64,000 nucleotides of DNA from contig CACJVT010000001.1 in assembly GCA_902596925.1 (NCBI GenBank), positions 62,001-126,000 on the forward strand, read 5' to 3'. The position numbers and the translations under genes were made by a program. The notes beneath the pieces are model-generated. The model searched no databases and had not been told where the DNA came from. It saw nothing but the letters and a program-made list of their open reading frames with translations. Origin of the DNA: an uncultured Pelagibacteraceae bacterium. GTDB taxonomy: Bacteria; Pseudomonadota; Alphaproteobacteria; Pelagibacterales; Pelagibacteraceae. Shown here one piece after another: positions 1-64,000 of the stretch. How positions within the stretch are numbered: position 1 is the first letter of the stretch; every line of letters begins with the position of its first letter.

Positions 1-1032
1 ATATCTATAAGTGTTATTGGAAAAAAGACTCCATCCCCAAAAGATCAAATTAAATTTAAAGCTTTAGAGGATGGAACTTTTTTTACTAGAGATTTAGTTT
101 CTGAACCTGGAAATGTGTTGCACCCTGATGAATATGCAAAAAGAATTAATTCCCTAAGAAAATTTGGTTTAAAAATAAGTATATATGATGATAAGAAATT
201 GAAAAAATTAGGTATGAACACTTTACTTGGAGTTGGTCAAGGAAGTGTAAGAGGATCTTATTTGGTTACAATGGAATGGAATGGTTTAAAAAATAAATCT
301 AAGCCCTTGGCTTTCGTTGGAAAAGGAGTTTGTTTTGATACTGGTGGAATATCTTTAAAGCCTGCAAAATTCATGGAAGATATGACATATGACATGGCTG
401 GTTCAGCAGTTGTAGTTGGTTTAATGAAAAGTTTAGCTTTAAGAAAAGCAAAAATTAATGCAGTGGGAGTAGTAGGGCTAGTAGAAAATATGCCTGGCGG
501 TAATGCCCAGAGACCTGGTGATATTGTCAAATCATATAGCGGTAAAACAGTTGAAATTTTAAATACAGATGCAGAAGGAAGATTAGTACTTGCAGATGCT
601 CTTACTTTTACTGAAGAAAAGTTTAAACCTAAGTTTATTGTTGATTTAGCAACTTTAACAGGAGCAATAATTGTTTCTCTAGGTTCTGAATATGCCGGTT
701 TATTTTCAAATGATGATAAGTTATCTCAACAATTAATTGAGTCAGGTGAACATGTTGAAGAAAAGGTCTGGAGAATGCCTTTAAATAAAAATTATGATAA
801 ATTAATTGACTCAAAGAATGCAGATATGCAAAATATAAATTATGTTGGTGGCGCTGGCTCCACCACTGCTGCACAATTCTTACAAAGATTTATTTTAAAT
901 AAAACACCTTGGGCTCATTTAGATATTGCTGGAATGGCATTTTCTAAATATGGAGGGGCTTTAAATTCAGGTGGTGCAACAGGTTATGGAGTTAGATTAT
1001 TAAATAAACTTATAGAGGATCATTATGAGTAA
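1..1032 (+). CDS. pepA: Leucyl aminopeptidase (M17 family), 5' end outside window
   Basis: Cytosolic M17 aminopeptidase that removes N-terminal residues from peptides using two metal ions. The reading frame is open from base 1, so the N-terminal domain is cut off by the window edge. The segment RDLVSEPGN near base 90 begins the catalytic domain. The metal-binding stretch [15 protein letters not shown] follows, and the M17 signature NTDAEGRL lies at 562-585. The stop codon overlaps the ndk start by 8 bp, so the two genes are probably co-transcribed. A GTG at 115 is internal to the catalytic domain and is not the start. The family assignment is secure. Whether this paralogue also binds DNA, as PepA of enteric bacteria does, cannot be judged. 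Confidence 0.93.
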
Positions 1033-1435
1033 TATTGAGCAAACTTTGTCTATTATTAAACCAGATGCTGTAGAAAGAAATCTTGAAAATGAAATTAAAG
1101 AAATATTTAAGAATAATGGATTTAATATTCTAAAAGAAAAAAAAATTCAAATTGAAAAATCTGAAGCTGAAAAATTTTATAAAGTCCATGAGACCAAACC
1201 TTTTTATAATGATTTATGTACTTATCTTTCATCAGGTCCAATATTAGTTATGGTTCTTCAAAAAGAGAATGCAGTCAAAGGAAACAGAGAACTTATGGGC
1301 GCTACAAATCCAAAAGATGCTGAAGAAGGAACTATTCGAAAAAAATATGGAATTTCAATTGATAAAAATTCTGTTCATGGGTCTGATAGTGTTGATAACG
1401 CTAGAATAGAAATTGATTTTTTTTTCAAAGATTAA
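1025..1435 (+). CDS. ndk: Nucleoside diphosphate kinase
   Basis: Transfers the gamma phosphate from ATP to nucleoside diphosphates through a phosphohistidine. At 136 residues it has the usual length of the bacterial enzyme. It opens with the family stretch [11 protein letters not shown] and carries the active-site histidine at residue 118 in HGSDS. The start overlaps the end of pepA by 8 bp. The 3' end overlaps the convergent purN gene by 11 bp, so the C-terminal codons of both proteins share DNA. Confidence 0.95.
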
Positions 1436-2003
1436 AAACTTTTAAGATAGCTTTAGGATAAAGTTTATGCTCCTGGGCAAGTATTTTTTTGGCAAGAGAA
1501 TTTTTTGTTTCATTTTTAGAAATTTTTACTTTTTTTTGTAAAATAATTTTTCCAGAATCTAACTTTGAATTGACAAAATGCACAGTACAACCTGAATATT
1601 TTTCGTTATTGTCCAGGGCTCTTTGATGAGTATTTAATCCCTTATATTTAGGAAGTAATGAAGGATGAATATTTAAAATCTTTCCCTTAAATTTAGTGAT
1701 AAAATTTTTTGATAAAATTTTCATAAATCCGGCTAAAAAAATCATTTCAATATTATATCGTTTAAAAGTAGCGAGTATCTTGTTCTCACTTTGATTTTTT
1801 TCAAAATTAAATATTTCTTTTCTAATTTTGAATATTTTTCCATATTTTAAACCTTTAGCTTTTGGATTGCTTGAAACTATTAAGTCGATTGATATAGGAG
1901 ATTGATTTGTTCTAGAAAATCTTATTAAAGATTTTAAATTACTTCCAGTTCCTGAAATAAAAACTGCAGTTTTAACTATTTTATAACCAGTTGACTTTAC
2001 CAT
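1425..2003 (-). CDS. purN: Phosphoribosylglycinamide formyltransferase
   Basis: Third step of purine synthesis: formylates GAR using 10-formyl-tetrahydrofolate. The 192-residue protein has the N-terminal phosphate-binding stretch FISGTGSNLKSL, the catalytic motif HPSLLPKYKG and the later aspartate in LDSGKII. The ATG at 2003 is the only sensible start, because the codons just before the conserved FISGTG stretch are ATA-GTT. It puts the first eight codons inside the end of purM (23 bp overlap), so translation is probably coupled. purM and purN form a two-gene operon, as in many proteobacteria. Confidence 0.94.
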   Translation of the reverse strand: MVKSTGYKIVKTAVFISGTGSNLKSLIRFSRTNQSPISIDLIVSSNPKAKGLKYGKIFKIRKEIFNFEKNQSENKILATFKRYNIEMIFLAGFMKILSKNFITKFKGKILNIHPSLLPKYKGLNTHQRALDNNEKYSGCTVHFVNSKLDSGKIILQKKVKISKNETKNSLAKKILAQEHKLYPKAILKVFNL

Positions 2004-3009
2004 TAAGTCTTACTCTATTTATATTCTTAGAAATTCTTCCAATAACATAAGGTTTATACTCTTTTGAAAAAAATTTATTTACTTTGCTTAAATTTTTGGG
2101 ATTAATTATTAAACAAAATCCAACTCCACAATTAAAAGTTTTGAGCATCTCTCTATCACTTATTTTACTTTTTTTAAGCCAATCAAAAATTTTGAGAGGT
2201 TTAATCTTATTCAAATCTATTTCTGCACACAATTTATTTGGGATAACTCTATTAATATTATCTGCTAATCCACCACCAGTAATATTGGCGCAACCATTTA
2301 ACAAATTTTTGTTTATAAGACTCAAGATTTCTTTTACATAAATCTTTGTCGGCTTTATTAGTTCCTTTTTAAGAAAAGGGCTTTTTTTTATATCTATTTT
2401 TTTTACCTTCAGCAGATGTCTTACCAGTGAAAAACCATTTGAATGTAAGCCACTAGATGGAACAGCTAAAATTAAATTTCCTTTTTTTATTTTATTTTTA
2501 TTAAGTATCTTTTCTTTATCAACGACTCCAACTGCAAAACCAGCTATATCAAATTTTCCTTTCTCATAAGTATCTGGCATTTCAGCAGTCTCACCACCAA
2601 CTAAACTACATTGTGAAATATTACATCCCTTAACTATTCCACTAATTATTGATTTCATTTTTTTTAAATCAATTTTATTAATTGAAATGTAGTCTAAAAA
2701 AAATAAAGGTTTTGCTCCTTGGACAATCAAATCATTTACACTCATAGCAACCAGATCTATTCCTATAGTGTCGTATTTATTTAGTAAGTTTGCGATTTCA
2801 ATTTTAGTTCCCACACCATCAGTACAAGCCACTATTTTTGGATTTTTTATATTTTTGGGCAAATCAGAGATGGAACCAAAGCCACCAATATTCGCATTCT
2901 TTTTATTGCCTCTTTTTTTTGATGATATATTAGATATGAAGTTTACAAATTTATCTGCAGCATTGATATTGACCCCACTTTTTTTATAGGTAAAGAGATT
3001 TTTATTCAT
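1981..3009 (-). CDS. purM: Phosphoribosylformylglycinamidine cyclo-ligase (AIR synthetase)
   Basis: ATP-dependent ring closure of FGAM to AIR in purine synthesis. The 342-residue length is typical. The N-terminus (TYKKSGVNINAADKFV) matches the family start, and the signature GGETAEMPDTY is present. It is the first gene of the purM-purN pair. Its start codon lies only 23 bp from the start of the divergent DUF2066 gene, so the promoters of the two genes must overlap or lie inside coding sequence. Confidence 0.95.
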   Translation of the reverse strand: MNKNLFTYKKSGVNINAADKFVNFISNISSKKRGNKKNANIGGFGSISDLPKNIKNPKIVACTDGVGTKIEIANLLNKYDTIGIDLVAMSVNDLIVQGAKPLFFLDYISINKIDLKKMKSIISGIVKGCNISQCSLVGGETAEMPDTYEKGKFDIAGFAVGVVDKEKILNKNKIKKGNLILAVPSSGLHSNGFSLVRHLLKVKKIDIKKSPFLKKELIKPTKIYVKEILSLINKNLLNGCANITGGGLADNINRVIPNKLCAEIDLNKIKPLKIFDWLKKSKISDREMLKTFNCGVGFCLIINPKNLSKVNKFFSKEYKPYVIGRISKNINRVRLNGKVNWL

Positions 3010-3032
3010 TAATATAGGTTTTAAATTTAAGT

Positions 3033-4094
3033 ATGTATTATATTAAACATTTATATATTTTTTTTTCTAAACTAGCTTTAATAATATTTTTTTTTTCCAC
3101 AGAGGTAGTTAAAGCAAAATCTTTTGAAATCAATGATATTGAAATCTCTCAGCCATTTGTAATTAATTTCGATAAAAATAAAGTAATTGATCAAGGATTT
3201 AAAAATGCTTTTTTTGAATTAATGTATTCTTTAATAAAATCTTCGGATTTTAAAAAAATTGATTCTATAAAACTTAATGAGATAAAAGGTATGATTGAAA
3301 CATTTTCTATAAAAGAAGAGAAATTTATAGATCAGAAATACCAATTAAACCTTGGTGTATCATTTGATAAAAAAAAAATTTTTGAATATCTGGAGAAGAA
3401 AAATATTTTTCCATCACAAATTCTTAAAGAAAGATTTCTATTTATTCCAATAATAATAAATGAGAATGGGAACAGTATTTCAATTTTCTCAAATAATCCA
3501 ATTTATGATAATTGGAACAAAACAAATAAAAGATACCAATTAATTAATTATTTGCTACCCTCCGAAGATCTTGAGGATCTTAATATTATTAAAGAAAACT
3601 TAGATGTCTTAGAAACTTACGATTTTAATGAAATTACAAAAAAGTATTTCCTAAAGAATTCAGTCATTTCTTTAATTTTTAGAGGTAATAAAGAAGTGAG
3701 AATTTTAACAAAAATATATAATGATAAAAATGAGATAATTATGAATAACTCCTTTAAGGATATAAATATAGAAAATGAAAAAGATCTTAAATTTTTAATT
3801 GATAATATGAAAAATTTATTTGAGGACAATTGGAAAAAAATAAATGAAATAAATACCTCAATAAAAGTTCCTATTACAATAAAGGTTAGAAATGATGATT
3901 TAAAAAAATCTAATAATTTTGAATTATTTTTAAATGAAGTAGATCTGGTAAGTTACTATTCTATACAAAAAATTAATAAAGAATTCATATTTTATCAAGT
4001 TATATTTAATGGAACAGTTCAAAACTTTATTAATATAATGAAAAATAATAAATATAATCTAAATACCCAAAAAAAAGTTTGGATAATTGAATGA
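3033..4094 (+). CDS. DUF2066 family exported protein
   Basis: A 353-residue protein with an N-terminal hydrophobic segment (about residues 8-28) that looks like a signal peptide or anchor. The rest is hydrophilic and rich in Lys, Asn and Ile. I place it in DUF2066 from the DIEISQPFVI-type beginning, the general pattern and the neighbourhood: in gammaproteobacteria such as Pseudomonas a DUF2066 gene also sits between purM and hda. The function is unknown. The 3' end overlaps the following hda-like gene by 4 bp (ATGA), so the two are co-translated. The family call is moderately supported; a replication-linked role is only suggested by context. Confidence 0.6.
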   Translation: MYYIKHLYIFFSKLALIIFFFSTEVVKAKSFEINDIEISQPFVINFDKNKVIDQGFKNAFFELMYSLIKSSDFKKIDSIKLNEIKGMIETFSIKEEKFIDQKYQLNLGVSFDKKKIFEYLEKKNIFPSQILKERFLFIPIIINENGNSISIFSNNPIYDNWNKTNKRYQLINYLLPSEDLEDLNIIKENLDVLETYDFNEITKKYFLKNSVISLIFRGNKEVRILTKIYNDKNEIIMNNSFKDINIENEKDLKFLIDNMKNLFEDNWKKINEINTSIKVPITIKVRNDDLKKSNNFELFLNEVDLVSYYSIQKINKEFIFYQVIFNGTVQNFINIMKNNKYNLNTQKKVWIIE

Positions 4095-4753
4095 GAGACT
4101 TTGATCAAACAATAATTAAATTTGATTATGATAAAAATTTTAAAAATGAAGATTTTTATCTCTCAAAAAGTAATAAACATGTTTTTGATTTTTTAAACAT
4201 ATGGCCAAAATGGGAGAAAAATTTCGTTAATGTAATAGGAGAAAAATATTCTGGAAAAACTCATTTAATGAATATTTTTTTACAAAAAAACAAAGGTATC
4301 AAATTTGAAGGTAAATTCTTAGGGAATGATGACCTAAAAAAAAGTAAGATTTATGAGAACATCATAATAGAAAATTTAACTTCAGATGTTGATGAAAAAT
4401 TAATTTATAGTTTTTTTAATTTAATTGAACAAGATAATAAATTTATTATTGTTACATCTGTAAAACCGATAGTTGAAATCTCTTTTGAGTTAAAAGATTT
4501 AAAGTCTAGAGCAAAAAATTTTATTTTATTAAATATTGAAAAACCTAATGATGAGTTAATATTTGCTATTATATTAAAAAATCTATCTGATCGACAGATC
4601 TCTTTAGATGATAAATATATTGAGTTTATTATTAAAAGAATAGATAGATCGTATAGTAAAATATATGATTTCATATATAAGATCGATCAATTGAGTTTAA
4701 AAAAAAAAAAGTCAATTGATTTTAATATTATTAAAGAAGTTTTAGGAGAATAA
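4091..4753 (+). CDS. hda: Hda/DnaA-like AAA+ protein
   Basis: A short DnaA-family AAA+ protein of 220 residues without a DNA-binding domain IV. Hda proteins bind the sliding clamp and stimulate hydrolysis of ATP on DnaA after initiation. The Walker A motif GEKYSGKT is intact. The Walker B segment reads IIIENLTSD, with Glu-Asn where DnaA proteins usually have Asp-Asp. The sensor-region stretch LKSRAKNFILLNI matches the family. The N-terminal DQTIIKFDY is at best a degenerate form of the QLxLPL clamp-binding motif. It lies between DUF2066 (4 bp overlap) and aspS (abutting). Confidence 0.75.
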   Translation: MRDFDQTIIKFDYDKNFKNEDFYLSKSNKHVFDFLNIWPKWEKNFVNVIGEKYSGKTHLMNIFLQKNKGIKFEGKFLGNDDLKKSKIYENIIIENLTSDVDEKLIYSFFNLIEQDNKFIIVTSVKPIVEISFELKDLKSRAKNFILLNIEKPNDELIFAIILKNLSDRQISLDDKYIEFIIKRIDRSYSKIYDFIYKIDQLSLKKKKSIDFNIIKEVLGE

Positions 4754-6538
4754 TTGAACAAATTTAGAACCCACAAATGCAATGAATTAAGAAAAGAAAA
4801 AGTTGGAGATGAGGTAACTCTTTCTGGTTGGATAAATAAAAAACGAGACCACGGAAATCTTTTATTTATAGATTTAAGAGATAATTATGGAATAACACAG
4901 TGTATTATAGACAAAGAAAATTCTAATTTTAAAAAGTTGGAAAAAATACAATTAGAAACTGTAATTAAAATTAATGGAAAAGTAGTTGAAAGATCACAGG
5001 ATTCAATCAACAAGGATATTGAAACTGGAGAAATTGAAGTAGTAATTAAAAATTTTCAGATTCTTGGTGAATGTAAGGAACTACCTTTGCCAGTTTTTAC
5101 TGATCGTGAGTATGCAGAAGAAATAAGGCTGAAGTATCGTTTTTTAGATTTAAGAAGAAAAAAGATTCATGAAAATATTATATTAAGATCAAAAGTAATA
5201 TCATTTATTAGAAACGAGATGATTAAAATTGGATTTTTAGAATTTCAAACCCCAATTTTAACATCTTCAAGTCCTGAGGGAGCAAGAGATTTTTTAGTGC
5301 CAAGTAGATTAAATCCTGGAAAATTTTATGCTCTTCCACAAGCACCTCAACAATTTAAGCAATTAGTCATGGTTTCTGGGTTTGATAGGTATTTTCAGAT
5401 TGCTCCTTGTTTTAGAGATGAAGACGCAAGAGCTGATAGAAGTCCTGGTGAGTTCTACCAACTAGATTTGGAAATGTCTTTTGTTGAGCAAGAAGATGTA
5501 TTTCATGTAGTAGAGAAGTTATTTGTTAACACATTTAAAAAGTTTTCAAATAAAAAATTATTGTTTAATCAGTTTCCAAGAATTTCATTTAAAGAGTCAA
5601 TGATTAAATATGGAACAGATAAACCAGACTTAAGAAATCCATTAATTATTACTGACATTACTGAAACTTTTTTAAGAGAAGATGTTTCTTTTGAAATATT
5701 TAAAAAACTTGTTAAATCTGGATCTAAAGTCAGATGCATTGTTACAAAAAATACAAAAGATAAACCCCGAAGTTTCTTTGATAATATTGATAAATGGGCT
5801 AAAGAACAAGGCGCTTCCGGACTCGCTTACTTTACTATTGAAAAAGAGAAAGAAATTTCAGCAAAAGGGCCGGTAGGTAAATTTTTTTCAAAAGATTCAC
5901 TAAATGAAATAATGATTAAAACTCAAGCAAAAGTAGGTGACAGTATTTTTCTTGCTTGTGGTAAATTAGAAGAGGTAGAAAAGTTAACTGCGTTAGCTAG
6001 AGATAAAATTGGAAAAGATTTGGGTTTAATAGATGAGAACCTTTTTGCATTCTGTTGGATTGTAGATTATCCAATGTATGAAATAGATAATCAAACAAAC
6101 AAAATTAAATTCAGTCATAATCCTTTTTCTATGCCGCAAGGAGATATTAATAAAATTAATTTTGAAAAACCATTAGAGATACTCGCATATCAATATGATA
6201 TTGTATGTAATGGAATAGAATTATCTTCGGGTGCGATTAGAAATCATATACCAGATCTAATGTATAAATTATTTGATGTTGCAGGTTACTCAAGATCTGA
6301 AGTTGATCAAAAATTTAGTGGAATGATAAATGCCTTAAGTTATGGTGCTCCACCTCATGGAGGTATTGCCCCAGGAATTGATAGAATAATTATGTTACTA
6401 GCAAATGAAAAAAATATTCGAGAAGTTACAATGTTTCCAATGAATCAAAATGCACAAGATTTGATGATGAATGCACCTTCTAGTGTAAGTGAAAACCAAC
6501 TTAAGGAGTTAAATTTATCTATAAAAAGTAAAAAATAA
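4754..6538 (+). CDS. aspS: Aspartyl-tRNA synthetase
   Basis: Class II aminoacyl-tRNA synthetase of 594 residues, the normal bacterial length including the GAD insertion. It has the N-terminal anticodon-binding OB fold (LSGWINKKRDHGNLLFIDLR), motif 2 around CFRDEDARADRSPGEFYQLD and motif 3 GGIAPGIDRI. The start is a TTG directly after the hda stop codon, with AGGAGAA just upstream as ribosome binding site. Many alphaproteobacterial AspRS also charge tRNA-Asn when GatCAB is present; whether that holds here cannot be read from this window. Confidence 0.95.
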   Translation: MNKFRTHKCNELRKEKVGDEVTLSGWINKKRDHGNLLFIDLRDNYGITQCIIDKENSNFKKLEKIQLETVIKINGKVVERSQDSINKDIETGEIEVVIKNFQILGECKELPLPVFTDREYAEEIRLKYRFLDLRRKKIHENIILRSKVISFIRNEMIKIGFLEFQTPILTSSSPEGARDFLVPSRLNPGKFYALPQAPQQFKQLVMVSGFDRYFQIAPCFRDEDARADRSPGEFYQLDLEMSFVEQEDVFHVVEKLFVNTFKKFSNKKLLFNQFPRISFKESMIKYGTDKPDLRNPLIITDITETFLREDVSFEIFKKLVKSGSKVRCIVTKNTKDKPRSFFDNIDKWAKEQGASGLAYFTIEKEKEISAKGPVGKFFSKDSLNEIMIKTQAKVGDSIFLACGKLEEVEKLTALARDKIGKDLGLIDENLFAFCWIVDYPMYEIDNQTNKIKFSHNPFSMPQGDINKINFEKPLEILAYQYDIVCNGIELSSGAIRNHIPDLMYKLFDVAGYSRSEVDQKFSGMINALSYGAPPHGGIAPGIDRIIMLLANEKNIREVTMFPMNQNAQDLMMNAPSSVSENQLKELNLSIKSKK

Positions 6539-7363
6539 TTATTTTTTACCTTTAAGACTAATTTTAACATCTGATAAATCTACCAGATTTTTTTTATAAT
6601 TATTTCTAACAAATCCTTTACTCGTTATGTCTTTTACTATTTTTAGTAATTGATTTTGTTCATCAGAGCCTTTTTCATCTGAAGATGTGACATCCAAATT
6701 ACCTATTGAAGGTGTATGTGCTAAATCTTCTCTGTTTAGATATGAAATCGCCAGTTCCCTAAATATATAATCTAGAATTGAGGAGGCACTTAAAATTCTG
6801 TCGTTTCCATTTACTTTACCAGATGGCTCGAATTTAGTTCCTATAAATGCACTTACAAACTCGTCTAATGGTACTCCATATTGAAGACCCAGTGAAACAG
6901 CGATAGCAAAATTATTCATTAGAGCTTTAACGAGTTCTCCCTCTTTACTTGTATCAATAAAGATTTCTCCGATTTTACCATCTTCATACTCACCTGTATG
7001 CAAATAAACTTTATGGTCGCCAATAGTTGCTTTTTGAATATATCCTTTCCTTCTATCAGGCATGCTAAATCTTTTTCCAGAATTTTCAGATTTCGTAAAA
7101 GATTGAGAAACTATTTTTTCAACACTACTAGTTTTATTTTCATTTTGAGTTGGAACTAAATCAATTTTTTTATTTTGATCACCTTTTTTACTATTAGGAT
7201 CAAGACTTTTTGTTTTTCGATTATCTAATTTTACATCTAAAACTTCAAATTTCCCATCATCTCTTTTTTCAAGATTCTTTAGCTCAGTTTCATTGATGTC
7301 ATCCAGATAATGATTTACCTTAAAAGTGCACGTATAATAAGTTTCTACAAGATATTTTGCCAT
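6539..7363 (-). CDS. Orphan TSCPD / NrdJ C-terminal-like protein
   Basis: A 274-residue protein whose C-terminal half (from about residue 100, [19 protein letters not shown], through [16 protein letters not shown] to [19 protein letters not shown]) resembles the C-terminal domain of adenosylcobalamin-dependent ribonucleotide reductase NrdJ. It lacks the catalytic barrel and the B12 site. The N-terminal 50 residues ([14 protein letters not shown]) form a separate small module, followed by a polar Lys/Asn-rich linker. NrdJ is naturally split into NrdJa and NrdJb in Pseudomonas, and this looks like a stand-alone NrdJb-type piece. No catalytic partner is nearby. The gene converges on aspS with no gap. 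The function is unknown. Confidence 0.7.
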
Positions 7364-7475
7364 TTCTAATAATCCTTAAATTAAATTTGAAATTTGAATC
7401 TTTTTATTTATATACATTTACACATTTTAGTCTAATTTAAATTATACAATTTAAAATTGAAATTATAAGTTTTAC

Positions 7476-7835
7476 ATGTTGACATTTTTAAAAAAAATTT
7501 TCACTTGGTGGAATCGAGATACATTTGGTACTAGGATCAAAACTATATTATTTGGTAAATTGATTGGATCAGATGAATATGGGAATAAATATTATCAAAG
7601 CAAAAAAGGAAAAAGGTGGGTAATTTATGCAAATGAAATTGATGCATCAAAAATTCCAGTTGAATGGTATTCTTGGATTCATTTTATGCCAAATAAAATT
7701 GAAAATATTCATAAATTAGAGAAACATAATTGGCAAAAACCTCACCAAGCTAATTTGACCGGTACTGACTCAGCTTACTATCCAAATAAGAACAATAAAA
7801 ATGCAACTGAAAAAAAATATAAAAGTTGGAAATAA
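7476..7835 (+). CDS. Complex I accessory subunit, NDUFA12 (17.2 kDa) family
   Basis: A 119-residue homologue of the mitochondrial complex I supernumerary subunit NDUFA12, which alphaproteobacteria also carry away from the nuo operon. Family features seen are the Trp-rich beginning FTWWNRDTFGT, GKLIGSDEYGNKYYQSK, RRW-type KRWVIYANEIDASKIPVEW and WHPWLH-like WYSWIHFMP. It probably sits on the matrix-like (cytoplasmic) face of complex I and helps assembly. The 3' end overlaps the next gene, a DUF2155 protein, by 35 bp; this pairing is common in alphaproteobacteria. Confidence 0.87.
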   Translation: MLTFLKKIFTWWNRDTFGTRIKTILFGKLIGSDEYGNKYYQSKKGKRWVIYANEIDASKIPVEWYSWIHFMPNKIENIHKLEKHNWQKPHQANLTGTDSAYYPNKNNKNATEKKYKSWK

Positions 7836-8205
7836 ACTACATTTATTTTTATTTATATATTTATTTTCTATATTTATAACACTTAAAACTAGTGCTGAAA
7901 TTAATCTTGATGGAAATAAAACTGATATAAAAATATTAGACAAGATTAGTTCCAAAAATGAGTTGATAAAATTAGTCAATAATGAGGAATTTATTTATAA
8001 AGATTTAGCTATAAAAAGTATTAAATGTACCGACTCTAAATTTGATGATAATCCTGAGGTTAAGGCATATATCCAAGTAAGAGATTTAACAAAAAAAGAT
8101 AGAAATAACGTTTTTGTTTTTAATGGTTGGATGTTCTCCTCAAGCCCCTCTATAGCACCTTTCGATCATCCTGTTTACGATATTTGGCTTGTTGGCTGTT
8201 ACTAA
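7801..8205 (+). CDS. DUF2155 exported protein
   Basis: A 134-residue protein with an N-terminal hydrophobic segment ending near TSAEINL, consistent with a signal peptide and periplasmic location. The C-terminal half has the DUF2155 hallmark stretch VFNGWMFSSSPSIAPFDHP followed by VYDIWLVGC. The start lies 35 bp inside the end of the NDUFA12-like gene. The stop is interleaved with that of the convergent accC gene (CTAA at 8202-8205). The molecular function is unknown; the conserved link with the complex I accessory gene suggests a shared role or regulation. Confidence 0.8.
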   Translation: MQLKKNIKVGNKLHLFLFIYLFSIFITLKTSAEINLDGNKTDIKILDKISSKNELIKLVNNEEFIYKDLAIKSIKCTDSKFDDNPEVKAYIQVRDLTKKDRNNVFVFNGWMFSSSPSIAPFDHPVYDIWLVGCY

Positions 8206-9539
8206 AGTATTTTATCTTTATCTAACCAACTTACATTGAAATCAGAGTCGATAAACTTCTTATGATTTAGTAATTTTTTATGTAATGGGATCGTTGTGGT
8301 GATTCCCTCTATAACAAACTCATCTAAAGATCTGTTCATCCTTTGAATAGCCTCTAATCTATTTCTACCATGGCAGATTAGCTTGCAAATCATACTATCA
8401 TAATAAGGAGTTACTTTATAACCCTGATATATTGCACCATCAACTCTAGTTCTGAAACCCGATGGTTGATGACACATGCCAATCAATCCAGGCGATGGTT
8501 GGAAATTTTTACTAGCATCCTCTGCGTTTATTCTACATTCTATAGCATGCCCTCTTGGATTTATATCACTTTGTTTTAAAGCTGTTTCTCCAGAAAACGC
8601 TATCCAAATTTGTTCTTTAATAATATCTATACCAGTTACCATTTCAGTAACAGGATGTTCAACTTGAACTCTTGTATTCATTTCGAGAAAATAAAATTTG
8701 CCATCCTCATAAATAAATTCAACAGTTCCAGCACCCATATAGCCAATTTTCGATACCATATTTACAGTTTTTTCAAAAAGATCTGTTCTTATGTCATCAG
8801 TTAAAACAGGGCTTGGTGTTTCTTCAATTAGCTTTTGGTGTCTTCTTTGAACAGAACAATCTCTTTCATGAAGATGAACAGTTCTATTTTTTCCAGCTAA
8901 AATTTGAACTTCAATGTGTCTTGGATTTTGAAAAAATTTTTCTATATATACTTCATCATTTCCAAAATATTTTTGAGCCTCAGATTTTGCAGTAGAAAAC
9001 AACGTTTCAAACTCATTTTCTTTATGGACAATTTTCATACCTTTTCCACCACCACCGCCTGATGCTTTAATTAAAACAGGAAAACCAATTTTTTTACACA
9101 ATTCTTTAGCCTCTTTAATATCTTTAACTCCACCCTCAGACCCCTCAATTACTGGTAAACCATTTTCTTTTGCAATCTTTTTTGCCTGTATTTTGTCTCC
9201 CATCGTTTCTATAAGTTTTGAGGATGCCCCTATGAATTTAATGTTATTCTCCTCAAGAACTTTTGCAAAATTTGCATTTTCTGAGAGAAAACCATAACCA
9301 GGATGCACAGCTTCAGCATTAGTGATTTCTATTGCAGATAATAGGGCTGGAATATTTAAATAACTATTTGCTGGTTGGTGAGAACCTATACAAACACTTT
9401 CATCTGCCATTCTTACATGCATGCTTTCTTTATCTACATCAGAATGAACAGCTACAGTTGAAATTCCCCATTCTTTACAGGCTCTTATAATTCTAACCGC
9501 AATTTCTCCACGGTTAGCTATCAAAATTTTTTTAAACAT
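8202..9539 (-). CDS. accC: Biotin carboxylase subunit of acetyl-CoA carboxylase
   Basis: ATP-dependent carboxylation of biotin on AccB, the first half-reaction of fatty acid synthesis. At 445 residues it is close to the usual 449. The N-terminal KILIANRGEIAVRIIRA, the glycine-rich ATP-grasp loop KASGGGGGKGMK, the EFIYEDGKFYFLEMNTR metal-binding stretch and RVQVEHPVTE are all present. It follows accB with a 1 bp overlap and ends convergent to the DUF2155 gene with interleaved stops. Confidence 0.96.
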   Translation of the reverse strand: MFKKILIANRGEIAVRIIRACKEWGISTVAVHSDVDKESMHVRMADESVCIGSHQPANSYLNIPALLSAIEITNAEAVHPGYGFLSENANFAKVLEENNIKFIGASSKLIETMGDKIQAKKIAKENGLPVIEGSEGGVKDIKEAKELCKKIGFPVLIKASGGGGGKGMKIVHKENEFETLFSTAKSEAQKYFGNDEVYIEKFFQNPRHIEVQILAGKNRTVHLHERDCSVQRRHQKLIEETPSPVLTDDIRTDLFEKTVNMVSKIGYMGAGTVEFIYEDGKFYFLEMNTRVQVEHPVTEMVTGIDIIKEQIWIAFSGETALKQSDINPRGHAIECRINAEDASKNFQPSPGLIGMCHQPSGFRTRVDGAIYQGYKVTPYYDSMICKLICHGRNRLEAIQRMNRSLDEFVIEGITTTIPLHKKLLNHKKFIDSDFNVSWLDKDKIL

Positions 9540-9970
9540 TAATCAAGAATTAATAAATTTTGACCGAATTCTACAGGTTGGCCATCTTCAACACAAATTT
9601 CTTTCACAACTCCATCTGCAGTAGATGGTACATGGTTCATAGTTTTCATAGCCTCTACAATCATAACTGTATCACCTTTTTTAATTTTTTTTCCAACCTC
9701 AACAAATTTTTTTGCTCCAGGTTCAGGCGCATGATATGCAGTTCCTATAATTGGTGATTTAACTTCAATTCCTGTTTTACTATTTTCTGATGAATTATTA
9801 TTTAAATTGCTTGCATTAGATTTTGGACTTGTAAAATTTTGATTATTAACAGAGATATTATTTTTAGAAACTTTAATCTTAGTGTCTTTCTCAGTATATT
9901 CTAACTCGGTAAGATTAAATTCCTCTAAATAGTCACTTAGTTCCTTAATGATTTTTTTATTTATTTTCAT
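9539..9970 (-). CDS. accB: Biotin carboxyl carrier protein
   Basis: Carries biotin between AccC and the carboxyltransferase AccAD. The 143-residue protein has an N-terminal helix region, a Ser/Asn-rich linker (about residues 38-66) and a C-terminal biotinyl domain with the thumb and the motif VEAMKTMN, in which Lys109 is the attachment site. The usual motif is EAMKMMN or EAMKLMN; Thr at this position is a mild variation. The gene overlaps aroQ by 14 bp upstream and accC by 1 bp downstream, giving an aroQ-accB-accC operon, an arrangement found in many proteobacteria. Confidence 0.95.
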   Translation of the reverse strand: MKINKKIIKELSDYLEEFNLTELEYTEKDTKIKVSKNNISVNNQNFTSPKSNASNLNNNSSENSKTGIEVKSPIIGTAYHAPEPGAKKFVEVGKKIKKGDTVMIVEAMKTMNHVPSTADGVVKEICVEDGQPVEFGQNLLILD

Positions 9971-10406
9971 TTTGTAAGAGCTTTTGCATTGAAATTATGG
10001 CTAAAATATAACCATCAATACCTAAACCAAATATACCTCCATTAACAACGTCACTTATTAAAGATTTATGTCTAAATTCCTCACGTTTATATATATTTGA
10101 AATATGCAACTCAATGATTGGTTTTTTAAAAACACTTAATGCATCTCTAATGGCCACAGAGGTGTGTGTAAAACCTGCAGCATTGATTATTATTCCATCA
10201 AAATTTTTTCTTGAGTCTTGTATTAAGCTTACTATTTCACCCTCAATATTTGATTGAGAAAAATCAGCTATTAAACCTAATTCTTTTGATTTATCTAAAC
10301 AAATTTCTTTTAATTCTTCAAATGTAGTGGACCCATATTGTGATTGTTCTCTTTCACCTAATAGATTAAGATTTGGACCATTAATTATAATTATCTTATT
10401 ATTCAT
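9957..10406 (-). CDS. aroQ: 3-dehydroquinate dehydratase, type II
   Basis: Third step of the shikimate pathway. The 149-residue length is typical of the dodecameric type II enzyme. The N-terminal stretch INGPNLNLLGERE, catalytic Tyr24 in QYG, the NAAGFTHTSVAIRDAL segment and the catalytic His in ELHISNIYKREEFR are all seen. It heads the aroQ-accBC operon. Its start codon is 16 bp from the start of the divergent thiS gene. Confidence 0.95.
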   Translation of the reverse strand: MNNKIIIINGPNLNLLGEREQSQYGSTTFEELKEICLDKSKELGLIADFSQSNIEGEIVSLIQDSRKNFDGIIINAAGFTHTSVAIRDALSVFKKPIIELHISNIYKREEFRHKSLISDVVNGGIFGLGIDGYILAIISMQKLLQNENK

Positions 10407-10422
10407 TTAACATTTATATACG

Positions 10423-10635
10423 ATGAAAAAAAAAATAAAAATAAAAATAAATGGCAAAATAAATAAAATTGACGATAAAACTAAATTATCTGACTTAGTT
10501 AAAAATTTAAAAGTCCCTTTGAAAAAAGTTGCAATTGAATTAAATAGAGAAATAGTGGATAAAAAAAATCTAAATAAAATCAATTTAAAAGTTAATGATA
10601 AAATTGAAATTGTTCACTTTATTGGAGGTGGTTAG
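10423..10635 (+). CDS. thiS: Sulfur carrier protein ThiS
   Basis: A 70-residue ubiquitin-like protein that delivers sulfur as a C-terminal thiocarboxylate for the thiazole ring of thiamine. It ends in HFIGGG, giving the required Gly-Gly end. The sequence is very Lys-rich, as expected for this AT-rich genome. It is followed 2 bp later by thiG. Only 16 bp separate it from aroQ, so there is no room for a TPP riboswitch leader. Confidence 0.88.
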   Translation: MKKKIKIKINGKINKIDDKTKLSDLVKNLKVPLKKVAIELNREIVDKKNLNKINLKVNDKIEIVHFIGGG

Positions 10636-10637
10636 TT

Positions 10638-11411
10638 TTGAAAAAAGATAATCTTATAATTTCAAAAAAAAAATTTAATTCTAGATTGATTGTAGGCACC
10701 GGTAAATATAAAAGTATGAGTGAATGCGCTAAGGCAATTAAGATTTCTGGCGCTGATATTGTTACTGTTGCTGTTAGAAGAGTAAATATTACTAATAAAA
10801 AGAAACCTTTATTAATGGATTACATTGATCCAAAGAAAATAACTTATTTACCAAATACAGCTGGATGTTTTAATTCCAAAGAAGCACTAAGAACATTGAG
10901 GCTAGCTAGAGAAATAGGTGGCTGGAACTTAGTCAAATTAGAAGTATTAGGAGACAAAAAAAATTTATTTCCTGAGATGATAGAGACATTAAAATCAACT
11001 GAAATTTTAACAAAAGAAGGTTTTAGTGTTATGGTTTATTGTAATGATGATCCACTTATGGCTAAAAGATTAGAAAATGTTGGTGCTTCCGCAATAATGC
11101 CCCTTGCAGCACCAATAGGTTCAGGCTTAGGAATATTAAATAAAGTTAATATTCAGATTATTAGAAAACAAACTAAATTACCCTTAATAATTGATGCAGG
11201 ACTTGGGCAAGCATCTGATGCAACTATTGCTATGGAATTAGGATGTGATGGTGTTTTAGTTAATACAGCAATAGCAAAAGCAAAAAAACCATTTGAGATG
11301 GCTAAAGCTTTCAAAAATGCTGTTATTGCTGGTAGACAATCTTTTTTGTCAGGTAGGATTGAAAAAACATTAATGGGAAACCCATCATCACCAAAAAAAG
11401 GTATTATTTAG
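10638..11411 (+). CDS. thiG: Thiazole synthase
   Basis: Forms the thiazole phosphate of thiamine from deoxyxylulose phosphate, ThiS thiocarboxylate and dehydroglycine. The 257-residue TIM barrel has the N-terminal SRLIVGTGKY, the stretch LPNTAGCFNS, Schiff-base Lys100 in LVKLEVLGD, and the phosphate-binding region DAGLGQASDA. The start is TTG two bases after the thiS stop; no better ATG is available before the conserved N-terminus. The 3' end overlaps the convergent RNase gene by 8 bp. Confidence 0.94.
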   Translation: MKKDNLIISKKKFNSRLIVGTGKYKSMSECAKAIKISGADIVTVAVRRVNITNKKKPLLMDYIDPKKITYLPNTAGCFNSKEALRTLRLAREIGGWNLVKLEVLGDKKNLFPEMIETLKSTEILTKEGFSVMVYCNDDPLMAKRLENVGASAIMPLAAPIGSGLGILNKVNIQIIRKQTKLPLIIDAGLGQASDATIAMELGCDGVLVNTAIAKAKKPFEMAKAFKNAVIAGRQSFLSGRIEKTLMGNPSSPKKGII

Positions 11412-13176
11412 TTTTCTTATAAAATTTTTTTTTCTTATAGGTCTTTCTTTTCATCTTAATTTGATTATTTTTTTCCTCCTTAATTGTTGTTTCAATTTTT
11501 TTAAGTTTTTCAAAATGCTCTATAAGTTCAATAGTTTTTTTTGACTTATTTTTTATATTGATAATATACTCAGGTATTATCAAAGAATTATCTGAAACAA
11601 TATCAATTTTCATTTTATTTTTTTTTTCAAAAAAAGTTAAGTCATCTACAAAATTTTCTTTTAAAAAATCAGATATTTTTTTAGAAACTTTTAACTCAAC
11701 AAACTTTGCTTTATTTAATACAGCTTTTAGCTCCACTAACTTAAGTATTTTTTGAGCAAAAGACTCATCAGTCAATTTTACTTTCCATTTTACAGCACTT
11801 TCTCTTAATCTTTGTCTTGACATCTCTAGTAATCCAAAATTACTTATTCTTCCAATTTGAATGCGGGCTCTGTCTGATCTACATTTTTCTTTTAATCTTC
11901 TTTCTACCATTCTTCTATTTCCATAACTCAACATATCTATAAAATCTATTATGATTAAACCTGACAAATCTCTAATTTTAATTTGTCTAGCTATTTCCTC
12001 AGCTGCTTCTAAATTAGTATCCAAAGCTGTATTCTCGACATTTTTTTGTTTTATTGAGCTACCTGAATTTATATCGATTGAGATTAGAGCTTCAGTAGGA
12101 TTAATAACAAGATATCCACCAGAACTTAATTTTATCTCTGTGTCAAAAATTTGATTCAATTTTTGTTCAATACCCTCCTCAATGAATAATGGTATTTTTC
12201 CCCGATATTTTTTTATCTTTTTAACTTGAGAAGGCATAAGCAATTTCATAAAATTTTGAGCCTTTTTATAACCTTCATTTCCTTCAATGATTACATTTTT
12301 TGTATCTTCATCATACATATCTCTCAAAGTTCTGTTTATAATTTCACTTTCCTGATGAATTAATGAGGGCGCAATAGCATTAATAGCGTTATCTTTGATT
12401 TGATTCCAAGATTTGATTAATGTATCTAAATCATGATTTATTTCATTCTTAGTTTTGTTGCTTCCAGCAGTTCTTACAATTAATCCCATCTCTTTTGGAA
12501 TTTTTATTTCATTTAGAATTGATCTTATTTTTTTTCTATCAGCTGGATTAAATATTTTTCTAGATATGCCACCTCCTTTGGGAGTATTGGGCATTAAAAC
12601 GATATATTTACCTGCAATGGAGATAAAAGTGCTTAGTGCTGCACCTTTTTGACCTCTCTCATCTTTGATAACCTGTACAAGTATTACTTGATTTGGCTTT
12701 ATAACTTCTTGAATTTTGTATCTTTTAAATTTATTTCTACTCTCAATTTTTTTTTCTTTAAATTCTGTATCTTTCTCTTTTTCATCAGTATCTTTTTTTT
12801 CGATTTCTATTGGATCATCAATTTCTAATTTTCCCTCTGCTAAATTTTGTTCCTCTTTTATCTCAACATTTTTTGACAATTCTTCTCTTAATTTTTCTTC
12901 CTCCTTTTTTATTATTTCAAGATCACTCTGTGGTATTTGATAATAATCAGACTGAATATCATTGAATGATAAAAAACCATGTCTCTCTCGTCCAAAATCA
13001 ATAAATGCCGCTTGTAAAGATGGCTCAATTCTACTTACTTTGCCAAGATAAATATTGTTTTTTATTAGACTATTTTTCGAACCTTCGTATTCGTAGTCTT
13101 CAATATTGTTATTTGATTTAAGTACAACTCTAGTTTCATTAGGATGCGAGGCATCGATATATAAATTTTTTTCCAT
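11404..13176 (-). CDS. rne: Ribonuclease E/G family endoribonuclease
   Basis: Single-strand-specific endoribonuclease for mRNA decay and rRNA/tRNA maturation. In the 590 residues there is an N-terminal S1 domain (GKVSRIEPSLQAAFIDFG) interrupted by a highly charged Glu/Lys insertion at about residues 85-150. An RNase H-like and catalytic region follows (ISIDINSGSS, IIIDFIDM, SNFGLLEMSRQRLR). The CPxC zinc-link motif that normally follows this last segment in RNase E/G is not seen. The long C-terminal degradosome scaffold is also absent, replaced by a short basic tail. It could be named rne or rng; the S1 insertion favours an RNase E-type label. Confidence 0.88.
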   Translation of the reverse strand: MEKNLYIDASHPNETRVVLKSNNNIEDYEYEGSKNSLIKNNIYLGKVSRIEPSLQAAFIDFGRERHGFLSFNDIQSDYYQIPQSDLEIIKKEEEKLREELSKNVEIKEEQNLAEGKLEIDDPIEIEKKDTDEKEKDTEFKEKKIESRNKFKRYKIQEVIKPNQVILVQVIKDERGQKGAALSTFISIAGKYIVLMPNTPKGGGISRKIFNPADRKKIRSILNEIKIPKEMGLIVRTAGSNKTKNEINHDLDTLIKSWNQIKDNAINAIAPSLIHQESEIINRTLRDMYDEDTKNVIIEGNEGYKKAQNFMKLLMPSQVKKIKKYRGKIPLFIEEGIEQKLNQIFDTEIKLSSGGYLVINPTEALISIDINSGSSIKQKNVENTALDTNLEAAEEIARQIKIRDLSGLIIIDFIDMLSYGNRRMVERRLKEKCRSDRARIQIGRISNFGLLEMSRQRLRESAVKWKVKLTDESFAQKILKLVELKAVLNKAKFVELKVSKKISDFLKENFVDDLTFFEKKNKMKIDIVSDNSLIIPEYIINIKNKSKKTIELIEHFEKLKKIETTIKEEKNNQIKMKRKTYKKKKFYKKTK

Positions 13177-13275
13177 AATGTTAGTTTTAATTTATTCATT
13201 TTTTGTTTTTTTTATAAATTTTGTTTAATAATAATGCCTTATCTTTAACAAATTCCTATATATAATGAAATCAAA

Positions 13276-15615
13276 ATGACCAATGTAATTAAAAAAATTT
13301 TAATACTATTTTTAAGTGTATCTATAGTAACAATTTTTGTAATTTTTGGCGTATTATGGTCTTTTTCAAATAATATACCAGATTATAAATTTCTTAAAAA
13401 TTATAAACCCCCTGTATCAAGCAAAATGTATTCTGGTAATGGTGATTTAGTTGCGGATTTCTCAAAAGAAAAAAGAATATTTATACCTTTTAATGCAATT
13501 CCAAAAAAAGTAATTAATGCATTTTTATCTGCAGAGGATAAAAATTTTTTTTCTCATCCTGGAGTCGATGCAAAAGGAGTTCTTCGAGCAACAATAAATA
13601 ATATAAAGAATATTATGACCTCAAAAAGGCTTGAAGGTGCATCTACAATTACGCAACAAGTTGCTAAAAATTTTTTACTTACTAATGAAGTGAGTATTAA
13701 CAGAAAGATTAAAGAAGCTATTTTGGCTTTTAGAATTGAGAGAGCTCTAAGCAAAGAAAGAATATTAGAATTATATCTTAATCAAATTTATTTGGGCAGT
13801 GGAGCATATGGAATTGCTGCAGCTAGCTTAGAATATTTTGATAAATCAATAAAAGAACTTGATTATTCTGAGGCATCTTTACTAGCAGCACTACCAAAGG
13901 CGCCCAGCAAATATAATCCTTATAATAATATTGATTTAGCAAAATTTAGAAGAGATTTAGTTTTAAAAAATTTGTATCAAAATGGATTTTTAAGTCTTAA
14001 AAAATTTAATAAGTATAAAAATCAAAATATTAAATTAAAAAAAAAGAAAAAAGTTTATCTAGAGGATGCTCAGTATTACATAGAAGATGTTAGAAAAAAT
14101 ATCATAGGTAAACTTACTTATGAGAAAGTTTATAAACAAGGATATAATATTAATACTCCAATTAATTTAAAACTTCAAAAAATTGCAACTGAGTCTTTGA
14201 GAAACGGTCTTATTGCTTATGATCAAAGAAAAGGGTGGCGAGGACCAATCAAGAATATGAAAAACCATGAAAATTGGCATAATAATTTAGACAAAAAATA
14301 TAAATTAGAAAATTCTATCAATTGGGAAATAGCAATCGTAAAGGAAATAGGTCAATTTCAAACAAAAATTGAAACTGTTAATAAATCAAGTGGTCTTATA
14401 AATTATAATGAAATTTCATGGACGAAGAAGGAGTTTAAAGATTTATTTAAAATTGGTGATTTAATTTATGTTAAAAAAGTTAAAGATAATTATTACAGCC
14501 TCAAACAACTTCCAAAAATAAATGGTGGTATCGTTGTAATGGACCCGTACACAGGGCGCGTTTTAGCATTGAGCGGAGGATTTAGTTTCAAATCAAGTGA
14601 ATTTAATAGAGCTACTCAAGCGCTAAGGCAGCCAGGTTCGGCTTTTAAACCTTTTGTATACGCACTTGCACTAGAAAATAATTATACACCTTCATCTTTA
14701 GTGCTTGATGCACCCTTAGTTTTAGACCAAGGGGTTGATTTAAAAAAATGGAAACCTGAGAATTATGGTAAAAAGTTTTATGGACCCTCTACACTTAGAG
14801 TCGGCCTAGAAAAATCAAGAAACTTAATGACTGTAAGAATTGCCCAAAACTTAGGAGTGGACAAAGTAGCAAAGTTTTCTAAAGAATTAAAAATTTATGA
14901 TGAACCTGAGGAATTGCTTTCAATTTCTCTAGGATCAGCTGAAACAACTCTTTTAGATTTAACTTCAGCATACTCATCATTCGTAAATGGCGGAAAACTT
15001 ATAAGTCCTATTATAATAGATAGAATTCAAGACAGTGAAGGGAATACAATAATTAATAGTGAAAACAGAAGGTGTATGAATTGTGATAAAATTTCATTTA
15101 CTGGAAAAGATTATCCTCAAATTGAAGATAATTATGATCAAGTAATTTCCGAGCAAACCGCATATCAAGTAACAACTTTATTAGAGGGAGTTATAAAAAG
15201 AGGAACAGGTAAAAAATTAAGAGATTTACAGTTGAACTTGGCTGGAAAAACTGGAACAACTAATGAAAATACCGATGCGTGGTTTATTGGCTTTACATCA
15301 AATTTAGTAATTGGAGTTTATGTTGGAATGGATAATCCTGAACCATTAGGTAAGTTTGAAACTGGATCAAAAGCCGCGTTGCCAATTTTTAAAGAATTTA
15401 TTGAAAAGTCAGTTAAAAAATCTGAGGCAAGGCCGTTTAAGGTGCCTGAAAATATGACATTAATGGTTGTTGATCCGACGACCGGAGAAAAGGCTAAATT
15501 TAATTCAAAAAATACAATTATCGAGGCTTACAAAAGTAAAAATGTTTTAAATGGAAAAGTATTGTATTCTGATAATAATAGAATCGATACAAATAATATA
15601 TTAAAGTTTTATTAA
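13276..15615 (+). CDS. mrcA: Penicillin-binding protein 1A (bifunctional transglycosylase/transpeptidase)
   Basis: Polymerises and cross-links peptidoglycan. The 779 residues contain an N-terminal membrane anchor (about residues 7-29), a GT51 domain with catalytic Glu88 in EDKNFFSHPG and GASTITQQ, and a transpeptidase domain. That domain carries the active serine Ser455 in GSAFK, the SRN motif (KSRNLMT) and KTGTT at 658-662. The region between the domains fits the OB-like insert of class A PBP1A. Its stop codon overlaps the prfB start (TAATG), as in other alphaproteobacteria, where prfB follows PBP1A. Confidence 0.94.
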   Translation: MTNVIKKILILFLSVSIVTIFVIFGVLWSFSNNIPDYKFLKNYKPPVSSKMYSGNGDLVADFSKEKRIFIPFNAIPKKVINAFLSAEDKNFFSHPGVDAKGVLRATINNIKNIMTSKRLEGASTITQQVAKNFLLTNEVSINRKIKEAILAFRIERALSKERILELYLNQIYLGSGAYGIAAASLEYFDKSIKELDYSEASLLAALPKAPSKYNPYNNIDLAKFRRDLVLKNLYQNGFLSLKKFNKYKNQNIKLKKKKKVYLEDAQYYIEDVRKNIIGKLTYEKVYKQGYNINTPINLKLQKIATESLRNGLIAYDQRKGWRGPIKNMKNHENWHNNLDKKYKLENSINWEIAIVKEIGQFQTKIETVNKSSGLINYNEISWTKKEFKDLFKIGDLIYVKKVKDNYYSLKQLPKINGGIVVMDPYTGRVLALSGGFSFKSSEFNRATQALRQPGSAFKPFVYALALENNYTPSSLVLDAPLVLDQGVDLKKWKPENYGKKFYGPSTLRVGLEKSRNLMTVRIAQNLGVDKVAKFSKELKIYDEPEELLSISLGSAETTLLDLTSAYSSFVNGGKLISPIIIDRIQDSEGNTIINSENRRCMNCDKISFTGKDYPQIEDNYDQVISEQTAYQVTTLLEGVIKRGTGKKLRDLQLNLAGKTGTTNENTDAWFIGFTSNLVIGVYVGMDNPEPLGKFETGSKAALPIFKEFIEKSVKKSEARPFKVPENMTLMVVDPTTGEKAKFNSKNTIIEAYKSKNVLNGKVLYSDNNRIDTNNILKFY

Positions 15616-16710
15616 TGGACGATAAATATTTAAATCTTAAAAAAGAAATCGAAAAAATTAACCGTAGAGTTAAGGAGTATCTTTGAAAAAAATAAGATTT
15701 ACTCAAAACTGGATGATCTAGAGAAAAAAATGCTTGGTGCCAATTTTTGGCAAGATAAGTCAGCTTCTCAAAAAACCATTAAAGAAAAAAAACTTTTTGA
15801 AGATTTAGTAAATTCATTCAAAGACTCAGCTACTCAACTTAAAGATTTAGATGACCTTTATACCCTAGCCACAGATGAGAATAATCTTAATGTGAAAAAA
15901 GAAGTTATAGAAAATATTAGAGAATTGAGATCAAAAGTTAAGAAGAATGAAATAAAATGTTTTTTATCTAAGGAGGCAGACTCATTTGATTGCTATGTGG
16001 AAATTCATGCTGGTGCCGGTGGTACAGAAAGTCAAGATTGGGCTAATATGTTAAGAAGAATGTACATGAAGTGGTCAGATGGTAAGAATTATAAATGTAA
16101 TTTAATAAGTGAACACAAAGGTGAAGAAGCAGGAATTAAATCTTCAACTATTAAAATTGAGGGGGATTATGTATATGGGTGGCTTAAAAAAGAGTCTGGA
16201 ATTCACCGACTTGTAAGAATATCTCCCTTTGATTCTGGAGCAAGAAGACACACCAGCTTTGCAAGTATTTGGGTTTATCCGGTTGTCGATGAAAACTTGA
16301 ATATAGAAATACTAGATAAGGACTTAAGAATTGACACCTATCGTTCAAGTGGCGCTGGTGGACAACATGTTAACACAACTGACAGTGCTGTTAGAATAAC
16401 TCATATCCCATCAAAAATAGTCGTACAATGTCAAAACGAGAGGTCTCAACATAAAAATAAAGAAACCTGTATGAATATGCTCAGAGCAAGACTTTACGAT
16501 TTTGAAATGAAAAAAAAAGATGAAGAAAATCAAAGTAATGAAGCTTCTAAATCTGAAATAGGGTGGGGTCACCAAATTAGATCATATGTGCTTCAACCTT
16601 ACAGATTAGTTAAGGACAATAGGACAAACTTTGAAAGCACAAGCCCAGATAAAGTTTTAGATGGTGACATTGATGTTTTTTTAGAGAAATCTTTATATCA
16701 AATTAAATGA
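15615..16710 (+). CDS. prfB: Peptide chain release factor 2 with programmed +1 frameshift
   Basis: Releases peptides at UGA and UAA. The gene reads ATG at 15615, then 23 codons to an in-frame TGA at 15684-15686. It continues in the +1 frame from base 15685 to 16710, giving a 364-residue protein (joined 15615-15683 and 15685-16710). The slippery CTT-TGA is preceded by AAGGAG with the same spacing as the Escherichia coli recoding site. The full product carries SPF at about 203-205 and GGQ at about 248-250, in line with known RF2 numbering. An internal ATG at 15730 would lose the first 38 residues and is not the real start. Confidence 0.95.
15672..15686 (+). promoter_or_regulatory. RF2 autoregulatory frameshift site
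   Basis: The internal Shine-Dalgarno AAGGAG (15672-15677) is followed by TAT, the shift codon CTT (15681-15683) and stop TGA (15684-15686), with A as the next base. In known RF2 genes, low RF2 slows termination at this UGA, and the ribosome slips from CUU to UUU into the +1 frame. The layout here keeps the canonical spacing. Confidence 0.93.
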
Positions 16711-18905
16711 AAAAAATAATTTTTAGATTTTTAATCTTCATATTATTATTAATTTTTAGTTTTATTATTTACTTAAGCACTATTGGTGTAAAAACGAAAG
16801 CTTTTAATGATCAAATAATTAAAGAAGTTAAAAAAATTAACAATCAAATAGATTTAGAGTTAGATAAAATTAGTATCATTTTAGACCCTTTTAAATTCAA
16901 ATTAGTTTTAAAAACAATTGGGGCAAATCTTAAGAATAAAAACAAATTAATTAAACTAGAAAGTGTTAAATCTAATATTGATGTAAAGACATTCATAAAT
17001 AAAAAATTTTCGTTATCTGAGTTAGATATCAATACAAGAACTATAGAAATAAAAAACTTAATTTCATTTGTAAGATCAATTGAAGATAATCCGCAAATAT
17101 TCATATTAGAAAAGTTGGTTAAAAAGGGATATTTGATAGCAGATATAAATCTTAAATTTGATCAAAAAGGTAATATCAAAGATGATTTTATTATAAAAGG
17201 ATTTGTAAAAGATGGCGAAGTAAAACCTTTTAAAAAAATAGATTTATCAAAAATTAATTTTATTTTTACAATTCAAAATAATAAATTTGAATTTAAAGAT
17301 ATTAATTTATCATATGATAATAATGATTTGAAGTTTCCAGAGTTAATTTTAATTAAACAAAAAGATGAATTTCTAATATCAGGTAAAAACAAGAATAAAA
17401 ATTTAGTTTTAGATGATAAAAAAATTAATCAATTATTTAATAACGACCTTTCCAATGTAAAGTTTGAGTCTGCTGAGTTCGATTTAGAAAACACTTTTTC
17501 ATTTAAAATAAATAATAAATACAAGATAGATGATTTAAAGATAAATTCTTTAATGAATTTAAAAAGTTCTAAAATTGTAAGCTCAAAAAATTTGAAAAAG
17601 TTTTTTCCAGAATTAAATGAGATGATTGAGTTATCAGATCACCAAATACAAATTGAATATAAAAACGATCTTCTAAGCATTATTGGCAATGGAAATATTC
17701 TAATCCAAAAAGAAAAAGATAATATTAATTATAATTTTTCGAGATCAAAAACAAACCTAAAATTCGACACTTCATTAGAAATCAAAAAAAATCCGTTTCA
17801 TCTTAATTTTTTGAATTACAAAAAAGATCAAGACGATAAATTAAAAATTGTTATTCTTGGAGTTAAAAATCTTTTATCTAATGAAATCAATTTAAAAAAT
17901 ATCTCAATAAAAGAAAAAAATAATAAATTTGAATTCAAAAATTTATTTTTATCAAATAAATATAAAATTAAATCTATAAGCAAGGTAAATTTGAATTATT
18001 TTGATAATGACTTATTAAAAAATGAGTTATCTATCAAAAAAAAAGATAAAGATTATTTATTAGACTCTAAGAGTTTTAATGCCACAAAAATTATAGATGA
18101 TTTATTGAAAGCTAGTAAAAATTCAGAAAGTGGAAAAATTTTTTCTAAAAATTTTAGACTAAATATCGAAATTAAAGAGGCATTCCTTGATAAAGATCAT
18201 CTAATAGAAGATCTAAATGGGTATCTAACATTCAACAACAGTGAAGTAATTGATGCTAATTTACTAGGAAATTTTTCTAATAATAAGAGGATTAATTTCA
18301 CCCTTAGATCTACTTCAAATGGAAAAATTACTACTCTTTATTCTGATTTAGCTAAGCCTTTTGTGAATAGATACAAATTTATAAAAGGTTTTGAAGAAGG
18401 TAATTTAAATTTTCATTCTATTAAACAAAACAATGTTTCTAATTCAAAATTAATAATAGATAATTTTAAAGTACAAGAGGTACCAGCTTTAGCAAAATTG
18501 TTAACATTAGCATCTCTTCAAGGTATCGCTGACCTATTAACTGGTGAGGGAATAAGATTTACAGATTTTGAGATGAAATTTTCAAACAAGGATGATTTGA
18601 TGAAAATAGAAGAACTATATGCCATTGGTCCAGCTATTTCTTTATTAATGGAAGGGTACATCGAAAGTGATGATTTAATTAGTCTTAGAGGAACAATGGT
18701 ACCAGCAACGACAATTAATAGAACTATATCCTCAATTCCTCTTCTTGGAGATATTTTAGTAGGAAAGAAAGTTGGAGAGGGTGTTTTTGGTGTGAGCTTT
18801 AAAATTAAAGGTCCACCAAAAAAATTAAAAACAACTGTAAATCCTGTTAAAACTCTTACTCCAAGATTCATTACTAGAACTCTTGAAAAAATTAAAAAAA
18901 ATTAG
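16707..18905 (+). CDS. AsmA-like / YhdP-type (DUF3971) envelope protein
   Basis: A 732-residue protein with one N-terminal transmembrane segment (about residues 5-26) and a long, beta-rich, Lys/Asn-rich periplasmic part. The C-terminus has the AsmA_2-type pattern: LLTLASLQGIADLLTGEGI, then AIGPAISLLMEGYI and IPLLGDILVG. This C-terminal pattern is typical of the AsmA/TamB/YhdP family, which forms lipid-transport bridges between the inner and outer membranes. It overlaps prfB by 4 bp (ATGA) and ends convergent with tyrS with interleaved stops. The family is fairly clear; the specific lipid role is inferred from homologues. Confidence 0.8.
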   Translation: MKKIIFRFLIFILLLIFSFIIYLSTIGVKTKAFNDQIIKEVKKINNQIDLELDKISIILDPFKFKLVLKTIGANLKNKNKLIKLESVKSNIDVKTFINKKFSLSELDINTRTIEIKNLISFVRSIEDNPQIFILEKLVKKGYLIADINLKFDQKGNIKDDFIIKGFVKDGEVKPFKKIDLSKINFIFTIQNNKFEFKDINLSYDNNDLKFPELILIKQKDEFLISGKNKNKNLVLDDKKINQLFNNDLSNVKFESAEFDLENTFSFKINNKYKIDDLKINSLMNLKSSKIVSSKNLKKFFPELNEMIELSDHQIQIEYKNDLLSIIGNGNILIQKEKDNINYNFSRSKTNLKFDTSLEIKKNPFHLNFLNYKKDQDDKLKIVILGVKNLLSNEINLKNISIKEKNNKFEFKNLFLSNKYKIKSISKVNLNYFDNDLLKNELSIKKKDKDYLLDSKSFNATKIIDDLLKASKNSESGKIFSKNFRLNIEIKEAFLDKDHLIEDLNGYLTFNNSEVIDANLLGNFSNNKRINFTLRSTSNGKITTLYSDLAKPFVNRYKFIKGFEEGNLNFHSIKQNNVSNSKLIIDNFKVQEVPALAKLLTLASLQGIADLLTGEGIRFTDFEMKFSNKDDLMKIEELYAIGPAISLLMEGYIESDDLISLRGTMVPATTINRTISSIPLLGDILVGKKVGEGVFGVSFKIKGPPKKLKTTVNPVKTLTPRFITRTLEKIKKN

Positions 18906-20131
18906 CTTATTTCAACTTTGATATGTCTTTTTTTTCCCAAGGATAGTTTGATTGTGTCATTTTCAAATAATTTTTCACTGATTATTAGTTTTTCATCATT
19001 GATAACTTGATTATTAATTTTAACACCACTACCTTTAATTAATCTTCTTATCTCACTTTTAGATTTTTCTAACTTAGAAAGAATTATTAGATCAACAATA
19101 GTTAACTTGTCACTCAATTGATTTTTTTTAATTTCAATAGAGGGCAATGCAGAGCCAATTGAATTTTCCGAAAAAGTTTTTTTTGCTGTTTCTTCACTTT
19201 TTTTTGCCTCTTGTTTACCATGGAGCATAGAGGTGGTTTGATTTGCTAAAACAATTTTTTGCTCATTAATATCTTTTTCTTTAATTTTTTCTATTTCATC
19301 GATACTTAAATCTGTGAAAAACTTCATGAATTTTGATACATCTCTATCGTCTATATTTCTCCAAAATTGCCAATAATCATATGGGGACAAAAATCTTTCA
19401 TCTAACCATATTGCGCCATTTTCTGTTTTTCCCATTTTAGCACCAGTTGCTAATGTGATTAAAGGAGTGGTTAAGCCATAACTTTGCTTATTGGAATGTC
19501 TTTTTATTAAATCAACGCCATTAACTATGTTACCCCATTGATCAGACCCACCAATTTGCAAAGTACAATTTTCTTTTTTGCTGAGTTCTAAAAAATCATA
19601 AGCTTGTAAAATCATATAATTAAATTCCATATAACTTAGAGATTGTTCTCTATCCAATCTTGTCTTAACACTTTCAAATGTTAACATCTTATTTATTGTA
19701 AAATGTTTTCCAATATCTCTTAAAAAAGAAATATAATTTAAATCTTTTAACCACTTATAGTTATTTACAAATATTGGTTTTATATCTTTATTATTTATAG
19801 TTAAAAATTTTTTTAAAATTCTCTCAATATTTTTAGAATTTTTCTCAATTTCATCTTCACTTAAAATTTTTCGTGTTTTATCTTTACCAGATGGGTCTCC
19901 AATTCTTGTGGTTCCTCCACCTAATAATACAATTGGTTGGTGCCCATGTTTTTGAAGCATACGTAAACACATAATTTGTAGTAAACTGCCAACATGTAAA
20001 CTTTCAGCTGTACAATCAAAACCAATGTAGGCTTTTATCTTTTTTTTATCCAATAAATCAGATAACTCATTCTCATCGGTACATTGATAAAAGTAACCTC
20101 TGTCTTTAAATTCTTTTAAAAATTTATTCAT
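18902..20131 (-). CDS. tyrS: Tyrosyl-tRNA synthetase
   Basis: Class I synthetase of 409 residues. The Rossmann domain carries YIGFDCTAESLHVGSL (HIGH-equivalent HVGS), the tyrosine-binding QAYDFLEL and GGSDQWGNIVNG, and the KMSKS-equivalent KMGKT. A C-terminal S4-like RNA-binding domain follows (about residues 340-409). It converges on the AsmA-like gene with a 4 bp stop interleave. The start is 41 bp from the divergent anmK. Confidence 0.95.
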   Translation of the reverse strand: MNKFLKEFKDRGYFYQCTDENELSDLLDKKKIKAYIGFDCTAESLHVGSLLQIMCLRMLQKHGHQPIVLLGGGTTRIGDPSGKDKTRKILSEDEIEKNSKNIERILKKFLTINNKDIKPIFVNNYKWLKDLNYISFLRDIGKHFTINKMLTFESVKTRLDREQSLSYMEFNYMILQAYDFLELSKKENCTLQIGGSDQWGNIVNGVDLIKRHSNKQSYGLTTPLITLATGAKMGKTENGAIWLDERFLSPYDYWQFWRNIDDRDVSKFMKFFTDLSIDEIEKIKEKDINEQKIVLANQTTSMLHGKQEAKKSEETAKKTFSENSIGSALPSIEIKKNQLSDKLTIVDLIILSKLEKSKSEIRRLIKGSGVKINNQVINDEKLIISEKLFENDTIKLSLGKKRHIKVEIS

Positions 20132-20172
20132 AAGCGTATAATTCTACAATATACAAATTTTGTTAAAAAAAA

Positions 20173-21324
20173 ATGATAATGAAAAAAAAGATATTTACCG
20201 CAATAGGTTTGATGAGTGGCACATCAATGGATGGAGTGGATTTATCTGTTATAAAATCTGATGGTAATGATCAATTTTCCAGTATTTATAATACTTATAA
20301 AGAGTTTGATGATGGACTTTACAATCAATTAATTAGTTTAAGAGATAAAATTAGCAATTTTAAAGATTTAAAAACTCATTCTATAGAAATTAATGATTTA
20401 GAAAAAAAATTTACATTATTCAATGGTCATTTAATAAACGAGGTAATTGGAGATATTAATGAAGATATTGATTTAATAGGTTTCCACGGTCAAACAGTGT
20501 TTCATGACCCAAAAATTCAAATTTCAAAGCAATTAGGAGATGGACGACTTTTATCAAGTTTATTTAAAAAAATTGTTATCAATAATTTTAGACAAAATGA
20601 TTTAAATCATGGAGGACAGGGTGCTCCACTTACACCAATATTTCATAGTTTGATCTCAAAAATTATACAAAAAAATTTTAAACTTAAATTGCCAATTAAC
20701 ATAATTAATATCGGAGGTATTACAAATATTACTCAAATCAAGGAGGATCTCAATAATTCTATAAACTTTTTTGCTTATGATGTAGGACCAGGAAACTGTT
20801 TAATAGATGACTGGGTAAGAAATAATAAAGATCAAAAATTTGATAACAATGGAAATTATGCAAATATTGGAAAAGTTGATGATCTAATTTTAAATCAAGC
20901 AATAGATAACTTTGAGTTTAAATCTTACGAAACATCATTGGATGTAAAAGATTTTGATACATCATTTGTAAAAGGTCTGTCATTTGAGGACGGGTGTGCG
21001 ACTTTAACAAAATTTACTGCATATTTAATTGCTGACGGTTTGAGAAAAATTAATAAACAAAATAACATTAATCCACATCATTATATTATTTGTGGAGGTG
21101 GAAGAAAAAATAAATCTTTGATGCAATCTATTGAAAATTATTTGGTAAACAAGAATATAATTATAAAAGATATAGATGATTATAATTTTGATGGTAATTT
21201 TATCGAGTCTCAAGCTTTTGCATATCTAGCTATAAGATCATATTTAAAATTACCGATCTCATTTCCAAGCACTACAAGAAGTAAAAAAGCTATTTCAGGT
21301 GGTGATATTTTACAAAACTTTTAA
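20173..21324 (+). CDS. anmK: Anhydro-N-acetylmuramic acid kinase
   Basis: Phosphorylates and opens 1,6-anhydro-MurNAc during cell-wall recycling. The 383-residue protein begins with the signature GLMSGTSMDGVDLS. It also has GFHGQTVFHDP, FRQNDLNHGGQGAPLTPIFH and NIGGITNIT, all typical of the family. Two ATG codons (20173 and 20179) are possible starts; the conserved part begins six codons later, so they cannot be told apart. It ends with stop codons interleaved with the convergent hydrolase gene. Its presence suggests some muropeptide recycling is kept despite the compact genome. Confidence 0.94.
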   Translation: MIMKKKIFTAIGLMSGTSMDGVDLSVIKSDGNDQFSSIYNTYKEFDDGLYNQLISLRDKISNFKDLKTHSIEINDLEKKFTLFNGHLINEVIGDINEDIDLIGFHGQTVFHDPKIQISKQLGDGRLLSSLFKKIVINNFRQNDLNHGGQGAPLTPIFHSLISKIIQKNFKLKLPINIINIGGITNITQIKEDLNNSINFFAYDVGPGNCLIDDWVRNNKDQKFDNNGNYANIGKVDDLILNQAIDNFEFKSYETSLDVKDFDTSFVKGLSFEDGCATLTKFTAYLIADGLRKINKQNNINPHHYIICGGGRKNKSLMQSIENYLVNKNIIIKDIDDYNFDGNFIESQAFAYLAIRSYLKLPISFPSTTRSKKAISGGDILQNF

Positions 21325-21977
21325 TAAAGTGCAGTTTCTTTTTTAATATACTTATTCAAACATTTATTTAATTCAGACTCACTTTTTGTAAAAAAATGAT
21401 TTGCTTCAGATATAGTTTGAAATTCTACTTTTATTCCTTTTTGAGCGCTAAGTTTATTATCTAAATCTTTAATAAATTCAAAAGGTACTAATTCATCTTT
21501 TTTTCCATAAACCATTAATCCAGATGATGGACAAGGCGATAAAAAAGAAAAATCATAAACATTTGGCTGTGGTGAAATCGCAATAAATCTATTTATCTCA
21601 GGTCTTCTCATTAACAACTGCATTGCAATTAAAGAACCAAAAGAAAATCCTGATACCCAACATTGTGAATTGTCAAAATTTTCTCTTTCTAACCAATCTA
21701 GCGCGGCTGCAGCATCTGCTAACTCTCCCTGTCCATTGTCAAATTCTCCGTCACTTTTACCAACACCCCTAAAGTTTACTCGACATACAGAAAAATCATT
21801 TTCCATAAAAGCATGAAAAGTTTCTACAACAACTTTATTATTCATTGTTCCTCCATATTGAGGATGAGGTTGTAATACTAAAGCAATAGGTGAAGTACTT
21901 TTTTTACTTTTAAAATATTTTGCTTCGAGTCTCCCAGCAGGGCCAGGTATGAAAATTTCTAAAATTTTATTATCCAT
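21321..21977 (-). CDS. Alpha/beta hydrolase (COG2945 type)
   Basis: A 218-residue alpha/beta-hydrolase fold protein with the nucleophile elbow GFSFGS (serine in the GxSxG position) and the oxyanion-side stretch LVLQPHPQYGGTMNNKVV. The late catalytic acid lies in YGKKDELVPF and the histidine in ANHFF. This matches the small COG2945 family of putative esterases in proteobacteria. The substrate is unknown. It is divergent from iscR with 135 bp between the starts. Confidence 0.8.
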   Translation of the reverse strand: MDNKILEIFIPGPAGRLEAKYFKSKKSTSPIALVLQPHPQYGGTMNNKVVVETFHAFMENDFSVCRVNFRGVGKSDGEFDNGQGELADAAAALDWLERENFDNSQCWVSGFSFGSLIAMQLLMRRPEINRFIAISPQPNVYDFSFLSPCPSSGLMVYGKKDELVPFEFIKDLDNKLSAQKGIKVEFQTISEANHFFTKSESELNKCLNKYIKKETALY

Positions 21978-22059
21978 AATTGATATTGATAATTATTCTC
22001 AAAAAAAAATTACGTTTAACACATGTACGTGACAAAATGTTAGTGTTTTTTTTTGTTAG

Positions 22060-22084
22060 ATACTTGACTATTTTAGTCGGGTTT
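22060..22084 (+). promoter_or_regulatory. IscR-type operator over the iscR-suf promoter
   Basis: The 25 bp stretch reads ATACTTGACTATTTTAGTCG then GGTTT. It fits the type 1 IscR (Fe-S cluster) box consensus ATASYYGACTRWWWYAGTC RRSTAT at all but one position. It overlaps a plausible -35 TTGACT (22064-22069), with a -10-like TATATA at 22086-22091 and a 16 bp spacer. Repression of the suf operon by Fe-S-loaded IscR is the natural reading. Confidence 0.85.
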
Positions 22085-22091
22085 ATATATA
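22064..22091 (+). promoter_or_regulatory. Predicted sigma-70 promoter of the iscR-suf operon
   Basis: TTGACT at 22064-22069 and TATATA at 22086-22091 are separated by 16 bp and lie 22 bp upstream of the iscR start codon. The -35 hexamer is embedded in the IscR box. Confidence 0.65.
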
Positions 22092-22112
22092 CCCCTGTAA
22101 AATAAAGGTTTT

Positions 22113-22538
22113 ATGAAATTAACATCTAAAGGCAGATATGCGGTAATGGCTTTAGTGGATCTGGCAAGATTTAACAATATTAACCCAGTATCCTTAAGAG
22201 ACATCTCGCTTAGACAAGGTATTTCGCTTGATTACTTAGAGCAAATTTTTTCTAAACTGAGAAAAAAAGAGATTGTTCAAAGTGTTAGAGGAAATCAAGG
22301 TGGCTACGTTTTAAATAAAAAAGCTAAAGAGATCAAACTTACAAACATTTTTGATGCTGTTGATGAAAAAGTAAAAACTGTTCAATGTAAAAAAGAGTCT
22401 AAAAAGGGTTGTAACGGTAAATCTACAAAGTGTTTAACTCATAACTTATGGGATGAACTTGAAAATCATATTAATGATTTTTTTGAAAAAAAGAGTTTAG
22501 AAGATCTAATTCAAGATAACATCGAGAGAAGAATTTAA
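22113..22538 (+). CDS. iscR: Fe-S cluster regulator IscR (Rrf2 family)
   Basis: A 141-residue winged-helix regulator that senses Fe-S status and controls cluster assembly genes. The N-terminus [18 protein letters not shown] is characteristic. Cluster ligands are Cys92, Cys100, Cys107 and His110 in the CLTH motif; the spacing between the cysteines is slightly longer than in Escherichia coli (92, 98, 104, 107). It is the first gene of the suf operon, 3 bp from sufB, behind its own predicted operator, so it is probably autoregulated. Confidence 0.93.
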
Positions 22539-22540
22539 AA

Positions 22541-23983
22541 ATGGATACTAGAGAAAAAGATATAGAAAAATTAAAAGATTATAAATACGGTTTTACAACT
22601 GATATTGAAAATATTAAAGCTCCAAAAGGCTTAAATGAGGATGTGATCAAGTTTATTTCTAATATTAAAAAAGAACCACAATGGATGTTAGATTTTAGAT
22701 TAAAGGCTTATAAGCGATTAAAACTTTTAAAAGAGCCCAACTGGCAAAAACCAAAATACCCAAAAATTGATTATCAAGATTTATATTATTATTCAGCACC
22801 AAAAAGCATGAAAGATAAGCCAAAAAGTTTAGATGAACTTGATCCTAAACTTTTAGAGACATATAAAAAACTTGGAATTCCATTACAAGAGCAAGCAAGA
22901 TTAAATGGAATTGCTGTAGATGCCGTATTCGACTCTGTTTCAGTTGCTACTACCTTTAAAGGTGAATTGACTAAACATGGAATAATTTTTTGTTCAATGT
23001 CAGAGGCAATTCAAAAACACCCTGATCTTGTAAAAAAATATTTAGGTACAGTTATACCAGTAACTGATCATTTTTTTGCCACACTAAACTCTGCTGTTTT
23101 TACAGATGGATCATTCGTCTATATTCCCGAGGGTGTTAAGTGTCCTATGGAACTATCAACTTATTTTAGAATTAATGCATCAGAGACGGGACAGTTTGAA
23201 AGAACGTTAATTATTGCTGATAAAGGAAGTTACGTGAGTTACCTTGAGGGATGCACTGCTCCCATGAGAGATGAAAATCAATTACACGCAGCAAATGTTG
23301 AATTGATTGCTTTAGACGATGCTGAAATAAAATATTCAACAGTACAAAATTGGTATCCTGGTGATGAAAATGGTAAAGGAGGAATTTATAACTTTGTAAC
23401 TAAAAGAGGATTGTGTAAAGGGAATAATTCTAAGATTTCTTGGACACAAGTTGAAACAGGCTCAGCTATAACTTGGAAATACCCAAGCTGTATTTTAAAA
23501 GGTGATAATTCAATTGGTGAGTTTTATTCTATAGCAATTACTAACAATCATCAAAAGGCAGATACTGGAACAAAGATGATTCATTTAGGAAAAAATACTA
23601 AAAGTAAAATTATTTCAAAAGGAATAAGTGCTGGATTTTCTGATATGACTTACAGAGGTTTAGTAGATATTAATTCAAAAGCTAAAAACTCTAGTAACTA
23701 TACACAATGTGACTCTTTATTAATGGGAAATAAATGTGGTGCTCATACAGTCCCGTATATAAAAAATAAAAATTTTGACTCAAATATTGCACATGAGGCT
23801 ACGACATCAAAAATAAGTGAAGAACAATTACATTATTGCCAACAAAGAGGACTTAATCCTGAGGAAGCTGTAGGATTAATTGTTAATGGTTTTTGTAAGG
23901 AAGTATTACAACAATTACCAATGGAGTTTGCAGTTGAGGCCCAAAAACTTGTAGGTATTAGCTTAGAGGGGAGTGTTGGTTAA
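22541..23983 (+). CDS. sufB: Fe-S cluster assembly scaffold SufB
   Basis: Core scaffold subunit of the SufBC2D complex, 480 residues. Typical stretches are [17 protein letters not shown]-like ([14 protein letters not shown]), [39 protein letters not shown] and the C-terminal [18 protein letters not shown]. It stands between iscR and sufC, and its stop overlaps the sufC start by 1 bp. Confidence 0.96.
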
Positions 23984-24717
23984 TGCTTAAAATAAGTAAT
24001 TTAAATGCGAATGTTGAGAATAAATCGATTTTAAAGGGTTTTTCATTAAATATTAATCCAGGCGAAGTTCACGCAATTATGGGTCCAAACGGATCAGGAA
24101 AAAGCACATTATCTAACATTTTGTCTGGTAAAAAGGGGTATGAGGTATCAGGTGAAATCTTATTTGAAAATAAAAATTTATTTGATCTTGAAACTGAAGA
24201 AAGAGCCCACAAGGGAATATTTTTGGCTTTCCAATATCCATTAGAAATTCCAGGTGTTAATACAAATATCTTTTTAAAAACATCTTTAAATGCAATTAGA
24301 AAAGCAAGAGGCGAAAAAGAGTTAGATGCAATTGAATTTTTAAAACTTGTTAAAGAGAAAGCCAAAGAATTAAAATTTGATGAAGAAAAACTAAATAGAC
24401 AATTAAATGTTGGATTTTCAGGTGGAGAAAAAAAGAAAAATGAAATTCTGCAAATGTCTATGTTAGCCCCGAAATTATCTATTTTAGATGAGACAGACTC
24501 AGGCCTAGATATAGATGCGCTTAAAATCGTTGCAGATGGAGTTAATACTTTAAGAAATAAAGATAATTCTTTTTTAATAATAACCCATTATCAAAGATTA
24601 TTAGATTACATTAAACCTGATTTTGTTCATGTTTTAATGAATGGAAAGATAATAAGATCTGGTGGTCCAGAATTAGCAAACGAATTAGAAAAAAAAGGAT
24701 ACGAAAGTTTTAATTAA
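23983..24717 (+). CDS. sufC: Fe-S assembly ATPase SufC
   Basis: ABC-type ATPase of the SufBCD complex, 244 residues. Walker A is GPNGSGKST and the signature region is FSGGEKKKNEILQM, the SufC form of LSGGQ. Walker B is LSILDETDSGLDIDAL. The downstream histidine lies in IITHYQRLLDYI. It abuts sufD with no gap. Confidence 0.96.
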   Translation: MLKISNLNANVENKSILKGFSLNINPGEVHAIMGPNGSGKSTLSNILSGKKGYEVSGEILFENKNLFDLETEERAHKGIFLAFQYPLEIPGVNTNIFLKTSLNAIRKARGEKELDAIEFLKLVKEKAKELKFDEEKLNRQLNVGFSGGEKKKNEILQMSMLAPKLSILDETDSGLDIDALKIVADGVNTLRNKDNSFLIITHYQRLLDYIKPDFVHVLMNGKIIRSGGPELANELEKKGYESFN

Positions 24718-25965
24718 ATGAGTGAGCAATTACAGTCAGACTTTGATAAATTAGTAAAAACTTCAAAATTTTCTAATGAAGAAATTAAGTTTAAAAAAAA
24801 TTTTTTGAAAAATTTCATTGAGAGCGGTTTTCCAAATAGAAAGCAAGAAGATTGGAAGTTTTTGGATATTAGTCAGATTATTAAAAAGAATATTAGCGAT
24901 TTAAGTTTTTTCAATGATTACTCACAGTCTAATAAAATCGACCCGTCAATTTTTGTTGATAGTTTGGATCATAATAAGATTATATTTATAAATGGGAAAA
25001 TTGAAAAAATTGATTTTAACTTTGAAGACCAAAATAAAATTGAAATAATTGACGAAAATAAAAAAGATGTATCATTTGATTATGAAAATTCATTAATTGA
25101 TTTGAATAGTGCATTTACTGATAAAGTTTTTAAAATTTTAATTAAAAAAAATTATTCTCTAAAGAAACCTTTAATAATTTATCATTCAATAAATGATAAA
25201 ATAAAATCAACTAATATCAACTTGCGATTAGATTTTGAATTAGGTGAAAATAGTTGTTTAAAGCTTATTGATTATTTTTCTAATAACACAGCGAAAAACT
25301 TTATCAATATTTTTTACAACTTTAATTTAGAAAAAGATTCAATCCTGAAAAATTATAAAATTGATAAATTTAAAAATAATAGTTTAAGATATTCTTTTAA
25401 CAATATTAATCAGGACAATAACAGTGTCTCAGAAACATTTATATTATCTGCTGGTTCAGACTATTTTAAAAATGAGATTAATTGTAATTTGAATGGTGAG
25501 TATTCATCAGCATTTATTAATGGTATTTTTTCCTTAAAGGAAAATCAACAACACGAAATTAGAACTACAATTAATCATTTAGTGGAAAACACAAAAAGTT
25601 ATCAGCTTATTAAAAGTGTTCTTGGAAAAAATACAAAATCTGCATATCAAGGAAGAATATTTGTAAACTCAAAAGCTCAAAAAACTGATGGATATCAATT
25701 GAGTAAAGCAATACTGCTTGATGAGTCATCAGAGTTTAATGCAAAACCAGAATTAGAAATTTATGCTGATGATGTAAAATGTTCTCACGGATCAGCATCT
25801 GGAAGCTTAGATGAAAATTCAATTTTTTACTTAATGTCTCGTGGTTTGAATTATCAACAGTCAAAAGAACTTCTGATAAATGGGTTTTTAATAGATGTTG
25901 TTGAAAAGATTACAGACGTAGAAATAAAAAACTTAATTACAAATATTATTGGATTAAAACAATGA
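24718..25965 (+). CDS. sufD: Fe-S assembly protein SufD
   Basis: Partner of SufB in the scaffold, 415 residues. The N-terminal half is divergent and Lys/Asn-rich. The C-terminal beta-helix is clearly recognisable in KSAYQGRIFVNSKAQKTDGY, LDESSEFNAKPELEIYADDV and KCSHGSASGSLDENSIFYL. It starts directly after sufC and overlaps sufS by 4 bp. Confidence 0.94.
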   Translation: MSEQLQSDFDKLVKTSKFSNEEIKFKKNFLKNFIESGFPNRKQEDWKFLDISQIIKKNISDLSFFNDYSQSNKIDPSIFVDSLDHNKIIFINGKIEKIDFNFEDQNKIEIIDENKKDVSFDYENSLIDLNSAFTDKVFKILIKKNYSLKKPLIIYHSINDKIKSTNINLRLDFELGENSCLKLIDYFSNNTAKNFINIFYNFNLEKDSILKNYKIDKFKNNSLRYSFNNINQDNNSVSETFILSAGSDYFKNEINCNLNGEYSSAFINGIFSLKENQQHEIRTTINHLVENTKSYQLIKSVLGKNTKSAYQGRIFVNSKAQKTDGYQLSKAILLDESSEFNAKPELEIYADDVKCSHGSASGSLDENSIFYLMSRGLNYQQSKELLINGFLIDVVEKITDVEIKNLITNIIGLKQ

Positions 25966-27182
25966 ACATAAATAACATTAGAAAAGAGTTTCCAATTTTT
26001 GATGAAAAAATTCAGAACAACGATTTAGTTTACCTAGATAGCGCTAATTCATCTCAAAAACCTAAGGTAGTTTTAGATAGAATAAATGATTTTTACTCTA
26101 AACAGTTTTCAAATGTAGGCAGAAGCATACATTATTTAGCTGTTGCAGCTACTAATTTATATGAAAATACAAGAACTTCTGTTCAAAAATATATAAATGC
26201 GAAAGATAAAAATGAAATTGTATTTACTAAAGGTGCTACAGAGGCTTTAAATTTGGTCGCTAACACTTTAGGTCAAGCGATCTTGGAGCCAAATGACGAA
26301 ATTTTAATCACAGAGCTAGAACATCACTCAAATTATGTCCCATGGCATTTTTTAAGAAAATCCAAAAATATAAAAATAAAGTTTGCAGAGATAAATGAAG
26401 ACGGAGATATTCCAATTGAAAATATAGAAAAAGAAATTACAGATAAAACTAAAGTAATAGCAATAACTCATTTATCCAATGTCACTGGTGCAGTTTTACC
26501 AATTAAAGAGATAACCCAATTAGCACATTCTAAAGGCATAGTTGTTGTAGTAGATGGATGTCAGGGAGGACCACATTTAAAATTAGATATGCAAGACCTG
26601 GATTGTGATTTTTATGCAATATCATGTCACAAAATGTATGGCCCGACAGGACTTGGAGTTTTGTATGGAAAAAAGAAATGGTTAGAGCAACTTCCACCGT
26701 ACCAAGGAGGTGGTGGAATGATAAATGAAGTTAAAAAAGATAGAATATCTTATGGCGAACTTCCAAATAAGTATGAAGCTGGAACAATGGCTACAGCTCA
26801 AGTCATCGCGTTTGATCAATCAATAAAATTTTTAGAAAGTATTGGAATTGATAATATTATTAAACATGAAAAAGAATTAATAGAATACGGTCAAGAAATT
26901 TTAAAAAAAAATAATTCTGTGAAACTAATTGGAAATCCAAAAGAGCGAGGTGGAGTTCTATCTTTTACGGTAGAAGGAGTTCATCCACATGACATTGCAA
27001 CTATTCTGGATGAAACTGGAGTTGCTATAAGAGCGGGTCATCATTGTTGTCAAATACTTCATGACAAATTAGGTATACCCGCAAGTGCACGAGCATCATT
27101 AGGAGTTTACAATACCAAAGACGATTTAGATAAACTAAATGAAGGTATTAATAATTGTAAAAAAATTTTTGATTTAAAATGA
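25962..27182 (+). CDS. sufS: Cysteine desulfurase SufS
   Basis: PLP-dependent enzyme that takes sulfur from cysteine for cluster assembly, 406 residues. It carries NPLCG-independent class V aminotransferase features: HHSNYVPWHFL, VDGCQGGPHLKLD, the PLP lysine in SCHKMYGPTGLGVLYG, and the catalytic cysteine at about residue 362 in RAGHHCCQ. It overlaps both sufD and sufU by 4 bp. The accessory sulfur acceptor in this operon is SufU rather than SufE. Confidence 0.95.
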   Translation: MNINNIRKEFPIFDEKIQNNDLVYLDSANSSQKPKVVLDRINDFYSKQFSNVGRSIHYLAVAATNLYENTRTSVQKYINAKDKNEIVFTKGATEALNLVANTLGQAILEPNDEILITELEHHSNYVPWHFLRKSKNIKIKFAEINEDGDIPIENIEKEITDKTKVIAITHLSNVTGAVLPIKEITQLAHSKGIVVVVDGCQGGPHLKLDMQDLDCDFYAISCHKMYGPTGLGVLYGKKKWLEQLPPYQGGGGMINEVKKDRISYGELPNKYEAGTMATAQVIAFDQSIKFLESIGIDNIIKHEKELIEYGQEILKKNNSVKLIGNPKERGGVLSFTVEGVHPHDIATILDETGVAIRAGHHCCQILHDKLGIPASARASLGVYNTKDDLDKLNEGINNCKKIFDLK

Positions 27183-27643
27183 ACTTAAAAGAATTATATC
27201 AAGAAATAATTTTAGAGCATGGTAAGAATCCTCGAAATTTAGGGAAAACAGAAAACTTTAATAAAGATGCAAAAGGCAATAATCCATTGTGTGGAGATAA
27301 TGTACATGTGTATCTTAAATTAAATGACCAAAGAAAAGTAGAGGATATTTCTTTCGAAGGAAGTGGATGTGCAATATCAATGGCATCAGCTTCAATAATG
27401 ACTGATTTGATTAAAGGCAAAAGTGATAATGAAGCTAAAGAAATAATTGAGGATTTTTTAGGAATGATTAAAGAAAATCCTGAACTTAAAAATAATATTT
27501 TAAAAGAGGACGATAAAACGAAATTGATGTGTTTATCAGGTGTTAAACAATATCCAATGAGAGTTAAATGTGCTACCTTATCATGGCACACTTTAGTATC
27601 TGCAATGGAAAATGATGGGAAAGAAATAACCACAGAAAATTAA
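27179..27643 (+). CDS. sufU: SufU-type sulfur transfer / scaffold protein
   Basis: A 154-residue NifU-N/IscU-fold protein. It has the ligand set expected for SufU: Cys38 and Asp40 in PLCGD, Cys64 in GSGCAIS and Cys131 in RVKCATLSW. It also has the extra region between the second and third cysteines that separates SufU from IscU. SufU accepts sulfur from SufS through a zinc site. It overlaps sufS by 4 bp. Confidence 0.9.
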   Translation: MNLKELYQEIILEHGKNPRNLGKTENFNKDAKGNNPLCGDNVHVYLKLNDQRKVEDISFEGSGCAISMASASIMTDLIKGKSDNEAKEIIEDFLGMIKENPELKNNILKEDDKTKLMCLSGVKQYPMRVKCATLSWHTLVSAMENDGKEITTEN

Positions 27644-27645
27644 TT

Positions 27646-27942
27646 ATGGATGTAAAAAACAAAATAATTGAGGAAATTAGAAAAATTTATGATCCTGAAT
27701 TACCTGTGAACATATATGAACTTGGTTTAATTTATGATATACAGGTAAATGGTCGTAAGGCTGAAATTAAGATGACATTAACTACACCGAATTGTCCCGT
27801 TGCAGAAAGTTTACCAAAAGAAGTAAAAGAGGGTGCAATGCAAGTAGAGGGAATAGATGATGTAAATCTTGAATTGGTTTGGGATCCTCCTTGGAATAAA
27901 GATATGATGTCAGATGCAGCGAAATTGGAGTTAAACTTATAA
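27646..27942 (+). CDS. MIP18/DUF59 family Fe-S assembly protein (SufT-like)
   Basis: A 98-residue protein with the DUF59 pattern IYDPELPVNIYELGLIYDI, then MTLTTPNCPVAESLP with the conserved cysteine, and WDPPWNKDMMSDAAKLEL at the end. Proteins of this family assist maturation of Fe-S proteins and often sit in suf operons, where they are annotated as SufT. It overlaps sufA by 1 bp. Confidence 0.9.
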   Translation: MDVKNKIIEEIRKIYDPELPVNIYELGLIYDIQVNGRKAEIKMTLTTPNCPVAESLPKEVKEGAMQVEGIDDVNLELVWDPPWNKDMMSDAAKLELNL

Positions 27943-28274
27943 TGAACCCTATTATTAAATTAAGTGATAATGCAGCTTTAAGAATTAAAGAAATAATGTC
28001 TAACGCTGAAAAAAATGCGATAGGTGTAAGAGTTTCTGTAAAATCAGGTGGTTGTGCAGGTATGTCATACGTAATGGAATATTCAAAAGAGGTAAATCCT
28101 AATGATGAGTTGATCGAGGATAAAGGAGTAAAAGTTTATATTGATTCGGCGGCAGTTATGTATCTTCTAGGCACTGAGATGGATTATAAAAAAGAGGATT
28201 TTTCATCATCATTTGTCTTCAATAATCCCAATGAAACCGAGCGTTGTGGCTGCGGAGAGTCTTTTAAAGTATAA
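27942..28274 (+). CDS. sufA: A-type Fe-S carrier protein (SufA/ErpA family)
   Basis: A 110-residue HesB/IscA-fold protein with the three conserved cysteines at 38, 102 and 104 (SGGCAGMSY and ERCGCGESF). It delivers clusters to apoproteins. It is the last recognised gene of the suf operon. SufA, ErpA and IscA are hard to tell apart by sequence alone; context favours SufA. Confidence 0.9.
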   Translation: MNPIIKLSDNAALRIKEIMSNAEKNAIGVRVSVKSGGCAGMSYVMEYSKEVNPNDELIEDKGVKVYIDSAAVMYLLGTEMDYKKEDFSSSFVFNNPNETERCGCGESFKV

Positions 28275-28330
28275 TCCCATTTTGAACATATCAGAGTTGC
28301 AATAAACGCATAGATTGATAATATCTACTT

Positions 28331-28501
28331 ATGAACGTCTTTGAAATCAGAAATTTGCAAAACAGCGAGGACAGAAAAGAAAAGAGAAAAACTTTTTTAA
28401 GATCTCTTATAAAATCTGTTGATACTGGAGCAAATGGAACACTCGATTACATTGTTAAAAAAGGTTCTGGCAAAAACAAAATTGCTAAAACCAGACAATA
28501 A
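28331..28501 (+). CDS. Hypothetical small basic protein
   Basis: An open frame of 56 codons starting at ATG 28331 and ending with TAA three bases before the convergent glnA stop. The translation begins MNVFEIRNLQNSEDRKEKRK and is rich in Lys and Arg, with few of the Asn/Ile runs expected from random AT-rich sequence. No Shine-Dalgarno is obvious and I do not recognise the family. It could be a tail gene of the suf operon or a chance frame. Confidence 0.4.
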   Translation: MNVFEIRNLQNSEDRKEKRKTFLRSLIKSVDTGANGTLDYIVKKGSGKNKIAKTRQ

Positions 28502-28504
28502 AAA

Positions 28505-29911
28505 TTAACAACTGTAATACATCTCAAACTCTATCGGATGAGGTGTGTGTTCAAAATTGTGTATTTCTTCAAACTTTAATGCAATGTAAGCATCAATTTG
28601 ATCATCAGTAAATACATTACCTTGTTTTAAGAAATCTCTATCTTTATCAAGACTTTCCATTGCTTCTCTTAAAGATCCACAAACAGTTGGAATTTTCTTA
28701 ACTTCATCTTCCGATAAAGCATAAAGATCTTTATCAAATGATTTACCTGGATCAATTTTATTTTTAATTCCATCTAAACCAGCCATTAACATTGCGGAGA
28801 ATGTTAAATATGGATTACCAGCAGCATCACCAAATCTAATTTCACATCTAGCTGCTTTTTTACTTAGAGTAATAGGAATTCTACAAGATGCTGATCTGTT
28901 TCTAGCCGAATAAGCTAATAAAACCGGAGCCTCAAATCCTGGAATTAGTCTTTTGTAACTATTCGTCGTAGCGTTTGAAAAAGCATTAATTGCTTTTGCA
29001 TGTTTTAAAATACCACCAATGTAGTGTAAAGCTGTATCAGATAAGCCCGCATATTTATCACCTGAAAATAATGCAGTATCACCTTTCCAAATTGATTGGT
29101 GAACGTGCATACCTGAACCATTATCACCTTTAACAGGTTTAGGCATAAAGGTAGCTGTCTTACCAAACGAGTTAGAAACCATGTGAACAGCATATTTATA
29201 AAGCTGTAAGTTATCCGCTTGATCCACAAGAGTTCCAAAATACATTCCAAGCTCGTGTTGGCTAGGTGCAACTTCATGGTGGTGTTTTTCAACTTTAATT
29301 CCCATTTCTTTCATAGCTTTTAGATATTCACTTCTCATATCTTGTTCACTATCAACAGGCGGAACCGGGAAATAACCACCTTTAATTCCTGGTCTGTGAC
29401 CCATGTTACCATTTTCGTATTCTCTTCCTGAATTGTAAGGACCTTCCTTACTATCTATTTTAAATCCGGTTTCATTCATGTCATTTTTGAATCTTACATC
29501 ATCAAAAACAAAAAATTCAGCTTCAGGACCAAAAAATGCTTTATCTCCAATTCCTGAACTTTTTAAGTAAGCCTCAGCTTTTTTAGCTGTCCCTCTAGGA
29601 TCTCTTTCATAAGGATCCTTTTTTATTGCATCTAAAACATCGCAAAAAAGATTTAATGTATTATGAGATGTGAATGGATCTACGATCGCTCTAGAATTAT
29701 CTGGCTTAAGGATCATGTCAGACTCATTAATAGCTTTCCAGCCAGCTATAGAGGAACCGTCAAAAAAAATTCCTTCGTTCAACATATCTTCATCCACCAT
29801 TTTGGCATCCATGGTTACATGTTGAAGTTTACCTCTAGGATCAGTAAATCTTAGATCTACGTATTCAATATCTTTATCTTTAATAGTCTTTAATACATTA
29901 CTTGAACTCAT
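28505..29911 (-). CDS. glnA: Glutamine synthetase, type I
   Basis: ATP-dependent ammonium assimilation into glutamine; a 468-residue GSI-beta type subunit. Family stretches include [16 protein letters not shown], the ATP-binding [16 protein letters not shown] and the metal-ligand [11 protein letters not shown]. The adenylylation tyrosine is Tyr397 in DLYALSE, the same number as in Escherichia coli. The start is preceded by AAAGGAGAG, a strong Shine-Dalgarno. No glnB is adjacent, unlike many alphaproteobacteria. Confidence 0.97.
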
Positions 29912-30052
29912 AATCTCTCCTTTATAATACTGGGCGTTGTAATAACAAAAAAAGACTGATAGATAATGCTCTTTTAATTGATATCACCTATGCATTTTTT
30001 ACATAAGTTTAATAGGTAATCTGCAGATTGACTAACAATTAAAAGTTGAATA

Positions 30053-30532
30053 ATGAGTTTATTAGACAAAGAGCCAGTTCAAAGAGTTGAAAAAATCCTT
30101 AAGGATTATGATGAATCTCAAAATATAATAGTTCTTGAAACCTCTGCCAGGACTGCGCTTGAGGCAGCTTCATCTTTAGGTTGTGAGGTAGGAGCAATAG
30201 TGAAAAGTTTACTATTTAAAACTGAGAATAGTTTCACTTTATGCTTAGTTGCAGGCGATAAAAGGGCATCATTAAACTTGATTAAGGAAGCACTTAAAAT
30301 AAAGGATGCATCTATGGCTTCAGCCGAAGATGTAAAAAATATCACAGGTTATACAATTGGAGGAGTTTCACCTATTGGTCATTTAAAAAAGATTGAAATT
30401 TTAATAGATAAATCTTTAAGTAGATTTAACTTACTGTTTGCTGCCGCTGGTCATCCAAACTGTGTATTTAAAATAGATTTTACAAATTTAAAAAAAATTA
30501 CAAATGGAGTTACTGAGGAGATTACTGAATGA
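30053..30532 (+). CDS. YbaK/ProX-type aminoacyl-tRNA deacylase
   Basis: A 159-residue protein of the YbaK/EbsC family, which hydrolyses mischarged tRNAs such as Cys-tRNA-Pro or Ala-tRNA-Pro. Seen are ARTALEAASSLGCEVGAIVK with the conserved catalytic lysine, the CLVAGDKRASL stretch, and the GGVSPIGH motif. It overlaps the next gene, a DMT transporter, by 4 bp. The exact tRNA substrate cannot be told. Confidence 0.88.
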   Translation: MSLLDKEPVQRVEKILKDYDESQNIIVLETSARTALEAASSLGCEVGAIVKSLLFKTENSFTLCLVAGDKRASLNLIKEALKIKDASMASAEDVKNITGYTIGGVSPIGHLKKIEILIDKSLSRFNLLFAAAGHPNCVFKIDFTNLKKITNGVTEEITE

Positions 30533-31416
30533 GACAAGCTAAAATTACAGATTACCTTTTGTTAATTTTGCTTGCATTAATTTGGGCTTCTGCCTTTTTT
30601 AATATTAAAATTGCAACATACTCATATGGTCCAGTTACAATTGCATTTTTAAGAGTTTTTTTTGGAGCCATTCCAGTTTTATTACTTTGTTATTATAAAA
30701 ATATAAAAATAGAAGCATTCTCAAAAGACTGGCATTGGTTTGCTATGATTGGATTCATAAACTTAGTAGCACCTTTTTATTTGATAGCTTATGGAGTTCA
30801 ATCAGTTCAAAGTAACTTAGCAGCAATTTTAATGTCAACAACACCTTTAAGCTCAACTGTTCTAGGTCATTTTTATACGACAAATGAAAAGTTTAATTTT
30901 ATTAAAACATTTGGAATTTTAATAGGGTTTTCAGGAATACTTTATTTATTTTCAGATAACCTTTTAATTGATGAGAATAATTTTTTATCTGCATTATTAA
31001 TTCTTTTAGGCTCAACTTGTTATGTAATTGGTGGTGTACTAACTTTAAAAATTAGTAAGAAAAAAAATGAAAATGTAACTGGATCTATATTAATTTGGGC
31101 TACAATTATTTTGATACCACTCGTTAGTTTTTTAGAGCAGCCTTGGAATTTAACACCAAGATTAGACTCGACAATTTCTGTTATTTATTTAGGTCTTGTT
31201 TCAACAGGTATTGCTTGGTTGTTACGATTTAGAATTTTAGTTAATAATGGTTTAATTTTCCAATCACAAGTTTCATATCTAATTCCAATTTTTGGAACAA
31301 TTTTAAGTTATATATTTTTAAAAGAATTAATTACCACAAAAGTATTAATTTCTTTAATCGCTGTTTCAGTTGGAATTTATTTTGTAAGAAAAGCTGATTA
31401 CAAAAAAACTACTTAA
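30529..31416 (+). CDS. EamA/DMT-family transporter
   Basis: A 295-residue inner-membrane protein with about ten hydrophobic segments arranged as two EamA repeats. The first starts at LLILLALIWASAFFNIKIAT, and the second around LSALLILLGSTCYVIGG. Family members are metabolite or drug exporters and occasionally uptake systems; the substrate is unknown. It overlaps the YbaK-like gene by 4 bp and the convergent methyltransferase gene by 8 bp. Confidence 0.85.
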   Translation: MRQAKITDYLLLILLALIWASAFFNIKIATYSYGPVTIAFLRVFFGAIPVLLLCYYKNIKIEAFSKDWHWFAMIGFINLVAPFYLIAYGVQSVQSNLAAILMSTTPLSSTVLGHFYTTNEKFNFIKTFGILIGFSGILYLFSDNLLIDENNFLSALLILLGSTCYVIGGVLTLKISKKKNENVTGSILIWATIILIPLVSFLEQPWNLTPRLDSTISVIYLGLVSTGIAWLLRFRILVNNGLIFQSQVSYLIPIFGTILSYIFLKELITTKVLISLIAVSVGIYFVRKADYKKTT

Positions 31417-32317
31417 GCTTAGAAAAAGCTTCAATATGTAAGGGTGTAGTTTCACAGCAACCACCAATAATTGTAGCTCCTGCATCTTTAAATTTTTTTG
31501 CAAATTCTAGCATTTTTTCTGGAGTCAAATCTTTTCTTACCCCAAGGAATTCATTTGGATTTCCAGTTTTATGTTTTTTATATGCATCGTTATAATTAGG
31601 TTTTGAATTTGTTTTTATAAAAGCATTCAATTTAAATCCAAATGGAACTCCTAAATTTTTTATTTCTTCAAGATTGAGTTCAAAATTTTCAGGTGAAACA
31701 CAAGATAATATAATTCCCATTAATTTATTATGTTCTATATCATTTATAATTTTTTTAATCTTTTCACCACTTGGTAAATGATTTCCTTCAGAAATATGTG
31801 CACCTAATAAATAAGGTTTGTTAAATTCTTTTATACTTTCAATAGCAATTTTAAATTCCCTAATACTGCTCAAGACATCAAAATAAAAAAAATCAATATA
31901 AGGATTTAATAGCTTTGCTTGACTATTAAAATTTTCTCTCATCTCATCATCAGCACTGTTATCTGCTTCATAAGTTAAGTTTTGTGGAGGCAAACCACCG
32001 GCTACTAAAACATTAGGATGATTTTCTTTTGCTTTTTGAGCAATTTCTCCAGCTTTTTTATTGAGATATTCATATTTATCAAAAACATTATTATCTCTTA
32101 AACGGGATTTTCTTGTTGTAAAAGTTGTAGTGACAATTACTTCTGCACCTGCTTTAATAAAATCTAGATGAGTATCTAATAAAAGCTGGTGGTATTTTTC
32201 TTGAAGTAAAGCATTAGCACTCCATAATGTACCATTAGGCTCCATACCCCTAGCAAGTAATTCCTGGCCCATACCACCATCTAAAATTCTAACTTTATTA
32301 AAGAAATTTTGATCCAT
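31409..32317 (-). CDS. Homocysteine S-methyltransferase family protein
   Basis: A 302-residue zinc-dependent methyltransferase of the MmuM/BHMT type. The N-terminal LDGGMGQELLARGM is typical, and the zinc cysteines are Cys206-like in LSCVSPEN and the pair in GGCCETTP near the C-terminus. It transfers a methyl group to homocysteine from S-methylmethionine, a betaine or a similar donor; the donor cannot be read from sequence. Onium compounds are typical SAR11 substrates, so a betaine donor is possible. I see no riboswitch that I can identify in its leader. Confidence 0.85.
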   Translation of the reverse strand: MDQNFFNKVRILDGGMGQELLARGMEPNGTLWSANALLQEKYHQLLLDTHLDFIKAGAEVIVTTTFTTRKSRLRDNNVFDKYEYLNKKAGEIAQKAKENHPNVLVAGGLPPQNLTYEADNSADDEMRENFNSQAKLLNPYIDFFYFDVLSSIREFKIAIESIKEFNKPYLLGAHISEGNHLPSGEKIKKIINDIEHNKLMGIILSCVSPENFELNLEEIKNLGVPFGFKLNAFIKTNSKPNYNDAYKKHKTGNPNEFLGVRKDLTPEKMLEFAKKFKDAGATIIGGCCETTPLHIEAFSKLK

Positions 32318-32453
32318 ATTTAAGGTCTACTTATAGAAAAAAAAATATTAATCACTTAAAATTTAACCACTAGATATTGTATTCTTTCAATTGCAGGTAG
32401 TAAATAAGATTTAAAGAAATAGACATCGACTAATATTACGAGTTTAATTAGTT

Positions 32454-34193
32454 ATGGCTACTAAAAGAAAGAAAAAAGCTAAGCCAAAAACCAATAAAAA
32501 AAAATCTAAATTGGTTAAATCTTCTAGAAAAAAAATAAGAACGAAAAAAAAAGCTAGGACCAAAAAGTCTGCGACTAAGAAGCGTTCTAAAAAATCTAGA
32601 AAAAATAATAAGCTTAAAACAATAAAAAAAACAAGAGGAGTAAAAAAAATGAGTGCAGAAGCTATGAAAGTGTCATCTGTATTAGATACTTCTCATTTGA
32701 AAGTAAAATTCCCGTTCAAAGCAAAATACGGGAACTACATTAACGGTAAGTTTGTAGAACCAAAATCTGGAAAGTATTTTGATAATACATCTCCGATTTC
32801 AAATGAAGTAATCTGTTCAGTTGCACGATCAAATGAAAAAGACGTAGATGCAGCATTAGATGCAGCTCACGCAGCTTTCCCAACTTGGGGTAAAACTTCA
32901 ATTACGGAAAGATCAAACATTCTTCTTAAAATTGCAGATGTCATTGAGAAAAATCTTAATGTATTAGCAACAGCTGAATGTTTAGATAATGGTAAGCCAA
33001 TTAGAGAATGTATGGCTGCTGATTTACCACTAGTAATAGATCATTGGAGATATTTTGCTGGAGTAATCAGAGCAGAGGAAGGTTCAGTTGCTGAAATTAG
33101 TAACAGTGAATATTCTTATCACATTCCAGAACCACTAGGTGTAGTTGGACAAATTATACCATGGAACTTTCCATTACTAATGGCAACTTGGAAACTTGCT
33201 CCAGCTTTAGCAGCAGGAAACTGTGTAGTGCTAAAACCAGCTGAGCAAACACCAGCATCAATCATGTTACTTATGGAACTAATTGGAGATTTATTACCTC
33301 CAGGAGTAGTTAACGTAGTAAGTGGCTTTGGTTTAGAGGCTGGAAAACCACTAGCATCATCAAAAAGAATCAAAAAGATTGCTTTCACTGGTGAAACAAC
33401 AACTGGTAGATTGATTATGCAATATGCATCTCAAAACTTGATACCAATCACGTTAGAGCTAGGTGGAAAATCTCCTAATATTTTCTTTGAGGATGTCATG
33501 GCAAAAGATGATGACTTCTTAGATAAATGTTTAGAAGGTTTTGCAATGTTCACATTAAATCAAGGTGAAGTTTGTACTTGTCCAAGCAGGGTACTAGTTC
33601 AAGAGTCTATCTATGATAAGTTCATGGAGAAAGCTATTGCTAGAACAAAAGCTGTTAAACAAGACAATCCTTTGAAAATGGAAACAATGATTGGAGCACA
33701 AGCATCATTAGAACAAATGGAAAAAATCAAATCTTATCTAGATTTAGGTAAGAAAGAAGGTGCCAAAGTTCTATGTGGTGGAAATGTTGCAAAAATCAAT
33801 AGTGGTTTAGAAAAAGGAAACTACATTGAACCAACTATTTTTGAGGGTAATAACTCAATGCGTATCTTCCAAGAAGAAATTTTTGGACCAGTTGTATCAG
33901 TAACTAAGTTTAAAGATGAGGCAGAAGCATTACAAATTGCTAATGACACTCTTTATGGTTTAGGTGCTGGTGTTTGGACTAGAAATGGAAATATCGCTTA
34001 CAGAATGGGTAGAGAAATACAAGCTGGTAGAGTTTGGACTAATTGTTACCACGCTTATCCTGCACATGCTGCATTCGGCGGATACAAACAATCTGGTATC
34101 GGAAGAGAAACACATAAAATGATGCTTAACCACTACAGACAAGTGAAGAATCTTCACGTGTCTTACAGTGAAAAGAAATTAGGCTTCTTTTAA
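32454..34193 (+). CDS. Aldehyde dehydrogenase (ExaC/AcoD-like) with Lys-rich N-terminal extension
   Basis: NAD-dependent aldehyde dehydrogenase. The catalytic domain starts near residue 85 ([20 protein letters not shown]) and has the fold motifs [28 protein letters not shown] and the catalytic Cys in [11 protein letters not shown]. In front of it lies an unusual 65-residue segment made almost only of Lys, Arg, Ser, Thr and Ala, similar in character to histone H1 tails. A second in-frame ATG at 32649 has an AGGAG 8 bases upstream, so the conventional enzyme may start there. It is followed by a terminator and the DUF779 gene that commonly accompanies this ALDH type. Confidence 0.88.
32636..32640 (+). 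promoter_or_regulatory. Strong internal ribosome binding site in the ALDH gene
   Basis: AGGAG lies 8 bases upstream of the in-frame ATG at 32649, whereas the first ATG at 32454 has no clear Shine-Dalgarno. This argues that at least part of the product starts at 32649 without the Lys-rich segment. Confidence 0.55.
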
Positions 34194-34210
34194 AAACAAT
34201 CTAATATATA

Positions 34211-34242
34211 ATGGCCCGTGAGGAATCACGGGCCATATTTTT
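34211..34242 (+). terminator. Intrinsic terminator after the aldehyde dehydrogenase gene
   Basis: A perfect 11 bp stem (34211-34221 with 34226-34236, ATGGCCCGTGA paired to its complement) with a GGAA tetraloop is followed by ATTTTT. The GC-rich stem stands out in this AT-rich sequence. The next gene starts directly after the T-run. Confidence 0.92.
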
Positions 34243-34596
34243 ATGAAAGTAAAAGCAACAAGTTCAGCACTAAAATTGATTGAAGAGCTTAAAGCTCAAC
34301 ATGGTGAAGAGCTATTATTCCACCAGTCAGGTGGATGTTGTGATGGAAGTGCACCAATGTGTTATCCTAGAAATGAGTATATGGTTGGTTCTAGCGATGT
34401 GAAACTTGGAGAAATTGGGGGAGTGCCTTTTTACATGAACGATGACCAATATGAAAAATGGAAACATACTGATTTAACAATAGATGCTGTTAATGGCATT
34501 GGTGGAATGTTTTCATTAGATAATGGTACTGGAAAAAGATTTTTAACAAAATCTGAGATTTGTCTGGTTGTAGATAACGATCCAAAGAAAAATTAA
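34243..34596 (+). CDS. DUF779 family protein
   Basis: A 117-residue protein with conserved cysteines in QSGGCCDGSAPMCYP and a later GTGKRFLTKSEICL. These features define DUF779, a family found next to aldehyde dehydrogenases of the ExaC/AcoD type. The cysteines suggest metal binding. The start codon immediately follows the T-run of a terminator, so its mRNA must come from read-through or from a promoter inside the ALDH gene. The function is unknown; the pairing with the ALDH is the main clue. Confidence 0.85.
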   Translation: MKVKATSSALKLIEELKAQHGEELLFHQSGGCCDGSAPMCYPRNEYMVGSSDVKLGEIGGVPFYMNDDQYEKWKHTDLTIDAVNGIGGMFSLDNGTGKRFLTKSEICLVVDNDPKKN

Positions 34597-34613
34597 TTAT
34601 TCATTAATTTTTT

Positions 34614-35087
34614 ATGTCTGTTTACTTAAGTTCTCAAAAAATCATTAAAGATTGGATAGATTATAATGATCATATGAACGTATCATATTATCTTTTGATC
34701 TTTGATAAATATGGAGCAGATACTTTAAACAATATATTCAAAATGGGTGAGCATTCAGCAAAAACATCTGGTAAAAGCACGATGATTGTAGAGTCAAATA
34801 TTACCTATAATCAAGAGCTCAAAGTTGATGATGAGGTTGATGTTAATCTAATTTATTTTGATCACGATAAAAAAAGACTGCAATATAAAATGGAAATGGT
34901 TCATAAAGAAAAAAAGTATCTCGCGTCAACTATAGAAGTTCTAGCTTTATATGTTGATCTAAATAGTAGAAAAGTTTCTGAATTTGAAGATGAAAAAGTA
35001 AAAATTATGGATGATTTTATCCAAAAACATTCTTCAAAATTTAATAACGAAAATCTTAAATTTTCCTCAAAATTAAAAAAAAATTAA
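34614..35087 (+). CDS. Acyl-CoA thioesterase (hotdog fold)
   Basis: A 157-residue hotdog-fold thioesterase. The pattern DWIDYNDHMNVSYYLLIFDKYG holds the catalytic-type Asp-His pair of 4HBT-like enzymes, and VESNITYNQELKVDDEVDV is typical of the family. It resembles the thioesterases found beside carnitine dehydrogenase (betainyl-CoA thioesterase), but also more general ones, so the substrate is open. It is followed by a hairpin that serves the convergent GYD gene. Confidence 0.75.
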   Translation: MSVYLSSQKIIKDWIDYNDHMNVSYYLLIFDKYGADTLNNIFKMGEHSAKTSGKSTMIVESNITYNQELKVDDEVDVNLIYFDHDKKRLQYKMEMVHKEKKYLASTIEVLALYVDLNSRKVSEFEDEKVKIMDDFIQKHSSKFNNENLKFSSKLKKN

Positions 35088-35118
35088 TATAACTTCCAGT
35101 CTGCGGCCGGAAGTTATA
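35075..35118 (-). terminator. Intrinsic terminator of the GYD-domain gene
   Basis: TATAACTTCC (35088-35097) pairs with GGAAGTTATA (35109-35118). On the minus strand the stem is followed by TTAA and nine T residues, so it terminates the minus-strand gene that ends at 35127. Confidence 0.85.
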
Positions 35119-35126
35119 CCAAAAGA

Positions 35127-35444
35127 TTATTGACCCGGGGCTTTGTAACCAATTTTACTAGCTTTTGTTGTAGCTTTTGTAAAATCAATTGCCTCAAGCA
35201 TTGTTAAGTTTTTTACAGCTCCTGATGCTTCAACAACCAATTTAATTGCTGCAAAATCATCAAAACTTGGAACTTCAGTAACAACTACAAAATCATAAGA
35301 ACCTCTAACAATATCCATGCTATGCATTGTTCCACCCATAGCTTTTGTTAATTGTTCTACAACAGCTTTTCTATCACTTGTTGGATCTTTTAAAAAACCC
35401 TGAAAAGCTTTTTCAGTGTAATTACCCATTATATATGCTTTCAT
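35127..35444 (-). CDS. GYD domain protein
   Basis: A 105-residue protein of the GYD (COG4274) family. The name motif is seen as RGSYDFVVVTEVPSFDDFAA, after YTEKAFQGFLKDPTSDRKAV. It is a small alpha/beta-barrel type protein of unknown function. The start ATG is preceded by a strong AAAGGAG. It is transcribed alone, with its own terminator. Confidence 0.82.
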   Translation of the reverse strand: MKAYIMGNYTEKAFQGFLKDPTSDRKAVVEQLTKAMGGTMHSMDIVRGSYDFVVVTEVPSFDDFAAIKLVVEASGAVKNLTMLEAIDFTKATTKASKIGYKAPGQ

Positions 35445-35546
35445 CTTGAACTCCTTTTTTTTAATAAGAGTATCATCTAATCAAAGATAATTAATGTGTA
35501 AAAATTACATAGTAGACACAACTTATAGTAATGCTAAATTGAATTT

Positions 35547-36989
35547 ATGTACGAAAAATTTGGACAATTTATCGACGGTCAATGGCAAAAATCATCAGAT
35601 GGAGAAACTTACGAAGTAATTAATCCAGCAAATGAAGAAGTTTTGGGAAAAGCCTCTAAAGCTACACCCGAGGATGTTGATAGAGCATTAAAGTCTGCTG
35701 CAAAAGGATTAGAAGTTTGGAAAAAAACTGCTCCTTGGCAAAGATCTTATATCATCAGAAAAATAGCAGACAAAATGAGAGAGAAACAAGATGTGCTTGC
35801 TAAATGGATGACATTAGAAGTTGGAAAACCTTTTGCAGAAGCCAAAGGTGAAGTAGGAGGTGCTGCAGATATTTTTGAATGGAACGCAGAAGAAACAAAA
35901 AGAATTTATGGACAAACTGTCGAAAGTAGATTTGAGGATACAAGAGTTCATGTTTACTATCAACCAGTTGGTGTTGTTGCAGCATTAACACCTTGGAATT
36001 TTCCTGCAGTATTATCTGCTAGAAAAATTTCAACTGCATTAGCAGCTGGCTGTTCTGTTATAGTTAAACCTGATGTGATAACTCCAGGAATTGTAATGGA
36101 GATGGTTGATATATGTAAAGAATGTGGTGTCCCACCAGGCGTGGTGAATCTTTTATCAGGTGATCCACCAAGTATCGCTCAACAATTGATAGCTTCAGAT
36201 ATAGTTAAAAAAATTTCTATAACTGGATCATCGAGAGTTGGAAAGCTGATATTAAAACAAGCTGCAGATAAAGTTCAAAGAGTAACAATGGAGTTGTCAG
36301 GTCATTCACCTTTTATTGTATTTGATGATGCTGATATTAAAAAAGCAGCTGATATGGCAATTGCTGCTAAATTTAGAAACAATGGTCAAGTTTGTATATC
36401 GCCTAACAGATTTTATATTCACGAAAGAAAAAAGGACGAATTTGTAAATTTATTTATCGAGAAAACAAAAAAATTGAAAATAGGTGACGGTATGGATCCT
36501 TCAACTCAATTAGGTCCATTAACCACAAAAAAGAGGCTAAACGAAATAGAGGAATTAGTTGAAAAAACTAAAGAAGAAGGTGCAAAAGTTTTACTAGGTG
36601 GAAAAAGACCTTCTGGGTTTAATAAAGGTTTTTATTATGAACCTACAATATTTGATGACGTAAAAGATGATTTTACGATAATGAAACAAGAGCCTTTTGG
36701 GCCATTGGTTCCAATGTTATCATTTAAATCCTTCGATGATGTAATTAAAAGAGCTAATAATCATGAGCTTGGTTTATGTAGTTATGTATGTACCAATTCA
36801 ATGGAGACAGCACATCTTGCATCAGAACAATTAGAGACAGGTTCAGTCGCTGTTAACACACCTATGGTAGCTATTGCTGAAGCACCTTTTGGAGGAATTA
36901 AACAAAGTGGTTATGGACGTGAAGGTGGGTCAATGGCAATAAAAGATTATCTAAACATTAAATATACTCATCTTGGTATTAAAGGTTAA
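35547..36989 (+). CDS. NAD(P)-dependent aldehyde dehydrogenase (GabD-like)
   Basis: A 480-residue ALDH-superfamily enzyme, the family's usual length. Motifs are TPWNFPAVLSARKISTALAA, the FTGST-equivalent ITGSSRVGK, the general base Glu in MELSGHSP and the catalytic cysteine in NNGQVCISPNRFY. It resembles succinate-semialdehyde or other semialdehyde dehydrogenases (GabD family), but the substrate cannot be fixed. It is followed directly by an FAH-family gene, which suggests the product is an organic acid broken down further. Confidence 0.88.
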   Translation: MYEKFGQFIDGQWQKSSDGETYEVINPANEEVLGKASKATPEDVDRALKSAAKGLEVWKKTAPWQRSYIIRKIADKMREKQDVLAKWMTLEVGKPFAEAKGEVGGAADIFEWNAEETKRIYGQTVESRFEDTRVHVYYQPVGVVAALTPWNFPAVLSARKISTALAAGCSVIVKPDVITPGIVMEMVDICKECGVPPGVVNLLSGDPPSIAQQLIASDIVKKISITGSSRVGKLILKQAADKVQRVTMELSGHSPFIVFDDADIKKAADMAIAAKFRNNGQVCISPNRFYIHERKKDEFVNLFIEKTKKLKIGDGMDPSTQLGPLTTKKRLNEIEELVEKTKEEGAKVLLGGKRPSGFNKGFYYEPTIFDDVKDDFTIMKQEPFGPLVPMLSFKSFDDVIKRANNHELGLCSYVCTNSMETAHLASEQLETGSVAVNTPMVAIAEAPFGGIKQSGYGREGGSMAIKDYLNIKYTHLGIKG

Positions 36990-36992
36990 TTG

Positions 36993-37838
36993 ATGAAACT
37001 TTTAAGGGTTGGTGAGCATGGTAATGAAATACCTGCAATTATTGACAATCAGAATAATTTTCGAAATTTATCAAATATTTTAAAAGATTTTACACCAGAG
37101 AATTTGAATTTTGAAAATTTAGATAAAATAAAGAAGCTAGATTTAAATTCTCTTCCATTGATTGAAAGCACCAAAAGAATTGGACCATGTGTAATAAAAC
37201 CAGCAAATTTTATAGCAATAGGTTTAAATTATAAGGCTCATGCTGAGGAGACAAATTCTGATGCTCCAAAAGAGCCAATTGTTTTTAATAAATCTCCAAA
37301 TTGTATTGTCGGACCAAATGATAATATTGTTATACCAAAAAATTCAAAGTCTTTAGATCACGAAGTTGAAATTGCAATGATTATTGGAAGTAAAGCTAAA
37401 TACGTTAAAGAGGATGAAGCTCAGAAACATGTACTAGGTTATTGTATTTGTAATGATATAAGTGAGAGGGAATGGCAAAAAGATAGAGGTGGTCAATGGG
37501 TAAAAGGTAAATCTGGAGACACTTTTGGTCCATTGGGTCCATATTTGGTAACAAAGGATGAAATTGATAATCTATTTAATTTAAATTTATCTTTAGATCT
37601 TAATGGAAAAAGAAGACAAACAGGAAATACCAGTTTAATGATATTTAATTTTAATTTTTTAATTTCACATATCAGTCAATTTATAACTTTAATGCCAGGT
37701 GATATTATCACAACAGGCACACCTGCAGGAGTGGGGATGGGAATGAATCCACCAGATTATTTAAAAGATGGTGATGAAATGATTTTAAAAGTAGACAATC
37801 TTGGTGAACAAAAATTGAAAGTTGTTAAAGAAAAGTAA
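36993..37838 (+). CDS. Fumarylacetoacetate hydrolase family protein
   Basis: A protein of about 281 residues with the FAH-family fold: IAIGLNYKAHAEETNSDAP, the metal-binding acid residues in DHEVEIAMIIG, DISEREWQKDRGGQWVKGKS and the C-terminal PGDIITTGTPAGVGMG. Members hydrolyse or decarboxylate diketo acids. The start ATG at 36993 follows the previous stop by 3 bp; a TTG just before it is a weaker alternative. The stop overlaps the ccdA start by 1 bp. Confidence 0.9.
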   Translation: MKLLRVGEHGNEIPAIIDNQNNFRNLSNILKDFTPENLNFENLDKIKKLDLNSLPLIESTKRIGPCVIKPANFIAIGLNYKAHAEETNSDAPKEPIVFNKSPNCIVGPNDNIVIPKNSKSLDHEVEIAMIIGSKAKYVKEDEAQKHVLGYCICNDISEREWQKDRGGQWVKGKSGDTFGPLGPYLVTKDEIDNLFNLNLSLDLNGKRRQTGNTSLMIFNFNFLISHISQFITLMPGDIITTGTPAGVGMGMNPPDYLKDGDEMILKVDNLGEQKLKVVKEK

Positions 37839-38545
37839 TGATTGAATTAATTATTGCATTTGGAGCTGGATTGATAAGTTTTTTATCACCATGCGTTTTA
37901 CCACTCATACCTGGTTATATTTCTTATATTTCCGGAAGTTCTATAGATGAACTTGTTGATAAAAAGAACATCAATTTATTTCCAATTATTCTATTTACAG
38001 TTGGCTTTTCTTTAGTGTTTATAACTTTTGGAGCAGCTTCAACTTTTCTTGGACAAATTTTTCTGGAGAATTCTTATGAATTAAGAATTGCCGCAGGACT
38101 AGTTATAATAATCTTGTCGCTTCATATAATTGGAATAATAAATTTAAAATTTTTAAATTATGAAAAGAGAATTCAAACAAATATTAACAAAAGTGTCTTT
38201 AGCCCAATATTAATAGGAATGGCATTTGCATTTGGTTGGACACCATGTATTGGACCTATTTTAGGATCTATTTTAGTTTTAGCTGCAACTGAGGAAAGTT
38301 TAAGCCAAGGAATATTATTGTTATCTTTTTATTCTATTGGATTAGCTATTCCGTTTATCTTATCAGGTTATTTAATACAAAAGTTCCTGATCTTTTCAAA
38401 AAATTTTAGAAAGAATATTAATTTAGTATCAAAAATAGGTGGAATAATTCTACTAATTACTGGTATTTTGATATTAACTAATCAATTGCAAGCCTTGGGA
38501 TATTATTTGTTAAATATTTTTCCATTCTTACAAAATTTTGGGTAA
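37838..38545 (+). CDS. ccdA: Cytochrome c biogenesis protein CcdA
   Basis: A 235-residue inner-membrane protein with six hydrophobic segments. The two redox cysteines lie in FLSPCVLPLIPGYISYISG and GWTPCIGPILGS, as in DsbD/CcdA. It moves electrons from cytoplasmic thioredoxin to periplasmic thiols for cytochrome c maturation. It overlaps the FAH gene by 1 bp, although the functions look unrelated. Confidence 0.92.
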   Translation: MIELIIAFGAGLISFLSPCVLPLIPGYISYISGSSIDELVDKKNINLFPIILFTVGFSLVFITFGAASTFLGQIFLENSYELRIAAGLVIIILSLHIIGIINLKFLNYEKRIQTNINKSVFSPILIGMAFAFGWTPCIGPILGSILVLAATEESLSQGILLLSFYSIGLAIPFILSGYLIQKFLIFSKNFRKNINLVSKIGGIILLITGILILTNQLQALGYYLLNIFPFLQNFG

Positions 38546-38553
38546 ATTAAATT

Positions 38554-39141
38554 ATGAAAATTTATCAAATAGATTCTAGTGCTAGAAAAGATGGTTCAAC
38601 TTCAAGAGCTTTAGCAAAAAAACTTTTAGATAAAATAAAAAAACCTGATGATGAAGTTATTTATAGAGATCTAAATGATGAAATGGTTTTTGTGTCTAAT
38701 TTAACAGAGTCAGGGATGAAAATAGATCCAAAAGATCAAACAGAGACACATAAAAAAATGTTCAAACTTTCAGATACACTTGTAAAAGAATTAAAAGAGA
38801 GTGATATTATAATCATTTCTGCTCCAATTTATAATTATGGACCTCCAGCAACTTTAAAAGCCTGGTCGGATCTTGCAGCAAGAGTAGGAGAAACTTTTAG
38901 ATTTAAACCCAATGGAAGAAGGGAAGGGTTATTAAAAAATAAGAAAGCTTATTTAGTAATTACTTCGGGTGGGACAAAGCTAAATAGCAATGAGGATTTT
39001 CTAACTCCTTGGTTGAAGTTTATTTTAAATTTTTTTGGCATAGAAAAGGTAGAGGTAGTAAGTGCTGATCAAATGTCCTTAGATTATGAAAAATCAATAA
39101 AAGAGGCTGAGAAACAGATAGAAAATTTATCTAATAATTAA
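38554..39141 (+). CDS. FMN-dependent NADH oxidoreductase (AzoR-like)
   Basis: A 195-residue flavodoxin-fold protein similar to FMN-dependent NADH-azoreductase/quinone reductase. It has IDSSARKDGSTSRALAKKLL at the N-terminus and APIYNYGPPATLKAWSDLAA and GETFRF in the middle. It probably reduces quinones or electrophiles. It ends with an 11 bp overlap with the convergent dioxygenase gene. Confidence 0.8.
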   Translation: MKIYQIDSSARKDGSTSRALAKKLLDKIKKPDDEVIYRDLNDEMVFVSNLTESGMKIDPKDQTETHKKMFKLSDTLVKELKESDIIIISAPIYNYGPPATLKAWSDLAARVGETFRFKPNGRREGLLKNKKAYLVITSGGTKLNSNEDFLTPWLKFILNFFGIEKVEVVSADQMSLDYEKSIKEAEKQIENLSNN

Positions 39142-40231
39142 ATTTTCTTTTTAAATGTTTAAGCCTTCCCTCAGTACTATCATAATCAATATAACATCCC
39201 TGAAGAAAACGATTTCCCTCATTAGCATCATAAGTGGTTCTGCCATGCAATAACCTATAGTTATCCATCATTAACAGATCCCCTGGAAGGAGTTTAAATT
39301 CTATTCTAAAATTTTCTGAATTATAGAGTTCAGATATTTTTTTTCTTGCAGAATAAAATAGATCTAATTTTTTTTTGTCAATTAATGGGACAAAATCTAA
39401 TCTTGGACTAAAACGCACTTGTTTGAAATTGTTGTTTTCATCCAACTGAATCATTTCAGCCCAATCCTCTAAAATCACACTTTTATCAATAAATTGAAAA
39501 CGTATTTTTACTTCAGTTAAAATTTTATAATATTCTGAAAAATCTTTTTTAAGTTTCTCAGAAACAGTATATCCATCAACTAGAGTTGATAAACCTCCCG
39601 TAACTTCATTTTCTATACAATGAAGCATTTGAATACATGGCACAGGATTTCTATATGGATTATCAGTATGAGGAGCCAAAGGCAAAGAGGTGTAAGCTAA
39701 GTCATTTGGATTTGGTTTTGATTTTACATTAAAGAATTCACCAAAGTTTGTACGTCTCACACTTCCTATAGAATTTGCAAAGTTTATAATAAAATTATTT
39801 TTTGTTGGCACATTTTTAAAAATTACAAAGCCATATCGATAAAAATTAATCAAGGCTTTATACATTTCATCTGTTTCAAATAAATTTTCTTTGAATTCAA
39901 AAGTATTTTGATCTTTAAATGAAGAGTCCCATTTTATTTTTTCAATTTGCTTAACATCATTAATATTTGAAAATTCTTTAAAAATATCAACTATAGCAAT
40001 TTTTGTTGAAGCCCCGTCATTGAATTTAATTTCTAAAAAATTACTATTTAAGCTCAAATCTTTAATTTCAATGTTTTCTGGTAATTGAGTTGGGTCAAAT
40101 AATCTTTGTTGAGTAGATTTATCAACAAAGTTTTCGCCATTAACTCTTTCTCTAAGCCAAAATGGGTGGATCTCTTTTTTATGTCCCTTATTTTCAAAAA
40201 ATACTTTGTTATCTTTTAACTCTAATTTCAT
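39131..40231 (-). CDS. TauD/GBB-hydroxylase-like Fe(II)/2-oxoglutarate dioxygenase
   Basis: A 366-residue protein with an N-terminal GBBH-like (DUF971) domain and a C-terminal TauD-type jelly roll. Iron ligands are His188 and Asp190 in HTDNPYRNPVP and His329 in LLHGRTTY; Arg331 or Arg341 would bind 2-oxoglutarate. The closest known group is gamma-butyrobetaine dioxygenase, the last step of carnitine synthesis. The cysteines that bind zinc in that enzyme's N-terminal domain are absent here: the region reads HPFWLRERVNGENF. The substrate is probably a quaternary-amine acid, but this is inference. Confidence 0.82.
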   Translation of the reverse strand: MKLELKDNKVFFENKGHKKEIHPFWLRERVNGENFVDKSTQQRLFDPTQLPENIEIKDLSLNSNFLEIKFNDGASTKIAIVDIFKEFSNINDVKQIEKIKWDSSFKDQNTFEFKENLFETDEMYKALINFYRYGFVIFKNVPTKNNFIINFANSIGSVRRTNFGEFFNVKSKPNPNDLAYTSLPLAPHTDNPYRNPVPCIQMLHCIENEVTGGLSTLVDGYTVSEKLKKDFSEYYKILTEVKIRFQFIDKSVILEDWAEMIQLDENNNFKQVRFSPRLDFVPLIDKKKLDLFYSARKKISELYNSENFRIEFKLLPGDLLMMDNYRLLHGRTTYDANEGNRFLQGCYIDYDSTEGRLKHLKRKFNY

Positions 40232-40296
40232 CTATTTTTAAATCTTTATTTAAAATTTTGCTTTAATCAATAGTAATAAAATAGTATTAGAGCTTT

Positions 40297-41100
40297 GTGC
40301 AAATTTTAAAATCATCAGATTATAAACTTTATTCAAAGTTCATTGAAAGTTTAGCTAAGAAATTAACTAAATTTTATTACTCTAAATTAAATAAACCCTT
40401 TAAAGTATCAAATAAACTTAGAAGCGGTTATGACCCTGTAACAACTGCTGACAAGGCTTTTGAACGATTTATCAGAAACGAGATAAGAAAAAAGTTTCCA
40501 AATCACCAAATTATAGGTGAGGAATTTGGCTATAAAAAAACTAAAAGTGATTATTCATGGGTTATAGATCCTATAGATGGAACTCGATCATTTGTGATAG
40601 GAAATCCAACTTGGAGCAATTTAATATCTTTAAATTATAAAGGTAACCCAGTCGTAGGTCTTGCAAATTTTCCAATTCTAAAAAAGTTTTATTTTAATAC
40701 CTCATTTAATTCTGCGTATGTTTCAGAAAATGGAAAGAAAAAGAAAATACTTGTTAACCAAAAAGCAACTTATTCTAAAATGAAATTATCAGCAGCTTTT
40801 CACGGCAGCCTGTCATTAAATAAACAAAAAAAAATTCCTCAAATTTTAAGAAGAATGCAATTTCCCTGCTCGGATGCTTTAAGTTATTCTCATTTTGCTG
40901 AGGGTAAACTTGATGTTGTTATTCAATGTGGAAATAAAATTTGGGATATTCATGCCTTAATACCAATTATTGAGGCTGCGAAAGGGATTGTCTCGACTTG
41001 GAAAAATGATGACGCGAAGAAAGCTGGAAATATTATTTGCTCAGCTAATAATAGTTTACATAAAAAAATACTTAAAATTTTAAAACCAGTTTCTAACTAG
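40297..41100 (+). CDS. hisN: Inositol monophosphatase-family phosphatase (HisN-like)
   Basis: A 267-residue IMPase-fold, Mg-dependent phosphatase. The metal-binding motifs are VTTADKAFE, IIGEEFGY, DPIDGTRSFVIGNPTWSNLI and IWDIHALIPIIEAAKG (WDxxA motif). The DGTRSF variant with Arg and the GNPTW stretch fit the histidinol-phosphatase HisN subgroup better than inositol phosphatase. The start is GTG at 40297. It overlaps the convergent SMR gene by 8 bp. Confidence 0.78.
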   Translation: MQILKSSDYKLYSKFIESLAKKLTKFYYSKLNKPFKVSNKLRSGYDPVTTADKAFERFIRNEIRKKFPNHQIIGEEFGYKKTKSDYSWVIDPIDGTRSFVIGNPTWSNLISLNYKGNPVVGLANFPILKKFYFNTSFNSAYVSENGKKKKILVNQKATYSKMKLSAAFHGSLSLNKQKKIPQILRRMQFPCSDALSYSHFAEGKLDVVIQCGNKIWDIHALIPIIEAAKGIVSTWKNDDAKKAGNIICSANNSLHKKILKILKPVSN

Positions 41101-41428
41101 TTTTACCCAAAGTATTTAAAAGAATTACACCAATAATTATTAAACTTATTCCAATAATCCCATAGAGGTTTGGAATTTGCTGATATTTAAAAACACCAAA
41201 CAGTGTTACTGCAGTAATCGTTAAACCTCCATATGTTGCGTATGTAAAACCAACTGGGATGATATTCATTGCTTTAGATAAACAAAAAATACAAGCAACT
41301 ATAGATATGATGCAAAAAATAGTTGGCCCAATTATTGTAAATCCATTAGTTGATTTTAAAAAACCATTTGAAGTTATTCCGAGAAGGATCGCCAAAGCTA
41401 AAAAAATATAACCAGATAAATTTGCCAT
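41093..41428 (-). CDS. SMR-like membrane protein, copy B
   Basis: A 111-residue protein with four hydrophobic segments and the SMR landmarks KSTNGFT after helix 1, PVGFTYATYGGLT in helix 3 and a C-terminal IGVILLNTLGK. Aligned with EmrE from Lys22, the position of the essential membrane glutamate Glu14 holds Gly17, and Trp63 is replaced by Tyr. It is tandem with a 111-residue paralogue 3 bp away, like paired SMR transporters that work as heterodimers. The substrate and coupling mechanism are unknown. Confidence 0.8.
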   Translation of the reverse strand: MANLSGYIFLALAILLGITSNGFLKSTNGFTIIGPTIFCIISIVACIFCLSKAMNIIPVGFTYATYGGLTITAVTLFGVFKYQQIPNLYGIIGISLIIIGVILLNTLGKTS

Positions 41429-41431
41429 AAA

Positions 41432-41767
41432 TTATCCTGTTTTACCCAACAGATTAACAATTAGGACTCCTGATATAATTAATATCAAACCAATGATTGT
41501 GAATAGATCAGGTACTTGATTGAATCTATATATTCCAACAATTGAAGTCGCTACTATGCAAAGACCAGCAAAAGATGCATAAGTAATACCAACTGGAATA
41601 GTTTTCATCACTATTGAAAGAGTGAACATGCAGCCAATTATTGTAATCGCAGTAATTAGACTTGGTACTAATAATGTGAAACCATTTGCACTTTTTGCAA
41701 AACTATTTGCTGCAGTTCCTAATATGACAGCAAGTATAAGAATTAGAAAAGCTATAACGTTACTCAC
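41432..41767 (-). CDS. SMR-like membrane protein, copy A
   Basis: A 111-residue, four-segment paralogue of the downstream gene, with KSANGFT, PVGITYASFAGLC and VLIVNLLGK. The Glu14 position is again a glycine (Gly17), and the Trp63 position is Phe. The two copies have equal length and clearly diverged sequences, as expected of an obligate antiparallel pair. It lies 15 bp downstream of a DUF2798 gene. Confidence 0.8.
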   Translation of the reverse strand: MSNVIAFLILILAVILGTAANSFAKSANGFTLLVPSLITAITIIGCMFTLSIVMKTIPVGITYASFAGLCIVATSIVGIYRFNQVPDLFTIIGLILIISGVLIVNLLGKTG

Positions 41768-41782
41768 AAATAAAAGATATTC

Positions 41783-42004
41783 TTATTTGGTAATTTTATC
41801 TACAAATTTTTTAATCGGGGGACCTACAAGAAGGGCAGCAATTATTGCAATTGGAAGACTTACTGACCATGCTTTAAAAAAACGGTCGACATACCCATTA
41901 TCCATTCCAGTATTTATATAAGTAATTATTAGTGTCATTAAAAGACTCATCCCAAATCCCATAACTAATATAAATAAAAGATTAGAATATTTTTTTGGAA
42001 ACAT
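41783..42004 (-). CDS. DUF2798 family small membrane protein
   Basis: A 73-residue protein with two hydrophobic segments separated by a short polar loop (TYINTGMDNGYVDRFFKAW) and ending VGPPIKKFVDKITK. This is the DUF2798 pattern (F..KAW...P.A...VGP). The function is unknown. It is 2 bp downstream of the TPR gene in the same direction. Confidence 0.78.
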   Translation of the reverse strand: MFPKKYSNLLFILVMGFGMSLLMTLIITYINTGMDNGYVDRFFKAWSVSLPIAIIAALLVGPPIKKFVDKITK

Positions 42005-42006
42005 TT

Positions 42007-42555
42007 TTAAATACTTTGTTTCTGCAATTCAATTTGAAGCTTTTCCATCATAATCATAGGAGACTTCATAAACGGATGAACTTTATGAGCTTCAATGTAA
42101 CTATCAATAGCTTTTTGATAGTTTTTTAAAGCTGTTTGAACTAAACCTTGGCCTGTTAGTGCACCGAAATGTCTTTTTTCTAACTTAAGTACCTTGTCAA
42201 TATCAGCTTGTGATAGCTCGTATTTACCCATTAAATATAATACTGTTGCTCTTTTATTCCAAGCCTCTGCCCAATTAGGATCAAGCTCAATTACTTCAGT
42301 AAATTTATCATATGCAGCATCAAGTTTGTTATCCATCATTGCAGATGACCCATCAGCTAATAACTTTGTTAAATTATTTTTAGTTGGGTGAGTAGTCCAA
42401 AGATTCCAAATCTTATCCTCTATTTTTTTTGAATTTTCAAAATTTAAAGCACTTTTTAATTGAACAAATAATTTATCAATTTCTTTTTTATTATCATCAG
42501 CCAATAAAGATGATGAAAATAAGAAAAAAATAAAAATGAATGAAATTTTTTTCAC
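42007..42555 (-). CDS. Exported TPR protein
   Basis: A 182-residue protein with an N-terminal signal peptide (KKISFIFIFFLFSSSLLADD) and about three TPR-like helical repeats, for example NKLDAAYDKFTEVIELDPNW and YELSQADIDKVLKLE. It is probably a periplasmic protein-protein interaction module. It lies between the DUF2798 and SnoaL-like genes with 0-2 bp spacing. Confidence 0.72.
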   Translation of the reverse strand: MKKISFIFIFFLFSSSLLADDNKKEIDKLFVQLKSALNFENSKKIEDKIWNLWTTHPTKNNLTKLLADGSSAMMDNKLDAAYDKFTEVIELDPNWAEAWNKRATVLYLMGKYELSQADIDKVLKLEKRHFGALTGQGLVQTALKNYQKAIDSYIEAHKVHPFMKSPMIMMEKLQIELQKQSI

Positions 42556-42876
42556 TTACTTAGACATTGGAGTAGCGCCAGTTTCTAAACTAACAATTTT
42601 TCCATCTTTGTATCTATAAACCGCCATTACAGCCTCAACATTTCCGTCATTAAATGTAACAAAAGAATGATGTACACCCACTTCATCATTTTCATATACA
42701 ACCCTTGTTCTATCTTGATTTATATCTCCACTCATTGCCCATTTTATAACATCAGCTTTTCCTAAAGAATTTCCAGATTTATGCATTGTGAATTTAAAAT
42801 CATCATGCAAAAGTTCATTCATAGTTGCCTCATCTTTTTTATCTATTGCATCAGTATATCTTTTTAATATCGACAT
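42556..42876 (-). CDS. SnoaL/NTF2-like protein
   Basis: A 106-residue cone-fold protein: ILKRYTDAIDKKDEATMNEL, then FKFTMHKSGNSLGKADVI, and VMAVYRYKDGKIVSLET at the end. This fits the SnoaL/NTF2-like superfamily (small isomerase or binding folds). A strong AAAGGAG precedes the start. The substrate is unknown. Confidence 0.68.
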   Translation of the reverse strand: MSILKRYTDAIDKKDEATMNELLHDDFKFTMHKSGNSLGKADVIKWAMSGDINQDRTRVVYENDEVGVHHSFVTFNDGNVEAVMAVYRYKDGKIVSLETGATPMSK

Positions 42877-42877
42877 T

Positions 42878-43165
42878 TTACACTCCTTTAATTATTATTC
42901 CGTTACCAATTGAGTTTTCTAAACGGATTTGTTTAATTGGTTTGTATTCATCAGAGTTATACCACTCTAAAGCTTTTTCATAACTTGGGAATTTAATAAC
43001 AACTGTTCTAGGATATGCCCAGGTTCCTTCTAATACTTTTGTTTCACCACCTCTAACAATATATTCTCCACCAAATTTTTCAGCAATCGGTTTCACTTTT
43101 TCTACGTACTCTTTATATTCCTCAGATTTTTTTACTTCTATGTTGAATATTGCAAACCCAGACAT
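42878..43165 (-). CDS. DUF1330 dimeric alpha/beta-barrel protein
   Basis: A 95-residue protein with the DUF1330 pattern: KSEEYKEYVEKVKPIAEKFG, GEYIVRGGETKVLEG, then VVIKFPSYEKALEWYNSDEY and YKPIKQIRLENS. This family of ferredoxin-like dimeric barrels has no agreed function. It overlaps the upstream membrane-protein gene by 1 bp. Confidence 0.85.
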   Translation of the reverse strand: MSGFAIFNIEVKKSEEYKEYVEKVKPIAEKFGGEYIVRGGETKVLEGTWAYPRTVVIKFPSYEKALEWYNSDEYKPIKQIRLENSIGNGIIIKGV

Positions 43166-43581
43166 TAAGTGTAAATTTTATCAGCTAAACCGTAGCATAA
43201 AATTGCACTCATAATCGTAAATACAAACGGTGCAATAACACCTTCATTTGTAGTTTTCTCATTTACACCTGTTTTATCTATTTTAATAGAATAAAAATTA
43301 CATAAAAAAATACATAGATTATTTATAAAAACTAAATTTAAGAATCCCCATGTATTTTCCAAACCTCCAGGCCTTATAAAACCTACATAGATTGACATTA
43401 AAAATACAGCAAGCATAAATGCTCCTGCCATTCTAATCATTATTGCTCCACTTGGATCTATACCAAATCTTTCCATGAAGCTTTTAGTGCCAAAAATAGT
43501 TTGAAATGCGTAAACACCAACTCCAATAAAATGAACTAAATAAATTATTAAATAAAATATCCCATTAAATTTTTCTATCAT
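43165..43581 (-). CDS. Hypothetical four-helix membrane protein
   Basis: A 138-residue protein with about four hydrophobic segments (near residues 7-29, 45-67, 78-96 and 115-135) and an acidic-to-basic loop in the middle. I do not recognise the family. A strong TAGGAG Shine-Dalgarno precedes the ATG. It lies in the same operon-like run as DUF1330 and the two small barrel-like proteins. Confidence 0.6.
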   Translation of the reverse strand: MIEKFNGIFYLIIYLVHFIGVGVYAFQTIFGTKSFMERFGIDPSGAIMIRMAGAFMLAVFLMSIYVGFIRPGGLENTWGFLNLVFINNLCIFLCNFYSIKIDKTGVNEKTTNEGVIAPFVFTIMSAILCYGLADKIYT

Positions 43582-43589
43582 TTTGTCTC

Positions 43590-43904
43590 CTAATCGTTAA
43601 AAACCATTCTCATTTCATCCTGAATTGTACCTTCTTTAAAAACACCCTTCATTTTTTTCTGAAGTTCAATGAATTCAGGATCAGCTGACATGTTTGTATC
43701 ATTTTCAAACGCTTTATCAGTAAACTGTTCGCCCACAAGTGTTTCTCTTACCGTCCTTGGGTTTCCACCAATTTGAAATGAAAAGTAAACTTCATGATCT
43801 GGATAATGTTTTTTTCTAACTTTTGCTAAGCCTTTAGAGATTTCCATAGCCTCACCAAGTTTATCATCATAAACCCCAATAGTTCTTGTGTAGATTGCTT
43901 TCAT
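43590..43904 (-). CDS. Hypothetical ferredoxin-like barrel protein
   Basis: A 104-residue protein. The order strand (KAIYTRTIGVYDD), helix, strand (EVYFSFQIGG), strand (VRETLVGEQFT), helix (PEFIELQKKMKGV) and a final strand ending MRMVFND suggests a dimeric alpha/beta-barrel (NIPSNAP/Dabb-like) fold. No family can be named with certainty, and the function is unknown. Confidence 0.58.
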   Translation of the reverse strand: MKAIYTRTIGVYDDKLGEAMEISKGLAKVRKKHYPDHEVYFSFQIGGNPRTVRETLVGEQFTDKAFENDTNMSADPEFIELQKKMKGVFKEGTIQDEMRMVFND

Positions 43905-43915
43905 AAATCTTACTC

Positions 43916-44203
43916 TTAAGCGTTATAGTCCATCACTTGATCAGTACACTCAGTAAATTTATGAGGCTCAAAGAAATCATTCATTTGACCTAATTGATTA
44001 TTGATATCCGCTTCACTGTTAGCTTTCCACCAGCAAAACATTTGCATTGTATCACCTGGAGTGTTCCAAGTCATTTGACATGCTGCTTTATCACTTGTCA
44101 TTGATTTAACAATATCCTCCATTTTCATTGAAGCTACTGTTTCACTGAATTTTGCTTTCATCTCTTTCGATTTGAAAGTGTGAGTTACCATATAGTTTTT
44201 CAT
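43916..44203 (-). CDS. Hypothetical ferredoxin-like protein
   Basis: A 95-residue protein with a beta-alpha-beta-beta-alpha-beta layout: NYMVTHTFKS, helix KAKFSETVASM, strand CQMTWNT, strand QMFCWWKANS, helix INNQLGQMNDFF, end strand. A strong AAGGAGAG precedes the start. I do not recognise the family. The fold resembles the neighbouring DUF1330 and barrel-like proteins. Confidence 0.55.
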   Translation of the reverse strand: MKNYMVTHTFKSKEMKAKFSETVASMKMEDIVKSMTSDKAACQMTWNTPGDTMQMFCWWKANSEADINNQLGQMNDFFEPHKFTECTDQVMDYNA

Positions 44204-44212
44204 TTTCTCTCC

Positions 44213-44584
44213 TTAATATAAAGTTTGGACTACTTTTTTTACTCTTTCAGCTCCATTAGGAACTAAAGCTTCAACAAACGTATGACATTTGTCAGTTTTA
44301 GCTTTGTCGTATTTGGAACCGTAGTGTTTATCAACTGCTTTGTTTACTCCAGCATCCCAATCTTTTTCTGGAATACCTATTTCAAGAGCGTAGGTTTTTA
44401 AAACTTTCACAGTTGAAATTGATTTTTCTTTCATTCCGTATTCAAATTTTTCACCTGATGGAAGAAAGTAGTTAGCCATATAAATACCAATGCAATCCCA
44501 TGCTTTTGATTTGTCTTTGTCACTCATTCCTGCATTTGCAGATGTAAAAATAAAAAAAGATAGAATTATAATTATTTTTTTCAT
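44213..44584 (-). CDS. Hypothetical exported small protein
   Basis: A 123-residue protein with a clear signal peptide (KKIIIILSFFIFTSANAGM, cleavage after ANA) and two cysteines in the mature part (WDCIGIYMANYF and DKCHTFVEAL) that could form a disulfide in the periplasm. It is the first gene of the minus-strand run that ends with the SMR pair. I do not recognise it. Confidence 0.58.
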   Translation of the reverse strand: MKKIIIILSFFIFTSANAGMSDKDKSKAWDCIGIYMANYFLPSGEKFEYGMKEKSISTVKVLKTYALEIGIPEKDWDAGVNKAVDKHYGSKYDKAKTDKCHTFVEALVPNGAERVKKVVQTLY

Positions 44585-44612
44585 GATCCCTCGAGGTTAA
44601 ATAATATTAATA

Positions 44613-44637
44613 TAAAAATGTAACTGTTTTGTTACAT
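44613..44637 (-). terminator. Hairpin downstream of cysK, probable terminator
   Basis: ATGTAAC (44618-44624) pairs perfectly with GTTACAT (44631-44637) around a 6-base loop. On the minus strand it is followed by TTTT soon after the cysK stop. The symmetry would also fit an operator for the small-gene cluster that starts at 44584. Confidence 0.55.
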
Positions 44638-44652
44638 GCCTGGTATGCGTTA

Positions 44653-45654
44653 TTATAACCAGCTAGGAATAGGGAGGTTTTTTTCCTTTAAAAAAGATTT
44701 ATTAAACATCTTTGAGTTGTATTTATCTGATCTATCACAGAGAATTGTTACAATTGTTTTGCCTGGACCTAGCTCTTTTCCTAATCTAATTGCACCTGCA
44801 ATATTTACTCCGCAACTAGTTCCTAAACTTAATCCCTCATGCTGTATTAAATCATAAAGCACGGGTAAAGACTCTTGATCACTGATTGAAAAAGCACCAT
44901 CAATTTTAGCTTCAGCAAAGTTTTTAGTTATTCTGCTTGAACCAATACCTTCAGTTATTGATCCACCCTCAGCTTTAAGTTCACCATTCATAATGTGATT
45001 ATAAAGTGCAGAGCCTGTTGGATCTGATAAATAAATCTTTATATTTTTATTTTTTTCTTTGAGAAATTTACTTACACCACCGATGGTGCCACCTGTTCCT
45101 GATGCGCAGACAAAGCCATCTACTTTACCTTCGGTTTGTTCCCAAATTTCTGGTCCAGTCGTTTCGTAATGACCTTTTGCATTAGCAGTGTTATCAAATT
45201 GGTTTGCCCAAACTACACCATTGTTATTTGTACTTTTTAATTCTTGAGCAAGACGACCTGCAACTTTTACATAGTTACCATCATCTTTATATGGCTTGGG
45301 TGGCACTAGTCTAAGATCTGCACCAATATTTTTTAATGTATCTTTTTTTTCTTGGGTTTGGTTATCGTTCATTACAATAATTGTTTTATAGCCTAATGAA
45401 TTTCCTAAAAGACATAAACCAATCCCAGTATTACCCGCAGTGCCTTCAACAACAATTCCACCTTCTGAAATTATCTTCTTTTCTTGTGCATCTTTTATTA
45501 GTGCTAGAGCAGCTCTATCTTTAACGGATCCACCTGGATTTAGGTACTCCGCTTTTCCATAAATATTACATCCAGTGATCTCTGAAGCTGCTTTTAATTT
45601 TATTAAAGGTGTATTGCCAACCGACTCGATAAAATTATTTTTTATTTGTGACAT
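44653..45654 (-). CDS. cysK: Cysteine synthase A
   Basis: PLP enzyme that makes cysteine from O-acetylserine and sulfide. The 333 residues carry the PLP lysine in PGGSVKDRAALA, EGTAGNTGIG as the TSGNTG-type loop and ASGTGGTIGG as phosphate-binding loop. The TAGNTG variant and the C-terminal SWL end differ slightly from Escherichia coli CysK but fit alphaproteobacterial forms. Its start overlaps the cysE stop (TAATG). Confidence 0.93.
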   Translation of the reverse strand: MSQIKNNFIESVGNTPLIKLKAASEITGCNIYGKAEYLNPGGSVKDRAALALIKDAQEKKIISEGGIVVEGTAGNTGIGLCLLGNSLGYKTIIVMNDNQTQEKKDTLKNIGADLRLVPPKPYKDDGNYVKVAGRLAQELKSTNNNGVVWANQFDNTANAKGHYETTGPEIWEQTEGKVDGFVCASGTGGTIGGVSKFLKEKNKNIKIYLSDPTGSALYNHIMNGELKAEGGSITEGIGSSRITKNFAEAKIDGAFSISDQESLPVLYDLIQHEGLSLGTSCGVNIAGAIRLGKELGPGKTIVTILCDRSDKYNSKMFNKSFLKEKNLPIPSWL

Positions 45655-46223
45655 TAATCTTTATCTTTATCAGTAACAGCATAAGGTTGAAATCCTTTTG
45701 TAGCATCACCAACTCTTGTAGCTGGAATTCCTACCATTATTGATTTTTCAGGAACATTTTTAGTAACCACCGCGTTTGCACCTATTAAGGAATTTTTACC
45801 AATCGTTATTGGCCCTAAAATTTGAGCACCAGATCCAACAACAACATTATCTTCTAAAGTCGGGTGTCTTTTAGTATTTCTTTGATCATTAGTGTTTATA
45901 CTTGGAGCAATTCCACCTAATGTAACATTATGATAAATAGTAACATTGTTTCCAATCTCAGATGTCTCACCGATTACAACTCCCATACCGTGATCAATAA
46001 ATAAATTTTTTCCAATCTTTGCCTTTGGATGAATTTCTATTCCTGTTAAAAATCTTGAAAATTGAGAAATGATTCTTGCAACTAAATCAAATTTTGCTAT
46101 TGCAAAAAAATTTGCAATTTTATGAAAAAAAATAGCCTTAACCCCTGGGCAAGTTAATACAAGACTTAACTTAGATTTTGCCGCAGGATCTCTGTCTATT
46201 ATAGATTGTAAAAAGTCATTCAT
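45654..46223 (-). CDS. cysE: Serine O-acetyltransferase
   Basis: Acetylates serine for cysteine synthesis. The 189-residue, short EpsC-type protein has a left-handed beta-helix of hexapeptide repeats with ATEIHP-like [26 protein letters not shown] and [18 protein letters not shown]. It forms a cysE-cysK operon, the normal pair for converting serine and sulfide to cysteine. Confidence 0.93.
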
Positions 46224-46295
46224 ATAATTTTGTCAGCTTGATAAAAATAATTAATGTCTATATAGTGCCTTTAAACAGTATTTAAAGGAGAAATA

Positions 46296-46706
46296 ATGTA
46301 CAAAAATACTAATTGTTTTCATCTAGCAATCCCATGTGGAGATCTAGAAACAGCAAAAAAGTTTTATAGTGAAACTTTGGGGTGCCGACTTGATAATTCA
46401 GCACAAGAGTGGGCTGATGTTGACTTTTGGGGAAATGAATTAACTCTCCATGCAAGTGAGCATAAATTAGATAACGAGAGACACGATGTAGATATGGGCA
46501 ACGTTTCTGTTCCACATTTTGGAGTTCATTTATCAAGAAAAGATTTTGATACTTTAAAAAATAGATTGAAAGAAAAAGGTGCAAAGTATTATGATGAACC
46601 TTATCTAAGATTTAAAGGAACAAAGTACGAGCAAGAAACATTTTTTGTGAAAGACCCTAACGAAAATATTCTAGAGATTAAAACTTTAACAGCTAATCCA
46701 GAATAA
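46296..46706 (+). CDS. VOC-family protein (glyoxalase/dioxygenase fold)
   Basis: A 136-residue vicinal-oxygen-chelate protein. It has HLAIPCGDLETAKKFYSETL with a metal-binding His, HFGVHLSRKDFD and the C-terminal acid in DPNENILEIKTL. It is preceded by AAAGGAG, a strong ribosome binding site. The substrate is unknown. Confidence 0.8.
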   Translation: MYKNTNCFHLAIPCGDLETAKKFYSETLGCRLDNSAQEWADVDFWGNELTLHASEHKLDNERHDVDMGNVSVPHFGVHLSRKDFDTLKNRLKEKGAKYYDEPYLRFKGTKYEQETFFVKDPNENILEIKTLTANPE

Positions 46707-46717
46707 TTTTAGTTTAG

Positions 46718-47332
46718 ATGGAATACCTGGTATTAGGTTTTATTACCGGGCTTAGTTTAATTCTAGCGATTGGTGCTCAAAATATCTTTGTAATAGAACA
46801 AGGGCTCAAAAAGCAGTATGTTTTTTTGGTCTGTTTAATTTGTTCCATTTCAGACTTAATTTTAATATTTTCAGGCATCCTTTTATTCCACTTTTTTCAT
46901 CAATATTTTAATATATTTGTAGAGCTAACTTTAAACATCTGTTTAATAATTTTTTTAATCTATTTCATATATTCAAAAATTAAATCTTTTAGTGTTAGTT
47001 TTAATTTCAATATTGAAAAAAAAGGGACCACTAATGCTAAGATTATATTTAAGACACTTGGTTTCACTTACCTAAATGCTCATGTTTATTCTGATACAGT
47101 TTTCTTTTTAGGAAATTTCTCAAAAAATTTTTTATTTGATGAAAAAATCTGTTTTGGTATTGGAGCTTCTGTAGCATCTTTTATATTTTTCTTTTTACTT
47201 GGTTATTCATCGGTATATTTTTCAAGATATGCTCAAAGTGGTAAAACGTGGAAATATATTAATGGATTTATTATCAGCTTCATGTCTTTGCTGACAATTT
47301 ATGTAATAAAAGAAACGGCATATTTTCTCTAG
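46718..47332 (+). CDS. LysE/ArgO-family amino acid exporter
   Basis: A 204-residue inner-membrane protein with about six hydrophobic segments. The LysE beginning is GLSLILAIGAQNIFVIEQGL, followed by ICSISDLILI. It probably exports basic or other amino acids. It follows the VOC gene by 11 bp. Confidence 0.83.
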   Translation: MEYLVLGFITGLSLILAIGAQNIFVIEQGLKKQYVFLVCLICSISDLILIFSGILLFHFFHQYFNIFVELTLNICLIIFLIYFIYSKIKSFSVSFNFNIEKKGTTNAKIIFKTLGFTYLNAHVYSDTVFFLGNFSKNFLFDEKICFGIGASVASFIFFFLLGYSSVYFSRYAQSGKTWKYINGFIISFMSLLTIYVIKETAYFL

Positions 47333-47401
47333 TTAAAAGCATTTTTGAGAGACAATTATAGCGCATGTTAAAATCTCAATTTCAAATTAATCTTATTTAA
47401 T

Positions 47402-47860
47402 ATGCTTTTAAGAAGAAAATTTTTGAAATTATTTGGACTGTCTATACTTTTTGTATCATTGCCCTATCAATTTTTAAAGTCAGCAACAAAAAAACTTATT
47501 AATCCTGATCTTAGTAAAGCCCAAAAAGATATAATGTTTAAAGAGGGTACTGAGAGACCATTTACCAGTGAATTACTAAATGAAAAAAGAGATGGATTTT
47601 ATCATTGCGCAAACTGTGGAGCAAAGTTATTTTCATCAAAAGCAAAATTCGATAGTGGCACGGGTTGGCCTTCTTTTTCTGAAGCTTTGCCGGGAGCTTT
47701 TAAAACTAAGATTGATTATTCTTTTGGAATGAAAAGAATTGAATATCATTGTGCAAATTGTGGTGCACATCATGGCCACGTTTTTTTAGATGGACCCACT
47801 GCTACTGGAAAAAGATTTTGTAATAATGGATTGTGTTTAATTTTTGTACCAGAGAATTAA
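47402..47860 (+). CDS. msrB: Peptide-methionine (R)-S-oxide reductase with Tat signal
   Basis: Repairs oxidised methionine. The N-terminus LLRRKFLKLFGLSILFVSL fits a twin-arginine signal, so the enzyme is probably exported. In the 152 residues, zinc cysteines are Cys69/Cys72 and Cys117/Cys120 (both CANCGA), and the catalytic cysteine is Cys140 in RFCNNG. Cys145 replaces the usual small residue near the end and could be a resolving cysteine. The stop is interleaved with that of the HpsN-like gene. Confidence 0.92.
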   Translation: MLLRRKFLKLFGLSILFVSLPYQFLKSATKKLINPDLSKAQKDIMFKEGTERPFTSELLNEKRDGFYHCANCGAKLFSSKAKFDSGTGWPSFSEALPGAFKTKIDYSFGMKRIEYHCANCGAHHGHVFLDGPTATGKRFCNNGLCLIFVPEN

Positions 47861-49143
47861 TTAGAAAAACCATATTTTCTAAGTCTTACATCTCCTGTTC
47901 TCGCATGAGCTTCCATTCCCTCATATCTAGAAATTCTAGCTGCAGCAGCACCAACTAATTTAGTAGATTCTTTTGTCATTCTTTGAAAGCTTAAAGTTTT
48001 AATAAATTTTCCAACAAATAATCCGCCAGTGTATCTTCCTGCACCTTTAGTTGGTAAGATATGATTTGTACCAGAACATTTATCGCCGTATGCAACAGTT
48101 GTTTCTTCACCCACAAACAACGAACCATAATTTGTTAATCTTTCATGAAACCATTCTAAGTTTTCGGTCTGTACTTCTAAATGTTCAGGTGCATATTCGT
48201 CACTAATTTTCACTATTTCTTCATCAGTATCACAAAGAATTACTTCACCATAATCTCTCCACGCTGCTTCAGCACTTGTTCTTGGAACTTCTGGAAGTTC
48301 TGCAATTAATTCTGGAACTCTTTTCATTACTTTTTCGGCTAATTCTTTACTAGTTGTATAAAGCCAACACGGTGAGTTATATCCATGCTCAGCTTGTCCT
48401 ACTAAATCTACCGCAACAATTTCTGGATCAGCTTTAGCATCAGCTATAATTCCAATTTCAGTTGGTCCTGCAAACAAATCAATACCAACTTTTCCATACA
48501 AAATTCTTTTAGCCTCAGCCACAAATTGATTTCCTGGACCTACAATTATATCTGCTGGGGGATTATTGAACAATCCATTGGTCATTGCTGCAATTGCAGG
48601 AACTCCTCCTAAATTTAAAATAACATCTGCACCGCAAAGATCAGCTGTGTATACAATAGTAGGGTGGGCACCAACATCTTCTTTAGGAGGACTACATGCA
48701 ATAATATTTTTTACTCCAGCAACTTTTGCTGTAGTTACACTCATTACAGCAGATGCAATATGAGCGTATCTTCCACCCGGGATGTAGCAACCTGCTGTAT
48801 TAACAGGCACTAATTTTTGTCCTGCATACAAACCATCAGAAAGTTCTACCTCAAAATCTTGTCCATAATTTTTAAGTTGTGCTTCAGCAAATTTTCTAAC
48901 TCTTTCAAATGAAAATTGAATATCATCTTTGGTTTTTTGATCTAACGTTTTTTTAATTTCCTCAATTTTATCTTTTGATACTATGATGTCCCCATCATAC
49001 TTATCAAATTTTTTAGTTAAATCGATACAGCCTTGTTCTTTTGTTGTTTCGATATTTTTTAATAAATCTTGAACTATTCCAGTTGTCTTATTATCGTCTG
49101 TGGACGAAGTTTTTGGAGACTTTTTTAAATAAGTAATAGCCAT
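47857..49143 (-). CDS. hpsN: HpsN-like sulfopropanediol dehydrogenase (HisD superfamily)
   Basis: A 428-residue, zinc-dependent NAD dehydrogenase of the histidinol dehydrogenase superfamily. The metal/active-site stretches are GQAEHG, EHLEV and GTNHILPT. The substrate-region sequence AGCYIPGGRYAHIASAVMS and the N-terminus AITYLKK match HpsN, which oxidises (R)-2,3-dihydroxypropane-1-sulfonate to sulfolactate, rather than true HisD (GLYVPGGTAP). It is preceded by Pta-like and Ldh_2-like genes in the same direction, a setting that suits sulfonate breakdown. True HisD function is less likely but not excluded. Confidence 0.8.
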   Translation of the reverse strand: MAITYLKKSPKTSSTDDNKTTGIVQDLLKNIETTKEQGCIDLTKKFDKYDGDIIVSKDKIEEIKKTLDQKTKDDIQFSFERVRKFAEAQLKNYGQDFEVELSDGLYAGQKLVPVNTAGCYIPGGRYAHIASAVMSVTTAKVAGVKNIIACSPPKEDVGAHPTIVYTADLCGADVILNLGGVPAIAAMTNGLFNNPPADIIVGPGNQFVAEAKRILYGKVGIDLFAGPTEIGIIADAKADPEIVAVDLVGQAEHGYNSPCWLYTTSKELAEKVMKRVPELIAELPEVPRTSAEAAWRDYGEVILCDTDEEIVKISDEYAPEHLEVQTENLEWFHERLTNYGSLFVGEETTVAYGDKCSGTNHILPTKGAGRYTGGLFVGKFIKTLSFQRMTKESTKLVGAAAARISRYEGMEAHARTGDVRLRKYGFSN

Positions 49144-49205
49144 TAATATGTTTTTATAATTGATGAATTATTTAAGACAAATTTAATTTTATTGCAATCA
49201 AACAT

Positions 49206-50117
49206 TTAATCTAGTGCAACAACAGCTGCAGCTATTGATGCCAGTCTTGCAGGTGCTTCATCGGAGCGGCTAGTAATTACCACAGGTACTTTACCACCTA
49301 CAACTACTCCTGCAGCACATGCACCACTAAAATATATTAACATCTTTACCAATGCATTACCTGTCTCAACACTGGGCACTAATAAAACATCAGCAATTCC
49401 TGCAACATCATTTTGAATACCTTTAATAGTTGCAGATTTTTTTGATATGCTATTATCAAAAGCTAAAGGCCCAAATACATCAGCATTTAAATTTTCTTTT
49501 TTTGCAAGATTTGTAATTTCTTCAGCCTCTTTAGAACTTGGCACACTATCTAAAACTTCTTCTGTGGCAGACAATACTGCAATTTTTGGTCTTTCAATTC
49601 CAATTCTATGAGAAAAATTAATTACATTTTTTAAAATATGCATTTTAGTTTTTACATTTGGTAACACATTTAAAGCACCATCGGTAATTATTAGAGGCTT
49701 ATCATCTTTTTCTAATGTCATATGCCAGATGTGACTTAACCTTGTTTTACCCAACAAGTTGTACTCTCTTTTTAAAACTTCTTTCATTAAAATATCTGTA
49801 TGTATATGTCCTTTTACTATAATTCTTATTTTTCCTTCACTCGCAAGTTTTGCAGCTATACCAGCAGTATTATTTTCAACTGGTTCATTAATAATTTCAT
49901 ATTTAGAAATATCCCACTTTAAGTCTTCTGCACACTTTAGAATTTCTTTTTCATCTCCTATAAAAATCGGATCAATTAAATTTTCTTTGACTGCATCTTG
50001 AACAGATAACATTGGCAATGGTTTCCCAGCATTAACAATTCCAGCTTTTACTCCTTTATTTTTTAGGGCAGCATTTAATAGATTATTTGGAACAATAATT
50101 TCCTTATTTGAAATCAT
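49206..50117 (-). CDS. Phosphate acetyl/butyryltransferase (Pta/Ptb family)
   Basis: A 303-residue enzyme of the short Pta/Ptb type (without the N-terminal P-loop domain of long Pta). Seen are KGHIHTDILMKEVLKRE, ITDGALNVLPN, the VPSVETGNALVKMLIYFSGA region and VVVGGKVPVVITSRSD. It makes acyl-CoA from acyl phosphate. In bacteria that degrade taurine or other sulfonates through Xsc, a gene of this kind converts the acetyl phosphate to acetyl-CoA. Here it sits between HpsN-like and Ldh_2 genes. Confidence 0.85.
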   Translation of the reverse strand: MISNKEIIVPNNLLNAALKNKGVKAGIVNAGKPLPMLSVQDAVKENLIDPIFIGDEKEILKCAEDLKWDISKYEIINEPVENNTAGIAAKLASEGKIRIIVKGHIHTDILMKEVLKREYNLLGKTRLSHIWHMTLEKDDKPLIITDGALNVLPNVKTKMHILKNVINFSHRIGIERPKIAVLSATEEVLDSVPSSKEAEEITNLAKKENLNADVFGPLAFDNSISKKSATIKGIQNDVAGIADVLLVPSVETGNALVKMLIYFSGACAAGVVVGGKVPVVITSRSDEAPARLASIAAAVVALD

Positions 50118-50119
50118 AA

Positions 50120-51130
50120 TTAGTTTATTAGGGTCTCTAATTCTTTTTTAATAATTTTAGAGATTTTAATCTCTTTTTTTAAATTCATTTTATATCTTTT
50201 ATATTTATTTTGTCCTGGATACATTATTTCTTTTATTCCTTTAACTTTAGGTAGTCGTTTTACTCTTTTGATATTATCTTTAATTCTTTGATTATAATCT
50301 TTTACAAATAAATTTGTTTTAAATGTGATAAACAAATGCCCTATATTTTGTGGTCCAGTAAAATCCTCAAAAGGATCTTTAACTCTACCAGCATGATTAC
50401 CACCAGTTATAACACCACTCAATATATCAACCATCCATGCCAATCCTGAACCTCTAAATCCTGCAATAGGTAACTGAACACCTTTAAGAGCTTTATTCGC
50501 ATCGGTTGTTGGTTTACCAAACTTATCTAAGGCAACACCGACTGGGAGTTTCTGATTATTTTTTGATGCAAATCTGATCTTTCCTCTATTGATCATTGAA
50601 ATTGATGAGTCAAAAATAAAAGGTGCTTTTGAACCACTAGGTGTTCCAAAACAAATAGGATTAGTTCCAAATAAACTTTTTCGAGCTCCGTGAGGAGCAA
50701 TTGCAGGGGGTGCATTTGTGTAGATCATGGTAATCAAGTTTTCTTTAATAGCTTGTTGAGCGTAATAACTTGACAAACCATAATGGCCACTGTTTTTTAC
50801 TGCAACCAAACCCATACCAGTTTTTTTTGCATTTTGAATTGCTTTTTTTATAGCTATATCTGCTGCAACAAAACCAATGCTGTTATTAGCATCTATGTGT
50901 GAAATTGATTGAGATATTTTCTTTATTTTTATTTTTGGTTTAGGATTTATTACTTTTTTTTTAATCCTATCACAGTACATCTTTAGTCTTGATAAACCAT
51001 GACCATAGGCTCCAGCTAATTCAGCATTGATAAGTGCTTTTGCTGAAATATCAGCATGATTAGAATTTAATTTATGTTTTACAAAAATACTTTTTACTAA
51101 ATTAAGAAGCTTTTTATTTTTGGTGTTCAA
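50120..51130 (-). CDS. Ldh_2 (malate/L-lactate/sulfolactate dehydrogenase) family enzyme
   Basis: A 336-residue NAD(P)-dependent oxidoreductase of the Ldh_2 family. Seen are AYGHGLSRLKMYC, the catalytic His in KNSGHYGLSSYYAQQA, TNAPPAIAPHGA and the FRGSGLAWMVDILSGVITGG stretch. This family includes sulfolactate dehydrogenase ComC, ureidoglycolate dehydrogenase and malate dehydrogenase. Next to the HpsN-like gene, oxidation of sulfolactate to sulfopyruvate is a reasonable guess but is not shown by sequence. The start overlaps the sugar epimerase gene by 17 bp, linking it to the sugar island. Confidence 0.8.
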   Translation of the reverse strand: MNTKNKKLLNLVKSIFVKHKLNSNHADISAKALINAELAGAYGHGLSRLKMYCDRIKKKVINPKPKIKIKKISQSISHIDANNSIGFVAADIAIKKAIQNAKKTGMGLVAVKNSGHYGLSSYYAQQAIKENLITMIYTNAPPAIAPHGARKSLFGTNPICFGTPSGSKAPFIFDSSISMINRGKIRFASKNNQKLPVGVALDKFGKPTTDANKALKGVQLPIAGFRGSGLAWMVDILSGVITGGNHAGRVKDPFEDFTGPQNIGHLFITFKTNLFVKDYNQRIKDNIKRVKRLPKVKGIKEIMYPGQNKYKRYKMNLKKEIKISKIIKKELETLIN

Positions 51131-52163
51131 CTAATTCCTCAATAATTTTTTTTGTATTATACTTTTGCTTCCATTTTGGATAATGTTTTTTAAATTTAGA
51201 AGTATTAGAAATATACCAGATATGATCACCAACTCTTGGGCTTTTTAAAATTTTTCTTTTAATTTTAATTTTGCCAATTTCTTCAACCAAGTCTAATGCC
51301 TCTATAATTGAGCAATTTGAATATCTTCCACCACCCATGTTATATATTTCACCATATCTAGGTTTATTATAAAATTGCCAGAAACAATTTACTAAATCAT
51401 TACTGTGTAAGTTATCTCTTACTTGCTTACCTTTATAACCAATTAAATTATATTTTTTCATTTTTAAACTTGCTTTTACTAAATAAGATAAAAATCCATG
51501 AAGTGTTGCACCACTATGATTTGGACCAGTGATGCACCCACCCCTAAAACATACTGTTTTTAATCCTACGTTTTTACCGTACTCTTGAACTATTAAATCC
51601 GCATAGGTTTTTGAAACACCAAAAAAACTATGTGTCGAGTTATCAATAGAAAAGTTTTCTTTAATACCATTATAGTTTTTATCTCTTTTATTTAATTCCC
51701 ACCTAGTTTTTTTCTCAATAATGTTTAGTTTATTAGGATTATCACCATACACCTTGTTAGTTGACATGAAAATAAAAGGAGCATTTGGAGAGTATTTTTT
51801 TGTTAATTCAAGAAGATTGAGAGTACCTGTTGCATTTACATTAAAATCTAAAAAAGGATAATTCTTTCCATAATCATGAGATGGTTGGGCCGCACAATGT
51901 ATTATTACTGATATTTTTTTTGAGTATTTTTTAAATATTTTCTCTAAGCCTGTAAAATTTCGTATGTCTAAATGGTAATTTCTAAAATTTTTATTTCTTT
52001 TTAAAAGTTGAGATTTAAGCCAAATTGTAGAGCCATTTTTTCCAAAAAATAACTTTCTTAAGTTATTATCAATACCAATAATATCAAATCCTTTGTCATG
52101 AAAAAAATTGACAGCTTCAGATCCAACTAATCCTGTAGAGCCTGTGATAATTGCTAATGACAT
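51114..52163 (-). CDS. CDP-paratose/tyvelose 2-epimerase-like SDR enzyme (first copy)
   Basis: A 349-residue extended short-chain dehydrogenase. NAD-binding GSTGLVGS, the CAAQPSHDYGKNYPFLDFNV stretch and MSTNKVYGDNPNKL are typical of CDP-paratose 2-epimerases. The CFRGGCITGPNHSGA region and NCSIIEALDLVEEIG also fit. The usual catalytic Tyr of YxxxK is Phe here (SFFGVSK). The role is nucleotide-sugar epimerisation for a surface polysaccharide; the sugar is unknown. It overlaps the neighbouring epimerase gene by 1 bp. Confidence 0.82.
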   Translation of the reverse strand: MSLAIITGSTGLVGSEAVNFFHDKGFDIIGIDNNLRKLFFGKNGSTIWLKSQLLKRNKNFRNYHLDIRNFTGLEKIFKKYSKKISVIIHCAAQPSHDYGKNYPFLDFNVNATGTLNLLELTKKYSPNAPFIFMSTNKVYGDNPNKLNIIEKKTRWELNKRDKNYNGIKENFSIDNSTHSFFGVSKTYADLIVQEYGKNVGLKTVCFRGGCITGPNHSGATLHGFLSYLVKASLKMKKYNLIGYKGKQVRDNLHSNDLVNCFWQFYNKPRYGEIYNMGGGRYSNCSIIEALDLVEEIGKIKIKRKILKSPRVGDHIWYISNTSKFKKHYPKWKQKYNTKKIIEELVEHQK

Positions 52164-53185
52164 TAGAAATATTTGTTTATTATTGATTGATTATTTTTTA
52201 ACCACAAAAAAGTATCGCTAACAACCTTTAAAATATTTCTTCTTGGTTTCCAGCCATAAGTTTTTGTTACATGATAATTATTAGTTATAAAATATGGAAT
52301 GTCATAAATAGATGTTTTTGGAACTTTGGTGAATTTAATTTTATTATTGGTAATTCTCTCACAGATATGAGTTAATTGCTTCAAAGAGGCATAACTTTTT
52401 TTTGAACCACCTACAGTGAAAATTTTATTGTTAATTTTGTTAAATTTTCTTATTTGTAAATTTATTAATTCACATAAATCATCAATGTGTAATACATCTC
52501 TTACTTGATTTCCTAAACCACCATAACCTATATATTTCATTTTTTTCTTTTTCAGATGAGCCCATATCCATAAACTTACAAAACCTTGATCTTGTTTTCC
52601 AAACTGCAAAGGTCCAGAAATAACCCCACACCTATTAATTAGGAATTTTAGATTAAAAGCATAAGCAAATTCCTCTATTAGCATTTCAGATGACAATTTA
52701 GTTAAACCATATATTGTTTTTGGTCCTTGAAGATTATCATTTTCACCAAAAGTTTTTTTTATTTTAATCTTAGAAGAAATAATTTTTTTTTTAACAATAT
52801 TATTCATATCTTTAATTGGATAAACTCTACTTGTTGAAAGAAATATTATTTTAGATCTGTCTTTTTTAGCTTTTTTTAAAATGTTTAATGTTCCTAAAAA
52901 ATTTGTATTTATTACACTATCAATATCTTTTTTTGAAACTTCTACAGCAGCCTCTGCACAGCAGTCTATAATTAAATCATACTTGGGTAATTTTCGTATT
53001 CTTTTAAAATTATGAATATCAAATTTATAATTTCTTATTTTTTTATTTCTTAACAGATTTAAATTATATCTTGACCCTTTTCTTGATAAATTATCTAGGC
53101 AATTAACATTAAAATTTTTAGATTTTAAAAACAATGCTAGATTAGTGCCTACAAAACCACAACCGCCAGTAATTAAAACTTTCAT
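52163..53185 (-). CDS. NAD-dependent sugar epimerase, CDP-paratose epimerase-like (second copy)
   Basis: A 340-residue extended SDR with GGCGFVGTNLALFL, the intact catalytic motif IYGLTK and a segment close to CDP-paratose 2-epimerase (GPLQFGKQDQGFVSLWIW, NQVRDVLHIDDLCEL). It is clearly different from the previous gene but of the same broad family. The 5' end overlaps the GT2 gene by 4 bp. It acts in nucleotide-sugar synthesis for the cell surface. Confidence 0.82.
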   Translation of the reverse strand: MKVLITGGCGFVGTNLALFLKSKNFNVNCLDNLSRKGSRYNLNLLRNKKIRNYKFDIHNFKRIRKLPKYDLIIDCCAEAAVEVSKKDIDSVINTNFLGTLNILKKAKKDRSKIIFLSTSRVYPIKDMNNIVKKKIISSKIKIKKTFGENDNLQGPKTIYGLTKLSSEMLIEEFAYAFNLKFLINRCGVISGPLQFGKQDQGFVSLWIWAHLKKKKMKYIGYGGLGNQVRDVLHIDDLCELINLQIRKFNKINNKIFTVGGSKKSYASLKQLTHICERITNNKIKFTKVPKTSIYDIPYFITNNYHVTKTYGWKPRRNILKVVSDTFLWLKNNQSIINKYF

Positions 53186-54033
53186 TTTTTAAATTTCTTA
53201 TAGTAGCTATGTTCTAATAAAATAAATTTTATTAAAATTGCAAAATTAATAAATATAAAATTAAATTCTAATTTTATAAGGTTTTTTACAGATCTTTTAA
53301 AAAAAAATTTTATTTGTTTAATAGATAATTTAAATGTTTTGTAAATTGAAGGTTTTTTCATCTTATATCCAAATGAATGGTACCGCCAAACTCTACTTGA
53401 TAAAGAGTCTAAATTATCATCTTGTAAATGTTTTGATAATGCATCAGAGCAATATTTGATATTGATGTGATTATGAAGCTTAATTTTATTTGTATAATCA
53501 ATATCTTCACCGTTTGTTAGCAAGTTTTCATCATATCCTCCAACAGTTTCCCACACAGATTTAGTTTGGATTGTATTGCAACCAAATAAAAAAGGTGGAT
53601 CATCAAAAGAGGTATCTCCCCAGTTTTGGCTATAATATTTTGCTCGCCATGCATTAAATCTGTTTTTAGTTAGTTCCTCTATCATTTTACCCCCACAGAT
53701 AATATCTTGATGTTGCTCGAAATTTTTTATCATGATTTCAAGCCAGTCTTTTTCTAAAACCACGTCTGCATCAATAGAGGTAACTATTTGATGAGAACTA
53801 GTTTTTACTCCCAAGTTTCTATTATATCCTAAACCTTTATTAACCGAATTACTGATTATATTTACATTGTTAAACTCTTTAACAATATTTTTTGTGAAGT
53901 CAGTTGAATTATCATCAATAACTATTATTTCATCAAATGGAATGGTTTGGTTTTTAATAGACTCTAGAGAATTTCTGATTGTTTTTTCAGCGTTATAAGC
54001 TGGGATATAGATACTTACACTTTTTGTATTCAC
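53182..54033 (-). CDS. Glycosyltransferase family 2
   Basis: A 283-residue GT-A glycosyltransferase. It starts with SIYIPAYNAEKTIRNSLESI. The DxD-type SIDADVVLEKDWLE follows, then GGYDENLLTNGEDIDYTNKI as acceptor/catalytic region. A hydrophobic stretch near the C-terminus (about residues 260-277) may anchor it to the membrane. It lies in the sugar island between the radical SAM and epimerase genes. Confidence 0.85.
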   Translation of the reverse strand: MNTKSVSIYIPAYNAEKTIRNSLESIKNQTIPFDEIIVIDDNSTDFTKNIVKEFNNVNIISNSVNKGLGYNRNLGVKTSSHQIVTSIDADVVLEKDWLEIMIKNFEQHQDIICGGKMIEELTKNRFNAWRAKYYSQNWGDTSFDDPPFLFGCNTIQTKSVWETVGGYDENLLTNGEDIDYTNKIKLHNHINIKYCSDALSKHLQDDNLDSLSSRVWRYHSFGYKMKKPSIYKTFKLSIKQIKFFFKRSVKNLIKLEFNFIFINFAILIKFILLEHSYYKKFKK

Positions 54034-54038
54034 AAATT

Positions 54039-55388
54039 TTAATTATCTTGCAAACTTTTCACTAAGCTTTGCCACTTTTTCCCTCCATCTTTTTGTCTAT
54101 CATATTCAGTATTAATACTTGCTCCAGGATAATTTTTTAGATCTTTAGTATTTAATGTATGAAGAGGAGTTCCTTCTATTTCTGCTGTTCCAGACTCTTG
54201 AACTGTATTAAAATTAGTTCTTTTAATAAATTCTTTGGTTTGCAACATTTGTTCTTTTGTTTCACCTGGCAATCCATAAGTAAAAGTTCCATGAACAGAC
54301 ATATTCAGACTTCTTAAATGATCAACAAGTTGATTAGTGTAATCTAAATCAAGATGTTTATTTACTATCTTATCTACTACGTATTGACTTCCAGACTCTA
54401 TTCCAATCTTTACTCCTTTACACCCATTGTCTCTCATAATTTTCCAATTTTCTTTTTTGCAGGTATCCGCTCTACACATTGCAAACCAAGGTATATTGTA
54501 TTTGCCAGCAACTTTACTAATTTCTACAGTATGTTTATTTCCTATGTTAAAAGTGTCATCATCGAAATAAATTGCCTCAAATTTATAATCACTAGTTAAT
54601 TTATCTAAAAAACCTTTTATGTAATCAGCTGAGTATTGTCTGACAGTTCTTTTATTTTCACCATCTGGATCATTTCCAGTCATTGTTGCTGGCCATACGC
54701 AGAAAATACATTTAAATGGACAGCCTCTACTTGTTAAAATATGAGCTTGTGGTGATAATTTATTCATTGGTATCGGATTTCCATCAAAATACTTATCGTA
54801 AATATTTTCATCATAATAAGGAAATGGAGAGTTATTCATTTCTTCTAAAGTTAAAAGATCATGTTCTATTAAACCACTTTTTCCATTGATGACTTTCATG
54901 ACATTCTTTTCAAACTCACCTTTCAAAACTGCATGAACAATATTGCTGTCCCATTTTTGAGCAGATGTAGATATTGGGCCTGCAACAATTATTTTTAAAT
55001 GGGGATACTTTTCTTTTATCTGCTTTATAAGCTTATAATCGTGATCCCAAGATGGCGTAGCACTTTCAATTAAAAAATATTCTAGTTTTTTTTCTATGGA
55101 GTCTAAGTATTTATAAAAACTCTCATAAGATTCTGATAAGGCAATACTGTCTCTAAAAAAAACTTCTTTTTCCCCCATTATTCTAGATGCATAGGTTGTT
55201 GCGTAGCCTAAGAAATAAGGGTAGGGAATGTAGTCATTAGCTCTTGGATTATCTGGTGTACATCTTCCAAGATAGGTAAATGGCCATCTAGAACCTGATC
55301 GTACACCTCTTCGCCACCTTTTTTTTCTTAAAAAACCTCTACTCTCTTTATTTTCCCACCATGGAGGATTACTGAACAAAATTGACAT
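54039..55388 (-). CDS. Radical SAM protein with B12-binding-like N-terminus
   Basis: A 449-residue enzyme with the radical SAM cysteine motif in TSRGCPFKCIFCVWPA (CxxxCxxC) near residue 220, a DDDTFNIG stretch and TYGLPGETKEQMLQ in the barrel. The N-terminal 180 residues fit a B12-binding-like domain (LIESATPSWDHDYKLIKQIK), although the classical DxHxxG motif is not evident. In sugar clusters such enzymes modify sugars or lipids; the product is unknown. It is divergent from the GT17 gene with 63 bp between starts. Confidence 0.8.
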   Translation of the reverse strand: MSILFSNPPWWENKESRGFLRKKRWRRGVRSGSRWPFTYLGRCTPDNPRANDYIPYPYFLGYATTYASRIMGEKEVFFRDSIALSESYESFYKYLDSIEKKLEYFLIESATPSWDHDYKLIKQIKEKYPHLKIIVAGPISTSAQKWDSNIVHAVLKGEFEKNVMKVINGKSGLIEHDLLTLEEMNNSPFPYYDENIYDKYFDGNPIPMNKLSPQAHILTSRGCPFKCIFCVWPATMTGNDPDGENKRTVRQYSADYIKGFLDKLTSDYKFEAIYFDDDTFNIGNKHTVEISKVAGKYNIPWFAMCRADTCKKENWKIMRDNGCKGVKIGIESGSQYVVDKIVNKHLDLDYTNQLVDHLRSLNMSVHGTFTYGLPGETKEQMLQTKEFIKRTNFNTVQESGTAEIEGTPLHTLNTKDLKNYPGASINTEYDRQKDGGKKWQSLVKSLQDN

Positions 55389-55451
55389 AATAAGCTCTAG
55401 TTATAGTTTATTTTGAAATCAATCAACTAAAGATTTATATACTTATCATAT

Positions 55452-56336
55452 ATGAGAGTATTTGACACCACTACATTTTTTGAAGAAAAATTGATGATGG
55501 ACCTAAGGTTTAATATTCTTGATCCTTTTGTTGATAAATTCATAGTTTGTGAGGCCACATTTTCTCATAGTGGAAAAAAAAAAGAGATAAAATTTGATAA
55601 AAAAGATTTTCCAAAATTTGAAGATAAAATCGTTCATATAATTATAAATGAGGATCCAGTTGAAAAAACATATAATCAAAATGGTAACTCAAACTTTTTA
55701 AGACAAAATAGCATCAAAAGAATAGAGACACAAAGAAATTACATTGGTAAGGCATTAGAGGATGCAGATAAAAATGATTATATAATTTATAGCGACAATG
55801 ATGAGATACCAGATTTAACTAAAATTGATTTTAAATCTAATAAAGCTAAAATTATCTTATTTAAACAAAAATTATTTTATTATAAATTCAATCTTGCTTA
55901 TCCAAAAATTGATTGGTTTGGTTCAAAGTCCTGCAAACTAAAAGACTTAAAAAATATTTCATGGTTAAGAAATATAAAAAATAGAAAATATAACCTCTTT
56001 AGATTAGATACTTTATTTTCTAAGATGAAATATATAAATTTAAAAATTATCGAAGATGGAGGTTGGCATTTTACAAATTTAAAAACTCCAGAGGAATTAT
56101 TAAGAAAATACTTAAATGACGAAATGCATTCTGAATTTGAATTAAAAAATGATGATTTAAAGGCTATTGAATATAAAATTAAAAATAAATTTATAAACTA
56201 TGATCATTTATTAGACACAAAGTCTTCAAACGAAAAAAAACAAAACAATAGATTTGATTTAACAAAAGTAAATTTAGATATTTTGCCAAATTATATCCTT
56301 AATAATTTAGAAAAATATAAATCTTGGATAGATTAA
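55452..56336 (+). CDS. Glycosyltransferase family 17
   Basis: A 294-residue GT17-type enzyme. It starts with RVFDTTTFFEEKLMMDLRFN, and SDNDEIPD is a DxD-like metal-binding site. GGWHFTNLKTPEELLRK near residue 205 is the hallmark that bacterial members share with eukaryotic beta-1,4-GlcNAc transferase MGAT3. It is part of the surface-sugar island. The sugar donor is unknown. Confidence 0.8.
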   Translation: MRVFDTTTFFEEKLMMDLRFNILDPFVDKFIVCEATFSHSGKKKEIKFDKKDFPKFEDKIVHIIINEDPVEKTYNQNGNSNFLRQNSIKRIETQRNYIGKALEDADKNDYIIYSDNDEIPDLTKIDFKSNKAKIILFKQKLFYYKFNLAYPKIDWFGSKSCKLKDLKNISWLRNIKNRKYNLFRLDTLFSKMKYINLKIIEDGGWHFTNLKTPEELLRKYLNDEMHSEFELKNDDLKAIEYKIKNKFINYDHLLDTKSSNEKKQNNRFDLTKVNLDILPNYILNNLEKYKSWID

Positions 56337-56384
56337 TTCAGGCTTTACTACTTGATTAAATAATAATTAAAACTATAAGAAATT

Positions 56385-57272
56385 ATGTCAAAAAAAAATA
56401 CCATTTTAGTGACTGGCGGTGCAGGCTTTGTTGGTTCAAATTTGATAGATTATTTGTTAAAAAAAACTATTTATCATATTATTAGCATAGATAACTATTC
56501 ATCAGGTTTTAAAAAGAATCATCTTAAAAATAAACGGATTAGATACATTAAAGCGAATACCAAGGATATTGCAAAAACAATTAGTAATCCAAAAAAAATT
56601 AAAGTGGTTTTTCATTTTGGAGAATTTGCAAGGATCTACCAAAGCTTTATAAACATGAATGAATGCATAGATTCTAATACAGTTGGAACCAATTCAGTAT
56701 TTAATTTTTGTTTAAAAAATAAGATTAAACTTATTTACTCCGCAACCTCTGCTTCATTAGGAAATAAAGGAAATGATAAAAACTTATCACCTTATGCTTT
56801 TACAAAAGCTAAAAATTTAGAACTATTAGAAAATTTAAAAAAATGGTTTAATTTTAAGTTTGAAGTAATCTATTTTTATAACGTTTATGGTCCAAAACAA
56901 ATATCTAAAGGAAAAATGTCCACAGTGATTGGTATATTTGAAGAGGCTTATAAAAATAAAAAACCTTTACCGGTTGTAAAACCAGGCTCACAATCAAGAC
57001 GATTCACTCATATAAATGATACCATTGAAGTGTGTTATTTGGCGTGGAAAAAAAATTTATCACGTCATTATAGTATTGCTAGTAAAGAAAGTTATTCAAT
57101 TATTGAAGTTGCTAAAATGTTTAAATCCAAAATAAAATTTTTGAATAAGAGACCAGGAGAGAGATATGCATCTGCACTAACAAACATGAACTTATCTAAT
57201 AAAGTTTATCGTCATTTTGGTAAAATCAAACTTTCAAAATATATTAATGATTTTTTAATTAAAAATAGTTAG
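56385..57272 (+). CDS. GalE-like NAD-dependent sugar epimerase
   Basis: A 295-residue SDR enzyme with VTGGAGFVGSNLIDYL, DNYSSGFKKNHL and the catalytic YAFTK motif. The FYNVYGPKQISKGKMSTVI stretch fits UDP-sugar 4-epimerases (GalE/WbpP type). At 295 residues it is shorter than GalE (about 330). It ends the sugar island; its stop is interleaved with that of tauC. Confidence 0.83.
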   Translation: MSKKNTILVTGGAGFVGSNLIDYLLKKTIYHIISIDNYSSGFKKNHLKNKRIRYIKANTKDIAKTISNPKKIKVVFHFGEFARIYQSFINMNECIDSNTVGTNSVFNFCLKNKIKLIYSATSASLGNKGNDKNLSPYAFTKAKNLELLENLKKWFNFKFEVIYFYNVYGPKQISKGKMSTVIGIFEEAYKNKKPLPVVKPGSQSRRFTHINDTIEVCYLAWKKNLSRHYSIASKESYSIIEVAKMFKSKIKFLNKRPGERYASALTNMNLSNKVYRHFGKIKLSKYINDFLIKNS

Positions 57273-59194
57273 CCCTTACCTCTCCAAGGTATAGTTTTAT
57301 CAATTATTTTTCTTAAAGTAATATCAAACAATAATCCAAGCATTCCCATAATAAAAATAGTTATCCAAATTACCTCGTATTGAAAGTATTTTTTTGCTAC
57401 ATTTTCAACGAAACCAATACCAGTAGTTCCTGCTAAAAATTCTGCCGCAACTAATGTTCCCCAACACATACCCACTGCAACTCTAATACCAGTAAGTATC
57501 TCTGGTAATGAGTTAGGAAAAATAACATGTCTTAAAATTTGTCTTTTTGATGCTCCTAATGAGTGAGCTGCATGAATTTTTGATAATTGTGTGCCAGATG
57601 CACCAGCTCTTGCTGAGATAATCATTATAGATAAAGACACCATAAATAATAAGAATACTTTTCCAGTATTATCAATTCCTAAAACTGAAATAATAAGTGG
57701 AGCCCATGCAAGAGGTGGTACTGGTCTATAAAGCTCAATTAAAGGATCAAAGAAACCTTTTGCGAATCTATTTAATCCCATAAATAGACCAAGTGGTACA
57801 CCAATTAATATTCCAAAAACTAAACCAAGAAAAACTCTCAAAAAAGAATCCCAAATATGTCCGTATGGAACAGGCACTTTAAATAAATTAAAATCACCAG
57901 TTACAATTTTAAGAACTCCACCTTTAAAATTTTGTTTTACTATTCCATCTTTATTATGAACAGGATACTCACCTGGTAAAATATCTGCAATCCAGTCTGG
58001 CAAAATAAAGCCAATCATTTTGCTCACATCAACCATTTGTATCCACAATAGAGGAATATCTTTATAACCTACGCTGGGTTTTGACATTAATATAAATTTA
58101 TTGAGAGTATCCGAAGGTTTAGGTAACCATCTACCCGATCCCTGTTCTGAACAACTTGGACCACTGGCAACGATAGTACCTGCAGGAAACAAGAAAATAT
58201 CAATTAATCTCAATCCACCTTGTTCTTTTTTTTGAGCATCATCAAATTTGACAATTGCTGCTTGCATCTTATCTAATGCATTTGGTGGGTAGATACTTGC
58301 AAATTCTATTCTTCTAGCAATCTTAACAATATTTTTTGCGTATGTTGAAGCTATTTCCTCACTATCACTTAAACTTTTTCTGTAAGATTTAATTTCCTCC
58401 TTAATTTCCTTTATCTTATTTTTAAATTGAGGGTTATGATTTCTTAGCTTAAAAAATTCATCACTAATTAAATTTAATTCTTGAGCAGCAGTGTGAAACT
58501 TCAAACCTCTATACGTTGCAGGAACTAAAGGCACTTCTAATGTATTTTCAATAGAACCTGAGCCTGCATCTACTTTCGTGATACCCCAACCACCTTCTTC
58601 TTCTACCGCTTTAAGTCGCTCATTGAGTTCTTGCTCACTTTCAAATGGATAATCAGGTTTTTGGAAATTTTCAGTTAATAGATTAATTTTTCCAGTGATA
58701 TCATCTATTTTTTTTTCAGTCTCAATCTCCAACAAATCCTCATTTGTAAGTAATGGAATAAGTTGATTAGTTTTAGTTATATAACTAATTAGTATCGTTT
58801 TTTGTTGGCTATTTAGTTCCTCAGAATTTTGAATCTCATTTTGAATTAATTTTAAATTTTTATTCTCTTTTTTGATTTGAGAAGTACTTTTGAACTCTCT
58901 TTCTTCAATTGGAAATTGATATTTTAATCCAAGCAAAGAGTCATTAACTTTTGCAACTTGGCATAACTCGTTGGCAGATTTAGGATAAAATCCTTTAGCA
59001 ATATCCCAAGAATAATAGAGCCAAATTAAAAGTAAAAAACTACTTCCAACAATTACCCAATGAGTACCACCTAATGCTCTCTCTGGATTTCCAAATACAG
59101 CGTCTACTTTTTCAGTCTTAATCAATCTTCTTCCGTAAAGAATACAGCCGACTACGGCAAAGAATATTAGAAAAGTTAATATTTGAGTTAACAT
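57269..59194 (-). CDS. tauC: Taurine-type ABC transporter permease with long N-terminal extension
   Basis: Inner-membrane permease of the taurine/nitrate/sulfonate family. The C-terminal domain, from about residue 430, has several membrane segments and the EAA loop HAAHSLGASKRQILRHVIFP. It is preceded by about 400 residues with two membrane segments at the very start and a Glu/Lys-rich, coiled-coil-like, presumably periplasmic region. TauC of Escherichia coli has only about 275 residues. It is placed last in tauA-tauB-tauC, 0-1 bp from tauB. Taurine specificity is inferred from the neighbouring aminotransferase and alanine dehydrogenase. Confidence 0.85.
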   Translation of the reverse strand: MLTQILTFLIFFAVVGCILYGRRLIKTEKVDAVFGNPERALGGTHWVIVGSSFLLLIWLYYSWDIAKGFYPKSANELCQVAKVNDSLLGLKYQFPIEEREFKSTSQIKKENKNLKLIQNEIQNSEELNSQQKTILISYITKTNQLIPLLTNEDLLEIETEKKIDDITGKINLLTENFQKPDYPFESEQELNERLKAVEEEGGWGITKVDAGSGSIENTLEVPLVPATYRGLKFHTAAQELNLISDEFFKLRNHNPQFKNKIKEIKEEIKSYRKSLSDSEEIASTYAKNIVKIARRIEFASIYPPNALDKMQAAIVKFDDAQKKEQGGLRLIDIFLFPAGTIVASGPSCSEQGSGRWLPKPSDTLNKFILMSKPSVGYKDIPLLWIQMVDVSKMIGFILPDWIADILPGEYPVHNKDGIVKQNFKGGVLKIVTGDFNLFKVPVPYGHIWDSFLRVFLGLVFGILIGVPLGLFMGLNRFAKGFFDPLIELYRPVPPLAWAPLIISVLGIDNTGKVFLLFMVSLSIMIISARAGASGTQLSKIHAAHSLGASKRQILRHVIFPNSLPEILTGIRVAVGMCWGTLVAAEFLAGTTGIGFVENVAKKYFQYEVIWITIFIMGMLGLLFDITLRKIIDKTIPWRGKG

Positions 59195-59992
59195 TTAATT
59201 ATCTTTCCCCATAATTTCCTCTTCCATGTTCCAGATCATTTCAAGGATTTCTTCTCGTTTTTGCGAAAACTCTTTATTTTTTTTGATTTCTCTTAAATCT
59301 TCTTTTAAACCCATTGAAGCGAATGGTAGATTATATTCTTTATGTATTCTTCCTGGTCTTGGAGCCATCACATATAATCTTTCACCAAGAAGCAAAGCCT
59401 CCTCAACTGAGTGAGTAATAAGTATTATTGTTTTACCAGTTTCTTTCCAAATTTTTAAAACTAGAGACTGCATTTTTTCTCTTGTAAGAGCATCAAGAGC
59501 TCCCAATGGTTCATCCATTAAAATCAAATCTGGGTTGTTGATTAGACATCTTGCAAGAGCAACTCTTTGCTGCATTCCTCCAGATAGTTGATAAGTTGGA
59601 GTGTTTCCAAAACCTTTTAATCCAACAATCTCTAACCATTCATCAACTTTTTTTTGAGTTTCAACTGGATCTTCTTTTTTCATTCTTAATCCAAAGTTGA
59701 CATTTTCAGCAACTGTTAGCCATTCAAATAAAGCACCTTGTTGAAAAACCATTCCTCGCTCAACTCCTGGTCCATCTATTTCTTTATTATTTAGAGTAAT
59801 ACTTCCAGAAGTTGGTCTAATAAATCCTGCAGTAATGTTTAGCAATGTGGTCTTTCCACAACCAGAAGGCCCAAGAACTGTAAGAAGCTCTCCTTTTTTG
59901 AGAGTAAAATTTAAATCTTTTAATGCGTGAACAGTTTCTCCTTTAGGAGTTTTAAAAATCATATTCAGATTTTGTGAAACTAAATCACTCAT
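59195..59992 (-). CDS. tauB: Taurine-type ABC transporter ATPase
   Basis: A 265-residue ABC ATPase with Walker A GPSGCGKTT, Q-loop QQGALFEWLTV, signature LSGGMQQRVALARCL, Walker B LILMDEPLGALDALT and the H-loop ITHSVEEAL. It belongs to the taurine/nitrate/sulfonate (TauB/SsuB) branch. It follows tauA after an 88 bp spacer that holds a terminator-like hairpin, and abuts tauC. Confidence 0.9.
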   Translation of the reverse strand: MSDLVSQNLNMIFKTPKGETVHALKDLNFTLKKGELLTVLGPSGCGKTTLLNITAGFIRPTSGSITLNNKEIDGPGVERGMVFQQGALFEWLTVAENVNFGLRMKKEDPVETQKKVDEWLEIVGLKGFGNTPTYQLSGGMQQRVALARCLINNPDLILMDEPLGALDALTREKMQSLVLKIWKETGKTIILITHSVEEALLLGERLYVMAPRPGRIHKEYNLPFASMGLKEDLREIKKNKEFSQKREEILEMIWNMEEEIMGKDN

Positions 59993-60018
59993 AAAGAGAC
60001 TTTATATTTGAATTTTTA

Positions 60019-60059
60019 ATAAAAAAATAGGCACCAATTTATTACAATTGGCGCCTATT
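60019..60059 (-). terminator. Hairpin terminator/attenuator between tauA and tauB
   Basis: On the minus strand AATAGGCGCCAATT (60059-60046) pairs with AATTGGTGCCTATT (60039-60026); the only irregularity is one G-U pair. The 14 bp stem has a 6-base loop and is followed by a T-run. On the plus strand the same position would be an A-C mismatch, so it suits the minus-strand RNA. Confidence 0.85.
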
Positions 60060-60080
60060 AAAATTTTAATTACCCTTAGA

Positions 60081-61022
60081 TTATAAAGGTAAGAAACTAG
60101 TATCTACGTTTCCTCTTGGTGTTCCCATTCCTTTTAAGAATGCATCAAGATTTCCACTTTCCATAGATTGTTTAGTTTCTTCAGGTGTTAGAAATTTAAA
60201 GCCACTTAAAGTTTCTTTCATATCTGCAACTTTCATTTCAGAAGCTTTTGACATTGAGTTCATATCGCTTTTACCAGCTCTATATCTCGCATTAGCCTCA
60301 TGAGTTACTTCAATAAAAGTTCTTAGCATACCTGGGTTTTCCTTCATAAACTTGGTAGTTACTGAAGTGATATCGATACCTAAGATACCTGCGTCTCTAG
60401 CTTCTTGAACTGTAAGTAATCTAGATCCAACTGCGGTTGCAGCTTTAATCGAGTTACCACCAAATAAACATGCCATTACAACATCACCACTTACTAAAGC
60501 AGCAGCGCCTTCTTCAGGGTCCATTTGAATGATGTCCATTTTTTTTCTATCCGCACCAACAACTTTCATACTTTCATCAAAAACGTATTCAGCCATTGTA
60601 CCTAGCGGAACAGCAACTTTTTTACCTTCAAGTTCTGTAGCGTTAGCTTTTGTTATACCTGAAGCATTAGATGTTACACATGTTGTACCACCCATTCCGT
60701 ATTCCATAGCAATATCTACAAGTTTGATAGGAGCTTTTGATTTAACAGCATTAATGAATGGAACTAAACCTTGAGAGTAAGAGATATCAATATCTCCCGC
60801 TAACATAGCATCAGTCATTGCACCACCGTTAGTAAAGTTTGTCCACTTAACAGGAACCCCTAGAGCTTTGGCGAAGTTTTTCTTCATCATGTCCTCTAGA
60901 TTTGGGCTTGGCCACTCTAAGAAGTATGCAACTCTAACTTCATTAGCTGCAGAATTAGCAACTGAAATTGAAAGATTAAGAGCTACAAAACATCCAAGAA
61001 TAAAACTAATTATTTTTTTCAT
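60081..61022 (-). CDS. tauA: Taurine-type ABC transporter substrate-binding protein
   Basis: Periplasmic binding protein of about 313 residues with a Sec signal peptide (KKIISFILGCFVALNLSIS, cleavage near ANSAAN). NMT1/TauA-type stretches follow: VRVAYFLEWPSPNLEDMM, FTNGGAMTDAMLAGDIDISY and GKKVAVPLGTMAEY. The ATG at 61022 is chosen because GGAAGAGG lies just before it; an upstream TTG at 61055 would add 11 polar residues ahead of the signal peptide. It is divergent from the aminotransferase gene. Confidence 0.9.
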   Translation of the reverse strand: MKKIISFILGCFVALNLSISVANSAANEVRVAYFLEWPSPNLEDMMKKNFAKALGVPVKWTNFTNGGAMTDAMLAGDIDISYSQGLVPFINAVKSKAPIKLVDIAMEYGMGGTTCVTSNASGITKANATELEGKKVAVPLGTMAEYVFDESMKVVGADRKKMDIIQMDPEEGAAALVSGDVVMACLFGGNSIKAATAVGSRLLTVQEARDAGILGIDITSVTTKFMKENPGMLRTFIEVTHEANARYRAGKSDMNSMSKASEMKVADMKETLSGFKFLTPEETKQSMESGNLDAFLKGMGTPRGNVDTSFLPL

Positions 61023-61108
61023 TTTTCCTCTTCCTTGTTTATTTATATGTTTCAATTTTAAGATTAAATTGACCTATATGTAAAACAAAAAAATGCTCAT
61101 TCTAGTTA

Positions 61109-61125
61109 CACAACTTTAAGTTGTG
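61109..61125. promoter_or_regulatory. Palindrome in the tauA-aminotransferase intergenic region
   Basis: CACAACTT-T-AAGTTGTG is a perfect 8 bp inverted repeat between the divergent starts. It could be an operator for both genes; no run of T follows in either direction, so it is not a terminator. Confidence 0.5.
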
Positions 61126-61134
61126 ACAATTATT

Positions 61135-61155
61135 TTGGTGGTTTATTGGACTTAA
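61135..61155 (+). promoter_or_regulatory. TauR-like box upstream of the aminotransferase gene
   Basis: TTGGACTTAA at 61146-61155 differs at one base from the CTGGACYTAA repeat that I recall for TauR in Rhodobacter. A partial repeat beginning TTGG lies 11 bp upstream at 61135, one helical turn away. No regulator gene is in the window. Confidence 0.4.
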
Positions 61156-61198
61156 TTAGTCTAAGGATTCATTAATTAACCAATTATAAAATTTTAAT

Positions 61199-62545
61199 AT
61201 GAGCTCAGAAAAAAGAACTTCTGTACCTAATTCTTTAAATGAACATTGGATGCCATTTACATCTAATAAAGATTTTAAAGAAAATCCAAAACTTATAGTG
61301 GAGGCAAAAGGTGTATATTTAAAAAATCACCAAGGTAAAACTCAAATTGATGCTAGCTCAGGATTATTCTGCAATCCTTTAGGACATGGTAGAAAAGAAA
61401 TTATTGAGGCAATAACAAATCAATTACAAACTTTAGATTATTGTCAACCCTTCCAACAAGGATTTGGTGGATCTTTTGAATTAGCAACTAGAATTTCAAA
61501 ACATACACCAGGAAATTTAAATAAAATTTTTTATACAATTTGTGGATCTACTGCAGTTGAAACAGCGATCAAAATTAGTATTGCCTATCATAAAGCAAGA
61601 GGCGAGGGACAAAGATTTAGATTTGTTGGAAGAGAACGTGCGTATCATGGGATGAATATTGGAGCAACATCAGTAGGTGGTATGATTAATAATGTCAAAG
61701 CTTATGCAAGTGTTTTGATGCCAGGTGTTGTTCATATGAGACATACACATTTAGATGAACATAAATTTATATCAGGTCAACCTGAAACAGGCGCTGAAAT
61801 TGCCAATGACTTAGAAAGAATTTGTACTAATTTTGGTTCAGAAAATATTGCAGCTTGTATTGTTGAACCAATTGCTGGATCAACAGGAACTTTAGTTCCA
61901 CCAGTTGGATATTTACAAAGATTAAGAGAACTTTGTGACAAACATAAAATTCTTTTGATTTTTGATGAAGTTATTACTGGATGGGGAAGAACTGGTTCAG
62001 CTTTTGGAGCTCAAGAGTTTGGTGTAACACCTGACATAATGACTATGGCTAAAGCAACAACAAATGGGATAGTTCCATTTGGTGTGGTTGCTTGTAAAGA
62101 GGAAATTTATGATGCTGTTATGGACAATTCTCCAAAAGGTGCGATTGAATTATTTCATGGCTATACATATTCAGGAATACCAGTGTCTGTTGCTGCAGCA
62201 TTAGCTGTTCAAGATATTTTTGAAAAAGAGGATATTTTTAATAGAGCAAAAGAACTGGCTCCTTACTTCCAAGAAGGTTTATTTTCTCTAAAAGATATTG
62301 ATGTAGTAGATAACATTAGAGGCTATGGAATGATGGGTGGTATAGATATTAAAACTGATGGTAGACCTGGTAAAGCGGGCTTAGCTACATTTAAACATTG
62401 TTATGACGCTGGAGTAAATTTTAAAGCTACTGGTGATTGTTTAATTATAGCTCCGATGTTTATTTGTGAGAAAAAACATATTGATGAAATCATTGAAAAA
62501 CTTAGAATTGGAATAACTAATTACGCAAAGAGTAAAAAGAATTAA
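61199..62545 (+). CDS. tpa: Class III aminotransferase, probable taurine/omega-amino acid:pyruvate aminotransferase
   Basis: A 448-residue PLP enzyme. The beginning EHWMPFTSNKDFKENP is typical of beta-alanine/omega-amino acid:pyruvate aminotransferases. The PLP aspartate is Asp256 in FDEVITGWGRTGS and the PLP lysine is Lys285 in MAKATTNG. Taurine:pyruvate aminotransferase is the favoured role because tauABC is divergent from it and alanine dehydrogenase follows 9 bp downstream. Beta-alanine or another omega-amine remains possible. Taurine would yield sulfoacetaldehyde and alanine. Confidence 0.82.
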   Translation: MSSEKRTSVPNSLNEHWMPFTSNKDFKENPKLIVEAKGVYLKNHQGKTQIDASSGLFCNPLGHGRKEIIEAITNQLQTLDYCQPFQQGFGGSFELATRISKHTPGNLNKIFYTICGSTAVETAIKISIAYHKARGEGQRFRFVGRERAYHGMNIGATSVGGMINNVKAYASVLMPGVVHMRHTHLDEHKFISGQPETGAEIANDLERICTNFGSENIAACIVEPIAGSTGTLVPPVGYLQRLRELCDKHKILLIFDEVITGWGRTGSAFGAQEFGVTPDIMTMAKATTNGIVPFGVVACKEEIYDAVMDNSPKGAIELFHGYTYSGIPVSVAAALAVQDIFEKEDIFNRAKELAPYFQEGLFSLKDIDVVDNIRGYGMMGGIDIKTDGRPGKAGLATFKHCYDAGVNFKATGDCLIIAPMFICEKKHIDEIIEKLRIGITNYAKSKKN

Positions 62546-62554
62546 ATTTCGTTA

Positions 62555-63670
62555 ATGAGAATTGGCGTACCCAAAGAAATTAAACCTCAAGAAAATAGAA
62601 TAGGCCTAACACCAGATAGTGTAAAAACTCTTGTCTCTGAGGGACACGAAGTATTAGTAGAAAACAATGGAGGCTTTGAGGCAGGTTTTGATAATGATCA
62701 GTACAAAAAAGCTGGTGCAAAAATTATAGAAAAAGCTACTGATATTTTTAATGATGCTGAAATAATTGTAAAAGTTAAAGAACCTCAAAAAGTTGAGGTT
62801 GAAATGATTAGAGAAAATCAAATCGTATATACTTATTTACATCTGGCTGCTGCAAAAGATTTGACGGCGGGTTTGGTTAAATCAAAAAGTATTAATATAG
62901 CTTATGAGACTATTACTGATGATAATGGAAGACTTCCTTTACTTGCACCTATGAGTGCCGTTGCAGGACGTATGTCAGTTCAAGCAGGAGCTCATTGTCT
63001 AGAAAAAAATCAAAAAGGTAGAGGAGTATTATTGGGTGGAGCTCCTGGTGGTGAACCAGCAAATGTTTTAATTTTAGGTGGAGGTGTGGTGGGAGAAAAC
63101 GCGGCAACTATAGCGACCGGCATGAAGGCAAAAGTTCATGTTGTAGATAAATCAGAAGCAAGACTAAAACAATTAGTTGAAATGTTTGGAGACAAAATAA
63201 TTCCTAAACAAAGTGACAAAATAGATTTGAAAACTTTAGTTGCTGAGGCAGATTTAATAGTAGGAGGAGTTTTAATCCCAGGAGCAGAGGCGCCTAAGCT
63301 AGTTACTAAAGATATGTTAAAATTAATGAAAAGAGGCTCAGTTATTGTTGATGTTGCAATTGATCAAGGGGGCTGTGTAGAAACGAGTAAACCAACAACT
63401 TTTAATAATCCAACTTTTATAGTTGATAATGTGGTTCATTATTGTGTAGCTAATATGCCAGGAGGGGTTCCTAGAACCTCAACAATTGCATTAAATAAAG
63501 CAACACTTCCATATTTAATTAAATTAGCCAACAAAGGTTATCAAAAAGCCCTTAGCGAGGATAAAAACTTTTTAGCAGGACTAAATGTTTGTAAAGGACA
63601 AGTTACATATAAAGCAGTGGCAGATATTTTTGGCTATGAATACATTAAACCTATAAACTCGTTAAGTTAG
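62555..63670 (+). CDS. ald: Alanine dehydrogenase
   Basis: Oxidative deamination of alanine to pyruvate and ammonium with NAD. The 371 residues begin RIGVPKEIKPQENRIGLTP and contain the substrate stretch YLHLAAAKDLT, the nucleotide fold VLILGGGVVGENAA and IDQGGCVETSKPTTF. It follows the aminotransferase by 9 bp. It would recycle the pyruvate acceptor consumed in taurine transamination and release ammonium for growth. It overlaps the convergent epimerase gene by 9 bp. Confidence 0.94.
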   Translation: MRIGVPKEIKPQENRIGLTPDSVKTLVSEGHEVLVENNGGFEAGFDNDQYKKAGAKIIEKATDIFNDAEIIVKVKEPQKVEVEMIRENQIVYTYLHLAAAKDLTAGLVKSKSINIAYETITDDNGRLPLLAPMSAVAGRMSVQAGAHCLEKNQKGRGVLLGGAPGGEPANVLILGGGVVGENAATIATGMKAKVHVVDKSEARLKQLVEMFGDKIIPKQSDKIDLKTLVAEADLIVGGVLIPGAEAPKLVTKDMLKLMKRGSVIVDVAIDQGGCVETSKPTTFNNPTFIVDNVVHYCVANMPGGVPRTSTIALNKATLPYLIKLANKGYQKALSEDKNFLAGLNVCKGQVTYKAVADIFGYEYIKPINSLS

Positions 63671-64000
63671 TTTTTTTTCCCAATTAATTGCACTTTTTAA
63701 TATAGTCTGAATATTATTAAATTTTGGCTTCCATTTAAGTATTTTTTTAAGCTTAGAATTATCTGAATAGATTTGCGCAACATCTCCAATTCTTTTTTTT
63801 TTATATTTTACAATCACTCCTTTTTTGATTTTTTTGAAAATTTCTACAATTTCTTTTACAGAATATCCTTTTCCATAACCACAGTTTAAAATTAAGGATT
63901 TTTTGCTACTAGATATTTTTTTTAAAGCAAGAATATGGATATCAGCTAGATCAGACACATGAATGTAGTCTCTAATACAAGTGCCATCTTTTGTGTTGTA
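63662..64000 (-). CDS. galE: UDP-glucose 4-epimerase-like protein, 5' end outside window
   Basis: The C-terminal part of a GalE-type epimerase. The frame is open from the window edge, beginning YNTKDGTCIRDYIHVSDLAD, a GalE hallmark. It continues through NCGYGKGYSVKEIVEIF and ends KSAINWEKKLT. The GTG at 63958 is internal, not the start. It may be the first gene of another surface-sugar cluster to the right. Confidence 0.88.
   Translation of the reverse strand, partial: YNTKDGTCIRDYIHVSDLADIHILALKKISSSKKSLILNCGYGKGYSVKEIVEIFKKIKKGVIVKYKKKRIGDVAQIYSDNSKLKKILKWKPKFNNIQTILKSAINWEKKLT

Follow-up and report, generated by a model that had tools for sequence, protein, structure and literature searches.

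Taurine and DHPS are algal sulfur compounds. One cultured SAR11 takes up taurine (PMC3090418), and SAR11 and Roseobacteraceae have been reported as the primary DHPS degraders in seawater (PMC11131964). The SAR11 DHPS dehydrogenase CuHpsN reportedly converts R-DHPS to R-sulfolactate, and the SAR11 homologs of hpsO, hpsP, and hpsN are described as not lying in one operon (PMC11131964); for Pelagibacteraceae, suyAB and xsc are described as belonging to the core genome or nearly so (PMC12636525). Replacement flexible genomic islands, which are exchanged through homologous recombination, have been described (Lopez-Perez et al. 2014, PMC4033161); in them, sugar genes occupy a fixed place with gene sets that differ by strain. 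For SAR11, Wilhelm et al. (2007, PMC2217521) described core regions in which closely related strains differ by gene indels, and a hypervariable region, HVR2, that carries surface genes and for which flank recombination was proposed; rearrangements were most frequent at operon boundaries (3.21 per boundary versus 1.94 within operons). Publications thus far already cover HpsN and xsc/suyAB of SAR11 as well as island exchange driven by recombination, and we found no description in the literature searched of a composite tauABC-ldh2-pta-hpsN operon or of a hot spot around ldh2.

In the window (the whole 64,000-nucleotide stretch of Pelagibacteraceae DNA analyzed here), a 6.1-kb sugar island separates tauC from ldh2 (Table 1). 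We consider it probable (roughly 0.85) that this locus represents one C2/C3-sulfonate operon, tauABC-ldh2-pta-hpsN with a divergent aminotransferase-ald pair, interrupted at tauC/ldh2 by a flexible sugar-gene island that would be swapped among SAR11 strains via homologous recombination in the flanking genes. The genes named in an initial annotation, made from the letters alone, are open frames where it had placed them, and profile matches confirmed their families; of its sulfonate gene names, HpsN turned out firmer than the "-like" it was given, whereas the Tpa label rests on adjacency to tauABC. The galE3 and tauC genes lie tail to tail with a 4-nt overlap. The tauABC-ldh2-pta neighbors of hpsN found here are not mentioned in the accessible part of the HpsN study (PMC11131964). 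We also considered membership in HVR2, which is flanked by rRNA genes; the window has no Rfam or rRNA match and its island is flanked by sulfonate genes, so this assignment was rejected. An RNA element was likewise rejected (no Rfam match at gathering level in the window), as was a mobile element: there is no tRNA, and no integrase or transposase occurs among the families shown for the window and the slot inserts (25 of 27 slot families).

Table 1. Features of the interrupted sulfonate locus, in window positions
Feature	Positions	Strand	Evidence
hpsN, R-DHPS 3-dehydrogenase (Zn, NAD), predicted	47857-49143	-	Solved-protein matches and diagnostic residues
pta, stand-alone phosphate acetyl/butyryltransferase	49206-50117	-	PF01515 115 bits; NF006045 288 bits (cut-off 282)
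ldh2, Ldh_2-family 2-hydroxyacid dehydrogenase, candidate R-sulfolactate dehydrogenase (ComC-like)	50120-51130	-	NCBIfam, 2x06
epi1, SDR NDP-sugar epimerase/dehydratase	51114-52163	-	PF01370 117.6 bits
epi2, SDR NDP-sugar epimerase/dehydratase	52163-53185	-	PF01370 117.5 bits
gt2, glycosyltransferase family 2	53182-54033	-	PF00535 118.6 bits
rsam, radical SAM protein	54039-55388	-	PF04055 59.5 bits; intact CxxxCxxC, residues 223-230
rsam/gt17 gap, 63 bp between divergent starts, putative divergent promoter for the island genes	55389-55451		Gene layout, sequence
gt17, GT17-type glycosyltransferase	55452-56336	+	PF04724 50.5 bits, cut-off 26 (modest match)
galE3, SDR sugar epimerase (GalE-like)	56385-57272	+	PF01370 119.5 bits
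tauC, taurine/sulfonate ABC permease, long N-terminal extension	57269-59194	-	TauC model
tauB, ABC ATPase	59195-59992	-	Taurine ABC ATPase model
tauA, substrate-binding protein	60081-61055	-	SsuA family 95.3 bits; 6ssy
Class III aminotransferase, probable taurine:pyruvate transaminase (from its place)	61199-62545	+	AptA model
ald, alanine dehydrogenase	62555-63670	+	TIGR00518 481 bits, cut-off 392
Approximate tract exchanged with the island	50626-57466		Identity profiles versus empty-site and island-bearing relatives

Uninterrupted tauA-tauB-tauC-ldh2-pta-hpsN, tight and codirectional, is the commoner state in the close SAR11 relatives compared. Among the best 80 of at least 588 loci, tauC and ldh2 are adjacent in 44 of the 58 that could be assessed, the other 22 lacking a usable tauC or ldh2 match in the locus; set against the island in the window, this arrangement bears out the proposal of the initial annotation that one organosulfonate region was split, with the sugar genes absent from most of the close relatives compared. 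The tauC|ldh2 junction is nearly uniform in the seven empty loci inspected (in L010, for example, a TTG start of ldh2 lies 1 nt past the tauC stop), and the uninterrupted arrangement is also present in L113, a one-contig genome. The composite operon illustrates the grouping of genes for two sulfonates in a streamlined genome.

Inserts longer than 300 bp flank ldh2, at tauC|ldh2 in 13 of 58 loci and at ldh2|pta in 20 of 68 (best 80 of at least 588), and none occurred in 264 observations over the five other junctions of the same 80 loci (ald|tpa, 0/44; tpa|tauA, 0/45; tauA|tauB, 0/48; tauB|tauC, 0/50; pta|hpsN, 0/77). When 20 hand-chosen genus loci were added (18 of 44 HpsN genomes selected by HpsN identity of 74 to 90% and contig room, L113 for its one-contig genome, and L112 for its rsam), the counts became 23/75 and 33/88; because L112 was chosen for rsam the count is biased, and without it the tauC|ldh2 figure is 22/74. 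These counts do not represent independent events, given the relatedness of the loci and the choice of the best 80 of at least 588. Excluding the window, the 68 open frames in slot inserts include 23 SDR epimerases, 12 GT17, 5 GT2, and 4 radical SAM genes, and some inserts have genes unrelated to sugar, such as TRAP transporter, aldehyde dehydrogenase, and epoxide hydrolase-like genes. Sorbosone-dehydrogenase-like genes occur in inserts as well. The TRAP/aldehyde dehydrogenase cassette occurs in L116 and L131.

As in replacement flexible genomic islands (PMC4033161), no mobility gene appears among the families shown and the bordering genes are more diverged. Unlike those islands as described in the available text, the slot beside ldh2 lies within a catabolic operon, spans about 1 to 10 kb, carries no insert in most of the strains compared, and sometimes has nonglycan genes, so that its contents are not always similar in function. 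Unlike the pattern reported for SAR11 (PMC2217521), the inserts here fall within a predicted operon. With a hot spot of recombination inside the operon, DHPS regulation may differ between close strains. Small sugar cassettes are not confined to the large known variable region; here they sit in a metabolic operon and have left a clear footprint of movement.

That footprint lies in the flanking genes. Against the empty site in L010, identity along tauC is 0.89 to 0.99 and drops to 0.82 to 0.84 across the final 65 codons, and along ldh2 it is 0.55 in the first 28 codons, 0.70 to 0.81 up to codon 168, and 0.92 to 0.99 thereafter. L030 shares all six island genes with the window, and against it the tauC end is at 0.92 to 0.95 and the ldh2 start at 0.96. 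The exchanged tract is accordingly estimated to run from about 65 codons before the tauC stop, through the island, to about codon 168 of ldh2, with borders taken from windows of about 30 codons. L017 also has the same six island genes, but its borders differ from those of the window (0.83 to 0.84 at the tauC end, 0.77 to 0.81 over the first 56 codons of ldh2), and the exchange history is therefore not one simple event. Raised divergence at the borders is mostly synonymous, with low dN/dS in tauC (0.03) and ldh2 (0.07 to 0.11). On the ldh2 tree, insert state requires 7 changes, a value reached in 0 of 200 shuffles (minimum, 8); on the tauC tree it requires 10 (shuffle minimum, 8; mean, 11.8), and these counts give no polarity of gain versus loss. 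Both trees have 54 rows, 13 with an insert and 41 empty, after dropping L084 (a 293-bp gap without a clear insert) and all loci with a tauC or ldh2 match shorter than 85% or below 55% identity, which removed the insert-bearing L021 and L027. Judging from these profiles and trees, the island and its borders, namely the tauC end and the 5' half of ldh2, appear to travel together, a pattern characteristic of homologous recombination.

Alternatively, the sugar genes could already have been inside the operon in the common ancestor, with subsequent loss from most lineages. Two deep loci are consistent with this: L112 and L122 (HpsN identity to the window, 83 to 84%) both have epi2-epi1-ldh2 with the epi1/ldh2 overlap of the window, and L112 additionally has rsam and gt2, completing rsam-gt2-epi2-epi1. 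In L112 (HpsN 84%), rsam and epi1 are about as diverged as core genes and gt2 and epi2 are more so. Ancient inheritance combined with loss may therefore account for some of the pattern. However, empty sites also occur in deep lineages (L115, with HpsN at 74%, L117, L118, L123, L129, and L130), the near-uniform empty junction is unlike independent deletions, and the hybrid tauC and ldh2 tracts indicate exchange. We regard an ancestral island as improbable and prefer exchange by recombination.

The identities of the sulfonate genes vary in firmness. The best solved matches of HpsN are 8v35, a sulfopropanediol 3-dehydrogenase (8.5e-159), and 8wwe, an (R)-DHPS dehydrogenase (3e-148), ahead of the best HisD among solved proteins (1.5e-74). 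Alignment to 8v35 by eye shows conservation of the GRYAH motif with the diagnostic His, of the Gln and His zinc ligands, and of the Glu-His, Asp, and C-terminal His. The diagnostic residues described for CpHpsN are the His in the 122-126 motif, Glu318-His319, Asp352, Gln248, His251, and His411 (PMC11382572; by our own count, the 8v35 chain numbering is one higher). On these matches and residues we rejected a HisD identity and place the protein in the same enzyme family as CuHpsN and CpHpsN (PMC11131964, PMC11382572), and we predict that it is an R-DHPS 3-dehydrogenase producing R-sulfolactate. The Pta/Ptb protein scores too low for either equivalog model, Pta or Ptb, and exceeds one subfamily cut-off only (NF006045). 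The sole other PTA_PTB match in the genome is inside a 761-aa frame, presumably a malic enzyme fusion, and pta probably converts acetyl phosphate from Xsc to acetyl-CoA.

The best NCBIfam family for Ldh2 is L-sulfolactate dehydrogenase (NF040650), at 235 bits and far short of the 500-bit cut-off, and its best solved match is the L-sulfolactate dehydrogenase 2x06 (1.3e-52), with malate dehydrogenases and ureidoglycolate dehydrogenases ranking behind it. It is possible, though somewhat unlikely, that Ldh2 is another 2-hydroxyacid dehydrogenase riding with the flexible genes: besides the low score, only a remnant remains in L013, a frameshift interrupts the gene in L021, it is absent from L038 and L044 (where epi1 directly precedes pta), and its dN/dS is higher beside inserts (0.109 versus 0.065). 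Against this stand the two best matches, both to sulfolactate dehydrogenases, and an intact gene in 57 of the 59 loci having both tauC and pta (best 80 of at least 588).

For uptake, the Tau models are the best or second-best family for TauA, TauB, and TauC, yet all score below curated cut-offs: the TauC model covers residues 444-640 only (177.7 bits; cut-off, 342), and the taurine ABC ATPase model gives 272 bits for TauB (cut-off, 357). The best solved match of TauA is a taurine-binding protein (6ssy, 1.7e-12). The aminotransferase exceeds the cut-off of the AptA omega-aminotransferase model (565 bits; cut-off, 500), and its best solved match is a beta-alanine:pyruvate transaminase (4b98). 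It is thus nearest to omega-amino acid/beta-alanine:pyruvate transaminases, and a taurine:pyruvate role is probable from its place beside tauABC.

Xsc is encoded on another contig of the same genome (G000:C13:14880-16607; 968 bits; cut-off, 676) and scores over the cut-off in 44 of 61 genus genomes. This sulfolytic enzyme, together with the co-occurrence of the HpsN-Pta-Ldh trio with tauABC in relatives, agrees with the shared sulfonate role first proposed. Across these 61 mostly incomplete genomes, both xsc and hpsN were detected in 34, xsc only in 10, hpsN only in 10, and neither in 7, with no significant association (Fisher p = 0.20), a result that speaks against a simple link. Beside xsc lie exporter and AprA genes and a predicted SuyAB-like pair of 94 and 388 aa, which scores 39.8 and 156 bits against TIGR03248 (cut-off, 731); the SuyAB family was absent from the matches in an NCBIfam search of the pair, and the sole solved match of the larger part is a galactarate dehydratase. 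The xsc and suyAB genes were adjacent in all 10 loci looked at. For ComE, the best match in the genome (97.7% complete) reached 38.7 bits against a cut-off of 221.5.

With a SuyAB-like pair present and ComE not found, R-sulfolactate could be cleaved directly, and in the DHPS route of the initial annotation the step after HpsN need not be Ldh_2. If the sulfonate genes of the window are still functional, taurine would enter through TauABC and be transaminated to sulfoacetaldehyde, which Xsc would cleave to acetyl phosphate for Pta, while Ald would regenerate pyruvate from alanine. R-DHPS would be oxidized by HpsN to R-sulfolactate and split by the SuyAB-like lyase into pyruvate and sulfite, with Ldh2 as a possible side enzyme between sulfolactate and sulfopyruvate. 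The presence of Xsc and a SuyAB-like pair resembles known taurine and sulfolactate dissimilation (Tpa/Ald/Xsc/Pta, HpsN/SuyAB); unlike in the known systems, the genes are divided between two sites, and it is the uptake/HpsN part that islands interrupt.

The island genes probably modify surface sugars. The cysteines of the rsam CxxxCxxC motif are invariant in 9 sequences, and the AlphaFold model of the protein is poor (mean pLDDT, 52). It was suggested at first that the sugar enzymes might act with the sulfonate genes; one such pathway would make or break a sulfonated surface sugar. The two sets do share a neighborhood and the unchanged epi1/ldh2 overlap, and epi1 and epi2 have weak matches to a UDP-sulfoquinovose synthase model (33.9 and 23.8 bits; cut-off, 575 for epi1), but these are far under the cut-off and other SDR models outscore them. 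Most operon-bearing relatives compared lack the island, and other gene sets fill the slot elsewhere. An rsam ortholog was found in just 3 of 151 genus genomes, the present one included, with a 31% match in a fourth. Five other alphaproteobacterial genomes supplied six stretches surrounding rsam relatives, and in these tblastn found no hpsN, pta, ldh2, tauA, or tauC and neither the aminotransferase nor ald; the stretches did contain a single generic tauB-like ATPase (31%), and epi1-like genes occurred in three of them. Of three stretches with partial annotation, two had glycosyltransferases. A single pathway joining sugars and sulfonates is highly improbable, and that suggestion gained no support; the island enzymes would act on a surface glycan, outside sulfonate use.

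Separate from shared chemistry is the question of shared transcription. The 17-bp overlap between the Ldh_2 and epimerase genes noted at first is real, with the epi1 3' end overlapping the ldh2 start at 51114-51130, and it is kept in 9 of 9 SAR11 loci with epi1 directly before an intact ldh2, the window included (14 to 17 nt if taken from match ends). Joint expression through this overlap, as then suggested, is plausible only. At about even odds, ldh2-pta-hpsN is under a sugar promoter whatever the origin of the island, and DHPS use would be coexpressed with glycan genes rather than with taurine uptake. Under such rewiring, ldh2-pta-hpsN would be severed from the tauA promoter and form the end of a rsam-gt2-epi2-epi1 transcription unit, the unchanged overlap placing the DHPS genes behind the sugar genes. 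The codirectional, closely packed layout of rsam-gt2-epi2-epi1-ldh2-pta-hpsN fits this, and because galE3 and gt17 are oriented against tauC, a tauA transcript must cross two antisense genes. On the other side, a promoter scan gave 57 sites versus 72.2 expected from shuffles, no enrichment, and the divergent rsam/gt17 promoter therefore counts as inferred; an internal promoter could precede ldh2, pta, or hpsN (the pta-hpsN gap is 62 bp), and the overlap may persist merely because it is hard to lose.

A bolder reading, which we consider unlikely, is that the junctions beside ldh2 serve as a docking slot through which sulfonate use in SAR11 is rewired time and again: cassette swaps would change the promoter of ldh2-pta-hpsN, here to that of a surface-glycan operon, and carry a hybrid ldh2, and selection acting on the surface sugars, such as that exerted by phages, would thereby set DHPS use and the enzyme allele.

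The tauABC, ldh2, pta and hpsN genes belong to one sulfonate operon that the sugar island has interrupted, and this interruption is well supported as an evolutionary event. Among the best 80 of at least 588 loci from the HpsN search, tauC and ldh2 are adjacent in 44 of the 58 where both could be matched, and in the junctions shown, such as that of the empty-site locus L010, the ldh2 TTG starts 1 nucleotide past the tauC stop. A one-contig genome (G012, locus L113) also carries the operon without sugar genes, with a tauC-ldh2 spacing of approximately 200 bp. The same interval in the window holds six genes, of which galE3 and gt17 are opposed to tauC and rsam-gt2-epi2-epi1 lead into ldh2. In 1-kb windows, the G+C content is 24 to 31% over the island and 30 to 36% in the flanking sulfonate genes. 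The interpretation offered by the initial annotation was half right: its splitting of a single sulfonate region stands, but its suggestion that the sugar enzymes act with that region gained no support. The genes it had placed here are real, correctly positioned open frames, and their families were borne out by an open reading frame check and family searches. In a limited literature search, we found no published description of a tauABC-ldh2-pta-hpsN operon or of its interruption. The source genome (1.12 Mb, 22 contigs, 97.7% complete) belongs to SAR11, judging by its nearest named relatives: the titles of the best 80 of at least 588 hpsN loci name Pelagibacteraceae, Pelagibacterales, or Candidatus Pelagibacter, mainly single-cell genomes and MAGs with a small number of strains.

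Inserts longer than 300 bp concentrate around ldh2. In the same best 80 of at least 588 loci, they occur at tauC-ldh2 in 13/58 and at ldh2-pta in 20/68, against 0/44, 0/45, 0/48, 0/50, and 0/77 at the five other junctions tested (Fisher value of 2.6e-18 for this contrast, which ignores the relatedness of loci). With 20 further genus loci, the two counts become 23/75 and 33/88. Leaving out the window, the 68 open reading frames of the tauC-ldh2 slot include 23 SDR epimerases, 12 GT17, 5 GT2, and 4 radical SAM genes. The slot also holds a glucose/sorbosone-dehydrogenase-family gene in three loci (L119, L124, and L125) and, in L116 and L131, a cassette of a TRAP transporter, an aldehyde dehydrogenase, and an epoxide-hydrolase-like gene, for which DHPS is a possible substrate. 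The commonest of the 100 open reading frames in ldh2-pta inserts are of the bile-acid-symporter family (21) and a helix-turn-helix family (TrmB; 13). Such a transporter and a helix-turn-helix protein also lie right of the window; a deep SAR11 lineage has the pair inserted after ldh2 and ahead of pta instead. The bile-acid-symporter-family protein is a candidate organic-anion or sulfonate transporter.

Compared with L010, the window's tauC is 0.89 to 0.99 identical until its last 65 codons, where identity is 0.82 to 0.84, and its ldh2 is 0.55 identical over the first 28 codons, 0.70 to 0.81 to codon 168, and 0.92 to 0.99 beyond. Compared with L030, a locus with the same six genes, identity is 0.92 to 0.95 at the tauC end and 0.96 over the first 28 ldh2 codons, with ldh2 codons 56 to 223 at 0.70 to 0.82. 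Although L017 also has these six genes, it does not share the window's borders (0.83 to 0.84 and 0.77 to 0.81; ldh2 codons 56 to 223 at 0.93 to 0.96), which points to repeated exchange of the island borders. Insert state requires 10 changes on the tauC tree, within the shuffled range (minimum 8, mean 11.8), versus 7 on the ldh2 tree, below all 200 shuffles (minimum 8). Together with the border identities, these counts show that the island is generally exchanged along with the 5' half of ldh2. The footprint matches the replacement islands model as outlined in an excerpt of PMC4033161, but the slot here lies inside an operon, whereas SAR11 rearrangements are concentrated at operon boundaries in the portion of PMC2217521 used here. 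The dN/dS of ldh2 is 0.109 beside inserts versus 0.065, a rise that could come from recombination alone.

Speaking against a history of exchange only, the deep-lineage locus L112, with an HpsN 84% identical to that of the window, carries rsam-gt2-epi2-epi1-ldh2 at roughly core-gene divergence for rsam (86%) and epi1 (82%), with gt2 (66%) and epi2 (72%) more diverged, and so the arrangement is old, with loss as well as transfer probably shaping its distribution. The rsam gene is rare: orthologs occur in 3 of 151 genus genomes, and matches under 1e-60 occur in 7 of 385 class genomes, both counts including the source genome.

Modification of a surface glycan would be a fitting role for the radical SAM, GT2, GT17, and three SDR genes of the island, and the window's rsam retains all three cluster cysteines. 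We compared six stretches around relatives of rsam (49 to 57% identical) from five other alphaproteobacterial genomes; an epi1-like SDR (50 to 53%) lies near rsam in three (L106, L107, and L110), with an epi2-like one (36 to 38%) in two of these. Among the three stretches whose neighboring genes were annotated, L106 has two glycosyltransferases along with a SPASM radical SAM protein and two methyltransferases, L111 has one glycosyltransferase, and L107 has a TPR protein and two proteins without a family. None of the six contains a match to hpsN, pta, ldh2, tauA, tauC, the aminotransferase, or ald; one (L108) has an ABC ATPase 31% identical to tauB. By gene content, the sugar module exists outside SAR11 and apart from these sulfonate genes, recurring in unrelated alphaproteobacterial genomes.

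The epi1/ldh2 overlap (14 to 17 nt by match ends) is unchanged in all nine loci where an intact ldh2 immediately follows epi1 (the window, L017, L019, L026, L027, L030, L034, L112, and L122). The same arrangement is seen in L021, where ldh2 is frameshifted, and another gene intervenes in L016 and L023. From the gene layout, ldh2-pta-hpsN would now share a transcript with the sugar genes instead of with tauABC, but promoter scans were uninformative. As for ldh2 itself, L013 retains a short remnant, and in L038 and L044 it is absent, with epi1 directly before pta, so that Ldh2 looks dispensable in some strains.

We assign HpsN to an already known enzyme kind because its nearest solved proteins are a sulfopropanediol 3-dehydrogenase (8v35; 8.5e-159) and an (R)-DHPS dehydrogenase (8wwe; 3e-148), because it aligns with all residues that separate HpsN from HisD, as well as the zinc-binding and catalytic ones, in an excerpt of PMC11382572, and because a SAR11 HpsN, PU1002_02401, was assayed on R-DHPS (PMC11131964, in part). 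Identity as HisD was rejected, the best histidinol dehydrogenase match reaching 1.5e-74. HpsN is the sole HisD-family protein found in the source genome, although HisG is present near a contig start. A second, HisD-like match (30 to 35%) turns up in most of the other genus genomes searched, and its absence here is probably an assembly gap.

The source genome encodes Xsc on a different contig (C13; 968 bits, cut-off 676), where its neighbors are AprA, a YeiH-type exporter, a TauE-like protein identified by eye, and a two-part pair that is galactarate-dehydratase-like and here called SuyAB-like. The SuyAB-like pair adjoins xsc in 10/10 loci examined, and according to sections of PMC12636525 both suyAB and xsc belong to the core or near-core gene set of Pelagibacteraceae, in which AprAB handles sulfite. 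No ComE over the cut-off was found in the source genome. From Xsc, the SuyAB-like pair, and this lack of ComE, taurine would likely pass through Tpa, Xsc, and then Pta and R-DHPS through HpsN and then SuyAB, leaving Ldh2 on a side branch; we infer the names Tpa, SuyAB, and ComC-like Ldh2. Xsc exceeds the cut-off in 44 of 61 genus genomes. In the 11 at least 90% complete, HpsN is always present at 74% identity or more and Xsc exceeds the cut-off in 10, its match reaching a contig end in the eleventh (G054). Across the 61 genomes, mostly incomplete, the presence of xsc shows no significant association with that of hpsN (34 genomes with both, 10 with only xsc, 10 with only hpsN, and 7 with neither; p = 0.20).

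Coordinates of features in the window, the stretch to its right (L091), and compared sequences
Feature	Sequence	Position	Strand
TauC, 641 aa	window	57269-59194	
Hairpin and T run	window	60026-60059	-
GalE-like SDR gene after ald	window; L091	63662-64000; 1-687	
Bile-acid-symporter-family transporter and helix-turn-helix protein	L091	3110-4983	
Same pair, deep SAR11 lineage (and others)	L112	14424-16231	
dTDP-rhamnose-type sugar genes and a GT2 (7.6-11.6 kb right of window's end)	L091	7588-11619	
TRAP transporter cassette	L116	5752-11532	
TRAP transporter cassette	L131	8013-13793	
HisG	contig C8, source genome	937-1452	

The permease model covers only residues 444 to 640 of TauC, leaving approximately 440 N-terminal residues outside, and full-length matches occur across relatives at 68 to 98%. 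The 88-bp tauA-tauB gap contains a strong hairpin with a T run after it, an arrangement that might serve to yield more binding protein than transporter. The dTDP-rhamnose-type genes right of the window include one RmlD-like by Pfam, the others being named by eye. Between ald and an 814-aa oxidoreductase/GcvT-like gene lies a GalE-like SDR gene, a possible second small sugar insert. Its C-terminal part is unmatched in 80/80 close loci, many of which end less than 2 kb from ald, and an SDR 50% identical to it occurs near ald in another locus, L126.
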